A DNA stretch of 64,000 nucleotides from Sipunculus nudus (Eukaryota; Annelida; Sipuncula; Golfingiida; Sipunculidae). The stretch covers positions 63,866,019-63,930,018 of the forward strand of contig CM049306.1 in assembly GCA_026874595.1 (NCBI GenBank), written 5' to 3'. This document shows, one piece after another, positions 1 to 64,000 of this stretch; position 1 is the first letter of the stretch; the number at the start of each line of letters is the position of its first letter. The notes below the pieces were generated by a model. That model was not told the origin of the DNA and did no database searches. It saw nothing but the letters and a program-made list of their open reading frames with translations. The position numbers and the translations under genes are program-made.

Positions 1-1010
1 TATGTTTTTTTTCTCCCTTATTACATGTATAAAATATATACTTCATTAAAAAAATAATTTACCTGTATTTACCTGAACTCACCTGTACAGGTGAGTATGT
101 TTTTATGTGTAACCGTAACCAAAATTATCAATTTATGTTTTACATGTCTGAAAAATCAAAATATAATGGTTTTACACAGTTGACACTTGTTTATCCATAT
201 TCTTCTCAGCCACTTTTCAGCATGATTTTGTCACTGCCACAGGTAGTTAGATCAGTTGAAGAACAAAGGTACTATATACATAGGTAACTTAATTACTGTA
301 TTAAAAGCACCTGTTCTTATATCAAAATGAATTATACAGTCCATAAATAGAGAAGGTATTAATTTATAGTAACTATATTGATTAACAAGGTGTTTGCTAA
401 CATATTCAGAAAAAAAAAATAATTTACCTTTACTTACCTGTACAGGTAAACATATGTGTTATATGTTAATAATCATAGAATGTGCTCTTTGGGTCAGCAA
501 GCTTTTCAGGTGAAAAATATTTGATTTCCACATAAAAATCCAATTTATTTGCACATTCTTGTTCATTGGTGGTTCCCTTTCCAGTATTAAACCAAATCAT
601 TTACCTTTTTCTTACCTTTAATTAATAATTACCTTAAAGTGAAAAAAAAATCCTTACATTTCTCTTTTTTTATCAAAGGGTTAAAGGGTTACCTGAACAG
701 GATGAAAGGGGTCATTTTGGTGATATACCAGTGAGTGGAAATACAGTTAGTACAGATTTACCTGTTTTTACCTGTATATACCTTAGTTACATACATATCA
801 AACCAGGTATATAGAAAATAAATAAAATAACATGATGGACATATACCTGACAGTAAAAGCTGAAAATTTCACAAAGATACCTTTAACGGTTACTGAGTTA
901 ATGTCTCTTATATAGATTCATGTCAAAATGTGGAAAAAATGCAAAATAAATCTGAACAGTAGGAGTGTGACAATCCACAGGCTAATCTGAACAGTAAAGG
1001 GTTAAGAAGT
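1..1010. other. AT-rich non-coding stretch with recurring TTTACCTG motifs
   Basis: No gene is recognised. The motif TTTACCTG or a close variant recurs around positions 58, 421, 600 and 757. It is accompanied by two exact copies of the 12-base palindrome ACCTGTACAGGT at 81-92 and 436-447. Given the WASP-family exons further right on the minus strand, this is most likely intronic. A 44-codon minus-strand ORF at 466-600 is too short to call. Confidence 0.5.
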
Positions 1011-3226
1011 TTTTATCTGAATCATTTTTTTAATTACAGGTTTATAAATTTTTAATTAAAAAACCTGAAAATATAATTTAAAATATTAGAATTGTTGCAA
1101 AAGTTGCAATCATAATATATACAGAGTAAAAAACATTGGGTCATATTATGCATACACATATATTTTATTATTTTTAAATCATAAATGTTTATACTGATTT
1201 TAAAAGAAAATAATGCCACAACATGGCATCTACAAGAATATTCTTTGAATCACTATTAAAAAGTTTTGAACATTGGAGTTTTCAGGACATGCTTAATTTT
1301 ATTCACCAAAATAAAATAAAAGTAAATTTGATAAAATAAAACATCTTTTCAAATAAAGTATACACACTGTTGGTTGAATGAGGGACAAACAATATCATTG
1401 TGCTAATTACTATCCCATTTTTAATTAATTACTGGAATTAATAGTCAATTTCACACCTGGTGAAGTTTTTACTCTTCTGAAGTAAGGGATTACTTATCTC
1501 ATGAACATGCACACTTTCACAGCAATACACCACTTTGTGGACACAATTAAATGTACACTTTAATCATTGTAACCCTGGTGGTTCAATACAAAATCTAAAA
1601 TGTAGCATGTCCAAGAATAAAATAAAATACAGAAAATTATAACATTCATCTAGTTTATGCACCAGCTGGGGGATGAGTGCAGGGCAGAGGGGGAAGCCTG
1701 CTAGTAGTGGCCAAGCTGGGCCAAGGTAAGCTGCCTGGGGTGGGTTACATAATGCAAGTGAAGGCTGTACTACTAGGTGGGCTAGATGTAAACAACACTT
1801 GACATGGTGTATGAAAACATGAATAAAAGCTATTCATTCCAATCAATTTCTTTTGAAAGTTCAGATTTTAAAAGATTAAATCCTTATGCATATATGCTGG
1901 AAAAATTAAATCAACAGTGCCAAAGTTGGACAAAATTTAAGGTAATGATTTTTTATTTATGCTAATAACTTGAAAAATTTGCAAAATTCAGATCTAATTT
2001 TGGGTAAACAATTGAATCTTGATTAAATAAAGTTATATTCCTGAAAAAAAGTCTCCAGGTTCAGCAATTCTCATGTTAGGTGAGTAAATATATTTCCTGA
2101 TTTTTTTAGAATTGCATTATGTTTTGGCCCATAACTTCAAAATATTACCCAATACTGACTGAATTTTTGGTATGTTCATAGAAAATGTATAAAAGAATGT
2201 GAATACTAAATACGATCAAAAACAGATCAGTGGTTTTGATATTAGGCAGCCTTGAAGTGTAACAATGGCTTATTTTTATGGAAAACAGAGTTTTTTTTTC
2301 CTTAATATCTCGAAGGAACAAAGTCCTAATGACCCAATTTTCGGTATGGTAGGAGATTTTGGGGACATCTAAAATTATGTCAACAGCCTGGGGAGCATAG
2401 AGATGTGCACTGAATGACCTACAGTCATCAAAGTGGATTGCTTGACAATGTAAGGGTATACAACAAGAGCCTCCAAAAAAATTCAATAACTAGCCTAATT
2501 TTGCAGCTTTTATTTTCAAATTTCAGATTTTAACAGATTAAATCCTTATGTATACATGGTGTGAAAATTAAATCCACAGTACTTACAGGAAAAAAACGTG
2601 CCATGGCCAAAGTTGGGCAAAATTTAAGGTGCCAATTTTATATTTTTGCCAATATTTAAAAAAATTTAACAGATTTTGATCTAATTTTTGGTATACAATT
2701 AAATTTTGATTAATTAAAGTTGTATTACTGGAAAAAAGTCCCTACCTTTAACACTTTTGGTCTTAAGTGACCAAATATCTTCCTGATTTTTTTACAAAGT
2801 CCATTATGTTTGGGCCCATAACTTTTTTTAAATTATATAATACTGACTTAATATCTGGCATGTACATAGGAACTATATAGAGGAATATTTATGGTAAATA
2901 TGAAGAAAACCAGATGAGTCGTTTTGATATTAGGCAGTCCTGAAGTGTGAAATTAGATTTCTAATAAAAAATTGAGGTTTTTCCTTAATATCTCAAAGGA
3001 AAGAAGTCCTATTGACCCAATTTTTGGCATTGTAGGAGATTATAGGGACATCTAACTGTATGCCAAAATTCAGATTTGTAGGTCTAACGGTGTCGAAACG
3101 TGCCAGTCTTACGGACGGACATCCAGACGGATGGACGGACGGACGGACGGCACGACAGACAGACGGACGACGGACAATGGACCATGACTATAGCTCAGAT
3201 GACTTATAGTCAGCTGAGCTAAAAAA
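1011..3226 (+). mobile_element. Non-autonomous Helentron-type element, family A copy 1 (5' end unclear)
   Basis: The sequence matches 14385-14580 and 18891-20211, the outer parts of the second family A copy. Its core holds two diverged tandem monomers of about 685 bp; the shared phrase 'caaagttgg(a/g)caaaattt' appears near 1923 and 2608. The right end has a (GACG)n-type microsatellite (about 3117-3171), then a hairpin in which AGCTCAG pairs with CTGAGCT, then an A-run at 3221. This layout of tandem core, ACGG-type microsatellite, terminal hairpin and no obvious target duplication is that described for bivalve pearl/HINE elements. No coding capacity is seen. The left boundary is uncertain because the 'ACCCATGGGTCAC' start seen in other copies is missing. 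Confidence 0.65.
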
Positions 3227-4210
3227 AGGATAAAAGGTGATGCTGCCAGTTTCTGGTAAATGACAACACTATCCAAGATCTTCAGTCAACTTGATTTTTT
3301 GGATCAATCCATGCAATAATTCTTGAGATAAAAAAGAATTTGTGTGATTTTCCCCCAAAAATTGACCTATTCAAGGTCAAGGTCACTCTCCAAGAAAAGG
3401 TCATGATCCAATTTTATACAGGCTTTCTCCTCTCATCCATATTTATGCACATGTCAAGTTTATTAAAGGTCTGCAAAATATTTTTTGAGTTATCTTGCCT
3501 GAATGAAATCGCTGTGGTGGAGATGGCACTACCATGCCTAAACCATAGTATCCTGACTTTGTCTGGGGATACAGGGACATATGATGTGGGCTGCTTCTGA
3601 TTATTTATATAATTATGTTCTTGTCAATATTAATTTGAAGTGAAACTGGTATTAGTAATATTAGTAATGTAGTATTTTAACGAGACAAAAGGAGACTAAA
3701 TTTAACTCTTTATTATTTATCAATATAATTCAATGCATGTTCACATGCATAAATTCATATGGACTACATGAACTATTCCTTGCCTGCCAAGCTTGATATA
3801 GTTCAAATGTTTCTTTTCACCCAGGTATTCAAAAGTCAACAGTCAAAACATGTACACTTATGGTACAAAATATGCAGGGTATCAGTATTTATGGTTGACT
3901 TTGATACACCATTCCTTTATTGGTAATTAAAAATCATATGAGAATATGTAAAGGTTGATACACAGATGTATGCCTGTGAATATTTCTTTGTATTTTTCAG
4001 TCTTTTCTTCTGTTAAATGTATATAATAATCTTCTGATCTTTTTTAAAAAAGATTTTTTGAGGGATGAAAAAATCTGATCCATCTTGTTCTTGTTTACTG
4101 AGGCTGACATTGGGATGGGGTTCGGAGAAGGAAACAATGAGGGCAGCAAGGAGGGGTGGATGTAGAGAGAAAAGGAGAGAGGGGGAGAGGGGGGGGGGGG
4201 GGGTTGGAGC
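3227..4210. other. Non-coding spacer with a purine-rich G-run
   Basis: No gene is recognised. At 3340-3600 a short open frame runs through sequence of the diverged 'aaggtcaaggtcac' repeat style and is not convincing. From about 4127 to 4206 one strand is almost purely purine and ends in a G homopolymer of about 16 bases. Such tracts can form triplex or quadruplex structures and are often unstable in assemblies. Confidence 0.4.
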
Positions 4211-5266
4211 ATTCAAAAGTACCTAAATCTAAAATAAAAATCTAAAATAGTATGAAATGTAGATAAAGTCTGAGAGGAAGAGGTAATCTAGGCCATGGTT
4301 GTTTGATATGATTGAAACTTCAGAAACCACTACCCTTGGATCATTTCTGTGCCATATTTAACGATATGGCCAGATGGTTTCAGAGAAGTAGTTTTTTGTA
4401 GCCCTCAGTATGATACCTGCACTGATGACCCCCATACAAAAAAGGCTGATGCAGGTGGCGCCACCAATACCTCAATTTCAGATATGACTCATGTGAAGAA
4501 CATTGGCATAAAATTTGGTTATGATAGCTCCAGCCGTTTCTGAGACTGTAATTTTAGTATGCTTTTTTGGACAGATGACTAAGTTCAACTTCCTGTAACT
4601 TGACCAAAAATCAGTGAACTTAAACCATTCGAACAAACTTGAGAGAGATTGTTCCAGGGATCATTTCTGTGAAATATTGGACAATTTGGCTGAACAGTTT
4701 CCGAGAAGAAGATTTTTAAAGGTTTTTAAGCTTTTTCCAAATAAAATCTAAGAAAATGCAGTTAGCCAAAAAATAAACATAATACGATAGAGTTTTTTAG
4801 ATGACTCATCTTTTGCAGAAAATTTTGTAATGCTTACTCTTGCCATTTTCAAGATAGTAAAGCCTAACGTACAGACGCTGGATGATGGACGCCGGACGAC
4901 GCTAAATCATTGCATAAGCTCACAGATTCGCTAAAAATGCAGGTGTCGCCACCAGTCAGCAGAAACTGATAAAACAATCCATGATCAATATTCATTCAAA
5001 GAATCATGAGGATCAATGCATAAAATGTTCAGATAGCTTTTGTATCAAATTTTCCATTATTCTGGGGTGGGGGGGGGTGGTACTTCAAAACCCCATAGCT
5101 CAGAGGTTTTGGGTAACAGAGACCAAATTTTAGGTTTCCAAGAAAACATTTCATGGGCCTCCCTGTATTTTAATATATAAGATTCTAGGCCCAGTTGTTG
5201 TAATTTGTGCCCTATTACCAAAGGACCACATCTTTTAAGGTCTCAAAAATAGAGAAAAAAAATTGA
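4211..5266 (+). repeat. Diverged interspersed repeat (family F) plus one 335-bp-type monomer
   Basis: Positions 4330-4930 resemble 27162-27800 and part of 28261-28693. Shared phrases include 'gcaggtggcgcc' and 'cagatgactaagttcaact', and the segment ends with 'gccggacgacgctaaat' and 'cgctaaaaat'. From about 4935 to 5266 there is a single copy of the monomer that is tandemly arrayed at 55-57.3 kb (phrases 'gccaccagt', 'atgatcaatat', 'gcccagttgt'). There is no coding potential. The small open frame at 4349-4543 is repeat sequence. Confidence 0.5.
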
Positions 5267-8200
5267 AACAAGGGACCTATGGGTCACAGCGCTAAGCTGT
5301 TATATATGATAAAAAAATATGATTTAGAAATGAGTCACATGCTAGTTTTGTGTGGTAATAAGTATAAGCTGTATTATGAGTTGTTGTTGTTTAGCTTATG
5401 TATGATTTTGATAGTACCGTAAAAGTCGTTGCAGAAGTCGCATCCTTATTACAAGTCGCACCCCGACTTTTAGGATCCCCCACGTGAAAAGCCGTTCAAG
5501 TTTGGTTTCAGGAAAAGTCCATAATATAGGTCGCACCCGCACTTCATAGGCGTCCCAACCACCTGATACTCAAGGAATTTAAGTGTCATTCCTTGTGGTG
5601 CAAGACCACAACCAACGTCCCCGTAGTACTGTGGTTTAAAAACTAGATAAACCATTTAAACATAAAATAAATTGGACAACTTTAATACAATGCTTATTTT
5701 CAAGGAATAAAAACAGAATCATTACATATAAAGTCGGGGTTCAATTGTCAGTGAGATTTGTACAGTGCCAGAGTCAGCTGCGTCGGATAACATTTTGTGC
5801 TGTGAAACGATGTCATTATTGCCGTTTATTACTAGGTTAAGTAACATTAGAATGCAATTATCCAGTTAAATAATACTATCACAATCGGGCAACTCTTTAA
5901 ATCGTTAAAGATCGTCATAAGTATGGTGGATTCATTAGACTATGATTAGTTTGCGCACGCGTGACGAGTCCCAATCCGTCGCATTGGACATATTTTGAAT
6001 TGAAGACAACTGAAGGATGGAAAGAATAATTTAGATTGAATTTATTCACCTAATTTCAGAAAAGGGCTCTAAAACTGAATTAAGTAACCCTTGAATAAAT
6101 TGTTACAACTTACCATCAAGGCGCGGCACATGCACAGTATTACTGAAATGTCAGTCAGCAAGGGGATAATGAACGCTTTATTGACCGGTCAGTTAAATGT
6201 AAAATAAACATGATTGAATTTACGGGTATTATATTTACTGAGACTAATGATTTTATTCTTTGATAATATCTGGAAAGCCCAATTACCGTCGCTATCAGTT
6301 ATTATATTCAAATGGCTTAGATGTATGGCAAACTCAGCCGTGTTGAACCAGATCCGTCATGACACCAAACGATGCCGGTTCCTGTGGAATTTAGGTACGT
6401 ATGTGGCAATTTCAGTAAATCAAATATATATCTGTATGGTGTTTGTTATTTCATTTTATTTATTAATGTGTCTTCGTAAAAAAAATCATGAATACGTCAA
6501 CGCACGATTGACCGTAATGCATGCGTGCTGCCATATTGTTGACCGAACATACGATCGTCATGAATGAAAAACGGGTAAAACATGAAACAAATCGTATATT
6601 TGCAGCTCACGTGAAACGTTATAATATTGTTATCCAATACGCTTGAAAACCACGAGACGGTGACGGTGACCTGATGGTTCTTAATATTGGAGTTTATAAC
6701 TGTGGATATTAGTCACGAAGGCTTAGTTGACCTGGGGATGTAAAGGTCATTGCACGGGTGACCTGGGGCTTGAACTTCCGCTACACGGCTTCAAAGGTCA
6801 GCTGGTACCATAGCGATCAACCGGACAGGCAATAGAATTCACGACGTGTCTGTAGTGGATCAAGCTTGAATCTGACGCAACTTGACATGTATAAACGGAT
6901 ATGGAACCTCGAGTTTTTCATAATAACACGCATACCCATAAAGATTAAACGGAGAGAAAATGTACATCAAAGAGCGGCAGACTGGCATATGCGTCAAATT
7001 GATTCATGATATAACAGTAACGCAGATTAGGAAGTGTCACTTGAATTGCGACTTGTCAGTACGGGTAGGCCTTAAACTGGGCAAATTTATAATTTGTATT
7101 TCATGTTAATAAAATGAGAATTATACCAGTTCACAAAATATAAGGAAGGTTTTTATAAGAGATTGTTAAAGGTGTAAAATATTGGGGAAAGACGTTTCAC
7201 AAAGCAATGGCTAGAAGTATCGCCGATTATCGCTCAACTGCCGTTGTCCCACATATGGGGAAAGCTGACTGAGACGAGATAAGTACGTATTATAAGTCGC
7301 ACCCTGACTTTGCTAGAAAATTCTTGTTTTTAGAATTCCATTTCCTAGTACAAGTTGCGACTTCTGCAACGACTTTTACGGTACCTTTGGAGACAGAGAA
7401 GAGGATTGATTTCATTTATTTTATTAACAAATGGAGTACTATTGTCACACAGATTTTGACTTGGCCATATAACTTATAAGCAGAACATATAATATAAGAG
7501 TTTAACTATTAATTAAAAAAATTACAAATATTGTCCCAAATATAATTTTTATTAAAAATAATAAGAGAATCTTATGATTTTTTAAAATGAAATATAACTG
7601 AAATGATTATTAAAATAATATTAAAGAATATATTCATGAATGCATTCATGAATACATTTTGAAAGTATTTGCACTGGTATTCATATACTTTCATTTTTAC
7701 CTGAATTCCCGTTCTTTATGCAAGAAATTTTATAATGGAGTACATATTCATATTCGTATTTAAATACAATTGCAAATTAATCGCACCATGTCAGGTATTT
7801 ATTCAGTTTTCACCAAACAATGATGTTGAGAATCCAGAATATACAAAATTCACACATTTAAATAATGATCATAAGTACCTGGTTTTATGGCTTTTATTTA
7901 TATTTAAAAAAATAATGTAATATATTCATTTTGGACTAATTTCACATCAATGTACACACTGGACACAGTAGGAATCTAGATTAATATTATCAACTGCATC
8001 TTTGTCTATCATTAATTTCCTTCATATGATCCCCAATCATTAGTAATGAATAATATGATTTACTTCTTTATCATTAAAATTGAACTGAAAAATACCATAG
8101 GTGACTGCATGGTGTTATTTGGAATACATGACATTCTATCAATCGATACAAGATTCTTATATCATCAGTAACTGCAAGTTAATTTCCTGTTATTATAAAC

Positions 8201-9884
8201 TAACAAATTCCTTTTCTATTTTTCTTTAATTTGTTATTAAAAACCAACACAAATTTATTAATTTATTGTTTATTGTTATGTTGTTGGTTAAAACTACTAG
8301 ATGAGTTGGGTTGGACACCTGGATCAACTGTGGCTGGCCATTATATAATAAGCTGCCTGGAGCCCCAGTTTATGCCTCGCGTCAAGCATGCATAATTTGC
8401 TGAAAGTTCAACAAGGTCAACATACAGGTGACTCAAGAGGGGCTGGAGAGGGCCAAAGTCTGACATGGTCTCATAGAAACATTAACAAAAGCTACAATTT
8501 TTGGCCAATTTCTTTCAGCTTTCTAAACTAAAAAGCTGAAATCCTTATGTGTGCATGACATGAAAATTATATCAACAGTGCTCACAGGAATCAAACGTGC
8601 CATGGTCAAAGTTGAGAAAAATATAAGGTACTAATTTTATATTTATACTAATAACTTATAAAATCTGAAAAATTCAGAACTAATTTTGGGTATTCAATTC
8701 AATCTTGATTAAATAATGTTACATCCCTGACAAAAAAATCTCTAGCTTCAGCAATCTCCTTGTTAAGGGAGTAAATTATTTCTTGATTTTTTACAAAGTG
8801 CATTATGTTTGCGCCCATAACTTAAAACAGTTATGCAATACTGACATCATATCTGGCATGTGCATAGAGAATGTATAGAAAAATATGTATATTATATATG
8901 ATTAAAGTCAGATCAGTTGTTTTGATATTAGGCAGTCTTGAAGTGTAACAATTGGTTTTTAATGGAAAAATGAAGTTTTTCATTAATATCTCGAAGGTAT
9001 TAAGTCCTAGTGACCAAATTCTTGGCATGGTAGGGGATTTTGGAGACATCTATTTGTATGCCAAATTTTAGGAACTGAAAGCTGAAGCTGGGGAGCTGAG
9101 CTCTTGCAAACTGCATAACACTAACTTGATGTAAACAATGTGTTACATGGTGTTTGAAAACTTGAATAAAATCTACAGTTTTTGATCAACTGGTTTCAAA
9201 TTTTTGGTGTTAACAGACAAAATGCTAACAAAAACATGCTGTGAAAATTAAATCCACAGTACTTACAGGAAAAAAACGTGCCATGGTCAAAGTTGGGCTA
9301 AATTTAAGGTACCAATTTTTTATTTTTGTTAATATTTTAAAAAAATTTAAAAGATTTTGATCTAATTTTGGGTATACAATTTAATTTTGATTAATTAAAG
9401 TTATATTACTGGAAAAAAAGTCCATAGCTTTAACATGTTTTGTGTTAAGTGATCAAATATCTTTCCTGATTTTTTACAAAATGCATTATGTTTGGGCTCA
9501 TTACTTTTTTAAATTATATAATACAGACATAATTTCTGGCATGTACATAGGAACTATATAGAGGAATATTTATGGTAAATATGAGGAAAAACAGTTGAGT
9601 CGTTTTGATATGAGGCCGTCCTGAAGTGTGAAAATAGGTTTTTAATAAAAAATTGAGGTATTTCCTTAATTTCTCAAAGGAACAAAGTCGCAAAGACCCA
9701 GTTTTCAGCTTGGTAGGAGATCTTGGGGACATCTAACATTATGCCGAATTTTGGATTCCTAGGTCTTACGGTTTCAAAACGTGCCACATCTACGGACGGA
9801 CGGACGGACGGACGGACAGACGGACGGACGACGGACAATGGACCACGACTATAGCTCAGATGACTTATAGTCAGCTGAGCTAAA
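5267..9884 (+). mobile_element. Family B non-autonomous element, copy i (split by a 1965-bp transposon)
   Basis: The left end reads 'aacaagggacctatgggtca', close to the palindromic GACCCATGGGTC start of other copies. The right end, 9788-9884, has (ACGG)n, a hairpin and 'gctaaaa'. Without the TA-flanked insertion at 5417-7381 the element is about 2.65 kb, matching copies ii (15409-18020) and iii (28694-34047). Two core monomers lie about 680 bp apart (near 8607 and 9288). 'GCTnAGCTG' near the start and 'CAGCTGAGC' near the end are subterminal inverted repeats. Small open frames inside it (7735-7920, 8831-9049, 9514-9732) recur only because the repeat recurs. It lies downstream of WASP exon 2 on the minus strand, so it is probably in intron 2. 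Confidence 0.7.
5417..7381 (-). mobile_element. 1965-bp non-autonomous TA-targeting DNA transposon, copy 1
   Basis: Both ends read CCGTAAAAGTCGTTGCAGAA inward; the terminal inverted repeat is about 26 bp. It is flanked by TA at 5415-5416 and 7382-7383. The uninterrupted site, 'gatagtacctttggag', survives in the family B copy at 15554, so the insertion is precise. A second copy of exactly 1965 bp lies inverted at 22642-24606 with only a few mismatches noticed. TA duplication points to the Tc1/mariner-pogo (IS630) superfamily. No transposase is recognisable. A 117-codon frame at 6214-6567 is identical in the other copy but matches no family I know. Subterminal 'AAGTCGCACCC' phrases recur at both ends. 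Confidence 0.8.
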
Positions 9885-10103
9885 AAATTGAGGTTTTTCC
9901 TTAATTCCTCAAAGGAAAAAAGTCGCAAAGACCCAGTTTTCTGCTTGGTAGGAGATCTTGGGGACATCTAACACTATGCCGAATTTTGGATTCCTAGGTC
10001 TTACGGTTTCAAAATGTGCCACATCTATGGACGGACAGACGGACGGACAACGGACAATGGACCACGACTATAGCTCAGATGACTTATAGTCAGCTGAGCT
10101 AAA
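9885..10103 (+). repeat. Extra truncated 3' end of a family B element
   Basis: This segment repeats the last ~215 bp of the preceding element: the 'cttaat(t)cctcaaagg' phrase, the 'ggtaggagatcttggggac' phrase, a shorter ACGG microsatellite, and the same hairpin and 'gctaaaa' end. It follows directly in the same orientation, making two 3' termini in tandem. This is the pattern expected from end read-through or partial duplication of a rolling-circle element. Confidence 0.65.
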
Positions 10104-11490
10104 AATTGATTAATTTATTGTTTATTGTTATGTTATTGGTTAAAACTACTAGATGAGTTGGGTTGGACACCTGGATCAACTGTGGCTGGCCATAAGCTGC
10201 CTGGCTGCACCAGTATATGCCTTGCCTCAAGCGTGCATAATTTGCTGAAAGTTCAACAAGGTCAACATACAGGTGACTCAAGAGTGGCTGGAGAGAGCCA
10301 AGGTCTGACATGGTCTCATAAAAACATTAATAAAAGCTACAATTTTTGGCCAATTTCTTTCAGCTTACTAAACTAAAAAGCTGAAATCCTTATGTGTGCA
10401 TGATATGAAAATTATATAAACAGAGCTCACATGAAACAAAAGTGAAATGGACAAATTTGGGCAAAATTTAAGGTACTAATTTTATATTTATACTAATAAC
10501 TTATAAAATTTTAAAAATTCAGAACTAATTTTGGGTATTCAAATGAATCTTGATTAAATAATGTTACATCCCTGACAAAAAATCTCTAGCTTAAGCAAGC
10601 CCCTTGTTAAGGGAGTAAATATATTTCTTGATTTTTTACAAAGTGCATTATGTTTGGGCCCATAACTTAAAACAATTACGCAATACTGACATCATTTCTG
10701 GCATGTGCACAGAGAATGTATAGAAAAACATGTATATTATATATGATTAAAGTCAGATCAGTGGTTTTGATATTAGGCAGTACTGAAGTGTAACAATGGG
10801 TTTTTAATTGAAAAATTAAGTTTTTCATTAATATCTCAAAGGTATTAAGTCCTAGTGACCTAATTCTTGGCATGGTAGGGAATTTCGGAGACATCTAATT
10901 GTATGCCAAATTTTAGGAACTGAGAGCTTAAGCTGGGGAGCTGAGCTCTTGCAAACTGCATAACACTAGCCTGATGTAAACAATATGTTACATGGTGCTT
11001 GAAAACTTGAATAAAATCTACAGTTTTTGATCAACTAGTTTCAAATTTTTGGTGTTAACAGACAAAATGCTAACAAAAACATGCTGAGAAAATTTAATCC
11101 ACAGTACTTACAGGAAAAAAACGTGCCATGGTCAAAATTGGGCAAAATTTAAGGTACCAATTTTTTATTTTTGTTAATATTTTAAAAAATTTAAAAGATT
11201 TTGAACTAATTTTGGGTATACAATTTAATTTTGATTAATTAAAGTTATATTACTTGAAAAAAGGTCCATAGCTTTAACTAGTTTTGTGTTAAGTGATCAA
11301 ATATCTTTCCTGATTTTTTACATAATGCATTATGTTCTGGCCCATAACTTTCTTAAATTATATAATACAGACATAATTTCAGGCATGTATATAGGAACTA
11401 TATAGAGGAATATTTATGGTAAATATGGGGTAAAACAGATGAGTGGTTTTGATATTAGGCAGCCCTGAAGTGTGAAAATAGGTTTTTAAT
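10104..11490 (+). repeat. Internal fragment of family B
   Basis: It begins at the block 'tgagttgggttggacacctg', equivalent to 8300, 16468 and 31325 in the three full copies. It runs through both ~684-bp monomers ('ggcaaaattt' near 10455 and 11139), then stops abruptly at about 11490 where family D starts with 'aacaaggcctacaggcct'. It therefore lacks a 3' terminus and was probably cut off by the family D insertion. No genes; ORFs here are repeat-derived. Confidence 0.6.
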
Positions 11491-12862
11491 AAACAAGGCC
11501 TACAGGCCTAATGCGAACCTGTGCATTGGGAAATACACCAGGTATAATGCTTCAATGCTGGACCATTACTTTTCATGTAAATGAACTATGCAAGTACTAA
11601 ACATTTTGAATAAGAAACAATTACACAAACATCACTGCTCAAATTCTGGCATAGGTGCACACAACACTAAAAAGATTGTAGCTGGCACCACCAGTCTTGT
11701 ATACAACGAAGCTATCAGAGATATATACATATGCCCAATATCAGACTGATATATCAAACCCCTTCTGAGAAAAACGTGTGCAAAAGTCATGGTAGGTGGC
11801 GACACCTGTCTTGTGAGCAAGAAAGCCATCAAAGACACATAGACAGGTCAAAATATTAGGCCAATACATCAAACTTACCTTGAGTCTGATGCATGGGGCT
11901 GACCAGGCTTAGGTGAGAAAGGCTGTTGCCCCGAGTGAACTGTGACAAATTGCTTGTTCAGACAACTGCACTGAGTGAACTCATGACCTGCACCTGGCTA
12001 GACTGAGTGAACTTTTGACCTGTACCTGGCTGCACTGAGTGAACTCTTGACCTGTTGTATAATCTGACACAGTTGGCAGTCTGCCAAAGCTATAAATAGA
12101 ATGCAGCTACTGCACTGAGTGAACTCCTGACCCATACCTGGCTGCACTGAGTGAACTCTTGACCTGTTGCCTATTCTGATACAGTTGGCAGTCTGCCAAA
12201 GCTATAAATAGATCCAGACTGACCTTAGACCTTGTGACCCATAATCAAATAGAATCTTCCCCTTTTGGCAGGGAAGCCACATGTGGAAGATAAAAGGTTT
12301 GGGGTGAGGAGTTTGGCTTAAAATGCATCCACAATCTTTAGTGGTGGGCCATATACAAGTCAAATCTGAAACCAATATGTCAAACCAAACTGGAGTTAGC
12401 ATCTGCAACAAATTTGTGGACAGATGGCCCCTGTGACCTTGCCCTTTAATCTTGTGCCAAAAAATTTAATAAGGGTCTTCCCCTATTGGCTGGTCAGCTA
12501 TATGCCACCAGTTTTTGCGAACCGACATAACCAGTCATGGTCAAGATTCAAGGCAAAATTCATGGCAATCCATGCATTATTTACAAAGATCATGGAGGTT
12601 TTGTACCAAAAATATAATTATTCTGGCAGTAGCCCAATAGCTCTTAGGATATCTTTAGGTACAGTGACCTAATTTCAGCCTTCAAAAGAGATTATTATTG
12701 ACATCCCTGGATCTTCAGTTAGAAGTATTCTAGGGACGGTGGCCACAATTTGTGCCCTGCTAACAGACATGTGGATGGCACAGCGGCCGGCCGGACAAAG
12801 GACAAAGCAGCATACCAATACCTCAGTTGACTTTCAGTTACCTGAGCAGGCCGAGCTAAAAC
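11491..12862 (+). mobile_element. Family D non-autonomous element, copy 1
   Basis: It starts 'aacaaggcctacaggcctaa' and ends 'gccgagctaaaac', preceded by a short 'cggccggccggacaaagg' stretch. So it has the same architecture as families A and B with different sequence. The core carries irregular repeats of 'ctgcactgagtgaactc', roughly 35-130 bp apart, at about 11970-12170. A second copy starts at 20444 and is cut by the DIRS element near 21825. Apparent ORFs (11632-11838, 12202-12411, 12424-12672) are not conserved as proteins between the two copies. Confidence 0.6.
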
Positions 12863-13019
12863 ACAATGTAAAGGTCTAATTGGTAAAATGTTTTAGAGGA
12901 ATTATATGAGACAAGCACCCATGCAATTCAGGTTTCACACCTAGGCACAAGGTTTCCTATCAGTTTTTGCAAGTGTCATCAGACCTGCCTTATAACCTGT
13001 GTTAAGGCCTTTAACTTAC

Positions 13020-13160
13020 CATCAAATCATAAACCCTGATGAAATAAGAGCGGAGGGCATTGTCCTTGATGAAGGTCACAACCCCACAGCATCGCTTGTT
13101 CCAACGGTTGCAGCTTGGCCCTTCAGCTAAAAATAGCTGCACCACACCTGTAGCCAAAGT
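13020..13160 (-). CDS. WASL: WASP/N-WASP-family protein, coding exon 2 (WH1/EVH1 domain)
   Basis: The minus strand from 13160 to 13020 is 47 codons with no stop. It is flanked by an AG acceptor at 13161-13162 ('cttttgcag') and a GTAAGT donor at 13014-13019. The peptide contains GVVQLFLAEG, then WNKRCCGVV, then KDNALRSYFIRVYDL. This is the characteristic first half of the WH1 domain of WASP and N-WASP: a central strand, a basic-cysteine turn, then 'G.V.F.KD....SYFIR..D'. WH1 binds WIP-type proline motifs and regulates Arp2/3-driven actin assembly. Exon 1 at 38568-38669 joins in phase 0 to give '...TRCV-TLATGVVQ'. Later exons (rest of WH1, GBD, proline-rich and VCA regions) are not in the window and should lie left of position 1. 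WASP versus N-WASP cannot be separated; a retained exon of a dead copy is possible but unlikely, given intact splice sites. Confidence 0.88.
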
Positions 13161-13414
13161 CTGCAAAAGCCATCATGATATCAGTTAAAAATGACATTGT
13201 AACAGGACATAGGATTATACAGAGGGCAGGGCAGTCATCAAATCAGGACTTTGAAAACAAGGGACCCATGGTAAGCTGATTTTTTTTTTTAAATTGAAGC
13301 AAATGCATAAAAAACATATTTCTATTGTTTTTTTACATATTAGCATTTCAAAATTAAAGAGGTAATGGCAATGCTATATAGCTGAGAGAACCCTGTACTA
13401 GAAACTTTCTTGTA

Positions 13415-14020
13415 AACAAGGGACCCATGGGTCACGGCGCTCAGCTGTTATATATGATTAAAAATTTGATTTTGAAATGAGGCACATGCTGGTTTTGTGT
13501 GGAAATAAATATAAGCTGTATTATGAGTTGTTGGTGTTTAGCTTATGTATGATTTTGATAGTTTCTTTGGAGACAGGGAAGAGATTGATTTCAATTATTT
13601 TATTAACAAATGGAGTGCTACTGTCATACAGATTTTGACTTGGCCATATAACTGATAAGCAGCACATATAAGATAAGAGTTTAACTATATATTAAAATTT
13701 AATAACAAATATTGTGCCAAATATAATTTCTATTAAAAATAATAAGAGAATCATATGATTTTTTAAATAAAATATAACTGAAATGATTTTGAAAATAATA
13801 TTATAGAATATATTCATGAATGCATTCATGAATACATTTTGAAAGTATTTGCACTGGTATTCAAATACTTTCATTTTTACCTGAATTCCCATTCTTATGC
13901 AAGAAATTTTATAATGGAGTACATATTCATATTCATATTCATATACATTTGCAAAGTATTCGCACCATGTCTGGTATTTATTCAGTTTTAGCCAAACAAT
14001 GATGTTGAGAATCCAGAATA
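13415..14020 (+). repeat. 5' fragment of family B
   Basis: It starts 'aacaagggacccatgggtca' with the GACCCATGGGTC palindrome and follows the family B sequence. It breaks off at 'gagaatccagaatat' where family A copy 2 begins with another 'aacaaaggacccatgggt'. The 3' microsatellite and hairpin are missing here. The 114-codon minus ORF at 13692-14036 is low-complexity Ile/Tyr/Phe repeat translation. Confidence 0.65.
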
Positions 14021-14965
14021 TAAACAAAGGACCCATGGGTCACGACGCCCAGCTTAAGTTCAAAATTTTTGCAAATGCAAAATATGAAAAATATTCTATT
14101 GTAATGTTTTTCATTTAGATAAGCATATGAGAGGAAAGGGCCCTCCTACTTGGTTATAGTAAAGTTTTCAATATGTGATTGCAAACTAATACTCTGACAA
14201 GACTGTCATGAAGAAAAACAGTTAAAGTTTTGAGATACTGTGATGCATATGAAAATTTTACAGATGGACAGGCAAGTGGACAGAATGGACTAATACCTTT
14301 TTTTTCACTTTCAAGGGAATAATGCATTTAAGTTTATATATATAAGCCTATTTATTTAGCATATCCACTTTTTTCATTTATAGTTTTTATCTGATTCATT
14401 TTTTTTTTTATTTACAAGTGTTATAAATTTGTAATATAAAAACTGAAAATATAAGTTAAAATATTAGAATTCTAAGTTGCAATCATTATATATCCAGATT
14501 GTAGCTCATATTGGGTCATATTATGCATACACATATATTTTATTATTTTTAAATCAAATGTTTAAACTGAATGTAAAAGACTAGATGTGTCGGAATGACA
14601 CGAATGCCCCCGCCTGGGGCAAATTAGAAACATCTGTTAAATTTTGTAAAATTTTTTAAGTTCAGGAAGTGTTGTATGGTCAAAAGTAGGTCAACAAGGG
14701 CAAAATGCAAACTCGATCTGTAAAGGATCATTTTCAAGCAACACACCAAAAATCAGGCCAGTATCTGCAGGCATTGTGAAAAAAGTACATATATGTGCAT
14801 TTTTCATGAAAATTTCTGTCTTTCATGAAATTTTCTATGTTCAGGATCTGTCATATGGTGAAAAATAGGTTAACTGGGACGAAACGCGAACTCGATCTGT
14901 AAGTGGTCATTATGTGCCCACAGACCAAACATTAGGCCAGTATCTGTAAGCATTGCATTGTGAAA

Positions 14966-17900
14966 CTAGAATATTAGCAAAAGTTGATAATTATTTATAA
15001 ATTTAAATTGGAGAGGTATATACCATGTTTCATAACAATCCACCAAATGCTTCCTGAGAAATAAGCTCCTAAGTTTTTTTCTATACTAAGCTCTGGGACC
15101 TTGAAAAGTAGGTCAAGATCACCCATCTTTGAACTTGACCAAGATTTTGTAAATATAATGCAATAGCACTGAAGAAATGAAGTTCCTGTGTTGAACACCT
15201 TTGGAGATATCCTGCACAAAAGGCCAAAATTGAAAAAATCCGATAAAATTTCATTAAAAATCAGAAATTGCAGGTGGCGCCACCAAAATTGTGCAGCACA
15301 TACAGACCATCAGTCCCAATGACCATAGTAAGTTTTGTGAAAATCCACACAATGGTTCCTGAGATATAAACTTCTGAGTGTTTTTCTTTAATCAGCTCTA
15401 AAATGTAGAACAAGGGACCTATGGGTCACGACGCTCAGCTGTTATATATGATAAAAAAATATTATTTAGAAATGAGGCACATGCTGGTTTTGTGTGGTAA
15501 TAAATATAAGCTGTATTATGAGTTGTTGTTGTTAAGCTTATGTATGATTTTGATAGTACCTTTGGAGACAGGGAAGAGGATTGATTTCATTTATTTTATT
15601 AACAAATGGAGTACTATTGTCACACAGATTTTGACTTGGCCATATAACTTATAAGCAGAACATATAATATAAGAGTTTAACTATTTATTAAAAAAAATAC
15701 AAATATTGTCCCAAATATAATTTTTATTAAAAATAATAAGAGAATCATATGATTTTTTAAAATGAATTATAACTGATATGATTATTAAAATAATATTAAA
15801 GAATATATTCATAATTGCATTCATGAATACATTTTGAAAGTATCTGCACGAGTATTCATATATTTTCATTTTTACCTGAATTCCCATTCTTTATGCAAGA
15901 AATTTTATAATGGAGTACAAAATCATATTCGTATTTAAATACAATTACAAAGTATTTGCACCATGTCAGGTATTTATTCAGTTTTCACCAAACAATGATG
16001 TTGAGAATCCAGAATATACAAAATTCACACATTTAAATAATGATCATAAGTACCTGGTTTTATGGCTTTTATTTATATTAAAAAATAACTGTAAAAAATT
16101 CATTTTGGACTAATTTCACATCAATGTACACACTAGACACAGCAGGAATCTAGATTAATATTATCAACTGCATCTTTGTCTAATTTCCTTCATATGATCC
16201 CTAATGATTAGTAATGAATAATATGATTTACTTCTTTATCATTAAAATTGAACTGAAAAATGCCATAGGTGACTGCATGGTGTTATTTGGAATATGTGAC
16301 ATTCTACCCATCGATACAAGATTCTTATATCATCAGTAACTGCAAGTTAATTTCCTGTTATTAACAAATTCCTTTTCTATTTTTCTTTAATTTGTTATTA
16401 AAAACCAATAAAAATTTATTAATTTATTGTTTTTTGTTATGTTGTTGGTTAAAACTACTAGATGAGTTGGGTTGGACACCTGGATCAACTGTGGCTTGCC
16501 ATAAGCTGCCTGGATTCCATGTATGCCTCGCCTCAAGCGTGCATAATTTGATGAAAGGTCAACAAGGTCAACATACATGTGACTCAAGAGGGGCTGGAGA
16601 GAGCCAAAGTCTGACAGGGTCTCATAAAAAACATTAATAAAAGCTACAATTTTTGGCCAATTTCTTTCAGCTTTCTAAACTTAAAAGCTGAAATGCTTAT
16701 GTGTACATGATATGAAAATTATATCAACAGTGCTCACGGGAAACAAACATGCCATGGTCACAGTTGGGCAAAATTTAAGGTACTAATTTTATATTTATAC
16801 TAAATAAAATTTGAAAAATTCAGAACTAATTTTGGGTATTCAATTGAATCTTGATTAAATAATGTTACATCCCTGACAAAAAAATCTCTAGCTTCAGCAA
16901 TGCTCTTGTTAAGGGAGTAAATATATTTCTTGATTTTTTACAAAGTGCATTATGTTTGGGCCCATAACTTAAAACAATTACACAATACTGACATCATTCT
17001 GGCATGTGCATAGAGAATGAAAAATATGTATATTATTTATGATTAAAGTCAGATCAGTGGTTTTGATATTAGGCAGTCTTGAAGTGTAACAATGGGTTTT
17101 TAATGGAAAAATGAAGTTTTTGATTAATATCTCGAATGTCCTAGTGACCAAATTCTTGGCATGGTAGGGCATTTTGGAGACATCTAACTGTATGCCGAAT
17201 TTAAGGAACTTAGAGCTGAAGCTGGGGAGCTGAGCTCTTGCAAACTGCATAACACCAGCTTGATGTAAACAATATGTTACATGGTGCTTGAAAACTTGAT
17301 TAAATCTACAGTTTTTTATCAACTGGTTTCAAATTTTTGGTGTTAACAGTTGAAATGCTAACAAAAACATGCTGTGAAAATTAAATCCACAGTACTTACA
17401 GGAAAAAAACGTGCCATGGTCAAAGTTGGGCAAAATTTAAGGTACCAATTTTTTATTTTTATTAATATTTTAAAAAATTTAAAAGATTTTCATCTAATTT
17501 TGGGTATACAATTTAATTTTAATTAATTAAAGTTATATTACTGGAAAAAAGGTCCATAGCATTAACATTTTTTGTGTTAAGTGATCAAATATCTTTTCTG
17601 ATTTTTTACAAAATGCATTATGTTTGGGCCCATAACTTTTTTAAATTAAATAATACAGACATAATTTCTGGCATGTACATAGGAACTATATAGAGGAATA
17701 TTTATGGTTAATATGAGGTAAAACAGATGAGTGGTTTTGATATTAGGCAGTCCTGAAGTGTGAAAATAGGTTTTAAATAAAAAATTGAGGTTTTTCCTTA
17801 ATTTCTCAAAGGAACGAAGTTGCAAACACCCAGTTTTCGGCTAGGTAGGAGATCTTGGGGACATCTAACATTATGCCGAATTTTGGATTCCTAGGTCTTA

Positions 17901-18256
17901 CGGTTTCAAAACGTGCCACATCTACGGACGGACGGACGGACGGACGGACGGACAGACGGACGGACGACGGACAATGGACCACGACTATAGCTCAGATGAC
18001 TTATAGTCAGCTGAGCTAAAAATGGGTCAAGGTCCCCATCTTCGAACTTGACCGAGATTTTATCAATATACATCTTCACTGATGAAATAAAAATTCCAAC
18101 GGTGAATCCTTTTAGACATATCCCGCTCACAAGGTTAAAGTTAACAGACGCGGAACAGACGGACGGACGGACAGACAGACACCGGACAGACAGATGGACA
18201 GACGGACAGCTTGGGTGACGACAATAGCCCATCAGCCTATGAGCTGTGGGCTAAAA
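14966..18256 (+). mobile_element. Element C nested in the 181-bp-repeat element
   Basis: It begins near 'ctagaatattagcaaaag'. It ends with an (ACGG)n microsatellite (18158-18209) and a hairpin in which AGCCCA pairs with TGTGGGCT, then 'aaaaa'. It interrupts the 181-bp array, whose sequence resumes at about 18257. Its own body is interrupted by family B copy ii at 15409-18020; 'ctaaaatgtag' on the left continues with 'gggtcaaggtcc' on the right. The minus ORF at 17906-18232 simply reads the GACGG microsatellites as Arg/Pro/Ser-Val repeats. Confidence 0.55.
15409..18020 (+). mobile_element. Family B non-autonomous element, copy ii (uninterrupted)
   Basis: This is the cleanest full-length copy, about 2.6 kb. 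The left end is 'aacaagggacctatgggtca'. It contains the 'tgagttgggttggacacctg' block at about 16468 and two ~660-bp monomers (near 16760 and 17420). The right end is an eight-unit GACG microsatellite, the AGCTCAG/CTGAGCT hairpin and 'ctaaaaa'. It preserves the empty site for the 1965-bp transposon at 15554 and the empty site for the solo LTR at about 17160. Confidence 0.7.
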
Positions 18257-20211
18257 ACTGCTGTACATGTGTATTTGTCATGAAAATTTCTATTTTTCAT
18301 GAATTTTTCTAAGTTTAGGAGCCGTAAAATGGTCAAAAGTATTCAACAGGGACGAAACGCGAACTCGATCTGTAACTGGACATTATCTGCCCACACACCA
18401 AAAATCAGGCCAATATCTGCAGGCATTGCGGAAAAAAGTCCGTACATGTGTATTTGTCATGAAAATTTCTATTTTTCATGAAATTTTCTAAGTTTAGGAG
18501 CCGTAAAACTGTCAAAAGTAGGTCAACCGGGACGAAACGCGAACTCGATCTGTAACTGGTCATTATCTGCCCACAAACCAAAAATCAGGCCAATATCTGC
18601 AGGCATTGCAAAAAAAAGTCCGTACATGTGTATTTGTCATGAAAATTTCTATTTTTCATGAAATTTTCTAAGTTTAGGAGCCGTAAAACGGTCAAAAGTA
18701 GGTCAACCGGGACGAAACGCGAACTCAATCTGTAACTGGTCATTATCTGCCAACACACCAAAAATCAGGCCAATATCTGCAGGCATTGCGAAAAAAAGTC
18801 CGTACAACTGTTTGATTTCGGAATGACGGAATGACGGAATGACGGACATGGGTAAAACTATATGCCCCGGCCACTTTGTGGCGGGGGCATAAAAATAATG
18901 CCACAACATGGCATCTACAAAATTATTCCTTGAATCCCTATTAAAAAGTTTTGCACATTGGAGTTTTCAGTACATGCTTAATTTTATTCACTGAAATAAA
19001 ATAAAAGATTCAGTAAATTTGATAAAATAAAAACATCTTTTCAAATAAAGTATACACACTGTTGGTTGAATGAGGGACAAACAATATCATTATGCTAATT
19101 ACAATCTCAGCTATAATTAATTACTGGAATTAATAGTCAATTTCACACCTGGTGAAGTTTTACTCTTCTGAAGTAAAGCATTACTTATCTGATGAACATC
19201 CACACTTTCATAGCAATACATCACTTTGTGGACACAATTAAATGTGCACTTTAATCATTGTAGCCCTGGTGGTACAATACTAAATCTAAAATGTAGCATG
19301 TCCATGAATAAAATAAAATACAGAAAATTATAACATTCATCTAGTTTATGCACCAGCTGGGGGGGGGGGGGGTGAGTGCAGGGCAGAGGGGAAGCCTGCT
19401 AGTAGTGGCCAAGCTGGGCCAAGGCAAGCTGCCTGGGGTGGGTTCAAAATTCAAGTGAAGGCTGTACTACTAGGTGGGCCACATGTAAACAACACTTGAC
19501 ATGGTGTATGAAAACCTGAATAAAAGCTTCTCTTTTCAAACAATTACTTTCAGATTTTAAAAGATTAAATCCTTATGTATATATGCTGTGAAAATCAAAT
19601 CAACAGTGCTTACAGGGAAAAAACGTGCCACTGCCAAAGTTGGACAAAATTTAAGGTATTGATTTTTTATTTATGCTAATAACTTGGAAAATTTGCAAAA
19701 TTCAGATCTAATTTTGGGCAAACAATTGAATCTTGATTAAATAAAGTTATATTCCTGAAAAAAAAGATTCCAGCTTCAGCAATTCTCATGTTAAGTGAGC
19801 AAATATATTTCCTGATTTTTAAAAAATTGCATTATATTTGGGCCTATAACTTCAAAATAATACCCAAAACTGACCTAATTTTTGGTATGTGCACAGAAAA
19901 TGTATGGAAGATTATGAATACTAAATATGATCAAAAACAGATCAGTGGTTTTGATATTAGGCAGCCTTGAAGTGTAACAATGGCTTTTTTATTGAAAACG
20001 AAGGTTTTTCCTTAATACCTCGAAGGAACTAAGTTCTAATGACCCAATTTTCGGTATGGTAGGAGATTTTGGGGACATCTAATGGTATGCAAAATTTTGG
20101 ATTCGTAGGTCCAACGATTTTAAAACGTGCCCTGTTTACGGCCGGACGGCCGGACGACGGACAAAGGACCACGACTATAGCTCAGATGACTTATATTCAG
20201 CTTAGCTAAAA

Positions 20212-20443
20212 ATCAATATTTTCAATATTAATCATAGATAACCTGAAATCTAAGTGCCTAGGGGCATGATGTAACGGATGCTGATAAACTGATGCCAGGC
20301 TAGATGTATCTGCTTCGCACAGCTAACATATATGGTAAAATGACTCAATTCAATATTTATAATTCAGCCATAATTCATTCTTCGGAACCATAAAAGACAA
20401 TTATTATAAGAATTATTAAGGGGATTATTCTTGTAAAATATTA
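20212..20443 (+). repeat. ~230-bp interspersed repeat G, copy 1
   Basis: This segment ('ataacctgaaatctaagtgc', 'gatgctgataaactg', 'gtaaaatattaaacaa') is repeated with minor changes at 28025-28260. In this copy family D begins immediately after 'ttaaacaa', so family D inserted at the edge of this repeat. No coding potential. Confidence 0.55.
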
Positions 20444-21825
20444 AACAAGGTCTACAGGCCTAACGCGAACCTGTGCATTGGGAAATACACCAGGTATAAT
20501 GCTTCAATGCTGGACCATTACTTCTCATGTATATGAACAATGCAAGTACTAAACATTTTGAATAAGAAACAATTACACAAACATCACTGCTGGAATTCTG
20601 GCATGGGTGCACACAACACATAAATGATTGTAACTGGCACCACCAGTCTTGTATACAACAAAGCTATCACAGATATATACATATGCCCAATTTCAGACTG
20701 ATATATCAAACCCCTCCTGAAAATAAGCAGGGACACACACTGTGCAAAAATTATTGTAGGTGGCACCACCAGTCTTGTATATGACAAAGCTATTTGTTTT
20801 GTATATATATGCCCAATTTCAGGCTGATATATCAAATTCCTCTGTAGATATAAGCAGGCACATACACTGTGCAAAAGTCATTGTAGGTGGCGACACCTGT
20901 CTTGTGAATGAGAAAGCCATCAAAGACACATAGACAGGTCAAAATATCTGGCCAATACATCAAACTTACCTTGAGTCTGATGCATGGGGCTGACCAGGCT
21001 AAGGTGAAAAGGCAGTTGCCCTGAGTGAACTGTGACAAATTTGCTGGCTCAAGCCACTGCACTGAGTGCACTCATGACCTGCAGCTGGCTAGACTGAGTG
21101 AACTTTTGACCTGTAATTGGCTGCACTGAGTGAACTCTTGACCTGTTGCATAATCTGAAACATTTGGCAGCTGCCAAAGCTATAAATAAATTGAGGCTGA
21201 ACTTTGGTGACAAATCTGATGCAGTGGGAAGTCTGCCAACGCTATTAATAGAATGCAGCTACTGCACTGAGTGAACTCCTGACCCAAACCTGGCTGCACT
21301 GAGTGAACTCTTGACCTGTTGCCTAATCTGATACAGTTGGCAGTCTGCCAAAGCTATACATAGATCCAGACTGACCTCTAGCCTGTTGCAAAATCTGAAA
21401 TAGTAGCCACACCATTGCATAAGCTCATGCAGGGGCCCTGCCCTCAGGGGCATGACACCCATGAAGTGATCACATGGTGCCCATGAGGTGATCACATGCC
21501 TTGTGCTTGGCTGCACTGATTGAACTCTTGACCTATATCTGGCTGCACTGAATGAACTCTTGATCTGTTGCCAAATCTGAAACAGTTGGCAGTTTCTCAA
21601 CCTATTAAAAGATACAGACACAATCATGGCCTGTTGGTAAAACTGTTTACACATACTGAAAGACTTTGGCTAAAATGCTTTTTTTTCAAGCTGATATATT
21701 CATAAACCTTTTATCAAAATATCTAGAATAATAAAAGATGCAGTCCTTTCATCATTAAAGGTCCAATAATTCTGCCAAAAATCATTCAAGTAAACTTGAA
21801 CAAAGGCCACCTAAGAATAATTTTT
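20444..21825 (+). mobile_element. Family D non-autonomous element, copy 2 (3' end lost)
   Basis: It starts 'aacaaggtctacaggcctaa', matching copy 1 at 11491, and has the same 'ctgcactgagtgaactc' sub-repeats at about 21055-21310 and 21500-21560. It runs into DIRS reverse-transcriptase sequence at about 21825 and lacks the terminal 'gagctaaaac'. The 131-codon minus ORF at 21259-21654 reads the sub-repeats and is not a gene. Confidence 0.55.
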
Positions 21826-21830
21826 GTGCA

Positions 21831-22640
21831 ATGTTACACATGACACCGAACTGTTTTATGGCATCACTGGATCTGAAGGATGCTTATTATTCAGTTCCTG
21901 TAGCACAATGTTACCAAAAGTATCTCAAATTTAGATGGGAAGGTAAACTCTACAATTACACCTGCCTTCCAAATGGTCTCGTATCAGCACCCAGAATTTT
22001 TACAAAATTGATGAAACCTGTTTTGGCACACTTGAGATTAAAAGGACACATATCCAGTATTTATCTGGACGATTTGTACTTGCAGGCTGAGTCGGAATTT
22101 GTCTGTCAGAAAAATATCAGTGACACAGTTCAATTACTTACATCACTGGGGTTTTTTGTGCATGAACAAAAGTCTGTACTTAAACCGGTACATGCTATTG
22201 ACCATTTAGGGTTTACCTTAAATTCTCACACAATGGAGATCATGTTGACAGCTGAGAAAAAATCTAACCTGGTAAAATTGCTTACAGACAGGATCAGTGA
22301 GCCTCAGTGCACAATCAGGCAAGCAGCTAAACTGATTGGCTGCTTAGTTTCGGCTTTACCTGGTGTCCATTATGGTGAGCTTCACTACAGATCCTTAGAA
22401 ATTGAAAAAATCAGAGCACTGCAGTTAAGTAAAGGCAAATTTGATTCAAACATGGAATTTAGCCACCAATCATTAAAGGACATGAAATGCTGGCTAGCAA
22501 ACATTGACATGCCAAAACCCATAAATGTTCACAGTTGTGACTGCTCCCTTCAAACAGATGCATCAACCCAAGGATGGGGTGCAGTTTTCCAAAACATGAG
22601 TACTGGGGGTAGATGGGCTGAACATGAAACATCAGATCAT
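21831..22640 (+). pseudogene. DIRS reverse transcriptase and start of RNase H (5' part)
   Basis: The frame runs about 270 codons from sequence equivalent to 'TPNCFMASLDLKDAYY' through 'LPNGLVSAPRIFTK'. The catalytic box is YLDD (IYLDDLYL), with a Gly-rich 'DHLGFTLNS' segment after it. The RNase H domain opens with LQTDASTQGWGAVFQ, giving its first Asp. Reading then enters the inserted transposon at 22642, so residues from 'TVKVVAEV' onward are not DIRS protein. Deleting the insertion and one TA rejoins the frame as 'HETSDH' plus 'INVLELKA', where Glu is the second RNase H catalytic residue. The upstream RT fingers and gag are missing. Confidence 0.85.
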
Positions 22641-22641
22641 A

Positions 22642-24606
22642 CCGTAAAAGTCGTTGCAGAAGTCGCGACTTGTACTAGGAAATGGAATTCTAAAAACAAG
22701 AATTTTCTAGCAAAGTCAGGGTGCGACTTATAATACGTACTTATCTCGTCTCAGTCAGCTTTCCCGGTATGTGGGACAACGGCAGTTGAGCGATAATCGG
22801 CGATACTTCTAGCCATTGCTTTGTGAAACGTCTTTCCCCAATATTTTACACCTTTAACAATCTCTTATAAAAACCTTCCTTATATTTTGTGAACTGGTAT
22901 AATTCTCATTTTATTAACATGAAATACAAATTATAAATTTGCCCAGTTTAAGGCCTACCCGTTCTGACAAGTCGCAATTCAAGTGACACTTCCTAATCTG
23001 CGTTACTGTTATATCATGAATCAATTTGACGCATATGCCAGTCTGCCGCTCTTTGATGTACATTTTCTCTCCGTTTAATCTTTATGGGTATGCGTGTTAT
23101 TATGAAAAACTCGAGGTTCCATATCCGTTTATACATGTCAAGTTGCGTCAGATTCAAGCTTGATCCACTACAGACACGTCGTGAATTCTATTGCCTGTCC
23201 GGTTGATCGCTATGGTACCAGCTGACCTTTGAAGCCGTGTAGCGGAAGTTCAAGCCCCAGGTCACCCGTGCAATGACCTTTACATCCCCAGGTCAACTAA
23301 GCCTTCGTGACTAATATCCACAGTTATAAACTCCAATATTAAGAACCATCAGGTCACCGTCACCGTCTCGTGGTTTTCAAGCGTATTGGATAACAATATT
23401 ATAACGTTTCACGTGAGCTGCAAATATACGATTTGTTTCATGTTTTACCCGTTTTTCATTCATGACGATCGTATGTTCGGTCAACAATATGGCAGCACGC
23501 ATGCATTACGGTCAATCGTGCGTTGACGTATTCATGATTTTTTTTACGAAGACACATTAATAAATAAAATGAAATAACAAACACCATACAGATATATATT
23601 TGATTTACTGAAATTGCCACATACGTACCTAAATTCCACAGGAACCGGCATCGTTTGGTGTCATGACGGATCTGGTTCAACACGGCTGAGTTTGCCATAC
23701 ATCTAAGCCATTTGAATATAATAACTGATAGCGACGGTAATTGGGCTTTCCAGATATTATCAAAGAATAAAATCATTAGTCTCAGTAAATATAATACCCG
23801 TAAATTCAATCATGTTTATTTTACATTTAACTGACCGGTCAATAAAGCGTTCATTATCCCCTTGCTGACTGACATTTCAGTAATACTGTGCATGTGCCGC
23901 GCCTTGATGGTAAGTTGTAACAATTTATTCAAGGGTTACTTAATTCAGTTTTAGAGCCCTTTTCTGAAATTAGGTGAATAAATTCAATCTAAATTATTCT
24001 TTCCATCCTTCAGTTGTCTTCAATTCAAAATATGTCCAATGCGACGGATTGGGACTCGTCACGCGTGCGCAAACTAATCATAGTCTAATGAATCCACCAT
24101 ACTTATGACGATCTTTAACGATTTAAAGAGTTGCCCGATTGTGATAGTATTATTTAACTGGATAATTGCATTCTAATGTTACTTAACCTAGTAATAAACG
24201 GCAATAATGACATCGTTTCACAGCACAAAATGTTATCCGACGCAGCTGACTCTGGCACTGTACAAATCTCACTGACAATTGAACCCCGACTTTATATGTA
24301 ATGATTCTGTTTTTATTCCTTGAAAATAAGCATTGTATTAAAGTTGTCCAATTTATTTTATGTTTAAATGGTTTATCTAGTTTTTAAACCACAGTACTAC
24401 GGGGACGTTGGTTGTGGTCTTGCACCACAAGGAATGACACTTAAATTCCTTGAGTATCAGGTGGTTGGGACGCCTATGAAGTGCGGGTGCGACCTATATT
24501 ATGGACTTTTCCTGAAACCAAACTTGAACGGCTTTTCACGTGGGGGATCCTAAAAGTCGGGGTGCGACTTGTAATAAGGATGCGACTTCTGCAACGACTT
24601 TTACGG
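22642..24606 (+). mobile_element. 1965-bp non-autonomous TA-targeting DNA transposon, copy 2
   Basis: Same length and ends as 5417-7381, in the opposite orientation. TA flanks lie at 22640-22641 and 24607-24608. It splits the RNase H frame of the DIRS element exactly between His and Ile codons. The few differences from copy 1 that I noticed include 'cataccggg' versus 'catatgggg' and 'cagaacggg' versus 'cagtacggg' (given on one strand). Near-identity of two copies inserted in different hosts marks recent movement, later than the DIRS and family B insertions. The 117-codon frame recurs at 23456-23809. No transposase is recognised, so mobilisation in trans is inferred. Confidence 0.8.
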
Positions 24607-24607
24607 T

Positions 24608-25469
24608 ATTAATGTTTTAGAACTAAAGGCTGCTCAGCTTGGTCTCAAATAATTCAAAGAGTACTTAATAGGTAAACATGTTCAGTTACAAATGGATAAC
24701 AGCACTGCAGTTGCATATATACAAAATATGGGGGGGAACTCGCTCATATTGCTGTAATGATATTACATCATCAATTTGGAACTGGGCTACTGAACACAAT
24801 ATTCACCTTAGTGCAACACATATAGCTGGTATACGCACTGTGGAAGCTGACAAACAAAGCAGGGTCTTTAATGACAGGACTGAATGGACACTTGATTCTG
24901 CTATTTTTAATACTCTGACATCTCATTTTGGTAAAATTGCAGTTGACTTGTTTGCCTCAAGGTTAAATTACAAAACAAGTGCCTATTTTGCATGGAAACC
25001 AGACCCTGGTGCCCAAAGAATTGATGCGTTTAAACAGTGCTGGTCAGGTAAACTAAATTATGCCTTCCCTCCTTTCAGCTTAATGAATCGGGTCCTGCAG
25101 AAAATACAGATGGACAAAGCAGACGTGTTAATCATTGCACCATTATGGGCGACTCAGACTTGGTTCCCAGTCATGTTGAGACTGCTGTGCAGGGAACCAG
25201 TCCTCCTACCACCTACCAACAAGATTCTCAGCTTGCCACACAAGGAGGGGATAAAGCACCCACTGTCACAAAAAATGAAACTGATCGCATGTCTGCTATC
25301 AGGGAAAGTCTGCAAAAGAAAGGCATTTCAGGTAAAACTGGAGAGATTATTTTGCAATCATGGCGAACCTGAACAAAGCGGCATTATGGTACCTACATCA
25401 AAAAATGGATTAACTTCTGTATTACACAAAATTTTGATCCACTACAACCAAATTTGTCACAGATCTTAG
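24608..25469 (+). pseudogene. DIRS RNase H (3' part) and following pol domain
   Basis: After the transposon the frame reads INVLELKAAQLGLK, then a TAA, then FKEYLIGKHVQLQMDNSTAV, which carries a catalytic RNase H Asp. An extra G in a seven-G run at about 24730 shifts the frame. The continuing frame gives 'GTRSYCCNDI', 'IWNWATEHNIHLSATHI', 'DRTEWTL', 'VDLFASRLN', 'AWKPDPGAQ' and 'FPPFSLMNRVL', the conserved DIRS region after RNase H. Its 3' end overlaps the recombinase frame by about 325 bp, normal for DIRS. One stop plus one frameshift make it non-functional. Confidence 0.85.
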
Positions 25470-26272
25470 CCTTCTTAACAGATTTATATGAATCAGGATT
25501 ACGCTATAGTGCAATTTGTACAGCCAGATCATCCCTTTCTGCTCTGATACAGTTGAATGATGGTACTACACTTGGGACTAATCTGCTTCTCAAGCGATTT
25601 ATAAAAGGTGTTTTCAATAGCAGGCCTGCCTTCCCAAAGTATCAGTTAACCTGGGATACAGACATAGTGCTAAAATACTTAAAACAGTTATCGCCACTCA
25701 GCAGCTTATCTCTGAGAATTCTCACACACAAGCTAGTTATGCTCATAGCACTAATCTCTGGACAAAGGTGCCAGTCCATTCACCTTATGGATATCACAAC
25801 CATGGCTAGGCATAACTCAGGAATTGTGTTTCATATTAACAGACTAGTAAAACAGACTAAGCCAGGAAGGGAACAACCACAGATTCTTTTGCCTCCCTTC
25901 CCTGATGATTGCAGACTTTGTGTTTTAACTGTCTTACATGAATTTTTAGCAAGGACCAGAACACTTAGGAGTAGTGATAGTTCAAAACTGTTTCTTAGTT
26001 TAAGTAAACCACACAAACCAGTTAGCAAGGACACTATTGCCAGGTGGATCAAGACAGTAATGTCAGATGCTGGAATAGATGTTAACATTTTCAAGGCGCA
26101 CAGTACTAGGTCAGCATCAACCAGTAAAGCTTTTGCTGCCAATGTACCCATCGCCACAATAATACGGACTGCTGGTTGGACCAATAAGAATACCTTTGCA
26201 AAATACTATCATAAACCCACAACTGAACAGGACGTTTATGCAATATCAGTACTTCACGCAGCTAGTAACTAA
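25145..26272 (+). pseudogene. DIRS tyrosine recombinase (one nonsense codon)
   Basis: The frame opens within the upstream pol ORF and reads '...GKTGEIILQSWRT', then TGA at 25370-25372. It continues without shift as 'TKRHYGTYIKKWINFCI' into 'SQILAFLTDLYESGL' and the catalytic half. Visible tyrosine-recombinase residues are Arg in GQRCQS, HSTR (His-x-x-Arg), Trp in AGWTNKNTF, and the final Tyr in FAKYYHK. Such enzymes resolve circular DIRS cDNA into the genome without target duplication. The upper family range (about 375 residues) is complete here apart from the stop, which looks like a single-base change. Stop at 26270-26272. Confidence 0.87.
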
Positions 26273-26410
26273 TATGTGTCACATAATAGGTACAAACTGG
26301 CACATTCCTGTCAACTATATACATGATGTATCACACACAAGTTTTGCACTTGGCAATTATTAATAAAGTTTGTAACTTTTTTCTGTGTGTTTTTTGTTCA
26401 TGACAGCTTT

Positions 26411-26696
26411 GAAATCTCGTAGAATCCCGAATGACCAGATGAGAGTTAAATTTTAAAATTAAACGAGACTTACCTGTAAGTTAAAGTTTGATTATGATTT
26501 AACTCTCATCTGGATCATTTAGGGATTATACGCCCAACCCTTGTCTCCCACCCTGTATTATCTCTGCCATGAACACTCAGCTGTAAAGATTGATCTCCGC
26601 GCATGCGCACGCACATCTCGTATAATCCCTAAATGATCCAGATGAGAGTTAAATCATAATCAAACTTCAACTTACAGGTAAGTCTTGTTTAATTTT
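26411..26696. repeat. 78-bp inverted repeat with internal splice-donor consensus
   Basis: Arms 26455-26532 and 26619-26696 are reverse complements with about two mismatches and an 86-bp spacer. Each arm carries CAGGTAAGT, a perfect 5' splice-site consensus: on the minus strand at 26468-26476 and on the plus strand at 26675-26683. An additional diverged direct copy of part of the arm lies at 26411-26450. It follows the DIRS recombinase by about 180 bp. It may be the DIRS 3' inverted terminal plus complementary region, or a separate foldback MITE. The last nine codons of the adjacent LINE-like frame lie inside the right arm. Confidence 0.7.
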
Positions 26697-27161
26697 AAAA
26701 ATAAATTTCATAACAACATAAAATATGATACATTGAAAATTGTTCACTAACTGGTTCAAAGAATCATTTAGAATTGACTCTCTTTTAACAAATGCAAAAT
26801 ACACAAATGCTGAAAGCTTATTAATTGTGACATAATTTCTTGTGGACATTAATGAAACGAAAGACATATCTTTAAATTCAGACAGATATTTTTCTCTTAA
26901 TGAAATATATAAAGGACATTTAATGACAAAATGGAACTCATCTTCAATATATGATTCTCCATGTTTAAGACAAAATTTACAACATCTCTCTTCCCAGGCT
27001 ATTTTCTTGTGGCGACCAACTTCTACTTCTAAGCTATGTGATGATGTTCTAAGTCTTGCTAAACTAATTCTATATCTTCTATTTGGAACTGCTGATAAAT
27101 ATAATTCAGTGTTTAATAAGCTTTTAAAGATAGCATATGTTTTCAATCTTCCATTATTTTA
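26667..27161 (-). pseudogene. 3' fragment of a non-LTR retrotransposon ORF2
   Basis: The open frame is about 159 codons with the C-terminal signature of many metazoan LINE polymerases: 'LARLRTSSHSLEVEVGRH', then a Cys/His knuckle CCKFCLKHG...HFVIKCPLY, then 'LREKYL'. There is no RT motif; the frame stops just upstream at about 27162, where a different repeat begins. Its own stop falls in the right arm of the 26619-26696 inverted repeat. It is a truncated piece, not a host gene. The exact clade cannot be set from the tail alone. Confidence 0.7.
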
Positions 27162-28024
27162 ATCTTTTCATCTAAAGTTTTTCAGCTTTTTCCCTGTAAA
27201 ATCTAAGTAAATAAAGACAGCAAAAAAATAAGCTGAATCCCACAATATTGGTATGTGACAGATTCTTGCATAAAATCTTGGGATGGTACCTCCTGCTATT
27301 CCTGAGATATTATGGGTTAATGTACAGATGACCAATGACCCTCGTACAAAAAACAGGTCAATGCAGGTGGCGCCGTCAATACCTGAATTTCATATATGAC
27401 TCATGTGACCAACGCTGGCATAAAATTTGGTGATGATACCTCCGGCTGTTTCTGAGACTGTCATTCTAGTATGCTTTTTATGACAGATGACTAAGTTCAA
27501 CTTCCTGTAACTCGGCCAAAATTCACCAAACTTGAACCATTCAAACAAACCTGAGAGAGATGGTATAAAAGATTATTTCTGTGAAATATTGAACAATTTG
27601 GCTTGACTGTTTAGGAGGAGAAGATTTTTAAAGGTTTTTAGCTTTTTCTCTAGTAAAGCTAAGAAAATGCAGAGTTTTTCAGATGGCTAATTTTTACATT
27701 AAATTTCATGATGCTAGCGCCAGTCGTTTTTGAAATAGTATTGGTAACGTACAGATGACGGACGCCGCCACACCATCGCATTAGCTCATAAGTTCACTAA
27801 AAATTACTACAGATGCATATTGAATGCAAAATTATAATACAGATATACACATCTCACTGATGGCAACATCTTGAATTAAGTTGAGTATGGATACCAATTA
27901 TTTATAATCCATGTACAGCCGTCTTTATACACCCACAGAGAGCTGTATACCTGTGATTGTAAACATTCCCTGGCATGTGGAATATCTAAAATCATAAATC
28001 TACATTTTTTTTAAAGGTTTAAAA
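27162..28024 (+). repeat. Family F repeat, copy 2, and unassigned AT-rich sequence
   Basis: 27162-27800 matches 4330-4930, including 'gcaggtggcgccgtcaatac' and an end of 'gacggacgccgcc' followed by 'ttcactaaaaat'. 27801-28024 shows no gene and no repeat I can identify. Confidence 0.45.
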
Positions 28025-28693
28025 AACATTCTTGTCAATATTAACCATAGATAACCTGAAATCTAAATGTCTACAGGCATGATGTAACAGATGCTGATAA
28101 ACTGGTGCCAGGCTAGATGAATCTGCTTCACACAGCTAACATATATGGTAAAATGACTCAATTCAATATTTATAATTCAGCCAAAATTCATTCTTTGGAA
28201 CCATAATAGACAATTATTATAAGAATTATTCAGGGGATTATTCTTGTAAAATATTAAACAAATTGGCCTCAGTGGAGTCAGTCAAAAAACGTTTTAGAAG
28301 GTTTATATCTCATATGGGAAAATACAGCAAACTGGCTAAGTTCAGCTTCCCATTACTCAGCCAAAAATCACTGAACCAAAACCATTTGAACAAACTTGAA
28401 TTATCAACATCTAAGGATAATTAATGTGTTAGATTTAAGAATTTGGCCCAGTGGTTTTCGAGAAGAAGATCTTTGTAGCCACTGAGCTAAATAGGCTGTA
28501 ACGGAATATATGACTAAATTCAGCTTCCCATAACTCAGCCAAAAGTCACTGAACAGATACCATTTGAACAAACTTCAGAAAGCTCTACCCTAGGAACATT
28601 TCTCTGCGATATTTAACAATTTGGCCATATGATTTCAGAGAAAAAGTTTTTTGAAGCCGTAAGTATGATACAGGCACTGATGACCCCTGTACA
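28025..28693 (+). repeat. Repeat G copy 2 followed by a family F fragment
   Basis: 28025-28260 repeats 20212-20443. After 'ttaaacaa' the sequence continues as a family F-like segment with two short sub-repeats ('aagttcagcttcccattact' and 'aaattcagcttcccataact', about 175 bp apart). It is interrupted at 28694 by family B copy iii ('ctgtacaaacaagggaccca'). Confidence 0.45.
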
Positions 28694-29712
28694 AACAAGG
28701 GACCCATGGGTCACGGCGCTCAGCTGTTATATATGATAAAAAATATGATTTGGGAAAGAGGCACATGCTTGTTTTGTGTGGTAATAAATATAAGCTTTAT
28801 TATGAGTTGTTGGTGTTTAGCTTATGTATGATTTTGATAGTATCTTTGGAGACAAGGAAGAGATTGATTTCATTTATTTTATTAACAAATGGAGTGCTAT
28901 TGTCACACAGATTTTGACTTGGCCATATAACTTATAAGCAGCACATATAATAAAAGAGTTTAACTATTTATTAAAATTTAATAACAAATATTGTGCCAAT
29001 ATAATTTTTATTAGAAACAAATAATAAGAAAATCGTATGATTTTTAAAATAAAATATAACTGAAATGATTACTGAAATAATATTATAGAATATATTCATG
29101 AATGCATTCATGAATACATTTTACAAGTATCTGCACTGCTATTCAAATACTTTCATTTTTACCTGAATTCCCATTCTTATGCAATAAAATTTTTTAATGC
29201 AGTACATGTTCATATTCGTATTCAAATACATTTGCAAAGCATTCGTACCATGTCTAGTATTTATTCAGTTTTAGCCAAACAATGATGTTGAGAATCCAGA
29301 ATATACAAAATTCAAAAATTTAGATAATGATCATAAGTACCTGGTTTTATGGCTTTTATTTATGTTAAAAAAATAAATGTAATATATTCACTTTGGACTA
29401 CTTTCACATCAATGTACACATTAGACACAGTAGGAATCTAGATTAATATTATCAACTGCATTTTTGTCTATCATTAATTTCCTTCATATGATCCCTAATG
29501 ATTAGTAATGAATAATATGATTTATTTTTTTATCATTAAAATTTCACTGAAAAATACCATAGGTGACTGCATGGTGTTATTTGGAATAACATTGACAATG
29601 ACATTCTATCCATCCATACAAGATTCTTACATCATCAGTAAGTTAATTTTCTGTTACTCATCAACTAACAAATTCCTTTTCTATAAATTTTTCTTTAATT
29701 TGTTATAAAAAA

Positions 29713-31263
29713 CTAGATGTGTCGGAACGACACGAATGCCCCCGCCTTGGGCAAATTAGAAACATTTGTAAAATTTTGAAAATTTTTTTAAGTTCAGAAG
29801 GTGTCGTATGGTCAAAAGTAGGTCAACAAGGGCAAAATGCAAACTCGATCTGTAACGGGTCATTATCAAGCAACACACCAAAAATCATGCCAGTATATGC
29901 AGGCATTGTGAAAAAAAGACCATACATGTGCATTTTCCATAAAAATTTCTGTCTTTCATGAAATTTTCTATGTTTAGGAGCCGTAAAACAATCAAAAGTA
30001 GGTCAACCGGGATGAAACGCGAACTCGATCTGTAACTGTCATTATCTGCCCACACATAAAAAATCAGGGTGGTATCTGCAGGCATTGAGGAAAAAAAGTA
30101 AGTACATATGCATTTGTTATGAAAATTTATATTTTTCATGAAACTTTCTATGTTCAGGAGCAGTCAAATGGTCAAAAGTAGGTCAACTGAGAGAAAACAA
30201 GAACTCGATCTGTAACTGGTCATTATCTGCCTACACACCAAAAATCAGGCCCGTATCTGCAGGCACTGCGAAAAAAAGTCCATACATATGCACCTTTTTA
30301 TGAAATTTTCTTTGTTAGAGCACCGTCAAACGGTCAAAAATTGGTCAACTGGGATAAAACGTGAACTTGATCTGTAACTGGTCATTATCTGCCCACACAA
30401 CAAAAATCAGGCCAATATATGCAGGTATTGTGAAGAAAAGTCTGTACAAGTGTATTTGTCATGAAAATTTATGTTTTTCATGAAATTTTCTATGTTCAGG
30501 AGCTGTAAAACAGTCAAAAGTAAGTCAACCAGGACGAAACACTAACTCGATCTGTAACAGGTCTATATCTGGCCACACATAAAAAATCAGGCCAATATCT
30601 GCAGGCATTGCGAAAAAAAGTCCGTACATGTGTATTTGTCATGATATTTCATATTTTTCATGAAATTTTCTAAGTTTAGGAGCCGTAAAACAGTCAAAAG
30701 TAGGTCAACCGGGACGAAACACGAACTCGATCTATAACTGGTCTATATCTGTCCACACACCAAAAATCAGGCCAATATCTGCAGGCACTGCGAAAAAAAG
30801 TCCGTACATGTGTATTTGTCATGAAATTTCATATTTTTCATGAAATTTTCTATGTTCAGGAGCCGTAAAACGGTCAAAAATAGATCAACCAGGACAAAAC
30901 GCGGAATCGATCTGTAACTGGTCTATATCTGCTCACACACCAAAAATCAGGCCAATATCTGCAGGCATTGTGAAAAAAAGTCCGTACATGTGTATCTGTC
31001 ATGAATATTTCTATTTTTCATGAAATTTTCTAAGTTAAGGAGCCGTAAAACGGTCAAAAGTAGGTAAACCAGGACGAAACGCGAACTCGATCTGCAACTG
31101 GTCTATATCTGCCCACACACCAAAAATTAGGCCAATATCTGCAGGCATTGCGAAAAAAAGTCTGTACAACTGTTTGATTTCGGAATGACGGAAGGACGGA
31201 AGGACGGAATGACGGACATGGGTAAAACTATATGCCCCGGCCACTTTGTGGCGGGGGCATAAA
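29713..31263 (+). mobile_element. Element with ~181-bp tandem core, copy 2 (eight monomers)
   Basis: It starts 'ctagatgtgtcggaacgaca' and has eight successive monomers marked by 'gtcaaaa(g/a)' at about 29812, 29991, 30170, 30334, 30513, 30693, 30874 and 31055. It then has 'cggaatgacggaaggacgg' repeats and the same GCCCCGGCCAC/GTGGCGGGGGC stem-loop ending 'gcataaaa'. Later monomers are more alike than the first ones, which suggests array growth from the 3' side. It inserted in an A-run of family B copy iii with no evident target duplication. The 122-codon minus ORF at 31035-31403 crosses the element boundary and is spurious. Confidence 0.75.
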
Positions 31264-32048
31264 AAATACAAAATTATTAATTTATTATTTATTGTTATGT
31301 TGTTTTTCAAAACAACTACTAGATGAGTTGGGTTGGACACCTGGATCAACTGTGGCTGGGCATTAGCTGCCTGGCTGCCCCAGTGTATGCTTCGCTCAAG
31401 CATGCATAATCTGATGAAAGGTCAACAAGGTCAACATACAGTTGACTGAAGAGGGGCTGGAGTAAGCCTGGGTCTGACATGGTCTCATAAAAACATTAAT
31501 AAAAGCTACAATATTTGGCCAATTTCTTTCAGCTTTCTAAACTACAAAGATGAAATCCTTATGTGTGCATAATATGAAAATTATATCAACAGTGCTCTCA
31601 GGAAACAAACGTGCCATGGTCAAAGTTGGGCAAAATTTAAGGTACTAATTTTATATTTATACTAATAACTTATAAAATTTGAAAAATTCAGAACTAATTT
31701 TTGGTATTCAATTGAATCTTGATTAAATAATGTTACATCCCTGACAAAAAATCTCTAGCTTCAGCAATCCTCTTGTTAAGGGAGTAAATATATTTTTTGA
31801 TTTTTTAAAAAGTGCTTTATGTTTGGACCCATAACTTAAAACAATTACGCAATACTGACATCATTTCTGGCGTGTGCATAGCGAATGTATAGAAAAATAT
31901 GTATATTATATATGATCAAAGTCAGATCAGTGGTTTTGATATTAGGTAGTCTTACAGTGGAACAATGGGTTTTTAATGGAAAAATGAAGTTTTTCATTAA
32001 TATTTCGAAGGAATTTAGTTCTAGTGATCAAATTCTTGGCATGGTAGG

Positions 32049-33198
32049 TGTCACCCCTAACTTAACGTGAAAACTTTACAACGGATATATCCTATAAAAC
32101 CATAAGATGGGTTTACGATCGCCACTTGATTTCACTCATCAAGAAAATAGATCCCGGCCATTACAGGTGACATTTCCAGGTTCTTTTAAGGACGTGTATT
32201 AAAATACCAGACAATCATACACCCAGATCAATAGAAACTATGAGACATCAGGTTAAATTCACAAATATAATTCAAGACAATACTTACAGAGACACGAATG
32301 TGAGTGTGTGCGTTGATGTGTCAATACGACAGTTCTTCACATTAAAATTACAGGATATTTACTGAGTCCATGGTTTGTATAAAAAAACCATAAAGTCCAG
32401 TTCCTTCAGAGATCTCTGGTTACTGTTAGTGTAGAATCTAGCGTATGGTTAGTACCATATAGATTTAGTCTTTCTGAGTTTAGCGATCTTCAACTGATCT
32501 TGCTTGTCTGCGACCCGGGTAGGTTTACGTTCACATGAATGCAATAGCGCTCTTTGTTTACGTAGAGCTTAGAGTCCTTGACCTTGCTCGTGTAGCAATG
32601 GTTTCACGGCTTACGGCGGTTATGTATCTAGGTCAAGCTGAAATAGGCCGGCAGGTGACGAGCGCTCTTTCACTTTATCGCCAATACGAAGCTCTGTCGG
32701 CAGCACGGCTGAGTTCTCATGAGCTGGGTCCTTGCCTCATGTAGAAGCTTGCTTCTATGCCGTTCCTGGCGTTTCAATGTTCCTATTCCCGTGCGTGCGT
32801 GCTGCCACCTCAAGCTTCAAGACCCAACTGAACCAACATTCAGCGTCTCTTCTTGAAGTCTGACGTCACAATCGCCTGTTCACTGTGTACGGCAATCCGG
32901 TTCTCTGATTGGCTTATTTCTCAAGTGTCCCATATAAGGATATATGTGACCTAGTTTGACTGTTAGCGTCACCATGGCGACCCACATACCAAAAATGTAA
33001 TAATACACACGAAGCGTGACACGGATAAATCAGCTGATAGCCGATGGGATTTCATACAAGAATACACAATATATATATATACAATCAAGACCTGTCAACG
33101 CTTTAGGATGACGTTTCACGTCAATATCAATAGAGAACAGACTTCGTTAAACTATGATACAAAACACCGTACATATTGTCACCTATTGTCTGGTGACA
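32049..33198. mobile_element. Solo LTR of an LTR retrotransposon (1150 bp)
   Basis: It begins TGTCACCCCT and ends TGGTGACA, so it has the TG...CA ends with short inverted repeats (TGTCACC/GGTGACA). It is flanked by the 5-bp direct repeat GTAGG at 32044-32048 and 33199-33203. The empty site 'catggtagggg' is preserved in other family B copies. It is more GC-rich than its surroundings and contains TATA-like 'catataaggatatatg' at about 32931. No coding domain is present; the 69-codon ORF at 32535-32744 is not convincing. It arose most likely by LTR-LTR recombination. The superfamily (gypsy or BEL) is not decidable here. Confidence 0.8.
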
Positions 33199-34077
33199 GT
33201 AGGGGATTTTGGAGACATCTTACTGTATGCTAAATTTAAGGAACTTAGAGCTGAAGCTGGGGAGCTGAGCTCTAGTAAACTGCATAACACTAGTTTGATG
33301 TAAACTTGATGTGACATGGTGCTTGAAAACTTGAATAAAATCTACAGTTTTTGATCAACTGGTTTCAAATTTTTGGTGTTAACAGACAAAATGCTAACAA
33401 AAACATGCTGTGAAAATTAAATCCACAGTACTTACAGGAAAAAAACCTGCCATGGTCAAACTTGGGCAAAATTTAAGGTACCAATTTTATATTTTTGCCA
33501 ATATTTAAAAAAACTTAACAGATTTTGATCTAATTTTTGGTATACAATTAAATTTTGATCAATTAAAGTTGTATTACTGCAAAAAGGGCCCACCTTTAAC
33601 ACTTTTGGTCTTAAGTGACCAAATATCTTTCCTGATTTTTTTACAAAGTCCATTATGTTTGGGCCCAAATCTTTTTTAAATTAAATAATACTGACTTAAT
33701 TTCTGGCATGTACATAGGAACTATATAGAGAAATATTTATGGTAAATATGAAGAAAACCAGATGAGTGGTTTTGATATTAGGCAGTCCTGAAGTGTGAAA
33801 ATAGATTTCTAATAAAAATTTGAGGTTTTTCCTTAATATCTCAAAGGAACAAAGTCCTATTGACCCAATTTTCGGCATGGTAGGAGATTTTAGGGACATC
33901 TAACTGTATGGCGAATTTCAGATTTGTAGGTCCAATGGTGTCAAACGTGCCAGTCTTACGGACTGACATCCGGACAGACGGACGGACAGACGATGGACAA
34001 TGGACCACGACTATAGCTCAGATGACTTATAGTCAGCTGAGCTAAAAAATGTAACATATTGGCTTGACTGTTTCATC

Positions 34078-35394
34078 AACAAGGGACCCATGGGTCACTG
34101 TGCTCAGCTGAAGTTGACCTTGAAGGTAAAAATCTAAAATAATATCAAATGGAGATAAAGTGTAAGAGGAAGAGGTAATATAGGCCATGGTTGGTTTAAA
34201 TGATTGGTTTGTATTGATGAGCAAGAAATTGTTGCAAATAATATTTTATGACCTGACCATGTGTTTCCTTATGTTGAAACTGAAGCATGTGAGCAGTTTG
34301 TGAACAAATGATCTGTTTTATTACCATGATCATTAGTTGGCTTTTTAAATTAACTGTTGACATTTCAGTAGTTTGCACATTTGTTCAGTTGAATCTATTT
34401 TTTTGTATAATATATATTATTAAATATATATGTATTTTTCTATTTTATGAAATGTATGCAGTTGAAATATAACTAATTAACAACATACATACAGGGCAAA
34501 CAAAGCCTGATCTCCAATTCTGCTGATGCAGGAAAATAATGAACAAATGTTTGCATTAGATCTTCATTCTTTTATCACATCAATTTTTTTTATTGATGGG
34601 TTTAATTATATTTGTTTAAATCATTTTAAAAGAAAATGGAATTCTTCTGACCCATAGATCAAGATGCTCAGCCGACTGACATGCTGACAATATGTCCTTG
34701 CACAGGCAACGAATTAAGATAATGTAGGTGGCATCATTGTTCATGCATCTTAGCTTATGTTCATCAAAACCTATAAGCACAACAAATTTGATGACAATCC
34801 AACCAGCCTTTCCCGAGGAATCTGGCAATTTGTGTGTATTCTGCATAATTTCTGGGATGCTCAAACATACCCAAAGATCTGAGAATATAAGTCACAGTGA
34901 CTGAATTTTCACGTTTCTGGGAAGAACTTTTGAGGGACTCTCAGGATGTCAAGTAAGAAGTTTCTGGGCTAAATGGTTATGATTTGTGCCCTACTTTGGT
35001 ATCAAATTTTCAATTATACTGAGGGGTGCTTATAAGCCCCATAGCTTATGGACCTCCCTGGATTTAAAGTTAGAAGATTCCAGGTCCAATTGTTATGATG
35101 TGCCCTGCTATGGTATCAAATTTATAATTATGCTGGGGGGTGTTTATAAGCCCCATAGCTCAGAGAATATGGGTAACAACTTTTGTATAAAATTTTCCAT
35201 TATTCTGGAGGGTACTTCGGAGCCCCATAGTTCAAAGAATATGGGTAACAGAGACCTAATTCCAGGTTTCCAAGGAGACCTTTCATGGATCTCCTGGGAA
35301 GTTAGAAGATTCTAGGTCCGGTCATTACGATTTGGGCCTTGTTAATAGATGACTGCATCTTTTAGGGTCTCAAAAATAGAGACAAAAAATCATA
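34078..35394 (+). repeat. Truncated hairpin-type element with 335-bp-family sequence
   Basis: It starts 'aacaagggacccatgggtca' right after family B copy iii. The first 120 bp ('aggaagaggtaatatagg') match 4225-4310. From about 34985 it carries two to three diverged copies of the monomer arrayed at 55-57 kb ('gagccccatag', 'atatgggtaaca'). It is cut at 35395 by another family B start. Nothing coding is seen in 34200-34980, which is AT-rich. Confidence 0.45.
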
Positions 35395-36080
35395 AACAAG
35401 GTACCCATGGGTCACAGCGCTCAGCTGTCATATATGATAAAGAAATATGATTTTGAAATGAGGCACATGCTGGTTTTGTGTGGCAATAAATATATGCTGT
35501 ATTATGAGTTGTTGGTGTTTAGCTTATGTATGATTTTGATAGTATCTTTGGAAACTTTGGAAGAGGATTGATTTTATTTATTTTATTAACAAATGGAGTG
35601 CTATTGTCAGGCTATTGTCACACAGATTTTGACTTGGCCATATAGCGTATAAGCAGCACATATAATAAAAGAGTTTAACTATTTATTAAAATTTAACAAC
35701 AAATATTGTGCCAAATTTAATTTTTATGAAAAAAATAATAAGAAAATCATGTTTTTTTTAATAAAATATAACTGAAATGATTATTAAAATAATATTATAG
35801 AATATATTCATGAATGCATTCATGAATACATTTTGAAAGTATCTGCACTGGTATTCAAACACTTTCCATCTTACCTGAATTCCCATTCTAATGCAAGAAA
35901 TTTTATAATGCAGTACATGTTCATATTTGTATTCAAATACATTTGCAAAGGATTGGCACCATGTCTAGTATTTATTCAGTTTTAGCCAAACAATGATGTT
36001 GAGAATCCAGAATATACAAAATTCACAAATTTAAATAATGATCATAAGTACCTGGTTTTATGGCTTTTATCTATATTAAA
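35395..36080 (+). repeat. 5' fragment of family B
   Basis: It begins 'aacaaggtacccatgggtca' and follows family B up to 'atggcttttatctatatt', then changes to an AAATAC-rich repeat. It has the same breakpoint region as the fragment ending at 14020, suggesting a preferred truncation or insertion site. Confidence 0.6.
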
Positions 36081-36490
36081 ATACAAATACAGAACATCAA
36101 ATACAAATAGGCAAATGCAGGTTTTACAGAATATTTATTAATTTCCAGCACCATAAATATTCATGTCTACTCATAGCGATACTACTTGTGTACTTCTATA
36201 TTCTACAAAGTTTAAAAAATAATTCCTGTTGCAACACACGAACATAAATTCCTCAATCCTACTGTCTGAAAGACATCCTTAAAAGTTAGGTAGTAGTTAA
36301 ATTTTCAAAATTATGGCAGATTTGAATATTTATTTATACATATGTATTTGTTCAGTATTTGATCAAATACTGAGATCAAATACAAATACTATCATTATGC
36401 ACATCACAAATACAAAAACAAATACAAATACACACAATCAATGAGTGTATTTAAATACAAATACAAATACGTATTTGACCCAACCCTGAA
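36081..36490. repeat. AAATAC-rich repeat ending in CCCAACCCTG
   Basis: Multiple AAATAC units occur at 36081-36112 and 36375-36475. The right border 'gtatttgacccaaccctg' is the inverted form of CAGGGTTGGG, an end I associate with hAT-type non-autonomous elements. I do not see the opposite end, so this is a partial or merely hAT-like element. Confidence 0.35.
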
Positions 36491-38567
36491 AAACATCCAT
36501 GGAGTGAGAAAAATGGCTTAATTTTGAGTTCATTTTCAACTTTTAGCATTGGATTTTTTTGTCAGTTTTAAGATATGGAGTAGCACTGTGGGAGAGGAGC
36601 CCCCGTCACTCTGATCAAAAAGTCCACCAATAGCCAAATAAACGCAATATTCTCAGGGAAATTATGCAGGGGGTTTCCGCCAGGAGGTTGCATTTCTATA
36701 TTACACTGAAATCAGACCCCGTCGCATGAAGCACTCCATTAAATTAAATAAAATTCATATTTATTTCTAAATGCCTGAATGATAGCAAATGTTCTGGAAG
36801 GTCCTTCAGTTGGTGCCAGAGAAACAGCTCCCATAGATGTGTCCGGCAGTATTAGTGCACATGCTCATAAGAAGTGCCAGAACTTTAGCCTGTATGATAA
36901 GTGTCAGCAGCAACAGTCTTAAGTGCGGCTATATCAAGAATCCTGGATACCACCGCATAAAAAGGTTCAGAGTCCACTGGGGTACAAGTCTAGAATTCAG
37001 GCTGTTGTTCTGGACACGTTAAGACACCACGGATACATGTGAAACGTTGTAATAATATATCCAGTTTGTAAGTTAATGGTATCCTATATCCTTCCCATGT
37101 ACCTCTTACCCTGTAATAATGTACAATTTATCCTTCCTTCACACAAATTAACATGCTCGTACCCGACATGATTCCTCCCTCCTGCTTGTTTACACCACTC
37201 GGCTTATGTGCACATGTCCTGCATACGTCATTCACATCCGTTGTCTTGCGCCCTCCAGGCATTTGTACGCACACACATCATGGATAAATTTGGTGTATTT
37301 CAAAGGTTAGGGTTCACAAATAAAACAGTGACTCCACCTTGTCCGCAAGAAGCACGAGACAGAGTACGGTTTAGTGGCAGGCAGTTAACAAACGGCTGAG
37401 GGTTAAATTTTTTAAGCTTTTGCAACGTCCAGACGATGCATACGCTTGACATTTTAACAACTACAACCAATTCTGAAAAGTAGATTTAAATATTCCCACT
37501 CGACCCCTCACACCCAACTCGTCTTGCATGGTGCAGTGGTAGTGCATAGGGCTTGTTAATCCATGATTGCTAGTTCCAGACCCGGTGGAGAGCTTCACAA
37601 TTGCATGTTATGTGTACTAATAATGGCATTTCTCATTACAGGTTCGCCACTAGACGGAGACACAGATACATACGGCAGACATACCAACAAGAGACTATAG
37701 TCCGTTCCAGCACCCCTGTCCACCTGTTTTTTGGCGATTATCTCTACATAAGACAAACTTGCAAAATAATATTTGCACCAATGGCATGAAGAGGCAAAAG
37801 CATAATTTTTGGTACCTTACCTACTCAAAATATAAATATTATTCACTTTACGCCCTGGTTGACATGTCTCATATATATCCGTCGTTCATGGCGTCCCTAA
37901 TAAGTGGCCATTGTTTATCCTCCTTGGATATGGATATAAAGTAATGTGACGTAACAGTGAAGCGCGTGCATGCGGAGAATACAAGTCTTGCTATAAACAG
38001 GGGTCAGGAGCTCTTGATTATTGGTCCCATGAACATGGGCGCCTCTTTAGTACGTCACGCCTATTATGACGTCATCACTAATCCCTGATATGCCCATTTC
38101 ACAGATTAGTGGCACGATGTCGCTACAGAAAAGACTTGTTACTCATAAAATGCTTTTAAATTGTTTACAGGAAAATGACATAAGGTACGCTATTATTTCC
38201 ATAATGGTTAATTACGCTTTTTCCTCTTTCTGCCCTAAGATCAAAATGTTTGGACGTTCTTTGATTATCAAAAAATAATCACGATAAAACAGGTGGACAG
38301 GCGTACTGGAATGGACTATAGAAACCAGAAGTTTTATTTATTGACTCAAACTCAATGGCTCAAACAGCAGCCTGAATTCTAGATGTGCTCCTAAACTGGG
38401 AACTTTAAACCCTTGTTTAAAAAAAAATCGTGTAAAATCAAATATTGCGATTATGACATGGAAACTTAAGTAATCTAAGGAAGATATAGTACTTTATTCA
38501 AATGACCAAGAAATTCAGCTAAATATTAGGATTAGGGGAATCAGGAATTTTTTTTAAAGTATCTCAC
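36491..38567 (-). other. Exon-1-proximal part of intron 1, no gene recognised
   Basis: This is less repetitive and slightly more GC-rich than the rest of the intron. It contains cAMP-response-type sites TGACGTCA at 38067-38074, TGACGTAA at 37947-37954 and ACGTCA at 38052-38057. A tRNA-like segment lies at about 37510-37585. Short frames, for example a 39-codon frame beginning MDKFGVFQRL near 37278, match no known family. It could contain enhancers of the WASP-family gene. Confidence 0.4.
37512..37586 (+). other. Possible tRNA-like / SINE head with internal pol III boxes
   Basis: TGGTGCAGTGG at about 37520 fits the A-box pattern. About 45 bases on, 'tagttccagaccc' is close to a B-box (GTTCRANNC) with one mismatch. 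'ggcttgttaatcc' between them could be an anticodon arm with GTT. The acceptor stem does not pair convincingly, so it is not a functional tRNA. It may be a decayed tRNA-derived SINE or a chance match. Confidence 0.3.
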
Positions 38568-38669
38568 CACACATCTGGTCCCAATGAGAGAAAATAACTT
38601 CTTGTTTTCTTGATTGGATAACAATATGGACGATTCGTTTTCAGGTCGAGATTTCCTTTGGCTGGCCAT
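38568..38669 (-). CDS. WASL: WASP/N-WASP-family protein, coding exon 1 (start codon and N-terminus)
   Basis: The minus strand from 38669 reads ATGGCC in good context ('gaccATGG'). It runs 34 codons to a GTGAG donor at 38563-38567. The peptide MASQRKSRPENESSILLSNQ continues ENKKLFSLIGTRCV. The 'S..L...EN..LF.L.G..C' pattern is the conserved entry to the WH1 domain of WASP/N-WASP. It ends in phase 0 and joins exon 2 (13160) to give 'GTRCV-TLATGVVQLFLAEG', matching the family without gap. The protein links signalling (Cdc42, PIP2, WIP) to Arp2/3 actin nucleation in the cytoplasm; only the WH1 start is visible here. An upstream non-coding exon cannot be excluded. Confidence 0.87.
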
Positions 38670-38845
38670 GGTCAATCTCCCTAAATTTCACAGATCACTG
38701 TCAACACCTGCCAAAGCTTCCGGGTGTCACTTCAAAGTACCACTTCCGGAGTACATATTCCAGGCTAGCCTAAAATACGGAACGGAACGCGGAACGCGGA
38801 ACATGGGGAGGGTATAATTCGCTGGACAGCGCGCTGATCAGCGGT
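38670..38845 (-). promoter_or_regulatory. 5' UTR and probable core promoter of the WASP-family gene
   Basis: Between the start codon and the inverted-repeat transposon lie two ETS/GABP-type sites, read on the minus strand as CCGGAAGT (38742-38749) and CCGGAAGC (38716-38723), about 50 and 75 bp upstream of ATG. There is no TATA box close by. Short GCGGAAC repeats at 38778-38800 and the palindrome GCTGATCAGC at 38833-38842 follow. TATA-less, ETS-site promoters are common for housekeeping genes. The transcription start was not determined. Confidence 0.5.
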
Positions 38846-40453
38846 CAGTATAAAACGCTGATCACCTTTTAATTAAAGCATTAATATTAGGCAAATTACC
38901 CCCCATATTGCAAACTCCCACTATTACTTTATTGATTTAAATACACGTTCTATAAGTATTATGTATTATACGTAATATTACGAATATACCTTTAATGAGT
39001 TACTTATTATGTATGATACCTATGCACTATACATATACTATTTCGCTGATCAGCCATATACGCAGCCGCGCAATGATTTATGTATTTCTTGAATATGAAT
39101 ATGATACCTGTCATCAGTGATTCTCTACTGGTAATATAAAGGCGCTCAGTTGTTTTACTTATCTCCTGTGAAAACCGAATGATTGCCAATAGATTGCCCC
39201 TACCACATAAATTCACATATGTTCGTTCACCACCGCGGCAACTCGGAGATATTACCTAATAGTCCTAGACTTCCAAGTTTATTAAAACAAAATTCAACAA
39301 TATTAGCGATTTCAACGATTTGGCAAAATTTCCACAGTCGACAATATTTTGCTGTTGAGTTATTTGTGACATTTTCACTTAAATATATTTGCAGGATATT
39401 GTAAATAAATTCAAATTTTGAATACATTTATAAAACAAGTGTATACCTCAGCTATTTCTATCACCTGGCCGGTGGACACCCACCTAAATAAATTCATATG
39501 AATTTATATTGGATTGCGCTGACCAACAATAATGGATAGTGGCAATAATGAGAAATGTGTAGTTGTAAAGAATAAAAAATCCGCTGATAGTAGGGCCTTA
39601 ATCATGCTCCCGAATACACATTTTATAAATATAAATTAGAATAATTAGAAAGCAACCCAATGTTAACAATAATTTATATTTCAAATAAATTATATACACT
39701 ATACTATCTTAAAAATACAAAATATAAAATATACAGCATAATTTTCATGCTGCTAACAGATTACGTATTGACAAATCTTACACTTCGAGTGAAAGAAAAA
39801 AACGTATAATTGTGTGTGCGTATATCCATGAAAAATAAAGAGAATTTCGAATTTTTTTCTTAATTTATACCATTAATACCTTACATTAATTTATGAGTAA
39901 TTTATAACATTAGATTGTTCATTCAGTGCCCATTACTGCTGATCAACGCATTCATGTATATATAAATATCTATCTCTGTATACTTTGTTTCTTTTTTTTA
40001 CAACAGTTCTCACCTGTGCAGGTCTGCTTATTTTTTGTGTAGCCTTTTCGTCACTATTCAAATTAGCGCCAATCATCAGAGAATGATAAAATAATTCAAT
40101 TTATGAACTTGAAATGCTTTATTTTATTTTTTTTCTCATAAAGCAGTGTTAAAGGGCTAATATTTTCATTTTCATCATAAATTTGTGATAAAAACTTCAT
40201 AAGACCAGGGGAATTATAATAATAATAGTTTTGTTTTGCTAAACAGGTAAAGGCACATCATAACAATATATAAAGCCATAATTGTTGTCAAAATTCATAA
40301 AAGTACTGGTCAGTAGAAATAATCCATTTCTTTAAAATAAATTATACCTTTATTGTATTGTACATAACTTATATTCTGTACAGAAATATTACATTCAAGT
40401 CAACCCATAATTGCTGATCAGCGTACATGACAACTATACAGCCTTGTTGTCAT

Positions 40454-40498
<45 letters not shown>

Positions 40499-42285
40499 AT
40501 ACATATATATATGGTTTGCCTCATTAAATGACACTTATCCAAACAGCTGTCTCTTAACAACTCAAGGGTGTTAAGTCATTAAATTAATTAGTGGCACCGG
40601 TAGACCCATTTGTGGCTCTGTTGTAAACACTGTTGGCAAGGTCAGCTGAGCCCAAGCGATAACACCCCGGCTTGACGAAATATTTCCGACTTGTCGTAAG
40701 CTGGAATCAAGAAGTTGGCTTATGATCGAGGAAACGTGGCACATTTGGGGTAAAAAGTGTTATGATTATAGGATATGGTCAATAAACAATGCTAATCATA
40801 GTTAGATGATACAGTATTAATTGACATGTTTGATTACCTTACTTTGTTTAATTAGAGATATTATATAACTTTTCTTCTTAATATTTTGTATATTATCTGA
40901 AAGAATGATACATGGCTTACAGAAGCTTGTAGCTGCTAGTCCAGCCCGTGTCATGGATTTAAGACACCAGATGGATCCATGAATCTAAGACACTATGTCA
41001 GTTAATTAGATGTTATATCTGTTTCTTTTGTTATCACATATTTTGTCCACTGTACCAGATTCCATTCAATATGCCACCCAGAGTTTGTATAGCACAGCCT
41101 GGCATTTGCGTGACTGTCCGTCTTTTAGGGGGGAGCAAATTACCAGTACCAGGCTTAAAATCTTGTTTCAGCCCAGTGCAGCAATAAATGGCATTTAGTC
41201 TTGTAAATTATCCCTAGCTTATCAACAGTTGCACCCAGTAAGTTGTCAGAACTGGTAACAATGTTATTTGTTATTTCATTAAGTCTTGATTAAGTTTACT
41301 GTCTGGTAATTATGTTAAGATATTCAGATGTATGAATGCCTACAACTTTTTCTAGCTTCTGAATGGACAATCTTTAATATCCAGGTCAAAAGCATGTATT
41401 TTAATATTCAATGGGGTAACTTTAGGTATCTGGTTGGTTGAACTGATGGACAGACCTGTATATAAACACAGTCAGATTTTACTCTGGGAGCACTTCGGCA
41501 TATTTTCTAAATTTACAAACGGCTCCGTTTCAATAGATTAGTTTTAAGGAAAGATCAACAGATCACAGTGTAGTTAGCAAGTTTCACTTTTATTTTTTTT
41601 TATTCTATGATGTTCTGCTCGAATGAACATTATTGTACGAATCATCAGAATAAATCTTCAGTTTTACCATCACATTTGGACTTTCATTGGACTCGTGTGA
41701 ACAGGAATGTGGAATGGAAGCAAACCTGAATGCACTTTTAAACTTTGAGCTAATTTCCCCGTTCCATTAGGATCCTCAGGTGATGATAGAGAGAAGGGAA
41801 CGTAACAACTTTTATCTTTTATTTTAAATAATTTACTCTTCTCGGGTACAAAATGGTGCTGATCAGCGCATTCTAATTGGGTCTCGCAATTAGTACTGGC
41901 TTATCCATGCATATTTCGCGCTGATCAGCGCGCTGATCCTGCCCGTATTTGGTACATAGGTTTCATGCATAAAAAGTAACACATTACAAATATATTCGGA
42001 TGTTTGCAAATACGTAATACTTATGACACATATTTCTTTAATTCACATAATAGTCGGAGTTTGCTAGCGCTGCTTATCAGCGAAAAATCACTGTGTACGT
42101 TTCATGTAAGTAATAATTGACACAATAAAAATATATCCGTATGTTTGTAATTTATACGTAATATTGATAGTAAAGGTGTCTTTTAGTCATATTTAAGCAA
42201 ACAATGATCGAAAGGTTGCAACATGGGGGCTTATTTGCCTAAAAAATTCTTTAATTGAAAGGTGGCTGATCAGCGTTTTATACTG
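38846..42285. mobile_element. 3.44-kb DNA transposon-like element with long inverted ends and GCTGATCAGC palindromes
   Basis: Both ends read CAGTATAAAACGCTGATCA inward. Imperfect inverted similarity continues through 'AATTAAAG', 'TAGGCAAAT' and 'CCCCCATnTTGCAA', and in parts ('gcaaactcc.actatta', 'ataagtatta.gta') for roughly 200-300 bp; the right arm appears partly duplicated. The palindrome GCTGATCAGC occurs at 39045, 40413, 41858, 41920 and 42265, plus one just outside at 38833, with near-copies at 38857, 39938, 41931 and 42072. No transposase is seen and no target duplication can be fixed, so the superfamily is unknown. It may contain a further element near 41.4-41.8 kb (TATATAAAC, AATAAA). 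It sits 176 bp upstream of the WASP start codon. Confidence 0.65.
40457..40496. repeat. (AT)n microsatellite
   Basis: About 20 uninterrupted AT units within the 3.44-kb inverted-repeat element. It is self-complementary and prone to cruciform formation and length change. Confidence 0.9.
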
Positions 42286-42452
42286 CAGACCCTTCCCGGA
42301 ACAGGGGCCTAATTTACAGAACGGAACACAGATATAAAAAGTGTCATTACTTTTAAATAGATAAATGGGTTTTGACCACATTTGCTCTCAATCAGATTAT
42401 TAGTGATAAAAAAAATCAAAATAATCTGAAATAATCTGTTCTAGGCTTTGTA

Positions 42453-43880
42453 TGAATAAAGCCTGTGGTCCAGACGGCATTCCATACCTAGTAGTCTACT
42501 CAAAGAACTGTCATTAGAAAACCCACCATTATTGACTACCATATTCAAACGAAGTATTTTATCTGGTAGTCTACCGACCGACTAGGTAAAAGCAAATAAA
42601 ATTATCACCAATATTCAAAAAGGAAAATACAAATCTTGCTGAGAATAACAGACATGCACGTCACTGACATGTGTTTGCTTTAAAATACTAGAGCATATCA
42701 TTGTCTGCCATATTCTTGAGCATTTTGAACGATACAATATCCTTACAGTACACCCTTTCAACATGGCTTTGGGACTGGTCATTATTGTGCATCCCAGTTA
42801 ATCACAACCGTTCAGGATATCATGGAATCTAGAGACAAAAATATCCAGGTGGATATCACAGTATTTTTTTTCAAAAGCTTTTGACACTGTTCCACACAAC
42901 AGCTTATTATATAAACTTTCTAACTATGGCATCAAAGGAAACCTATTTATACTGATACAACATTCCTACAAACAAGATCATAACGAGTAGTAGTTGATGG
43001 TGCAACGTCAGAATGGACACACGTGGACTCTGGGGTACCTCAAGGCACAGTGATGGCCCCTTACTCTTCCTTACTCATATGAATGACCTACCCAAAGGAG
43101 TTCATTCGAAATGTCGACTATTCTCAGATAACAGTTACCGTCCGATCAGGAACACAGAGGATCAAATTGAACTACAAGAGGACTTAACACGCTTACAAGA
43201 ATGGGCAACTACCTGGGGTATGCGCGTTTCAATGCCACTATATGCGAAGTATTACAAGTATCTAGATCCAATGAGCAAAAATCATACTATTATTTAATGA
43301 TCACATCCTCAAAACAGTGGACTCCGCTAAATATTTAGAAGCACAAATAAGTAGGCTTCACAGATGGACTGGAACAGCCAAATAGAATCAGTAGTTGGCA
43401 AACCAAATAGGACACGAGGATTCCAACGTAAAAACTTAACAGAATCCCCACAAGAATTGAAAGAAATTGCATATTCATCATTAGTTAGATCTATTTTGGA
43501 ATATGCAGCCCAGGTATTTGACCCATACTTGATAAAACAAAATGATAAACTTAAAAAAAAGACAACGTAAAGCATGATTTGTGACACATAATTATTCAAA
43601 ATACACAAGTGTCACCTAATTATTAGAACAACTCAAGTGGAATTCACTGGAAACTAGAAGACAGAATCTAAGACTGATATTATTATTCCAAGGAATACAT
43701 GACTTGGTGGCAATCCCCATTGATAATACAATAAAAATGGCGGACACCCGAACGAGAAACGGCAAAAACAAATTTGAACTAATAACGACACACACGGAAC
43801 AATACAGGAACTCTTTTTACCAACGTACGATCGAAAACTGGAACAACCTACCCGAAAAAAATTACAACTAGTAATACAGT
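42453..43880 (+). pseudogene. Decayed non-LTR retrotransposon reverse transcriptase (jockey/CR1-like)
   Basis: Scattered frames in order give 'NKACGPDGIP' (42455), 'SQLITTVQDIMESRDKNIQV' (about 42795), 'FDTVPHNSLLYKLSNYGIKG' (about 42885), 'VDSGVPQGT', 'THMNDLPKGVHSKCRLFSDN' (43078), 'LQEDLTRLQEWATTWGMR', then the C-terminal 'YSSLVRSILEYAAQVFDPYL' and 'YQRTIENWNNLPEKN' (about 43850). This is the usual order of RT and tail in jockey/CR1-type LINEs. The catalytic F(A/S)DD box reads FSDN. There are many stops and frameshifts. No endonuclease portion or 3' tail was found. It is an old copy. Confidence 0.75.
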
Positions 43881-44425
43881 CAATACCTTAAAAAAAAAGA
43901 CTCCAGTCACTCTGGAAAGTAAAATAAGCATGCGCATATAGAGGAAAAACCCACCCCCTCATCAGCACTCATTATTCCTATAGAGGGTAACTGCTGATTA
44001 TATCACCAGATGCAGAACCATGATACTTTCTTTAAATACTTTGAAGTCAGTTTCCCACACGTAATTATTAACTTTTAAAATGTTTCAGTAAGCAGGTAAA
44101 CTGAAGGGTTTCCAATGCTGCCTCATTTTGTGTGTACACTGATAAAATATAATTAAGATATGCTGAATTATTTCAAAAGATTATAATGAATGGCATAATG
44201 ACCAAGTTGTAGTGAACAAACCAGAAATGTTGCATGGAATTTACATGCGAACATTTTTTTGGCAAAATAAAATTCAGTAAATAAAACTGACAGTTAATTT
44301 AAACTCTGTATTTTACAAATTGTATTATTTAATGTTGTTTGGTAATGATTCATGAAATGTAGGTATGCATTATGCAGGTAAATGGTCGGTCTGAAATCAT
44401 GTTTGCTAGTGGTCACATTTTAATA
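43881..44425. other. AT-rich non-coding spacer
   Basis: No gene or clear repeat is seen between the LINE remnant and the end of the Helentron region. Confidence 0.4.
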
Positions 44426-44971
44426 ACAACTAGTGGCCCATGGGCCATGACGCTCAGCTGAATTCAAGAAACCTTGATCAATGAGTAAAATGACTCGCAG
44501 AGTGCTGAAAATCTTGCATTTTGCCAATAGTCCTTGGAAATATGTCGCAATAACCTTATTCAGGTTTTCCAAATAGGTTATGCCGGTACTCCAAAGAAAG
44601 TAAGAATGCTAAAACATGTTCTTTTGATACAAGGTTGGATGGGGAGAGCCAACTGATATCAGACAGTTACTGATGCGTGTGACTGATAAGTTTGAATATA
44701 AATATGATGATAGGAGATCTGTATTCACAGCAGAGAGGTCGGGACCTGTCTCTGTGTAGGGAGAATTGTATCTTGCTATTATAAGTTCCTGTCCTGTGCA
44801 TTATCTGCATAGATTCTTAATTAGAAATTCTCTAGTTGCTAAATTGTAAAGACATCAAATTTTCCACATCAACAGCAATTATCATTTTGGGGAAGTTTAT
44901 GTCTGTTATATCATATCAATGGCATTACTAAAAAATTGAGTCAAATTCATTGTGAACCAATATAAAAATGA

Positions 44972-47208
44972 TCAATCAAGATAAAACTGGAAAACACTCT
45001 TTGGAACAACGGTGAACAAGACTTTATGGTCAGACCATGTAGCCTCTATTGCTGAAGTTGTAGCATCTGGGAAGTTTGAAAACACGAGATCAATAAGACT
45101 ACCATGATCAGTTGTCTTTTCTGTTATGAGTTGTTGACAGTGTAAAAGATGTGACAGCTCATTCAAGGCTGACATGTTTTGTTTACTAATATCTATATTA
45201 AAATCTCCCATTACTAACAATGGTTCTTGGATATCAACATGTGTCATAAGCTGGGCAAGCTTTGACCTAAAGTCAGACAGTTTTGACTGAGGGGATCTGT
45301 ACACACTAATCAGTTGCAAGGAAGAGCTCGGAGTATTTACTAATAATACAGATGCATCAATGTTTCCATTAGACTGATGATGCACTTCAATGAATGGGTA
45401 GAGGTCTTTGTGGACATAGAATGCTAATCCATAGTGTGGTCTTTTTGATGGACATGTTGTACCTGTTGTTTGATGATCATTTCGTATCATTTGGAAATTT
45501 GGTATACAATATGTATCATCAGTTTCAACAGGACACAAACGAGTTCCCGCTAAAGCAATGATATGGGTATTAAGGATATGACAATCAGAAATCATATCTT
45601 TGAAATGCAAATGAAGAGATTTTGTGTTATGGTATATTATCTTCAGTGTATCAGTTGGTACAGATGTTGGTAGTAAGAAATTAAAAGCAAAATTAGCATC
45701 ATGACGTAGTCTGGCCATTTCATTTGTTACTTGTGGATCAGTTGATATTTTGTTCTCATCTAAATTTAATACATGCAAGCCATCCATATTTCGTGCTCGG
45801 CTCAATGCAACATAATGTGCATGCCTCAGTTTTCTGGTACTTGTCATATCCACAACCACCTGGTCAAGTGAACTGCCTTGAACTTTCCATATCGTTTTTG
45901 CTGCACCGATTTTTAATGGATACTGAGAACGAGTTACCAGTAAATGTCTCCTGCCTGTATGGAATGTGCGCTTGGTGAAGAATAGTGGTGTCCATTCTTT
46001 GGATATAGATGGAGTGTAAAAGGCAGCATAATTTCTCCTGGTGTCTGAGCCAATGTTTGAATCTTCAAACTGAACCCAAAGAATGCTTGGCACAGTTTTG
46101 CTATGCAGGTAGTGTATGTGTTTCAATATACAAGAACAGCCGTTGGTGATTCCATCTTGTACTGCAATATTGCAGGTGATATCGTATGGTAAACCAACAG
46201 CAATTTGAAACGTTTTCAGCAGTCCTGCAGTTTTTGTTGGGTTATCTGGTATTCTTGAAAGTACATCTTTCTTCACATCATCTGTCAAATCGGTTATTAC
46301 TGTGTCAATTGCAGTAATTATTACTTTAGTTGTGTTTGTGCACTCGAAAATTTGCATATTATGATTGTCCACACATGTGTTGTTTGTAAACAAATGAGTA
46401 GTTCCTGATGGATATGAACTGTTATCACCAACAAGACAAGATTTTAGGGCATCAATGTCAGCTTTTGTGTGTTGTCCTTCACGTAGCCTGTTTAAAAGTT
46501 CTGCAAAATCATGATAATTTTTTGCCGCATGATTTCAGTAAGCTCATACATCTGAAAAGTGTCTACCCACAGGTTGAGCGCAAGAGGTCCATAGTTATCA
46601 GACAAGTTCTTGAAAATCCAGTTGTCCATTACTGGTTAAAGTTGGAAGAGGTCTCCAATTACAATTACATGGATACCACCAAATGGTTCTTTGTTGCCTT
46701 TAATTTCTTGGAGCCTCAAATTAATGAAATTGAACATGCGATTTCCTACCATGCTTATTTCATCAATCATTAATATATGAAGGTGCCTATACTGTGTTCA
46801 GAGTGTATTCAGGATGTCAGATGACAATTTTCTGTAATCAAATCCTTTATTTGGATCGATTCGGAAAGCATTATGTAATGTGGATCCTTGAACATTGTAA
46901 GCAGCCTTTCCTGTAGGTGCAGTGATCAGTATCTTGCACTCCAACGGATTTTCACCTTCATTCCCATATAAGTGACGATGTAATGCTTGAAAGAGAGCTC
47001 TGAGCAAAACTGATTTACCAACACCTGCACCGCCAGTAAGGAATAGGTGTAATGGCTTAATAGAATATTTTACATGTTTGAGAATGTGTTTGAAGACAGT
47101 GAGTTGTTTCTCATTTAGACCCTGTATTAAATGTCTGTATTCTACATCAGGTATTCTACCAGGCAATGTAAGTGGTTCTTGTGCAGTAGTTTTTTTGTGG
47201 CAGTCCAA
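44972..47208 (-). pseudogene. Helentron PIF1-like helicase with C-terminal AP-type endonuclease
   Basis: From 47208 the frame gives 'LNEKQLTVFKHIL' and Walker A GGAGVGKS (about 47010-47035), with 'APTGKAAYNVQGSTLH'. After a TGA at 46798 the same frame gives the Walker B segment 'HILMIDEISMVGN' and 'GDLFQL', a TAA at 46636, then 'PVMDNW' and 'TEIMRQK'. A six-A run at about 46525 (seven expected) shifts the frame to 'FAELLNRLREG'. The long frame to 44972 has helicase motifs 'AAKTIWKVQGSSLDQ' and 'HYVALSRARNMDGLHVLN'. It then has an exonuclease-endonuclease-phosphatase domain with 'SVYRSP', 'MGDFNID' and 'WSDHKVL'. Its usual catalytic Glu ('..ETWL') reads AGTRL, so the nuclease looks inactivated even apart from the breaks. 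Confidence 0.87.
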
Positions 47209-50200
47209 GATCAGTTGTCAAATCATAGTTTCTCAGATGATCTGACCTTTCTGGGTCCAAAAAAGCAAATTCTTCACTGGGAACTGGCTGTTGAATTGAA
47301 TCCTCATTCTCTGCATGTTCTGTTGTAGGAGCTATTTGTGTATATTCATTTTCATGGTCATATTCAGCTTGGTCCTGTGCTTCTTGTAGAACATCTGCAT
47401 TGTGCTCATACTGTTTTCTTTTAAATTCAATTTGTATTTTTTTCTTGTTATATTGTTCCAAGTATGTAAGTGAACCTTTCAAAAGGTCTTTGGTTTCATC
47501 TCGCCATGATGTGAACAGCAGTAGTCTTTCACGAAAGCAGTTTTCTGGGTCTATTTTCTCAGTATAACGAACATATCTTCGAACTCTTGGAACTTGTCTG
47601 CGAGTGTATGTTGTACCATTTGGTAAGGTGATACTGAGCTTTTCTCCCATGTTTATATTAGCAATTGCTTCATTTTGATCAGTGGTGTTGTTATCATCAG
47701 TGTTGTCGTGGAATGCATCATCTGCCCTTTCCGAGGGGTATTTAATATTAATCTCTGATGCAAAATCAGCAAGACACCAATTTTCAAATGCTTTTGGTCT
47801 CTTTGAGTATCTGTCGATGATATTATTTGCTGCTTTGTCTGTTGAATCATGTGGAAGATGCTCAAGCTGTTCTTTACTCTTGAGTAGAAAAGTTCTTTCA
47901 TCTGGAGGGGCAGTGGGTACAAATATTACATCCCTGGTGGCTCTTGTCATTAGAAGTTGTATTACGAGATATGCTGCTTCCTGAGCACTTATTTCTACAG
48001 CATTTAAAAACCTGTTTCCCATATCTCTCACCTGCTGTCTGAGAGTTTTGTCCCCTTTTCTAGCTTCTTTGCAAGCAGCATCTAACAAATAACTCATTCC
48101 CCTTTGACTTTTGCTGACATAGGAAACTATGTATGTTGCACATGCGTAAGGATCAAGAATAAATTGAAGGTCATGGTTAGCTTTCCATGCAGTAAACAAA
48201 AGTCTCATGTATCCATTGGTTTTTATTTCAGATGGTGACCTTCTAAGGAATACTTTTGGACCTTTAATGGATGTACGCAAGGCCATGTAGTAGTCATCTA
48301 GAGAGAGTTCTAGAGAGTTTAAGAAATCATGAAAGGACAGGTCATTGTCAACATTTAAGCTTGCAAGTGCCTGCGAGATCTTGTGGTAGTTCTGTTTATG
48401 TTTTTCATCAACTTCTGTGTCATGAGGTGTAAGGATTTTAGTTTGTGGCATGGGCGGCAATGGAAAGTTAAAACTACAAACTGGCTTTCCATTCTTTCTA
48501 CAAGACCTGGAGTGTCTGTGTATTTGTAGATCTAACAGATCTTGATGGTCCTCATGATTTTTACAGCAGGTCACATGCTCATCAATGTATTTGGTGACAG
48601 TGTTTTCTTCATGTTGACCATATATGGGTGCATCCTCAATCCACATAAGCATATGAATATGTGGAGAGCCACGTTGCTGAAATTCGACTCTGTAAAAGAA
48701 ATCTTTTAACTTTCAAAGAGGTGAATGTGCACTTTGTAGGACAGTATGAATGAAGGAATGAACTCTGTGATCAAAATACCGTACACAGGTTTCAGGATCT
48801 GCCTTAACCAAGCGTGTTTTATTTACCCAATCCATTTGCCTAATATCATCCCTTGAATAAGTTCTGCCATCAATCAGTTTTCCAAGCATGACCAGCAGGT
48901 CTTCCCAATGTGTGTCTGCAGCAGATAGAGATATAAACCATGTTGGCAATCCTAGTTGTCTAATCATCGCAAAGAGATCCTTTTTACTTGCTTCAAAATA
49001 TGGAGGGGAGCCTCGTATGGATCTGAAAATCCTGTAGCCCTCATCCAACCTTGTCAACTCATGAACTTTGCTTTCATTCAAGACATCCTGGACGGATTAC
49101 TTCTTTCCCTTAGTTTTGATTCGACGAATTGCTAGGCTAACCTTTCCTGTAATTTGTTCTATTTGTAATTTCTTCATTTTATAGAAAAGATTTGGAACAT
49201 TTGCAGCAACTCTGCGATCAAGTGCTCGGAGTTCCCATTTGCAAATGTCACTGTAATGAACAGAAGTTTTTCTTTCAGCATTATCTAATCTCCTTTGCCC
49301 ACATAATATTGACGGAAATGACATATATTCTGAATCTTTGTCTTGAAACAAACTCAAAGGCTTCTGTCCTTCACCAGGAGCTACCGATATTATGTCATTC
49401 CCTGTGAGTTCAGTATCATCAAGCATGGTATCTAGAATTCCTGCTTGTTCATCTTCATGTATTTCTTCAAAATTGTCATCATCAGATAGACTATCATCCA
49501 CGGAATCGTCAGTTGTGGTAAGAGGTTCATGCTCTTGTGAATTTTTGAAAGTCTGAAGCCAATTGCTATTTATTGTAATGTTTGCATCTTTATACAACTG
49601 ACTATGTCTCATCAAGTAGTGTAGTGCACTCAGTATTACAGCTGGACGAACATTTTGGGTGCACTCTACATTTTTGTACTCAAGTTTACGTTTTAAACTT
49701 ATTGGTACAGTAGCCGTGGAGTCTGAAGTACGTAGCAACATATCCACGGTTGTTTCTATCTGAGTAGGTACGTTGACCAGTGATCCTTTCAGTGACAACT
49801 GTGAACCTCTCGGTAATTCTCGTAACTGCATGAATGGTATGCGTAATGCAACAAGCCTTTATTCTAGGGGACAAAAGCTCAATTCAGGTGGCTTATCAGG
49901 AAACTGCATTCCATTTAATACAGAAAGTTTTGGCGTCTTGTGGCATTTAAGAGCATCAAGACAAGTTGTGCATAACCACTGTTTATTGTCAACTGATTTT
50001 ACATCTGTAATGTGTATTGCTAGGAAAGTGGAATCTAGTCTGTCTGGCCAGCTATCTGAATTCTTTACAGAGTGTTTGAACCATGTCTGATTACAGCAAC
50101 AACAAGCATATATGGGACCTTCAGATATCGAAGTATGAAATTTCTGTATACATTCTTCGAGATCTGCACCCTGTTTCCTCTTCAGATTAACTCCTTTTTC

Positions 50201-50400
50201 ATTTTGTCTGTATGATTCATCAGCTCTTTTTTGTGCTCTTGTGGCTGTGTTTCTCAAAGTCTCAGTTCTCTTATGTAATGGATCAGCTCTTTTCCTCCTT
50301 TTGGCAAGTCTCTCAGTTTCTCTAAAAAAATCATCTTCAGATCTTTTTCTTTTTTTACCAGTTGATTCTCTGACACGTTCCATTTGTCTATAGATTTCAT
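47205..50400 (-). pseudogene. Helentron zinc-finger/DUF6570-like and HUH Rep region
   Basis: One reading frame from about 50400 to 47205 is broken by TAA 49859, TAA 49097 and TGA 48713, and shifts near 47205 into the helicase. N-terminal: Lys/Arg-rich, then 'YACCCCNQTWF' and 'WLCTTCLDAL' (two Cys pairs), 'LNGMQFPDKPPEL', 'RLVALRIPFMQLRELPRGSQ' and 'VRPAVILSALHYLM', the conserved Helitron N-terminal region. Rep: 'FFYRVEFQQRGSPHIHMLMW' with the metal-binding HUH at 48653-48661. The tyrosine pair is in 'DPYACATYIVSYVSK' at about 48120-48160. HUH plus tyrosines nick and rejoin single strands in rolling-circle transposition. An acidic stretch near 49450-49500 ('DDSLSDDDNFEEIHEDE') is a likely linker. 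Confidence 0.87.
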
Positions 50401-51128
50401 TTTGTCTGGCAGTTTGCTTCTGATGTTTCTCAGCTTCTTTCTCATGTACCCTTCGAACTTGGTCTTTTCTTATCTTCTGTTTGTATGCTTTATCTACAGA
50501 ACGTTCTTTTTGTCTGTAAGTTACTTTTTTTCTGGCAGTTTGCTTCTGTTGTTTCTCAGCCTTTCTTTCTTTTTGTCTGTAAGTTTCATTAAGTCTAGCA
50601 GTTTGCTTCTGTTGGTTCTCTTGTGCCCTTCGAACTTGATCTTTCTTATCTTTTGATTATATGCTTTCTCTGCAGAACGTTCTTTCTGTCTGTATGTTTC
50701 ATTAAGTCTAGCAGTTTGCTTCTGTTGTTTCTCAGCTTCTCTCTCTTGTGCCCTTCTAACTTTGTCTTTTCTTATCTTCTGATTATATGCTTTCTCTGCA
50801 AAACGTTCTTTCTGTCTGTATGTTTCATCAAGTCTAGCAGTTTTCTTCTATTGTTTCTCTGCATCTCTCTCTTGTGCCCTTCGAACTTGATCTTTTCTTA
50901 TCTTCTGATTATATGCTTTTCTGCAGAACGTTCTTTTTGTCTGTATGTTTCATTAAGTCTAGAAGCTTGCTTTTGATTTTTCTCAGAATTTCTTTCTGTT
51001 TGTCTACAAGTTTCATTTTGTCTTGATAACAGTTTTCTTTGTTGATCTTTTAGGCGTCCTATATCACTGTGAGCTGGATTCATTCTTTTTTGTCGCATGT
51101 ACTCTTTCAAATATAGTTTTCTGTTCAT
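50384..51128 (-). repeat. 126-bp tandem repeat encoding a Lys/Arg/Glu-rich coiled coil
   Basis: The marker 'tct(a/g)gcagtttgcttctg' recurs at 50405, 50531, 50594, 50707, 50833 and 50958 (diverged). The spacings are 126, 63, 113, 126 and 125. The unit encodes about 42 residues of the type 'ARLNETYRQKERSAEK' and 'YNQKIRKDKVRRAQE', a helical, charged, probably coiled-coil segment before the Rep region. The 63-bp step is a half unit; the 113-bp step has lost 13 bp and breaks the frame. Plus-strand ORFs here (50384-50656, 50623-50976) are antisense shadows. Confidence 0.75.
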
Positions 51129-51350
51129 TTTAGTTGCTGATCTTTAAAGTATTCTTGGATCATGTGAACACCTTGTTGAGAATCATTTTCATGTTCAGGT
51201 CTACTTTTATTTACCGTGTCCATGAGGTCTGTTGTTGACTGGGTTGCATGCTTTAACTGATCATCTGAAATGGTTGACTGTTTACTTTGGCGTTTAACTC
51301 CAAGTTTAAATGCTTTAGTGGTGACTTGAGTTATTCTGAAATATGTTACT

Positions 51351-52000
51351 TCAAACATAGTTGCATTCATCATATTTGCATAGTTTGATATATACTGAAA
51401 AAAATTCTGACTGCAATTCAAATGCAAGAAGAACTGATGTGCCACAAAGTGTAGGATAACCAAGATAATTTCTGCTGTGTGGATCAAACACATAGTAACG
51501 ATTCTGCTGATATGAAACTGCAATCGCATTTCCACCAACTATAATAAGACCACATTTCTTGGAAGTGATTTCTGCCAAAGCATCCTGGTAAAACATGAAG
51601 GGTGCTTGCACATCAGAATGATTTAGGAAACCACCAGTGATCAAGTTTGGTTTTATCTTGAAAATTATGATCCAGGGATTGTATATACTCTGGTATGTCA
51701 TCCCAAGCCATGTATCCTTTATCTGGTACATCTGACCAATGTTCTGTACAAATGATCACCTTCAATTAATATAGTGTCCATATCATTTGTTTGCCATTCA
51801 ACAACATTGTGCAGGGTGGCATAAAGCAGAGCAACAAGTGAATTAGGCACACACTGTCTGCCGACTGAGTCTGATGGAAACTGACGATCACCTTGGTGAA
51901 ACGTGCCTTTAACAATCTTACTGATAGATACAGCCGGGACAGGTATAGCTGAAGCCATAGCTGGGCAGATAAGTTTAAAGTTTACAAAAAAATTGATCAA
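51351..52000 (-). pseudogene. Helentron papain-like cysteine protease (deubiquitinase-like/OTU-like)
   Basis: It begins near ATG 51958 (MASAIPVP). 'SVGRQCVPNSLVALLYA' holds the presumed catalytic Cys, with 'TILIEGDHLYRTLV' after it. The frame then shifts near 51735 to 'VPDKGYMAWDDIPEYIQSL' and again near 51620 to 'DVQAPFMFYQDALAEI', 'GLIIVGGNAIAVSYQQNRYY' and 'VFDPHSRN', holding the presumed catalytic His with a preceding Asp. A Cys near the start plus D-P-H near the end matches papain-fold deubiquitinase-type domains carried by many animal Helentrons. Assignment to OTU versus another C-clan family is uncertain. The stretch 51125-51350 continues with no recognised domain. Two frameshifts make it non-functional. 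Confidence 0.68.
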
Positions 52001-52194
52001 ATCTGAAAAGGAAACTGGACGAGAGAAAGTCAGACACAGGATGTAGAGTATTTAATGGAACTGGTTATGAAAATGAAAACAAGATGTGATTAGCTGGGAA
52101 GATACGGGAATATGGTGAAGTTGCCTCTGTAAAACAGAGTTCATAAAATGGAAATAAATGACAAACTCTATAAATGATATTTTTTTAATAACGT

Positions 52195-52360
52195 CAGGTT
52201 TATTTTTGCACTGGTTTTATTTTCTCGTTTTTTTTTATCTGGTTTTGATCTTGTTTTTTTATCTGGTTTTGATCTTGTTTTTTATCTGGTTATCTTTGAT
52301 CTGGTTATCTTTGATCTGGTTTTCTTTGATCTGGTTTTTCTTGTTCTTGAATAATTGATC
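52195..52360. repeat. Short minisatellite of ATCTGGTT(TT/AT) units
   Basis: Six or more imperfect copies of 'atctggtt' spaced 15-25 bp apart with 'ttgatcttg' or 'tctttg' between them. Reverse-frame translation gives Lys/Asn/Gln repeats (IKDNQ), which explains the small ORFs 52158-52358 and 52259-52519. It lies immediately 5' of the Helentron protease. Confidence 0.7.
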
Positions 52361-52489
52361 TGGATTAGTTCTCGTTTTGTCTTGGCAGGTACCTGAAACA
52401 AAAAGAAAAAAATACAGTATTGGAAAATATTTATTATGAACTGAATACAATAGTAACAGATGAAATAACAAGAGCATGCATAAGACGCC

Positions 52490-53075
52490 AGGTGTGTTTC
52501 TGGTAACCTCTGACCTCATTAAAAATGCCTGAATTTTGTTGGCAATGTAAATCAGGTGAGAAACTCTATTGGTAAATATGTATGATAAGTTTCATGAAAA
52601 TCCATAGGATTTTTGTTGAGTCACCACTGTGCCACCAAAGTGAGGTGATCTCTGACCCCATTAAATATGTGTGGATTTTGCTAGAAACTGAAATCGGGCG
52701 AGATATTTTACTGATTAATAATCCTGATGAGTTTGATCCAAATCCTTCATATTCTTTCTCAGTTATCGCAGCTACTTCACCAAGTGGCCTGTACAGAGTA
52801 GCCTGGTTACCTTTGACCTGTTTAAATATGCATGAAATCTGCTGAGAAATGTATTGGGGCGAGGAACTGTATTGGTAAATATGTATGAGATTCATAAAAA
52901 TCCACAGGATATTTGTGAAGTCACTAAAGAGCCTCCAAGGTGTGGTGACCTCTGACCTCATTAAATATGCATGGCTTTTGCTGAAAATCAAACTTAGGCG
53001 AGATATTATACTGATTTACATTTCTGTTGAGTTATATCAAAATCCATTATATTCCTCACAATACATTTGTCAAGT
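52490..53075 (+). repeat. Two diverged ~295-bp tandem units
   Basis: Unit 1 (about 52490-52780) and unit 2 (about 52790-53075) share 'tattggtaaatatgtatga', 'gtcac(c)actgtgcc...gg', 'tctgac(c)tcattaaatatg' and 'ggcgagatatt'. No protein is encoded; open frames on both strands are repeat-derived. A run of 24 A follows at 53104-53127. Confidence 0.6.
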
Positions 53076-53127
53076 GCAGTAGGCTACAGGCCGGAGACCT
53101 GCCAAAAAAAAAAAAAAAAAAAAAAAA

Positions 53128-54930
53128 CTGGCTTCCTTACCAGTGATTGCATTTTTTCTTGCTCCAACATGGAACTTACTTGATGATTCCATCAACATCC
53201 ACAAATTTTTATATGACTGACATAAAAATAAGACATCAAATTTGATTCAAAAGAAAAATTAAGAACGAGTACTGACAGTTTGGAGTAGGGCACGTTGACC
53301 AATACATATTTTCCTCTACAGTGCATGTGCGTCTTTATTTTAGTTAAATCTTCAATCAATTATTCTATCAGGCATCACGAGTCATTACGCTTCTAAGTTC
53401 GAACACAAGGCCAATTTGCAAGTTAAAACTGCTTGTAAATTCTGATTATCACCCGACATCGTTTCACTTGTATTTTAAGCAAACAAAGTTTTCTTCAAAA
53501 TCAAATGAACAAAATCAAGTGGTGACGTGATGTCAACTGAATCAACTGGACTACCTGAATGGTTAAAATATGCCTTGAAAATGGCCTCATTAAAAATTGG
53601 AATTTTCCCGCCGACCAAATATTGAAATATACACCAATCTTGTTAACGCCTGCTTCTCAACCACAAAGTGACGATGTTTCTGTCACAGTTCACAAGTACA
53701 GTGACGATTCACTGGAAAACAGTTCGTTTTTGCAGTTCACTGCAATTAAAGAGACTGGATAGATTTGTTTTTGTTGTGTTTTTTTTGTTGCACCACCCAG
53801 CGGACTGACACTAATCAACAGAGCTGACGCAATGTTTCGGCATCGACTAAAACCCGGACGTCGGATGTTAAAACGCACTGGAAAATACCCCAACATAGCA
53901 CCGACGTCTGATAACAAATTACAAGGAATTCTTTCATAATGAAACCTCCATATGGCGCAACAAATCAATGAAATCTTGAAAAAGGCTTCAATTATAAAAT
54001 ATGAATATACGGCATTATTCTTCAATTGCTGAGGCGTGAAATAGCTAGATTGGTATCCCCCTCAGTTGTGGCCCACAGTTGAGAAAGAACCTTGCCCAGT
54101 TCGAGGGCCACCGTGTGTCCGAGTAAGAAACTAAACCTCTATGTGCAGACTGAAACATGGATGTCGATGATTGGAAGTCGTGGTGTATATATTCATTATT
54201 TTTTTTATCTTTCATAATTACAGGCCGATTAAATGTCTATATACCATTACAAAAATTTTAATTTGGCTTCTTTCTAGACATAAAACGATTTATTTACATA
54301 ATAACAAACAGTAAACATAGAGACATGTAGTCAAAGAAATGGTTGATACTTGTAGTACGTAACACATATTCACCTTCAGATTTGTTAACTGAAGGAAACA
54401 AACTTGAGAATGACACATAATCCAAAATCCAACATGGGGGAAAAATTAATAAACATCATAAGAAAGGAAAATTCTCATTTTAATTGGCTATTTAACAAAA
54501 GGCATAATTAACCTGTTTCCTGCTGTCACGATAGAATTGTGCCTAACATCTGACAGAGAATCACAAAAACAAACAATCTTGGCATATAATTATCTTATAT
54601 TGACAACTGATATCCTATATGATTCACCTGCAGACAGACAACTACTAATATTTGAATATTCCTATATCATTAATACTATTACTTTCTTACATTCTAATAG
54701 AATTGTAGCATATTTTGTAGGCCACTTGACAAGACACCTTTTGTCTAATGCAGATCTTAAATATACAGATTGTGTGAATAATATATTGTTAAAAGCCATG
54801 TAACTGAAAATTTTATAAAGATTATGCTTTATGTGATAATTTAAGTGCACAAAGGATATTTGTCTGAAAGCTAAAACACAAGCAAGCATAAAACTCTTAA
54901 GAAGAAGACATTTTATTATATAATGTTCCT
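53128..54930. other. Unassigned, comparatively low-repeat stretch
   Basis: No gene is recognised. 53300-54130 has higher GC than its surroundings. A weak exon-like segment lies at 54066-54122 (AG before, GTAAG after). A 67-codon plus-strand ORF at 53559-53762 and a 111-codon minus ORF at 53690-54025 overlap; neither shows family motifs. 54200-54930 is AT-rich with nothing notable. Confidence 0.35.
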
Positions 54931-54949
54931 ATGCATAAGGGTCCATCAG

Positions 54950-57290
54950 GCTAATTCAACCAATGATTTTTCAAGTATATTCATAAGAATTCAACACTTT
55001 TATCATATTATTCTTCTCCAAACAGTTCTTGCCTGGTCCATACAACAGCAGTATTCTTGTGTTCATCAGCTGTTCAGCCGGAATGGTCTCTGTTTTCTCT
55101 GATTGAGTCTTCTTCAGAAAGGCAGTAGTTATTCAGACACTGGAGCTTTTGTATCAAATTTTTTAATTATGCTGAAGGTATTTACCAACCCCATAGGTTA
55201 GAGGAGCTGGGTAACAAAGACCTATTTTCAAGTTCCCAAGGAGATTTTTTTAATGTACCTCCCTGCTGGTCAAGTAAGAAGATTCACAGTCCAGTGGTTA
55301 TGATTTGTGCCATGTTAACAGACAACTGTTTCTTTGAAGGTCTAAAAACTAAAGAAAAAATGCGTAAAAATTGGAATAAATGAAGGTAGTGCCACTGGTC
55401 TGCAGGAACTGATGAAACACTCCATGATCAATATGCATGCGAAGAATCATGGTGATCAATGCATTAGTAATTCAGATACTGGAGCTTTTGTATCAAATTG
55501 TTAATTATTCTTGGTCAAAATTGTCAGCCCCATTTCTCCGCAGATATGGGTAATAGATACCTAATTTCAGGTTTCCATGGTGATCTTTCGTGGGCCTCAA
55601 TGTTTTTATAAATTAGAAGATTCTAGGTCCATTGGTTATGATTAGTGCCCTGTTAACAGATGATTGCTTCTTTGCATGTCTAAAAAAGGAAAAAAAAATG
55701 CGTAAAAATTAAAAAAAAAAATCCATGTGGTGCCACCAGTCTGCAGGAACAAATGGAGCACTCCATGATGAATATCCATGCAAAAAATCATGGTGATCAA
55801 TGCATTAGTTGTCCAGAGAGTGCAGCATTTGTATCAAATTTTAATTATTCTGGGGGATATTTCTGAGCCCCAAGGGTTTCAAAAAAAGAGAAAACATGCG
55901 TAAAAATTAGAAATAATACAGGTGGCACCACCACTTAACAGGAACTGTTGAAACACTACATGATCAATATGCATGCAAAGAGTCATGGTGAACAGTGCAT
56001 TAGTCATACAAATACTAGAGCTTTTGTATCAAATTTGTAATTATTTTGGAGGGTACTTCTGTTCCCCATATCCTCCAAACTATGGGGAACAGAGACCTAT
56101 TTTCAGTTTTCCAAGGAAATTTTTTATGGACCTCCCTGGATGTCAAGTAAGCAGATTCAAGGTCTGATGGTCATGATTTGTGCCTGGTAACGTATCATTG
56201 CATCTTTGAACGTCTCAAAATTAGAGAAAAAAATACGTAAAAATTCAACAAAATCCATGTGACGCCACCAGTTTGCAGGAACAAATGAAATACTCCATGA
56301 TGAATATCCATGCAAAAATCATGGTGATCAATGCATTAGTTGTCCAGATAGTGCAGCTTTTGTTTCAAATTTTTAATTATTCTGAGGGGTATTTACGAGC
56401 CCGATAGCTCGGAGAATATTGGTAACAAAGACCTAATTTCATGTTTTCACAAAAACCTTTCATGGACCTCCCTTGATGTCAAGTAAGTAGATTCCAGGTC
56501 AAGCGGTTACAATTTGTGCCCTGTTAACAGATGACACCTTCTTTGAAGGTCTCAATAATAGAGAAAAAATTCGTAAAAATTGGTAAAAATACAGGTGGCG
56601 CCACCAGTATGCAGGAACAAATGAAACACTCCATGATGAATATCCATGCAAAAATTCATGGAGATCAATGCATTAGTTGTTCAGATACTGGAGCTTTTGT
56701 ATCAAATTTTTAATTATTTTGAAGGTTACTTAGAAGGCCCATAGCTCGGAGGATATGGGTAACAGAGACCCTAATTCCAGGTTTTCAAGGAGATTTTTCA
56801 TGGACCTCCCTGGACTATAAGTTTGAAGATTCCAGGTCCAGTGGTTACGATTTGTGCCCTGTTAACAGATGACAGTTTCATTACAGGTCTGAAAAAGTGA
56901 AAAAAAATCGTAAAAATTGGAAAAAAATACAGGTGGCGCAACCAGTCTGCAGGAAGTGATGGAACATCCGATGATCAATATTCAAGCAAAGAATCATGGT
57001 GATCGATGCAGTAGTTATTCAGATACTTGAGCTTTTGTATCATATTTTGCATTATTCTGGGGGGTACTTCAGAGCCCCATAGCTCAAAGGATATGGGTAA
57101 CAAAGACCTTATTTCAGGTTTCCAAGGAGATTTTTCATGGACCTGCCTGGATGTCAAGTAAGAAGATTCCAGGTCCAGCGGTTACGATTTGTGCCCTGTT
57201 AACGGACGGACGGCCGGACGGACAGACGGACGGACGACGGACGAAGGGTGATCGCTATAGCTCAGATGACTTTCAGTCTGCTGAGCTTAA
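54950..57290 (+). repeat. Array of ~335-bp diverged monomers ending in ACGG microsatellite and hairpin
   Basis: The phrase 'ggtgGcGcCACCAGT' and variants recur near 55385, 55725, 55920, 56260, 56592 and 56932. The spacing is about 332-340 bp, except one 195-bp step. Each monomer repeats 'catgatcaatat', 'gagcttttgtatcaaat', 'gagccccatag', 'atatgggtaaca' and 'gatttgtgccctgttaac'. The last monomer runs into (GACG)n at 57202-57238 and a hairpin ending 'ctgctgagctta' at about 57286, the same 3' design as families A-D. No coding potential. Confidence 0.7.
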
Positions 57291-57368
57291 AACGTTTTAT
57301 TTTGTTCCTTATATACTACTTACTATTCCCTGTAATACTATGAAATACTGTCATAATAATGTGTATTA

Positions 57369-59012
57369 CAACAAGTGACCCGTGATTCATGACGCTCAGC
57401 TGATTAGGAAGACATCACAAAAGGGATTTTATCATATGATTGCCAAATTTTGTAGGTGTTATCCCCATTCAACTGTAGTAATTAAAGTGTTTCAAAATCA
57501 ATGAGAAGAAAAAATTTCATAATAATATGTCCAGCAATTGCCATGAAATCTAGCCTTTTTGAATGCAGTCAGCTGAGCTCAAAATGATCATTCACATTTT
57601 TGAAGGACATCCCTGGATGTCAAAACAGAAGTTTCTAGGTCGAACACTAGAGTTTTGTACCCTGTCTAACAGTCTTGGTGCTTAAAATATTTTTGGCCAA
57701 TAATAGAGGTCATCACGACGTAATTTTAGCTTTCCATGGAGATTCCTAAAGATGTTTTGGCCGTTAGTACGTAAAATATAGATTACCTAATTTCAGGTTT
57801 CAGTGGATATTGCCCAAGACTTCCCTGTATATTACGTTGGAACAGTCTAGGGCTAAAAAATACAATTTGTGCCCATGCATCTGATTTACAGGGTTCACAG
57901 ATTTTAGGTCACCATGACCTAATTTCAGGTTTCCATGCAGATTTACACAGGACCTGCCTGACTGTCATGTAAGAAGATTCTTACGAAATAGATACAATTT
58001 GTGCCCTGTCTGACTCTGAGTGCTCTAAATCATTTTTTTTTTGGCTCAATGTTTTGAAATTATAGGTCACCATGACGTAATTTCAGGTTTCCAAGGAGAT
58101 TTGCCTGAAACCTCCCTGGATGCACAGTTAAAAGTTTCTAGTCTACCAGTTACGATTTGTACGTGTCTTGTTGACGGACGGACTGCTTCATCTGAAGGTC
58201 TCAAAACTAGAGAAAAATTGCGTAAAATTAGAAAAAAATATAGGTGTCACCACCAGTTTTCAGGAAATGATGAAATATTCCATTATCAATATGCATTGAA
58301 AGGATTATGGCAATCATTAATGCATCTGTTATTCAGATACTGGAGCTTTTGTATCAAATTGTTATTTATACTGAGATACAATAACAGCTCCATAACTAAA
58401 AAAATTTGTCACAGTGACCTTATTTCAGGTGTCCTGATAAATTTTTCAAGGACCTTCCTGGATCTCAAGACAGAAGACTTTAGGCTCAACAGTAAAGTTC
58501 TGTACCCTGTGTGACTCTGTGACGTGGATGCTTAAAAGTTTTTTTTGACCAGTAGCATGCAAAATATAGGTCCCCATGACATAATTTCAGGTTTCCAAGG
58601 AGATTTGCCTTGGGCATACCTGGCTGTACAGTCGGAAGTTTCTAAGTCTATCAGTCACGGTTAACGGCTGGAATGCTTCATTTTAATGTCTCAGAATAGA
58701 GAAAAAAATGCGTAACAAATTTCAGTAAAGATAAAGGTGACAACACCAGTCTTCAGGAACTTTTGAAACACGCCATGATCAATATGCATGAAAAGAATCG
58801 TGGCAACTCAAAGAATATAGGTCACAGTGACCTCATTTCAAATATCCAAGGAGATTTTTATGGGCCTCCATGTATGTTAAGTTAGAAGATTCCAGGTCCA
58901 GCAGTTACGATTTGTGCCCTGTTAACGGACGGACGGACAGATAGACGAACAGATAGACAGAGAGACGGACAGAGGGGTTACTATAGCTTAGATGACTTTC
59001 AGTCAGCTGAGA
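57369..59012 (+). mobile_element. Hairpin-type non-autonomous element (family E)
   Basis: It starts 'aacaagtgacccgtgattca' with 'gacgctcagctg' close behind. It ends at 58925-59012 with a degraded GACGGACAGA microsatellite and 'agcttagatg...cagctgaga'. The core contains about three diverged repeats with 'catgac(g/c)taatttcaggtttcc' near 58070, 58580 and, more weakly, 57790. The 157-codon ORF at 58041-58514 spans two core repeats and shows no domain, so I treat it as spurious. Confidence 0.55.
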
Positions 59013-59560
59013 TTCATATGCGTAAACATAAGAAAAATACAGGTGGTGCCACCAGTCTTCGGAAATGATGAAACACTCCATGATCAATATGCATGTTCAG
59101 AATCATGGCAATCAATTCATGAGTTATTCAGCTAATGGAGCTTTTGTATTAACTTTTTAATTTTTTTCACAGTGACCTAATTTCAACTTTCCAAGGGGAT
59201 TTTTTATTAACTTCCATGGGTGTAACGTTAGAATATTATAGGGCTAGCAGATATAACCTGTGCCTCGTCTGACTGTCAGACCGTAGTTTGCAAAATAGGT
59301 CACCATGGCCTAATTTCACGTTTCCAAGGCGAATTGCCTTGGACTACCCTGGATGTATAGTTAGAAGTTTCAAGGTTTTCCGGTTACAATTTGTGCCTTG
59401 TTAATGGACGGACTGCTTCATCTGAGGTCTCAAAAGTAGATAAAATGCGTAAAATAAGAAATAAACTATAGGTAGTATGACTATTCTTCAGGAAATGTTG
59501 AAACATTCCATGATCAACATGCATGGAAAGGATCATGGCAATCATTAATGCATTAGGCCA
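59013..59560 (+). repeat. Further diverged copies of the 335-bp/E-type monomers
   Basis: 'ggtggtgccaccagtcttc' near 59040 and 'cttcaggaaatgttgaaaca' near 59490 mark at least two partial monomers. There is no 3' hairpin or microsatellite; the similarity fades at about 59560. Confidence 0.5.
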
Positions 59561-60467
59561 TTATTTTTTAATTAATTTTTTCTCAAACGGAGCTAAAAAA
59601 AATCTTTAGTGGGGGAGGACGGGGCAAAATTTGAAAATGTATTATCGTTAATTAATTTTGTAACGGGCCATGTTATTAATATGCTATTGACCATTGTAAA
59701 CTGAAATAGATAAAATAAGAGACATTTTTTAACTATTTATAAACTGTTATCATAACACAAACTTGGTACATTTGGTTACCATATGTATTATATAGATAGT
59801 GATTTAATAATCTCAAAGCCAGTTGTATGTTCTTTCAAGTATTTACACTATGTAAAACTTCACTTAACACTCACCTGAGCATGGTAAAATCAAATCTGAT
59901 TTAAGCCTTCGGCTTCAGTTTTAGATATTAAAAATAAACATAAAATATTTAAACACAAAAATCATTAACACATCTTTAATTAACAATAAAAAATCTATCT
60001 ACGTTCACAAAAATATATTCCCCTCATATTTAAATAAAAAATATTATGACCTTACCAGTCAGCACAAATGAAAGCCGTTGTCAATTAAAGAGTATAGGAC
60101 ATTAAGGATACCCAGCATAACTTTACAATCAAAATACTTTTTTTAGATAACAACAGTTCAAACTTTTAAGGTAAAGCTTTCTTACCATTTTAAATCATGG
60201 TGTTTGGCATTCACCTTTTTGTCAGAGGAATGTAACACATTCAGAGGAACTTAACAGAGATGTTACAGAAAAAAATTTAAAAAAATGAATGCCGATATCA
60301 TTCCAGGATCTGTTAAAAATTTCACTGTATAGCTTTCTCTTGTAATTTCTGAAAAGGTAAAAAACGGCAACCATATTTAAAATGAAAATACTATAGCAGC
60401 ATTATTGAAAGTCTGAATACCTTAAGAGTAAATAATAGGAACCTTGAGAATAGAATTTTACCGTGAA

Positions 60468-60735
60468 ACCTATGTTTCGCTTTCATATAAGGAAAAACCC
60501 ACAGCCATTTCCCCCACAAAATTACTTAATAAAAAAGACAAACAATTAATACGGTGTCTTAAGTGGCGGATTTAGAGGGGGACCTATGTTTCGCTTTCAT
60601 AAGGGAAAAAAACCCACAGCCATTTCCCCCACAAAATTACTTAATAAAAAAGACAAACAATTAATAAGGTGTCTTCAGTGGCGGATCCAGAGGGGAAGCT
60701 TTGGGGGCTGAACCCCCCCCCCCCCCCCCCCAACG
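60468..60735. repeat. 113-bp tandem duplication followed by hAT-like end and C-run
   Basis: 'acctatgttt(cgctttcat)' to 'agtggcgga' is present twice, at about 60468-60580 and 60582-60690, with few differences. The second copy reads CAGTGGCGGATCCAGAGGGG, resembling a terminal sequence I associate with widespread hAT-type elements. It is followed by a C homopolymer of about 20 at 60712-60731. A single breakpoint could have copied this end twice. Confidence 0.5.
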
Positions 60736-60884
60736 TGAAAACATTATCATTTTTATCGTGAAGATTTTCTTTACAGTATTTTCAGTTGCCGTCATACAAA
60801 TATCACCCTCTCAAGTGAAAAACAAAAGTTAAAAATCCAAGGAATCGTTCGGAGAAACACATGTCTACACCAGGATCAGGCATC

Positions 60885-60990
60885 TTTTTTATTCCCCCGC
60901 CGTTAGGAGAGACTACGTCTGCCAGTCCCTCCGTCCTTTCGTCCGTCTTTCCTTCAATCCGCCCGGCCGTCCCGCACCATCACTGATGCC
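60885..60990 (-). repeat. Isolated 3' end of a 181-bp-family-like element, reversed
   Basis: The plus strand reads 'tttattcccccgcc' followed by an imperfect GTCC/GTCCGTC tract. Its complement is '..GGCGGGGGAATAAA', like the 'GGCGGGGGCATAAAA' ends at 18890 and 31260 with a GACGG-type tract before it. It is the only clear hairpin-type end in this window in reverse orientation. Confidence 0.45.
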
Positions 60991-62600
60991 ACACTTTCCT
61001 AGTTAAACATATGGCTGGGGACCCTTAATTGTGGCCCTAGGTCCCTGTTGTACTTTTTAATAATTAGTTAGGCATTTTCAAACATTGCTTATATGTCAGT
61101 TGGAATTCTCAATGGGGTATCTGTTTTTTTTTTTTAATTATTTTTCCGTGTCGCTCTTTAAAAGAAAAAAAAATGTACAAAAAGGAACAAGAAACTTGAG
61201 TAAAGTGACAATGTTTAATATACCTATAGCATCGTTTTACGGAAGATTTATTATCGATTACAAATGTATAAATTACCAAATAAATATGTAAACGATAATG
61301 CATAAATATGCGAACGAAAGAATTACATTTTATAATTCAGATGTATATATAAAAGAGAGATGATATTTGAACGTATAAAAGCAAGTTATGGACCAATGAA
61401 GCAACTGCACACAACGAAAAGTAATTTAAGCTATACCAGTTATTCAAAATAAACGCTGGTGAGTAATATCTTAAAAAGTATTTAGAGAATAATATACAAT
61501 CATGAGTTATTCGTTTGCCTTTTTAATGATGTTAAATGCACTTAAATGTTTATATGTAGTTTTGTCTTTTTTTATGACTGATCAGTTATTCAATTCAGAG
61601 ATTTAAATCAGAGATTTAATAATGAATGAAATGTTTACATCGTTGGGCACTTGTGCTCACGTCTCATGTTCATCTCTATACGATACCTTAAAAAGAGATT
61701 ATTAATATTCTATCGGTTGATAGAAAAAAAATTACCTCTGCGAAGCAAGGTTTATCATGTAACTATCGACGTTGGTTGATTCGTCTGTTAGCAGCTGTAC
61801 TCAACAGTTATAGACGGACTTATGAGGAGAGCCAGAAAAAAAATCCAAATTAATTAAGAGTTAACTGGATCACAATAATAATTTTATTTAAAAGATGATT
61901 TACTGTTGTGAAAAAAAGGCGATAAAAGTCATTTTTATTATTTAAGGGAAACTTAAATTGAATATATATTTCCGAAAGGGGCGAACAGACCGGTTATTCA
62001 AAATCGAGTTGGTGAACTTGCCCCACATTTCTCTTGAATTAATATAATCCTTGCGCTATAAACTGTAAATTCACAAAATAAAAAAAATACACATAATATG
62101 AATTGTCTGACTTTTAAGTCTTTATGTACGTTTTGTCTCAATTTGTTCATGAGTTTCAAGTTGTAAATTATGTCTCGGGAAAATATAATACGTTGCATCT
62201 CTGTGCATTTACTACAATTTCACAATTCACAAATTGACAGATCGTATATGAAGTGGAAAATACAAAGGTATATATTGATATCTATAACCGTGGATTCGTG
62301 TTTTTTTAGTTTCCAGTCTGCAAATTAATATATGTTAAATTGAAACTACGACGACATGTTTACAAGAGATTGAATGTGGTACTGGCCATCTAATACCTCT
62401 TTCTCTCATCCATCATTAACAGTTGATTTATTTCAAAACCATTATTCTGATGTTTAAAAATAGAAAAAGGGCTGTTTTTCGTTGTTTTTTTATAAGGGCA
62501 AAGAATTCTTTTTTTTTATCGGTATCAAGTGATTTAAATTCAAACAGCGTACCCAACGATTCACGCATAATAGCCTTTTGAACATCAGAAGTTTACACTG

Positions 62601-62602
<2 letters not shown>

Positions 62603-62665
<63 letters not shown>
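62603..62665. repeat. (AT)n microsatellite
   Basis: About 31 AT units, immediately left of the gypsy remnant. It may mark the breakpoint that removed the 5' half of that element. Confidence 0.9.
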
Positions 62666-62669
<4 letters not shown>

Positions 62670-62689
62670 ACTGTGGTAAACTGAATAGG

Positions 62690-63612
62690 CAGGCTGGGAT
62701 CGTTTCACTGGGATCGACAGTAGACGGTCAAACCATAAACTGGAAGGTCCATGTAGCCCCGATTAGCGATGACCTACTTATAGGACTCCATTTCCTCCTA
62801 GAAGCCGATATTACGGTCCGTGCCAGGGGAGGAATGCTGATCGGAAAAGGAAAGCCTTTACCCTCGAAGCTGATGTTGCCAGAGATGGGTCCGTACATAG
62901 TATTACTGGGGCACAACTCGCAAGAAGGACTACTGTTCCCGCCAGATCACAGGTTATTGCGGAGGTTAAAAGTGCATCTGCCCCGGACCTGCAGGAAGCG
63001 GTATTGGAACCAGAAGTACTATGTGACGGGCTGTTATTTGCTCGGGTTTTTGTCAGTAAGACAGATGCAATACCCGTTTGCATATATAATAAGCGTGTCA
63101 TTGCTTACGCCAGCTGGCGACTTGAACCTGCACACCAACGATCTTGTATAACACGGCGAGAACTCTTGGCCGTGGTGAAGGCTACCCAACAGTTCCGACA
63201 TTACCTACTCAACAGAGAGTTTGTGGTTCGAACCGATCATAATAGTATGACTTTGTTATTCAGGTTTAAAGCACCTCAAGGACAACTTGCCCGCTGGCTT
63301 GAATACCTAAGTCAGTTCTCCTTTGTTCTGGAACATCGGGCTGGTAAGAGACACGGCAATGCAGATGCTTTGAGTCGGCAAGGTTTTCCTGATGATGATC
63401 AGTGCGACTGCTACAAGGCTGGAAGGGATCTCCAATCATTGCCCTGTCGAGGTTGTAAACACTGCCAAAAGCTACATGAGCAATGGGCCAGGTTTGATGA
63501 AGACGTTGATGATCGACGTTGTTCCTCTGTCAATCCGAGCAGTTGCTCAAGTTACTGCCTCCACAGAAAATTACAACACTTCAGACAGTTGGGCCCCCCA
63601 GTATTCCTGTAG
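62690..63612 (+). pseudogene. Gypsy protease fragment fused to RNase H, RT deleted
   Basis: From about 62690 one frame gives 'STVDGQTINWKVHVAPISDD' then 'LLIGLHFLLEADITVRARGG', the C-terminal half of a retropepsin. A frameshift near 62888 leads to 'VPARSQVIAEVKS' and 'EPEVLCDGLLFARVFV', the linker that normally precedes RT. 'VCIYNKRVIAYASWRLEPAH' then joins directly to RNase H: 'TRRELLAVV' (Glu), 'VVRTDHNSM' (Asp), 'ARWLEYLSQF' and 'HGNADALSR' (Asp). The first RNase H Asp segment is lost with the RT. The join is in frame, so about 202 codons remain open to 63612. Confidence 0.8.
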
Positions 63613-63891
63613 TGAACTTCGAGATATGCAGCTGCAGGATCCAGACCTCAAGGTTCTTCACGTATGGATGGAACAAGATGAATGGGTTAACAAGGTTCGT
63701 AGTAGCCTGTTCGATGGGGAAGAGAAGCGTGCAGCAGCTAGTCCACCGGCTTTAATTGTCTGAACCAACACAGAGAGATGATAACCCATCTACAGAGTGC
63801 GGCCTAAACCAATACGAGCTAGAATCGGGGAATGCGCGTAGGACCCGAAGTGGCAGGGTGAGCAAACCTACCGCACGTTTCCTTAGTTAAG
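63613..63891 (+). pseudogene. Gypsy pol C-terminal remnants
   Basis: A shifted frame continues 'SCSELRDMQLQDPDLKVLHV', resembling the start of the integrase N-terminal region. It stops at 63761, and a third frame gives the pol tail 'NQYELESGNARRTRSGRV' to a stop at about 63891. The zinc-binding HHCC and DDE core of integrase are missing, so a second internal deletion lies near 63720-63760. Confidence 0.6.
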
Positions 63892-64000
63892 CCGTCTAAC
63901 GGTCTCTCTTACGGGTCTTAACCCGTTTCGTTGTGGACTTTCGTGATGTGTCACCCGACAACACTGCCTCCCTGTTCTGCACCTGATCATCTTACAGATG

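Follow-up and report, generated by a model that had tools for sequence, protein, structure and literature searches.

The nearest described relatives of the gene discussed here include the vertebrate proteins WASP and N-WASP. According to the survey by Kollmar et al. (PMC3298513), most of the invertebrates analysed there possess one WASP. The same survey dates the WASP/N-WASP duplication to the onset of the vertebrates, so the annelid gene below, WASP-A, should be co-orthologous to both; it also describes a molluscan WASP gene, ApcWASP of Aplysia californica, with mutually exclusive exons 11A and 11B near the second WH2 and the C domain, and reports that automatic WASP gene models carry many mispredicted exons. 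For human WAS, the splice variants c.132+1, c.133-1 and c.274-2 in the excerpted text of PMC9304939 place exon 2 at c.133 to c.273, that is, 141 nt with phase 0 at both ends, and the variant c.360+1 in the same excerpt ends exon 3 at c.360, hence a length of 87 nt. A literature search for WASP in bivalves found no paper, and another brought up papers on human immunodeficiency; neither result means that nothing has been published on the subject.

The window, by which I mean the whole 64,000-nucleotide stretch of Sipunculus nudus DNA that was analysed, very probably contains the 5' part of a minus-strand gene on a contig named C1, a WASP/N-WASP orthologue called WASP-A, of which it covers the putative promoter, the first two exons, all of intron 1 and some of intron 2 (Table 1); this reading takes in the proposed splicing, function and intron growth of this gene as well as a second gene, WASP-B, as its old duplicate. 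The initial annotation had proposed two minus-strand exons of 34 and 47 codons, 25,407 bp apart, with intact AG and GT sites and a phase 0 join, that would encode the N-terminus and first half of a WH1 domain, and all of this holds: the start codon lies at C1:63904687, the exon 1/exon 2 junction runs from C1:63904586 to 63879178, and the splice sites read GTG/gtgaga (exon 1 donor), tttgcag/A (exon 2 acceptor) and ATG/gtaagt (exon 2 donor). The joined peptide of 81 residues finds human WAS in a PDB search (E=1.4e-20) and WH1 in Pfam (E=3.3e-11). Exon 2 is strong on its own (PDB WAS, E=2.1e-12; Pfam WH1, 2.2e-9); exon 1 alone is weak in the PDB, where N-WASP (E=0.014) and WAS (0.41) are the sole two hits up to E=10, and it gives no WH1 match in Pfam, its single match there (E=0.28) being an unrelated family. 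As a control for chance, the window and 200 dinucleotide shuffles were searched by tblastn, the queries being the N-terminal WH1 segments from human WAS and from N-WASP, and with either query the two exons were the two best hits in the window, at 58.9 and 28.1 bits with WAS (best of 200 shuffles, 24.6) and at 47.0 and 32.3 bits with N-WASP (best of 200 shuffles, 25.0). Within the window, no remaining WH1, GBD or VCA exons were found, the best E value of about 0.45 being at chance level. Rfam gave nothing at gathering score and ARAGORN no tRNA in the window, which has 34 open frames of at least 110 aa, 11 of them scanned with Pfam.

Table 1. Features of WASP-A in the window (window positions) and further along the contig (C1 positions)
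Feature	Position	Strand	Remarks
Putative promoter/5' flank	38670..39300	(-)	CpG-rich
Exon 1	38568..38669	(-)	ATG, 34 codons in all, MASQRKSRPENESSILLSNQENKKLFSLIGTRCV; donor gtgaga
Intron 1	13161..38567	(-)	25,407 bp
Exon 2	13020..13160	(-)	47 codons, 141 nt; WH1 first half; donor gtaagt
Intron 2, part	1..13019	(-)	40,445 bp in all; exon 3 is 27.4 kb left of the window
Exon 3	C1:63838592-63838506	(-)	87 nt; WH1
Exon 4	from C1:63822618	(-)	100 nt; WH1; preceded by intron 3, 15,887 bp
Basic region, then CRIB exons	C1:63750029-63749888 and 63704860-63704818	(-)	In phase
Autoinhibitory (WAID/GBD) exon	C1:63646142-63645962	(-)	Matches GBD structures 2k42, 1ej5, 1cee
Proline-rich/WH2 exon	from C1:63634131	(-)	Acceptor phase fits preceding exon
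Central (C) helix exon	C1:63603782-63603672	(-)	51% identical to WASP-B, E=0.0733

The weakness of exon 1 by itself, and a window without the rest of WH1, are what could be said for a chance match or a stray WASP-gene fragment within repeat DNA, a reading whose probability is now negligible: none of the 200 shuffles reaches the scores of the exons, and the continuation of the gene, sought in the 1.43-Gb genome to which the window belongs, was found left of the window as the initial annotation had predicted, in order, on the same strand and with the first seven exons matched in phase. Joined at their AG/GT sites, these seven exons give 265 codons with no stops, a product whose best PDB match is mammalian N-WASP (WASL; 6uhc, E=8.2e-81, residues 6-263), which already refutes the fragment reading. 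WASP-A runs from its ATG down to at least C1:63603672, or 301 kb, and is laid out in the order of known WASPs, with WH1 (four exons), basic, CRIB, autoinhibitory, proline-rich plus WH2, and central regions. A genome search with PF00568 (13 candidates scored, matches listed to E 0.001) gave eight matches at E<=0.001, two of which are exon 2 in the window and the WH1 exon that follows it on that strand; the four joined WH1 exons match Pfam WH1 at 5.7e-34 and the joined basic/CRIB piece matches Pfam PBD at 2.5e-18. When the genome was searched with the PBD family itself, all four matches lay outside WASP-A and WASP-B, because the CRIB/autoinhibitory region is split across exons in both genes; once joined, the pieces are recognised. 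The WH2 exon was placed by a weak match (E=0.0124) with which position, strand and the letters read later agree; Pfam reports one WH2 stretch there (8.4e-9), and two WH2 motifs, as in N-WASP, can be read by eye. The match of the central exon is likewise weak and likewise agrees with position, strand and the letters read later; its search returned just two matches up to E=10, one for each WASP gene.

Of the features that mark WASP/N-WASP proteins, WASP-A has WH1, a basic region and CRIB, WAID/GBD, a proline-rich region, WH2 and a central helix. The best PDB hits of its WH1 are WAS and N-WASP, with Spred and Ena/VASP-like domains appearing from E=0.004 up; Ena/VASP, Homer and Spred were ruled out, the WH1 being nearest to WAS/N-WASP and CRIB/WAID being present, and so were WAVE/SCAR, WASH and WHAMM, since WASP-A has WH1 and PBD and not the N-terminal domain of those families.

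As assembled, the proline-rich exon contains one frame slip, in a C-rich run before the WH2 motifs, which, be it error or mutation, puts the WH2 and central regions out of frame and leaves some doubt over the intact state of WASP-A. A mini-intron within the exon was rejected by eye as its cause, since the proline-rich reading stays in its original frame until the C-rich run is reached. In addition, no exon for the acidic (A) tail turned up: when the genome was searched with the tail of WASP-B, the one match was WASP-B itself, in a search that is weak for a low-complexity exon of about 20 residues, which is hard to find by sequence, and the letters were read down to C1:63603601. A genome search with a VCA query gave four matches up to E 10 and missed WASP-B, so such searches overlook true exons. 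It is improbable that WASP-A is a recently inactivated duplicate whose work is done by WASP-B and whose slip is real; the slip is in line with such a history, as is the missing exon for the acidic tail, and the existence of the compact WASP-B with all its domains means that the loss of WASP-A could be tolerated, but seven exons are stop-free with canonical splice sites, the central exon is open between AG and GT as read by eye, the WH1 of WASP-A scores 162 bits against human WAS where that of WASP-B scores 139.7, and the slip falls within a run rich in C, a kind of sequence prone to sequencing errors. Still less probable is that WASP-A is expressed as a shortened WASP that lacks a functional VCA end and acts as a regulator and not a nucleator, as with S-WASP in certain fishes and the short forms in certain basidiomycetes mentioned in PMC3298513; the slip and the missing exon would yield such a protein, yet the WH2 motifs and central region are still recognisable past the slip, which a long-standing loss of VCA would not have preserved. 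I favour the reading of WASP-A as a genuine host gene, normal apart from its bloated introns.

The second gene, WASP-B, spans 13.4 kb (C1:31868117-31854672), has all domains and lies 32 Mb from WASP-A on the same contig; judged by its sequence, it is a newly found compact paralogue of WASP-A. The initial annotation had envisaged that an intact WASL gene with different exons might lie elsewhere and that the exons in the window might be unexpressed duplicates, and the first part came true, in that another WASP gene, differing in its exons, does lie at C1:31.85-31.87 Mb; the copy in the window, however, hardly resembles a long-dead duplicate, since its WH1 is closer to human WAS than that of WASP-B and its seven exons are intact. 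The autoinhibitory exons of B and A score about equally against N-WASP (54.2 vs 53.1 bits). Exons 2-4 are alike in the two genes in length (141, 87 and 100 nt) and phase, whereas the first three introns measure 3,794, 1,917 and 877 bp in WASP-B vs 25,407, 40,445 and 15,887 bp in WASP-A. Over exons 2-4, residue identity is 66/109 between A and B, 62/109 between A and WAS and 52/109 between B and WAS, and A and B differ at pS 0.80 (saturated) and pN 0.26. WASP-B would thus be an old duplicate of WASP-A with all domains kept, and the features common to both would favour a duplication later than the protostome-deuterostome split.

The initial annotation had also recast the window as the intron and promoter landscape of the gene, but the gene itself takes up positions 1-38669 only, and the rest, 38670-64000, is its upstream flank. 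This flank consists of a CpG-rich stretch directly 5' of the ATG, followed by transposons. The observed/expected CpG ratio is 1.2 at 38701-39300 vs 0.53 for the whole window, a value reached by 18 of 635 intervals of 600 bp, the other 17 lying in two young-transposon copies and at 61.1-62.3 kb. Transcription of WASP-A would start from the CpG-rich region adjoining exon 1, and ordinary splicing would remove the long introns. Of intron 1, 60.4% is found again in other parts of the window, and the intron includes 180-bp tandem arrays along with a DIRS-like element; the introns of WASP-A have probably been enlarged through transposon insertion and tandem duplication. The protein is predicted to be an autoinhibited Arp2/3 activator, which WIP would hold at WH1 and Cdc42-type GTPases would release at CRIB.

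Annotation easily overlooks the short exons of a conserved gene when tens of kilobases of repeats separate them, and two WASPs of such extreme difference in size (13.4 kb vs at least 301 kb) make this locus a good test case for giant-intron annotation and for the effect of intron growth on an actin regulator. More speculatively, and I consider it rather doubtful, the old duplication may have kept two functional copies set apart mainly by gene size, with labour divided by intron length: the compact WASP-B could then be made quickly, while WASP-A, whose transcript would measure some 300 kb, could be slow to respond and be dependent on both chromatin and splicing across transposon-filled introns, a division that would be parallel to, and independent of, the vertebrate WASP/N-WASP split. 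Compared with human WAS, the WH1 of WASP-A aligns gap-free over 133 residues (E=6.8e-47), and exons 2 and 3 match in length (141 and 87 nt) and in phases as far as the excerpted WAS variants define them. Exon 4 differs, being 103 nt long in human WAS and 100 nt in WASP-A, and so does gene size, the human gene spanning a few kilobases and WASP-A at least 301 kb.

WASP-A, the WASP/N-WASP gene on the minus strand whose first two exons lie in the window, is a real gene, and the initial annotation that proposed it from two exons with intact AG and GT sites was correct; on re-reading these lie 25,407 bp apart and join in phase 0 as claimed. The 81 residues obtained by translating the joined exons, taken there as the start of the protein and first half of its WH1 domain, match human WAS at E=1.4e-20 in a search of the PDB (177,635 distinct sequences) and WH1 in Pfam at 3.3e-11; the PDB search also yields N-WASP and two chains in which WIP is fused to N-WASP, and beyond these a single further sequence appears up to E=10 (E=0.93). 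Exon 1 by itself does not match WH1 in Pfam and finds N-WASP weakly in the PDB (E=0.014). As a control, WAS and N-WASP segments were compared by tblastn with the window and with 200 dinucleotide shuffles: exons 1 and 2 were the top two places in the window for either query, and the weaker exon's score was reached in 0 of the 200 shuffles.

The window occupies C1:63866019-63930018 of a 1.43-Gb genome, and a search for further WASP exons within it found none. The initial annotation had predicted that further WH1, GBD and VCA exons lie to the left, and WH1, CRIB/autoinhibitory, WH2 and central exons were indeed located there on the minus strand by searching the genome with the WH1 family and with protein queries, and by running tblastn against 200 kb of leftward sequence (table). 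Placements of the proline-rich/WH2 and central exons, weak at first, were confirmed on reading the sequence and by a Pfam WH2 match (8.4e-9). A PBD family search of the genome returned 4 places, neither WASP-A nor its paralogue WASP-B among them; once joined, the CRIB and autoinhibitory exons of WASP-A match PBD (2.5e-18). Exons 1-7 possess GT/AG sites, agree in phase and give 265 codons with 0 stops, a peptide matching N-WASP of 6uhc at E=8.2e-81 (residues 6-263). WASP-A is a new member of the known WASP/N-WASP family.

Features of the WASP-A locus and related loci (C1, contig carrying the window; C3 and C8, other contigs of the same genome)
Feature	Location	Strand	Remarks
WASP-A exon 1	window 38669-38568	minus	start ATG in context gattgaccATGG; donor gtgaga
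WASP-A exon 2	window 13160-13020	minus	acceptor side tttgcag; donor gtaagt
WASP-A exon 3	C1:63838592-63838506	minus	
WASP-A exon 4	C1:63822618-63822519	minus	
WASP-A basic exon	C1:63750029-63749888	minus	
WASP-A CRIB exon	C1:63704860-63704818	minus	
WASP-A autoinhibitory exon	C1:63646142-63645962	minus	
WASP-A proline-rich/WH2 exon	from C1:63634131	minus	first match E=0.0124
WASP-A central exon	C1:63603782-63603672	minus	first match E=0.0733
9.76-kb-unit array	C1:63712427-63749121		36.7 kb
Partial copy of 9.76-kb unit	C1:63705805-63708081		2.3 kb
180-bp tandem arrays	window 17924-18806, 29810-31168		in intron 1; first adjoins ACGG microsatellites
1,972-bp element, first copy	window 5412-7383	plus	
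1,972-bp element, second copy	window 22640-24611	inverted	
Helentron-like element	window 44972-50656	minus	
126-bp tandem repeat	window 50617-50997		
RNase H fragment	window 62773-63612	plus	
WASP-B	C1:31868117-31854672		13,446 bp
Further WH1/EVH1 exons	C3:59918676-59939449, C8:33187592-33192407, C3:72471528-72474740		

In the WASP-A proline-rich exon, the frame set by the preceding exon reads proline-rich as far as a C-rich run, beyond which the proline-rich and WH2 reading continues in a different frame, so that the WH2 and central regions are out of frame as assembled, through either a sequencing error or a mutation. An acidic exon of WASP-A was looked for by genome search and not found. 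In this family, by a scheme set out in part in PMC3298513, WH1 has WIP as its binding partner and the CRIB has GTP-loaded Cdc42, while the VCA end is restrained by the autoinhibitory domain and activates Arp2/3 once freed; WASP-A is predicted to act by the same scheme, and its domain set, as read from the exons, supports this in outline.

The peculiarity of WASP-A is its size, and extreme intron growth is among the points of interest of the locus. From ATG to central exon it spans 301,016 bp; exons 1-7 and the proline-rich exon that follows them are separated, in order, by 25,407, 40,445, 15,887, 72,489, 45,027, 58,675 and 11,830 bp. The simplest explanation would be enlargement of the introns through transposon insertion and tandem duplication, as exemplified by the 9.76-kb-unit array (about 3.8 copies, 98.2-99.4% identity) that occupies most of the 45-kb intron between basic and CRIB exons and ends 0.8 kb off the former, an array that may itself have arisen by recent duplication or in the course of assembly, as an artefact.

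Within the window, sequence recurring elsewhere in it makes up 60.4% of intron 1, 79% of 1-13019 and 21.5% of 38670-64000, and exons 1 and 2 do not recur. Intron 1 holds a plus-strand DIRS-like element with reverse transcriptase (3.6e-18) and tyrosine recombinase (9.2e-12) in Pfam, its Dam-methylase match falling under the cut-off, and 180-bp arrays which, with the ACGG repeats, resemble the Helentron-derived HINE/Pearl elements of bivalves, as portrayed in PMC7492417, in layout only; this likeness would be the one reason to place the host among bivalves. The two copies of a terminal-inverted-repeat element differ at 5 of 1972 positions, with TA at either end by eye; the first has four uninterrupted relatives of its insertion site in the window, the second is inserted within the DIRS-like element, and the longest open frame (117 aa) has no Pfam match above cut-off. 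Upstream of WASP-A, a Pfam scan of four open frames of the Helentron-like element gave a PIF1-like helicase and an endonuclease (Exo_endo_phos) above cut-off and a Helitron-like N-terminal match just below it (28.5 vs 28.9 bits). Also present are the 126-bp tandem repeat and a fragment coding for RNase H of the LTR-retrotransposon type (RT_RNaseH 7.5e-22).

Just upstream of exon 1, at 38701-39300, CpG observed/expected is 1.2, against 0.53 for the window, and this peak is suggestive only, because 18 of 635 segments of 600 bp reach this value, the other 17 falling within a young transposon (both copies) or at 61.1-62.3 kb. The top value, 1.46, lies at 61201-61800 (G+C 29%), and nothing examined explains it.

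The compact paralogue WASP-B, on the same contig, was unexpected and is the second point of interest of the locus. The splice sites of its exons 1-4 are canonical, exons 2-4 equal those of WASP-A in length, and the gene can be read on through basic, CRIB, autoinhibitory, proline-rich, WH2, central and acidic exons to a stop codon, the borders past exon 4 being set by eye. In the 327 nt of exons 2-4 the two genes differ at 0.80 of synonymous and 0.26 of nonsynonymous sites: the duplication is old, and both copies have kept their protein sequence. WASP-A is closer to human WAS in WH1 (162 against 139.7 bits), and their autoinhibitory exons match N-WASP about equally (WASP-A 53.1, WASP-B 54.2 bits). 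The other WH1/EVH1 exons, on C3 and C8, are putatively of Ena/VASP, Homer and Spred kinds, by eye. Kollmar et al. (2012, PMC3298513) describe one WASP in most invertebrates of their analysis and species-specific duplications in a few.

Part of the exon structure is shared with human WAS, where borders at c.132/133, c.273/274 and c.360/361, as far as splice-variant names in a clinical table give them (PMC9304939), make exon 2 141 nt and exon 3 87 nt, with all three borders in phase 0. WASP-A has the same 141 nt in exon 2 and, left of the window, the same 87 nt in exon 3, and its alignment with human WAS runs gap-free for 133 residues across three exon junctions.
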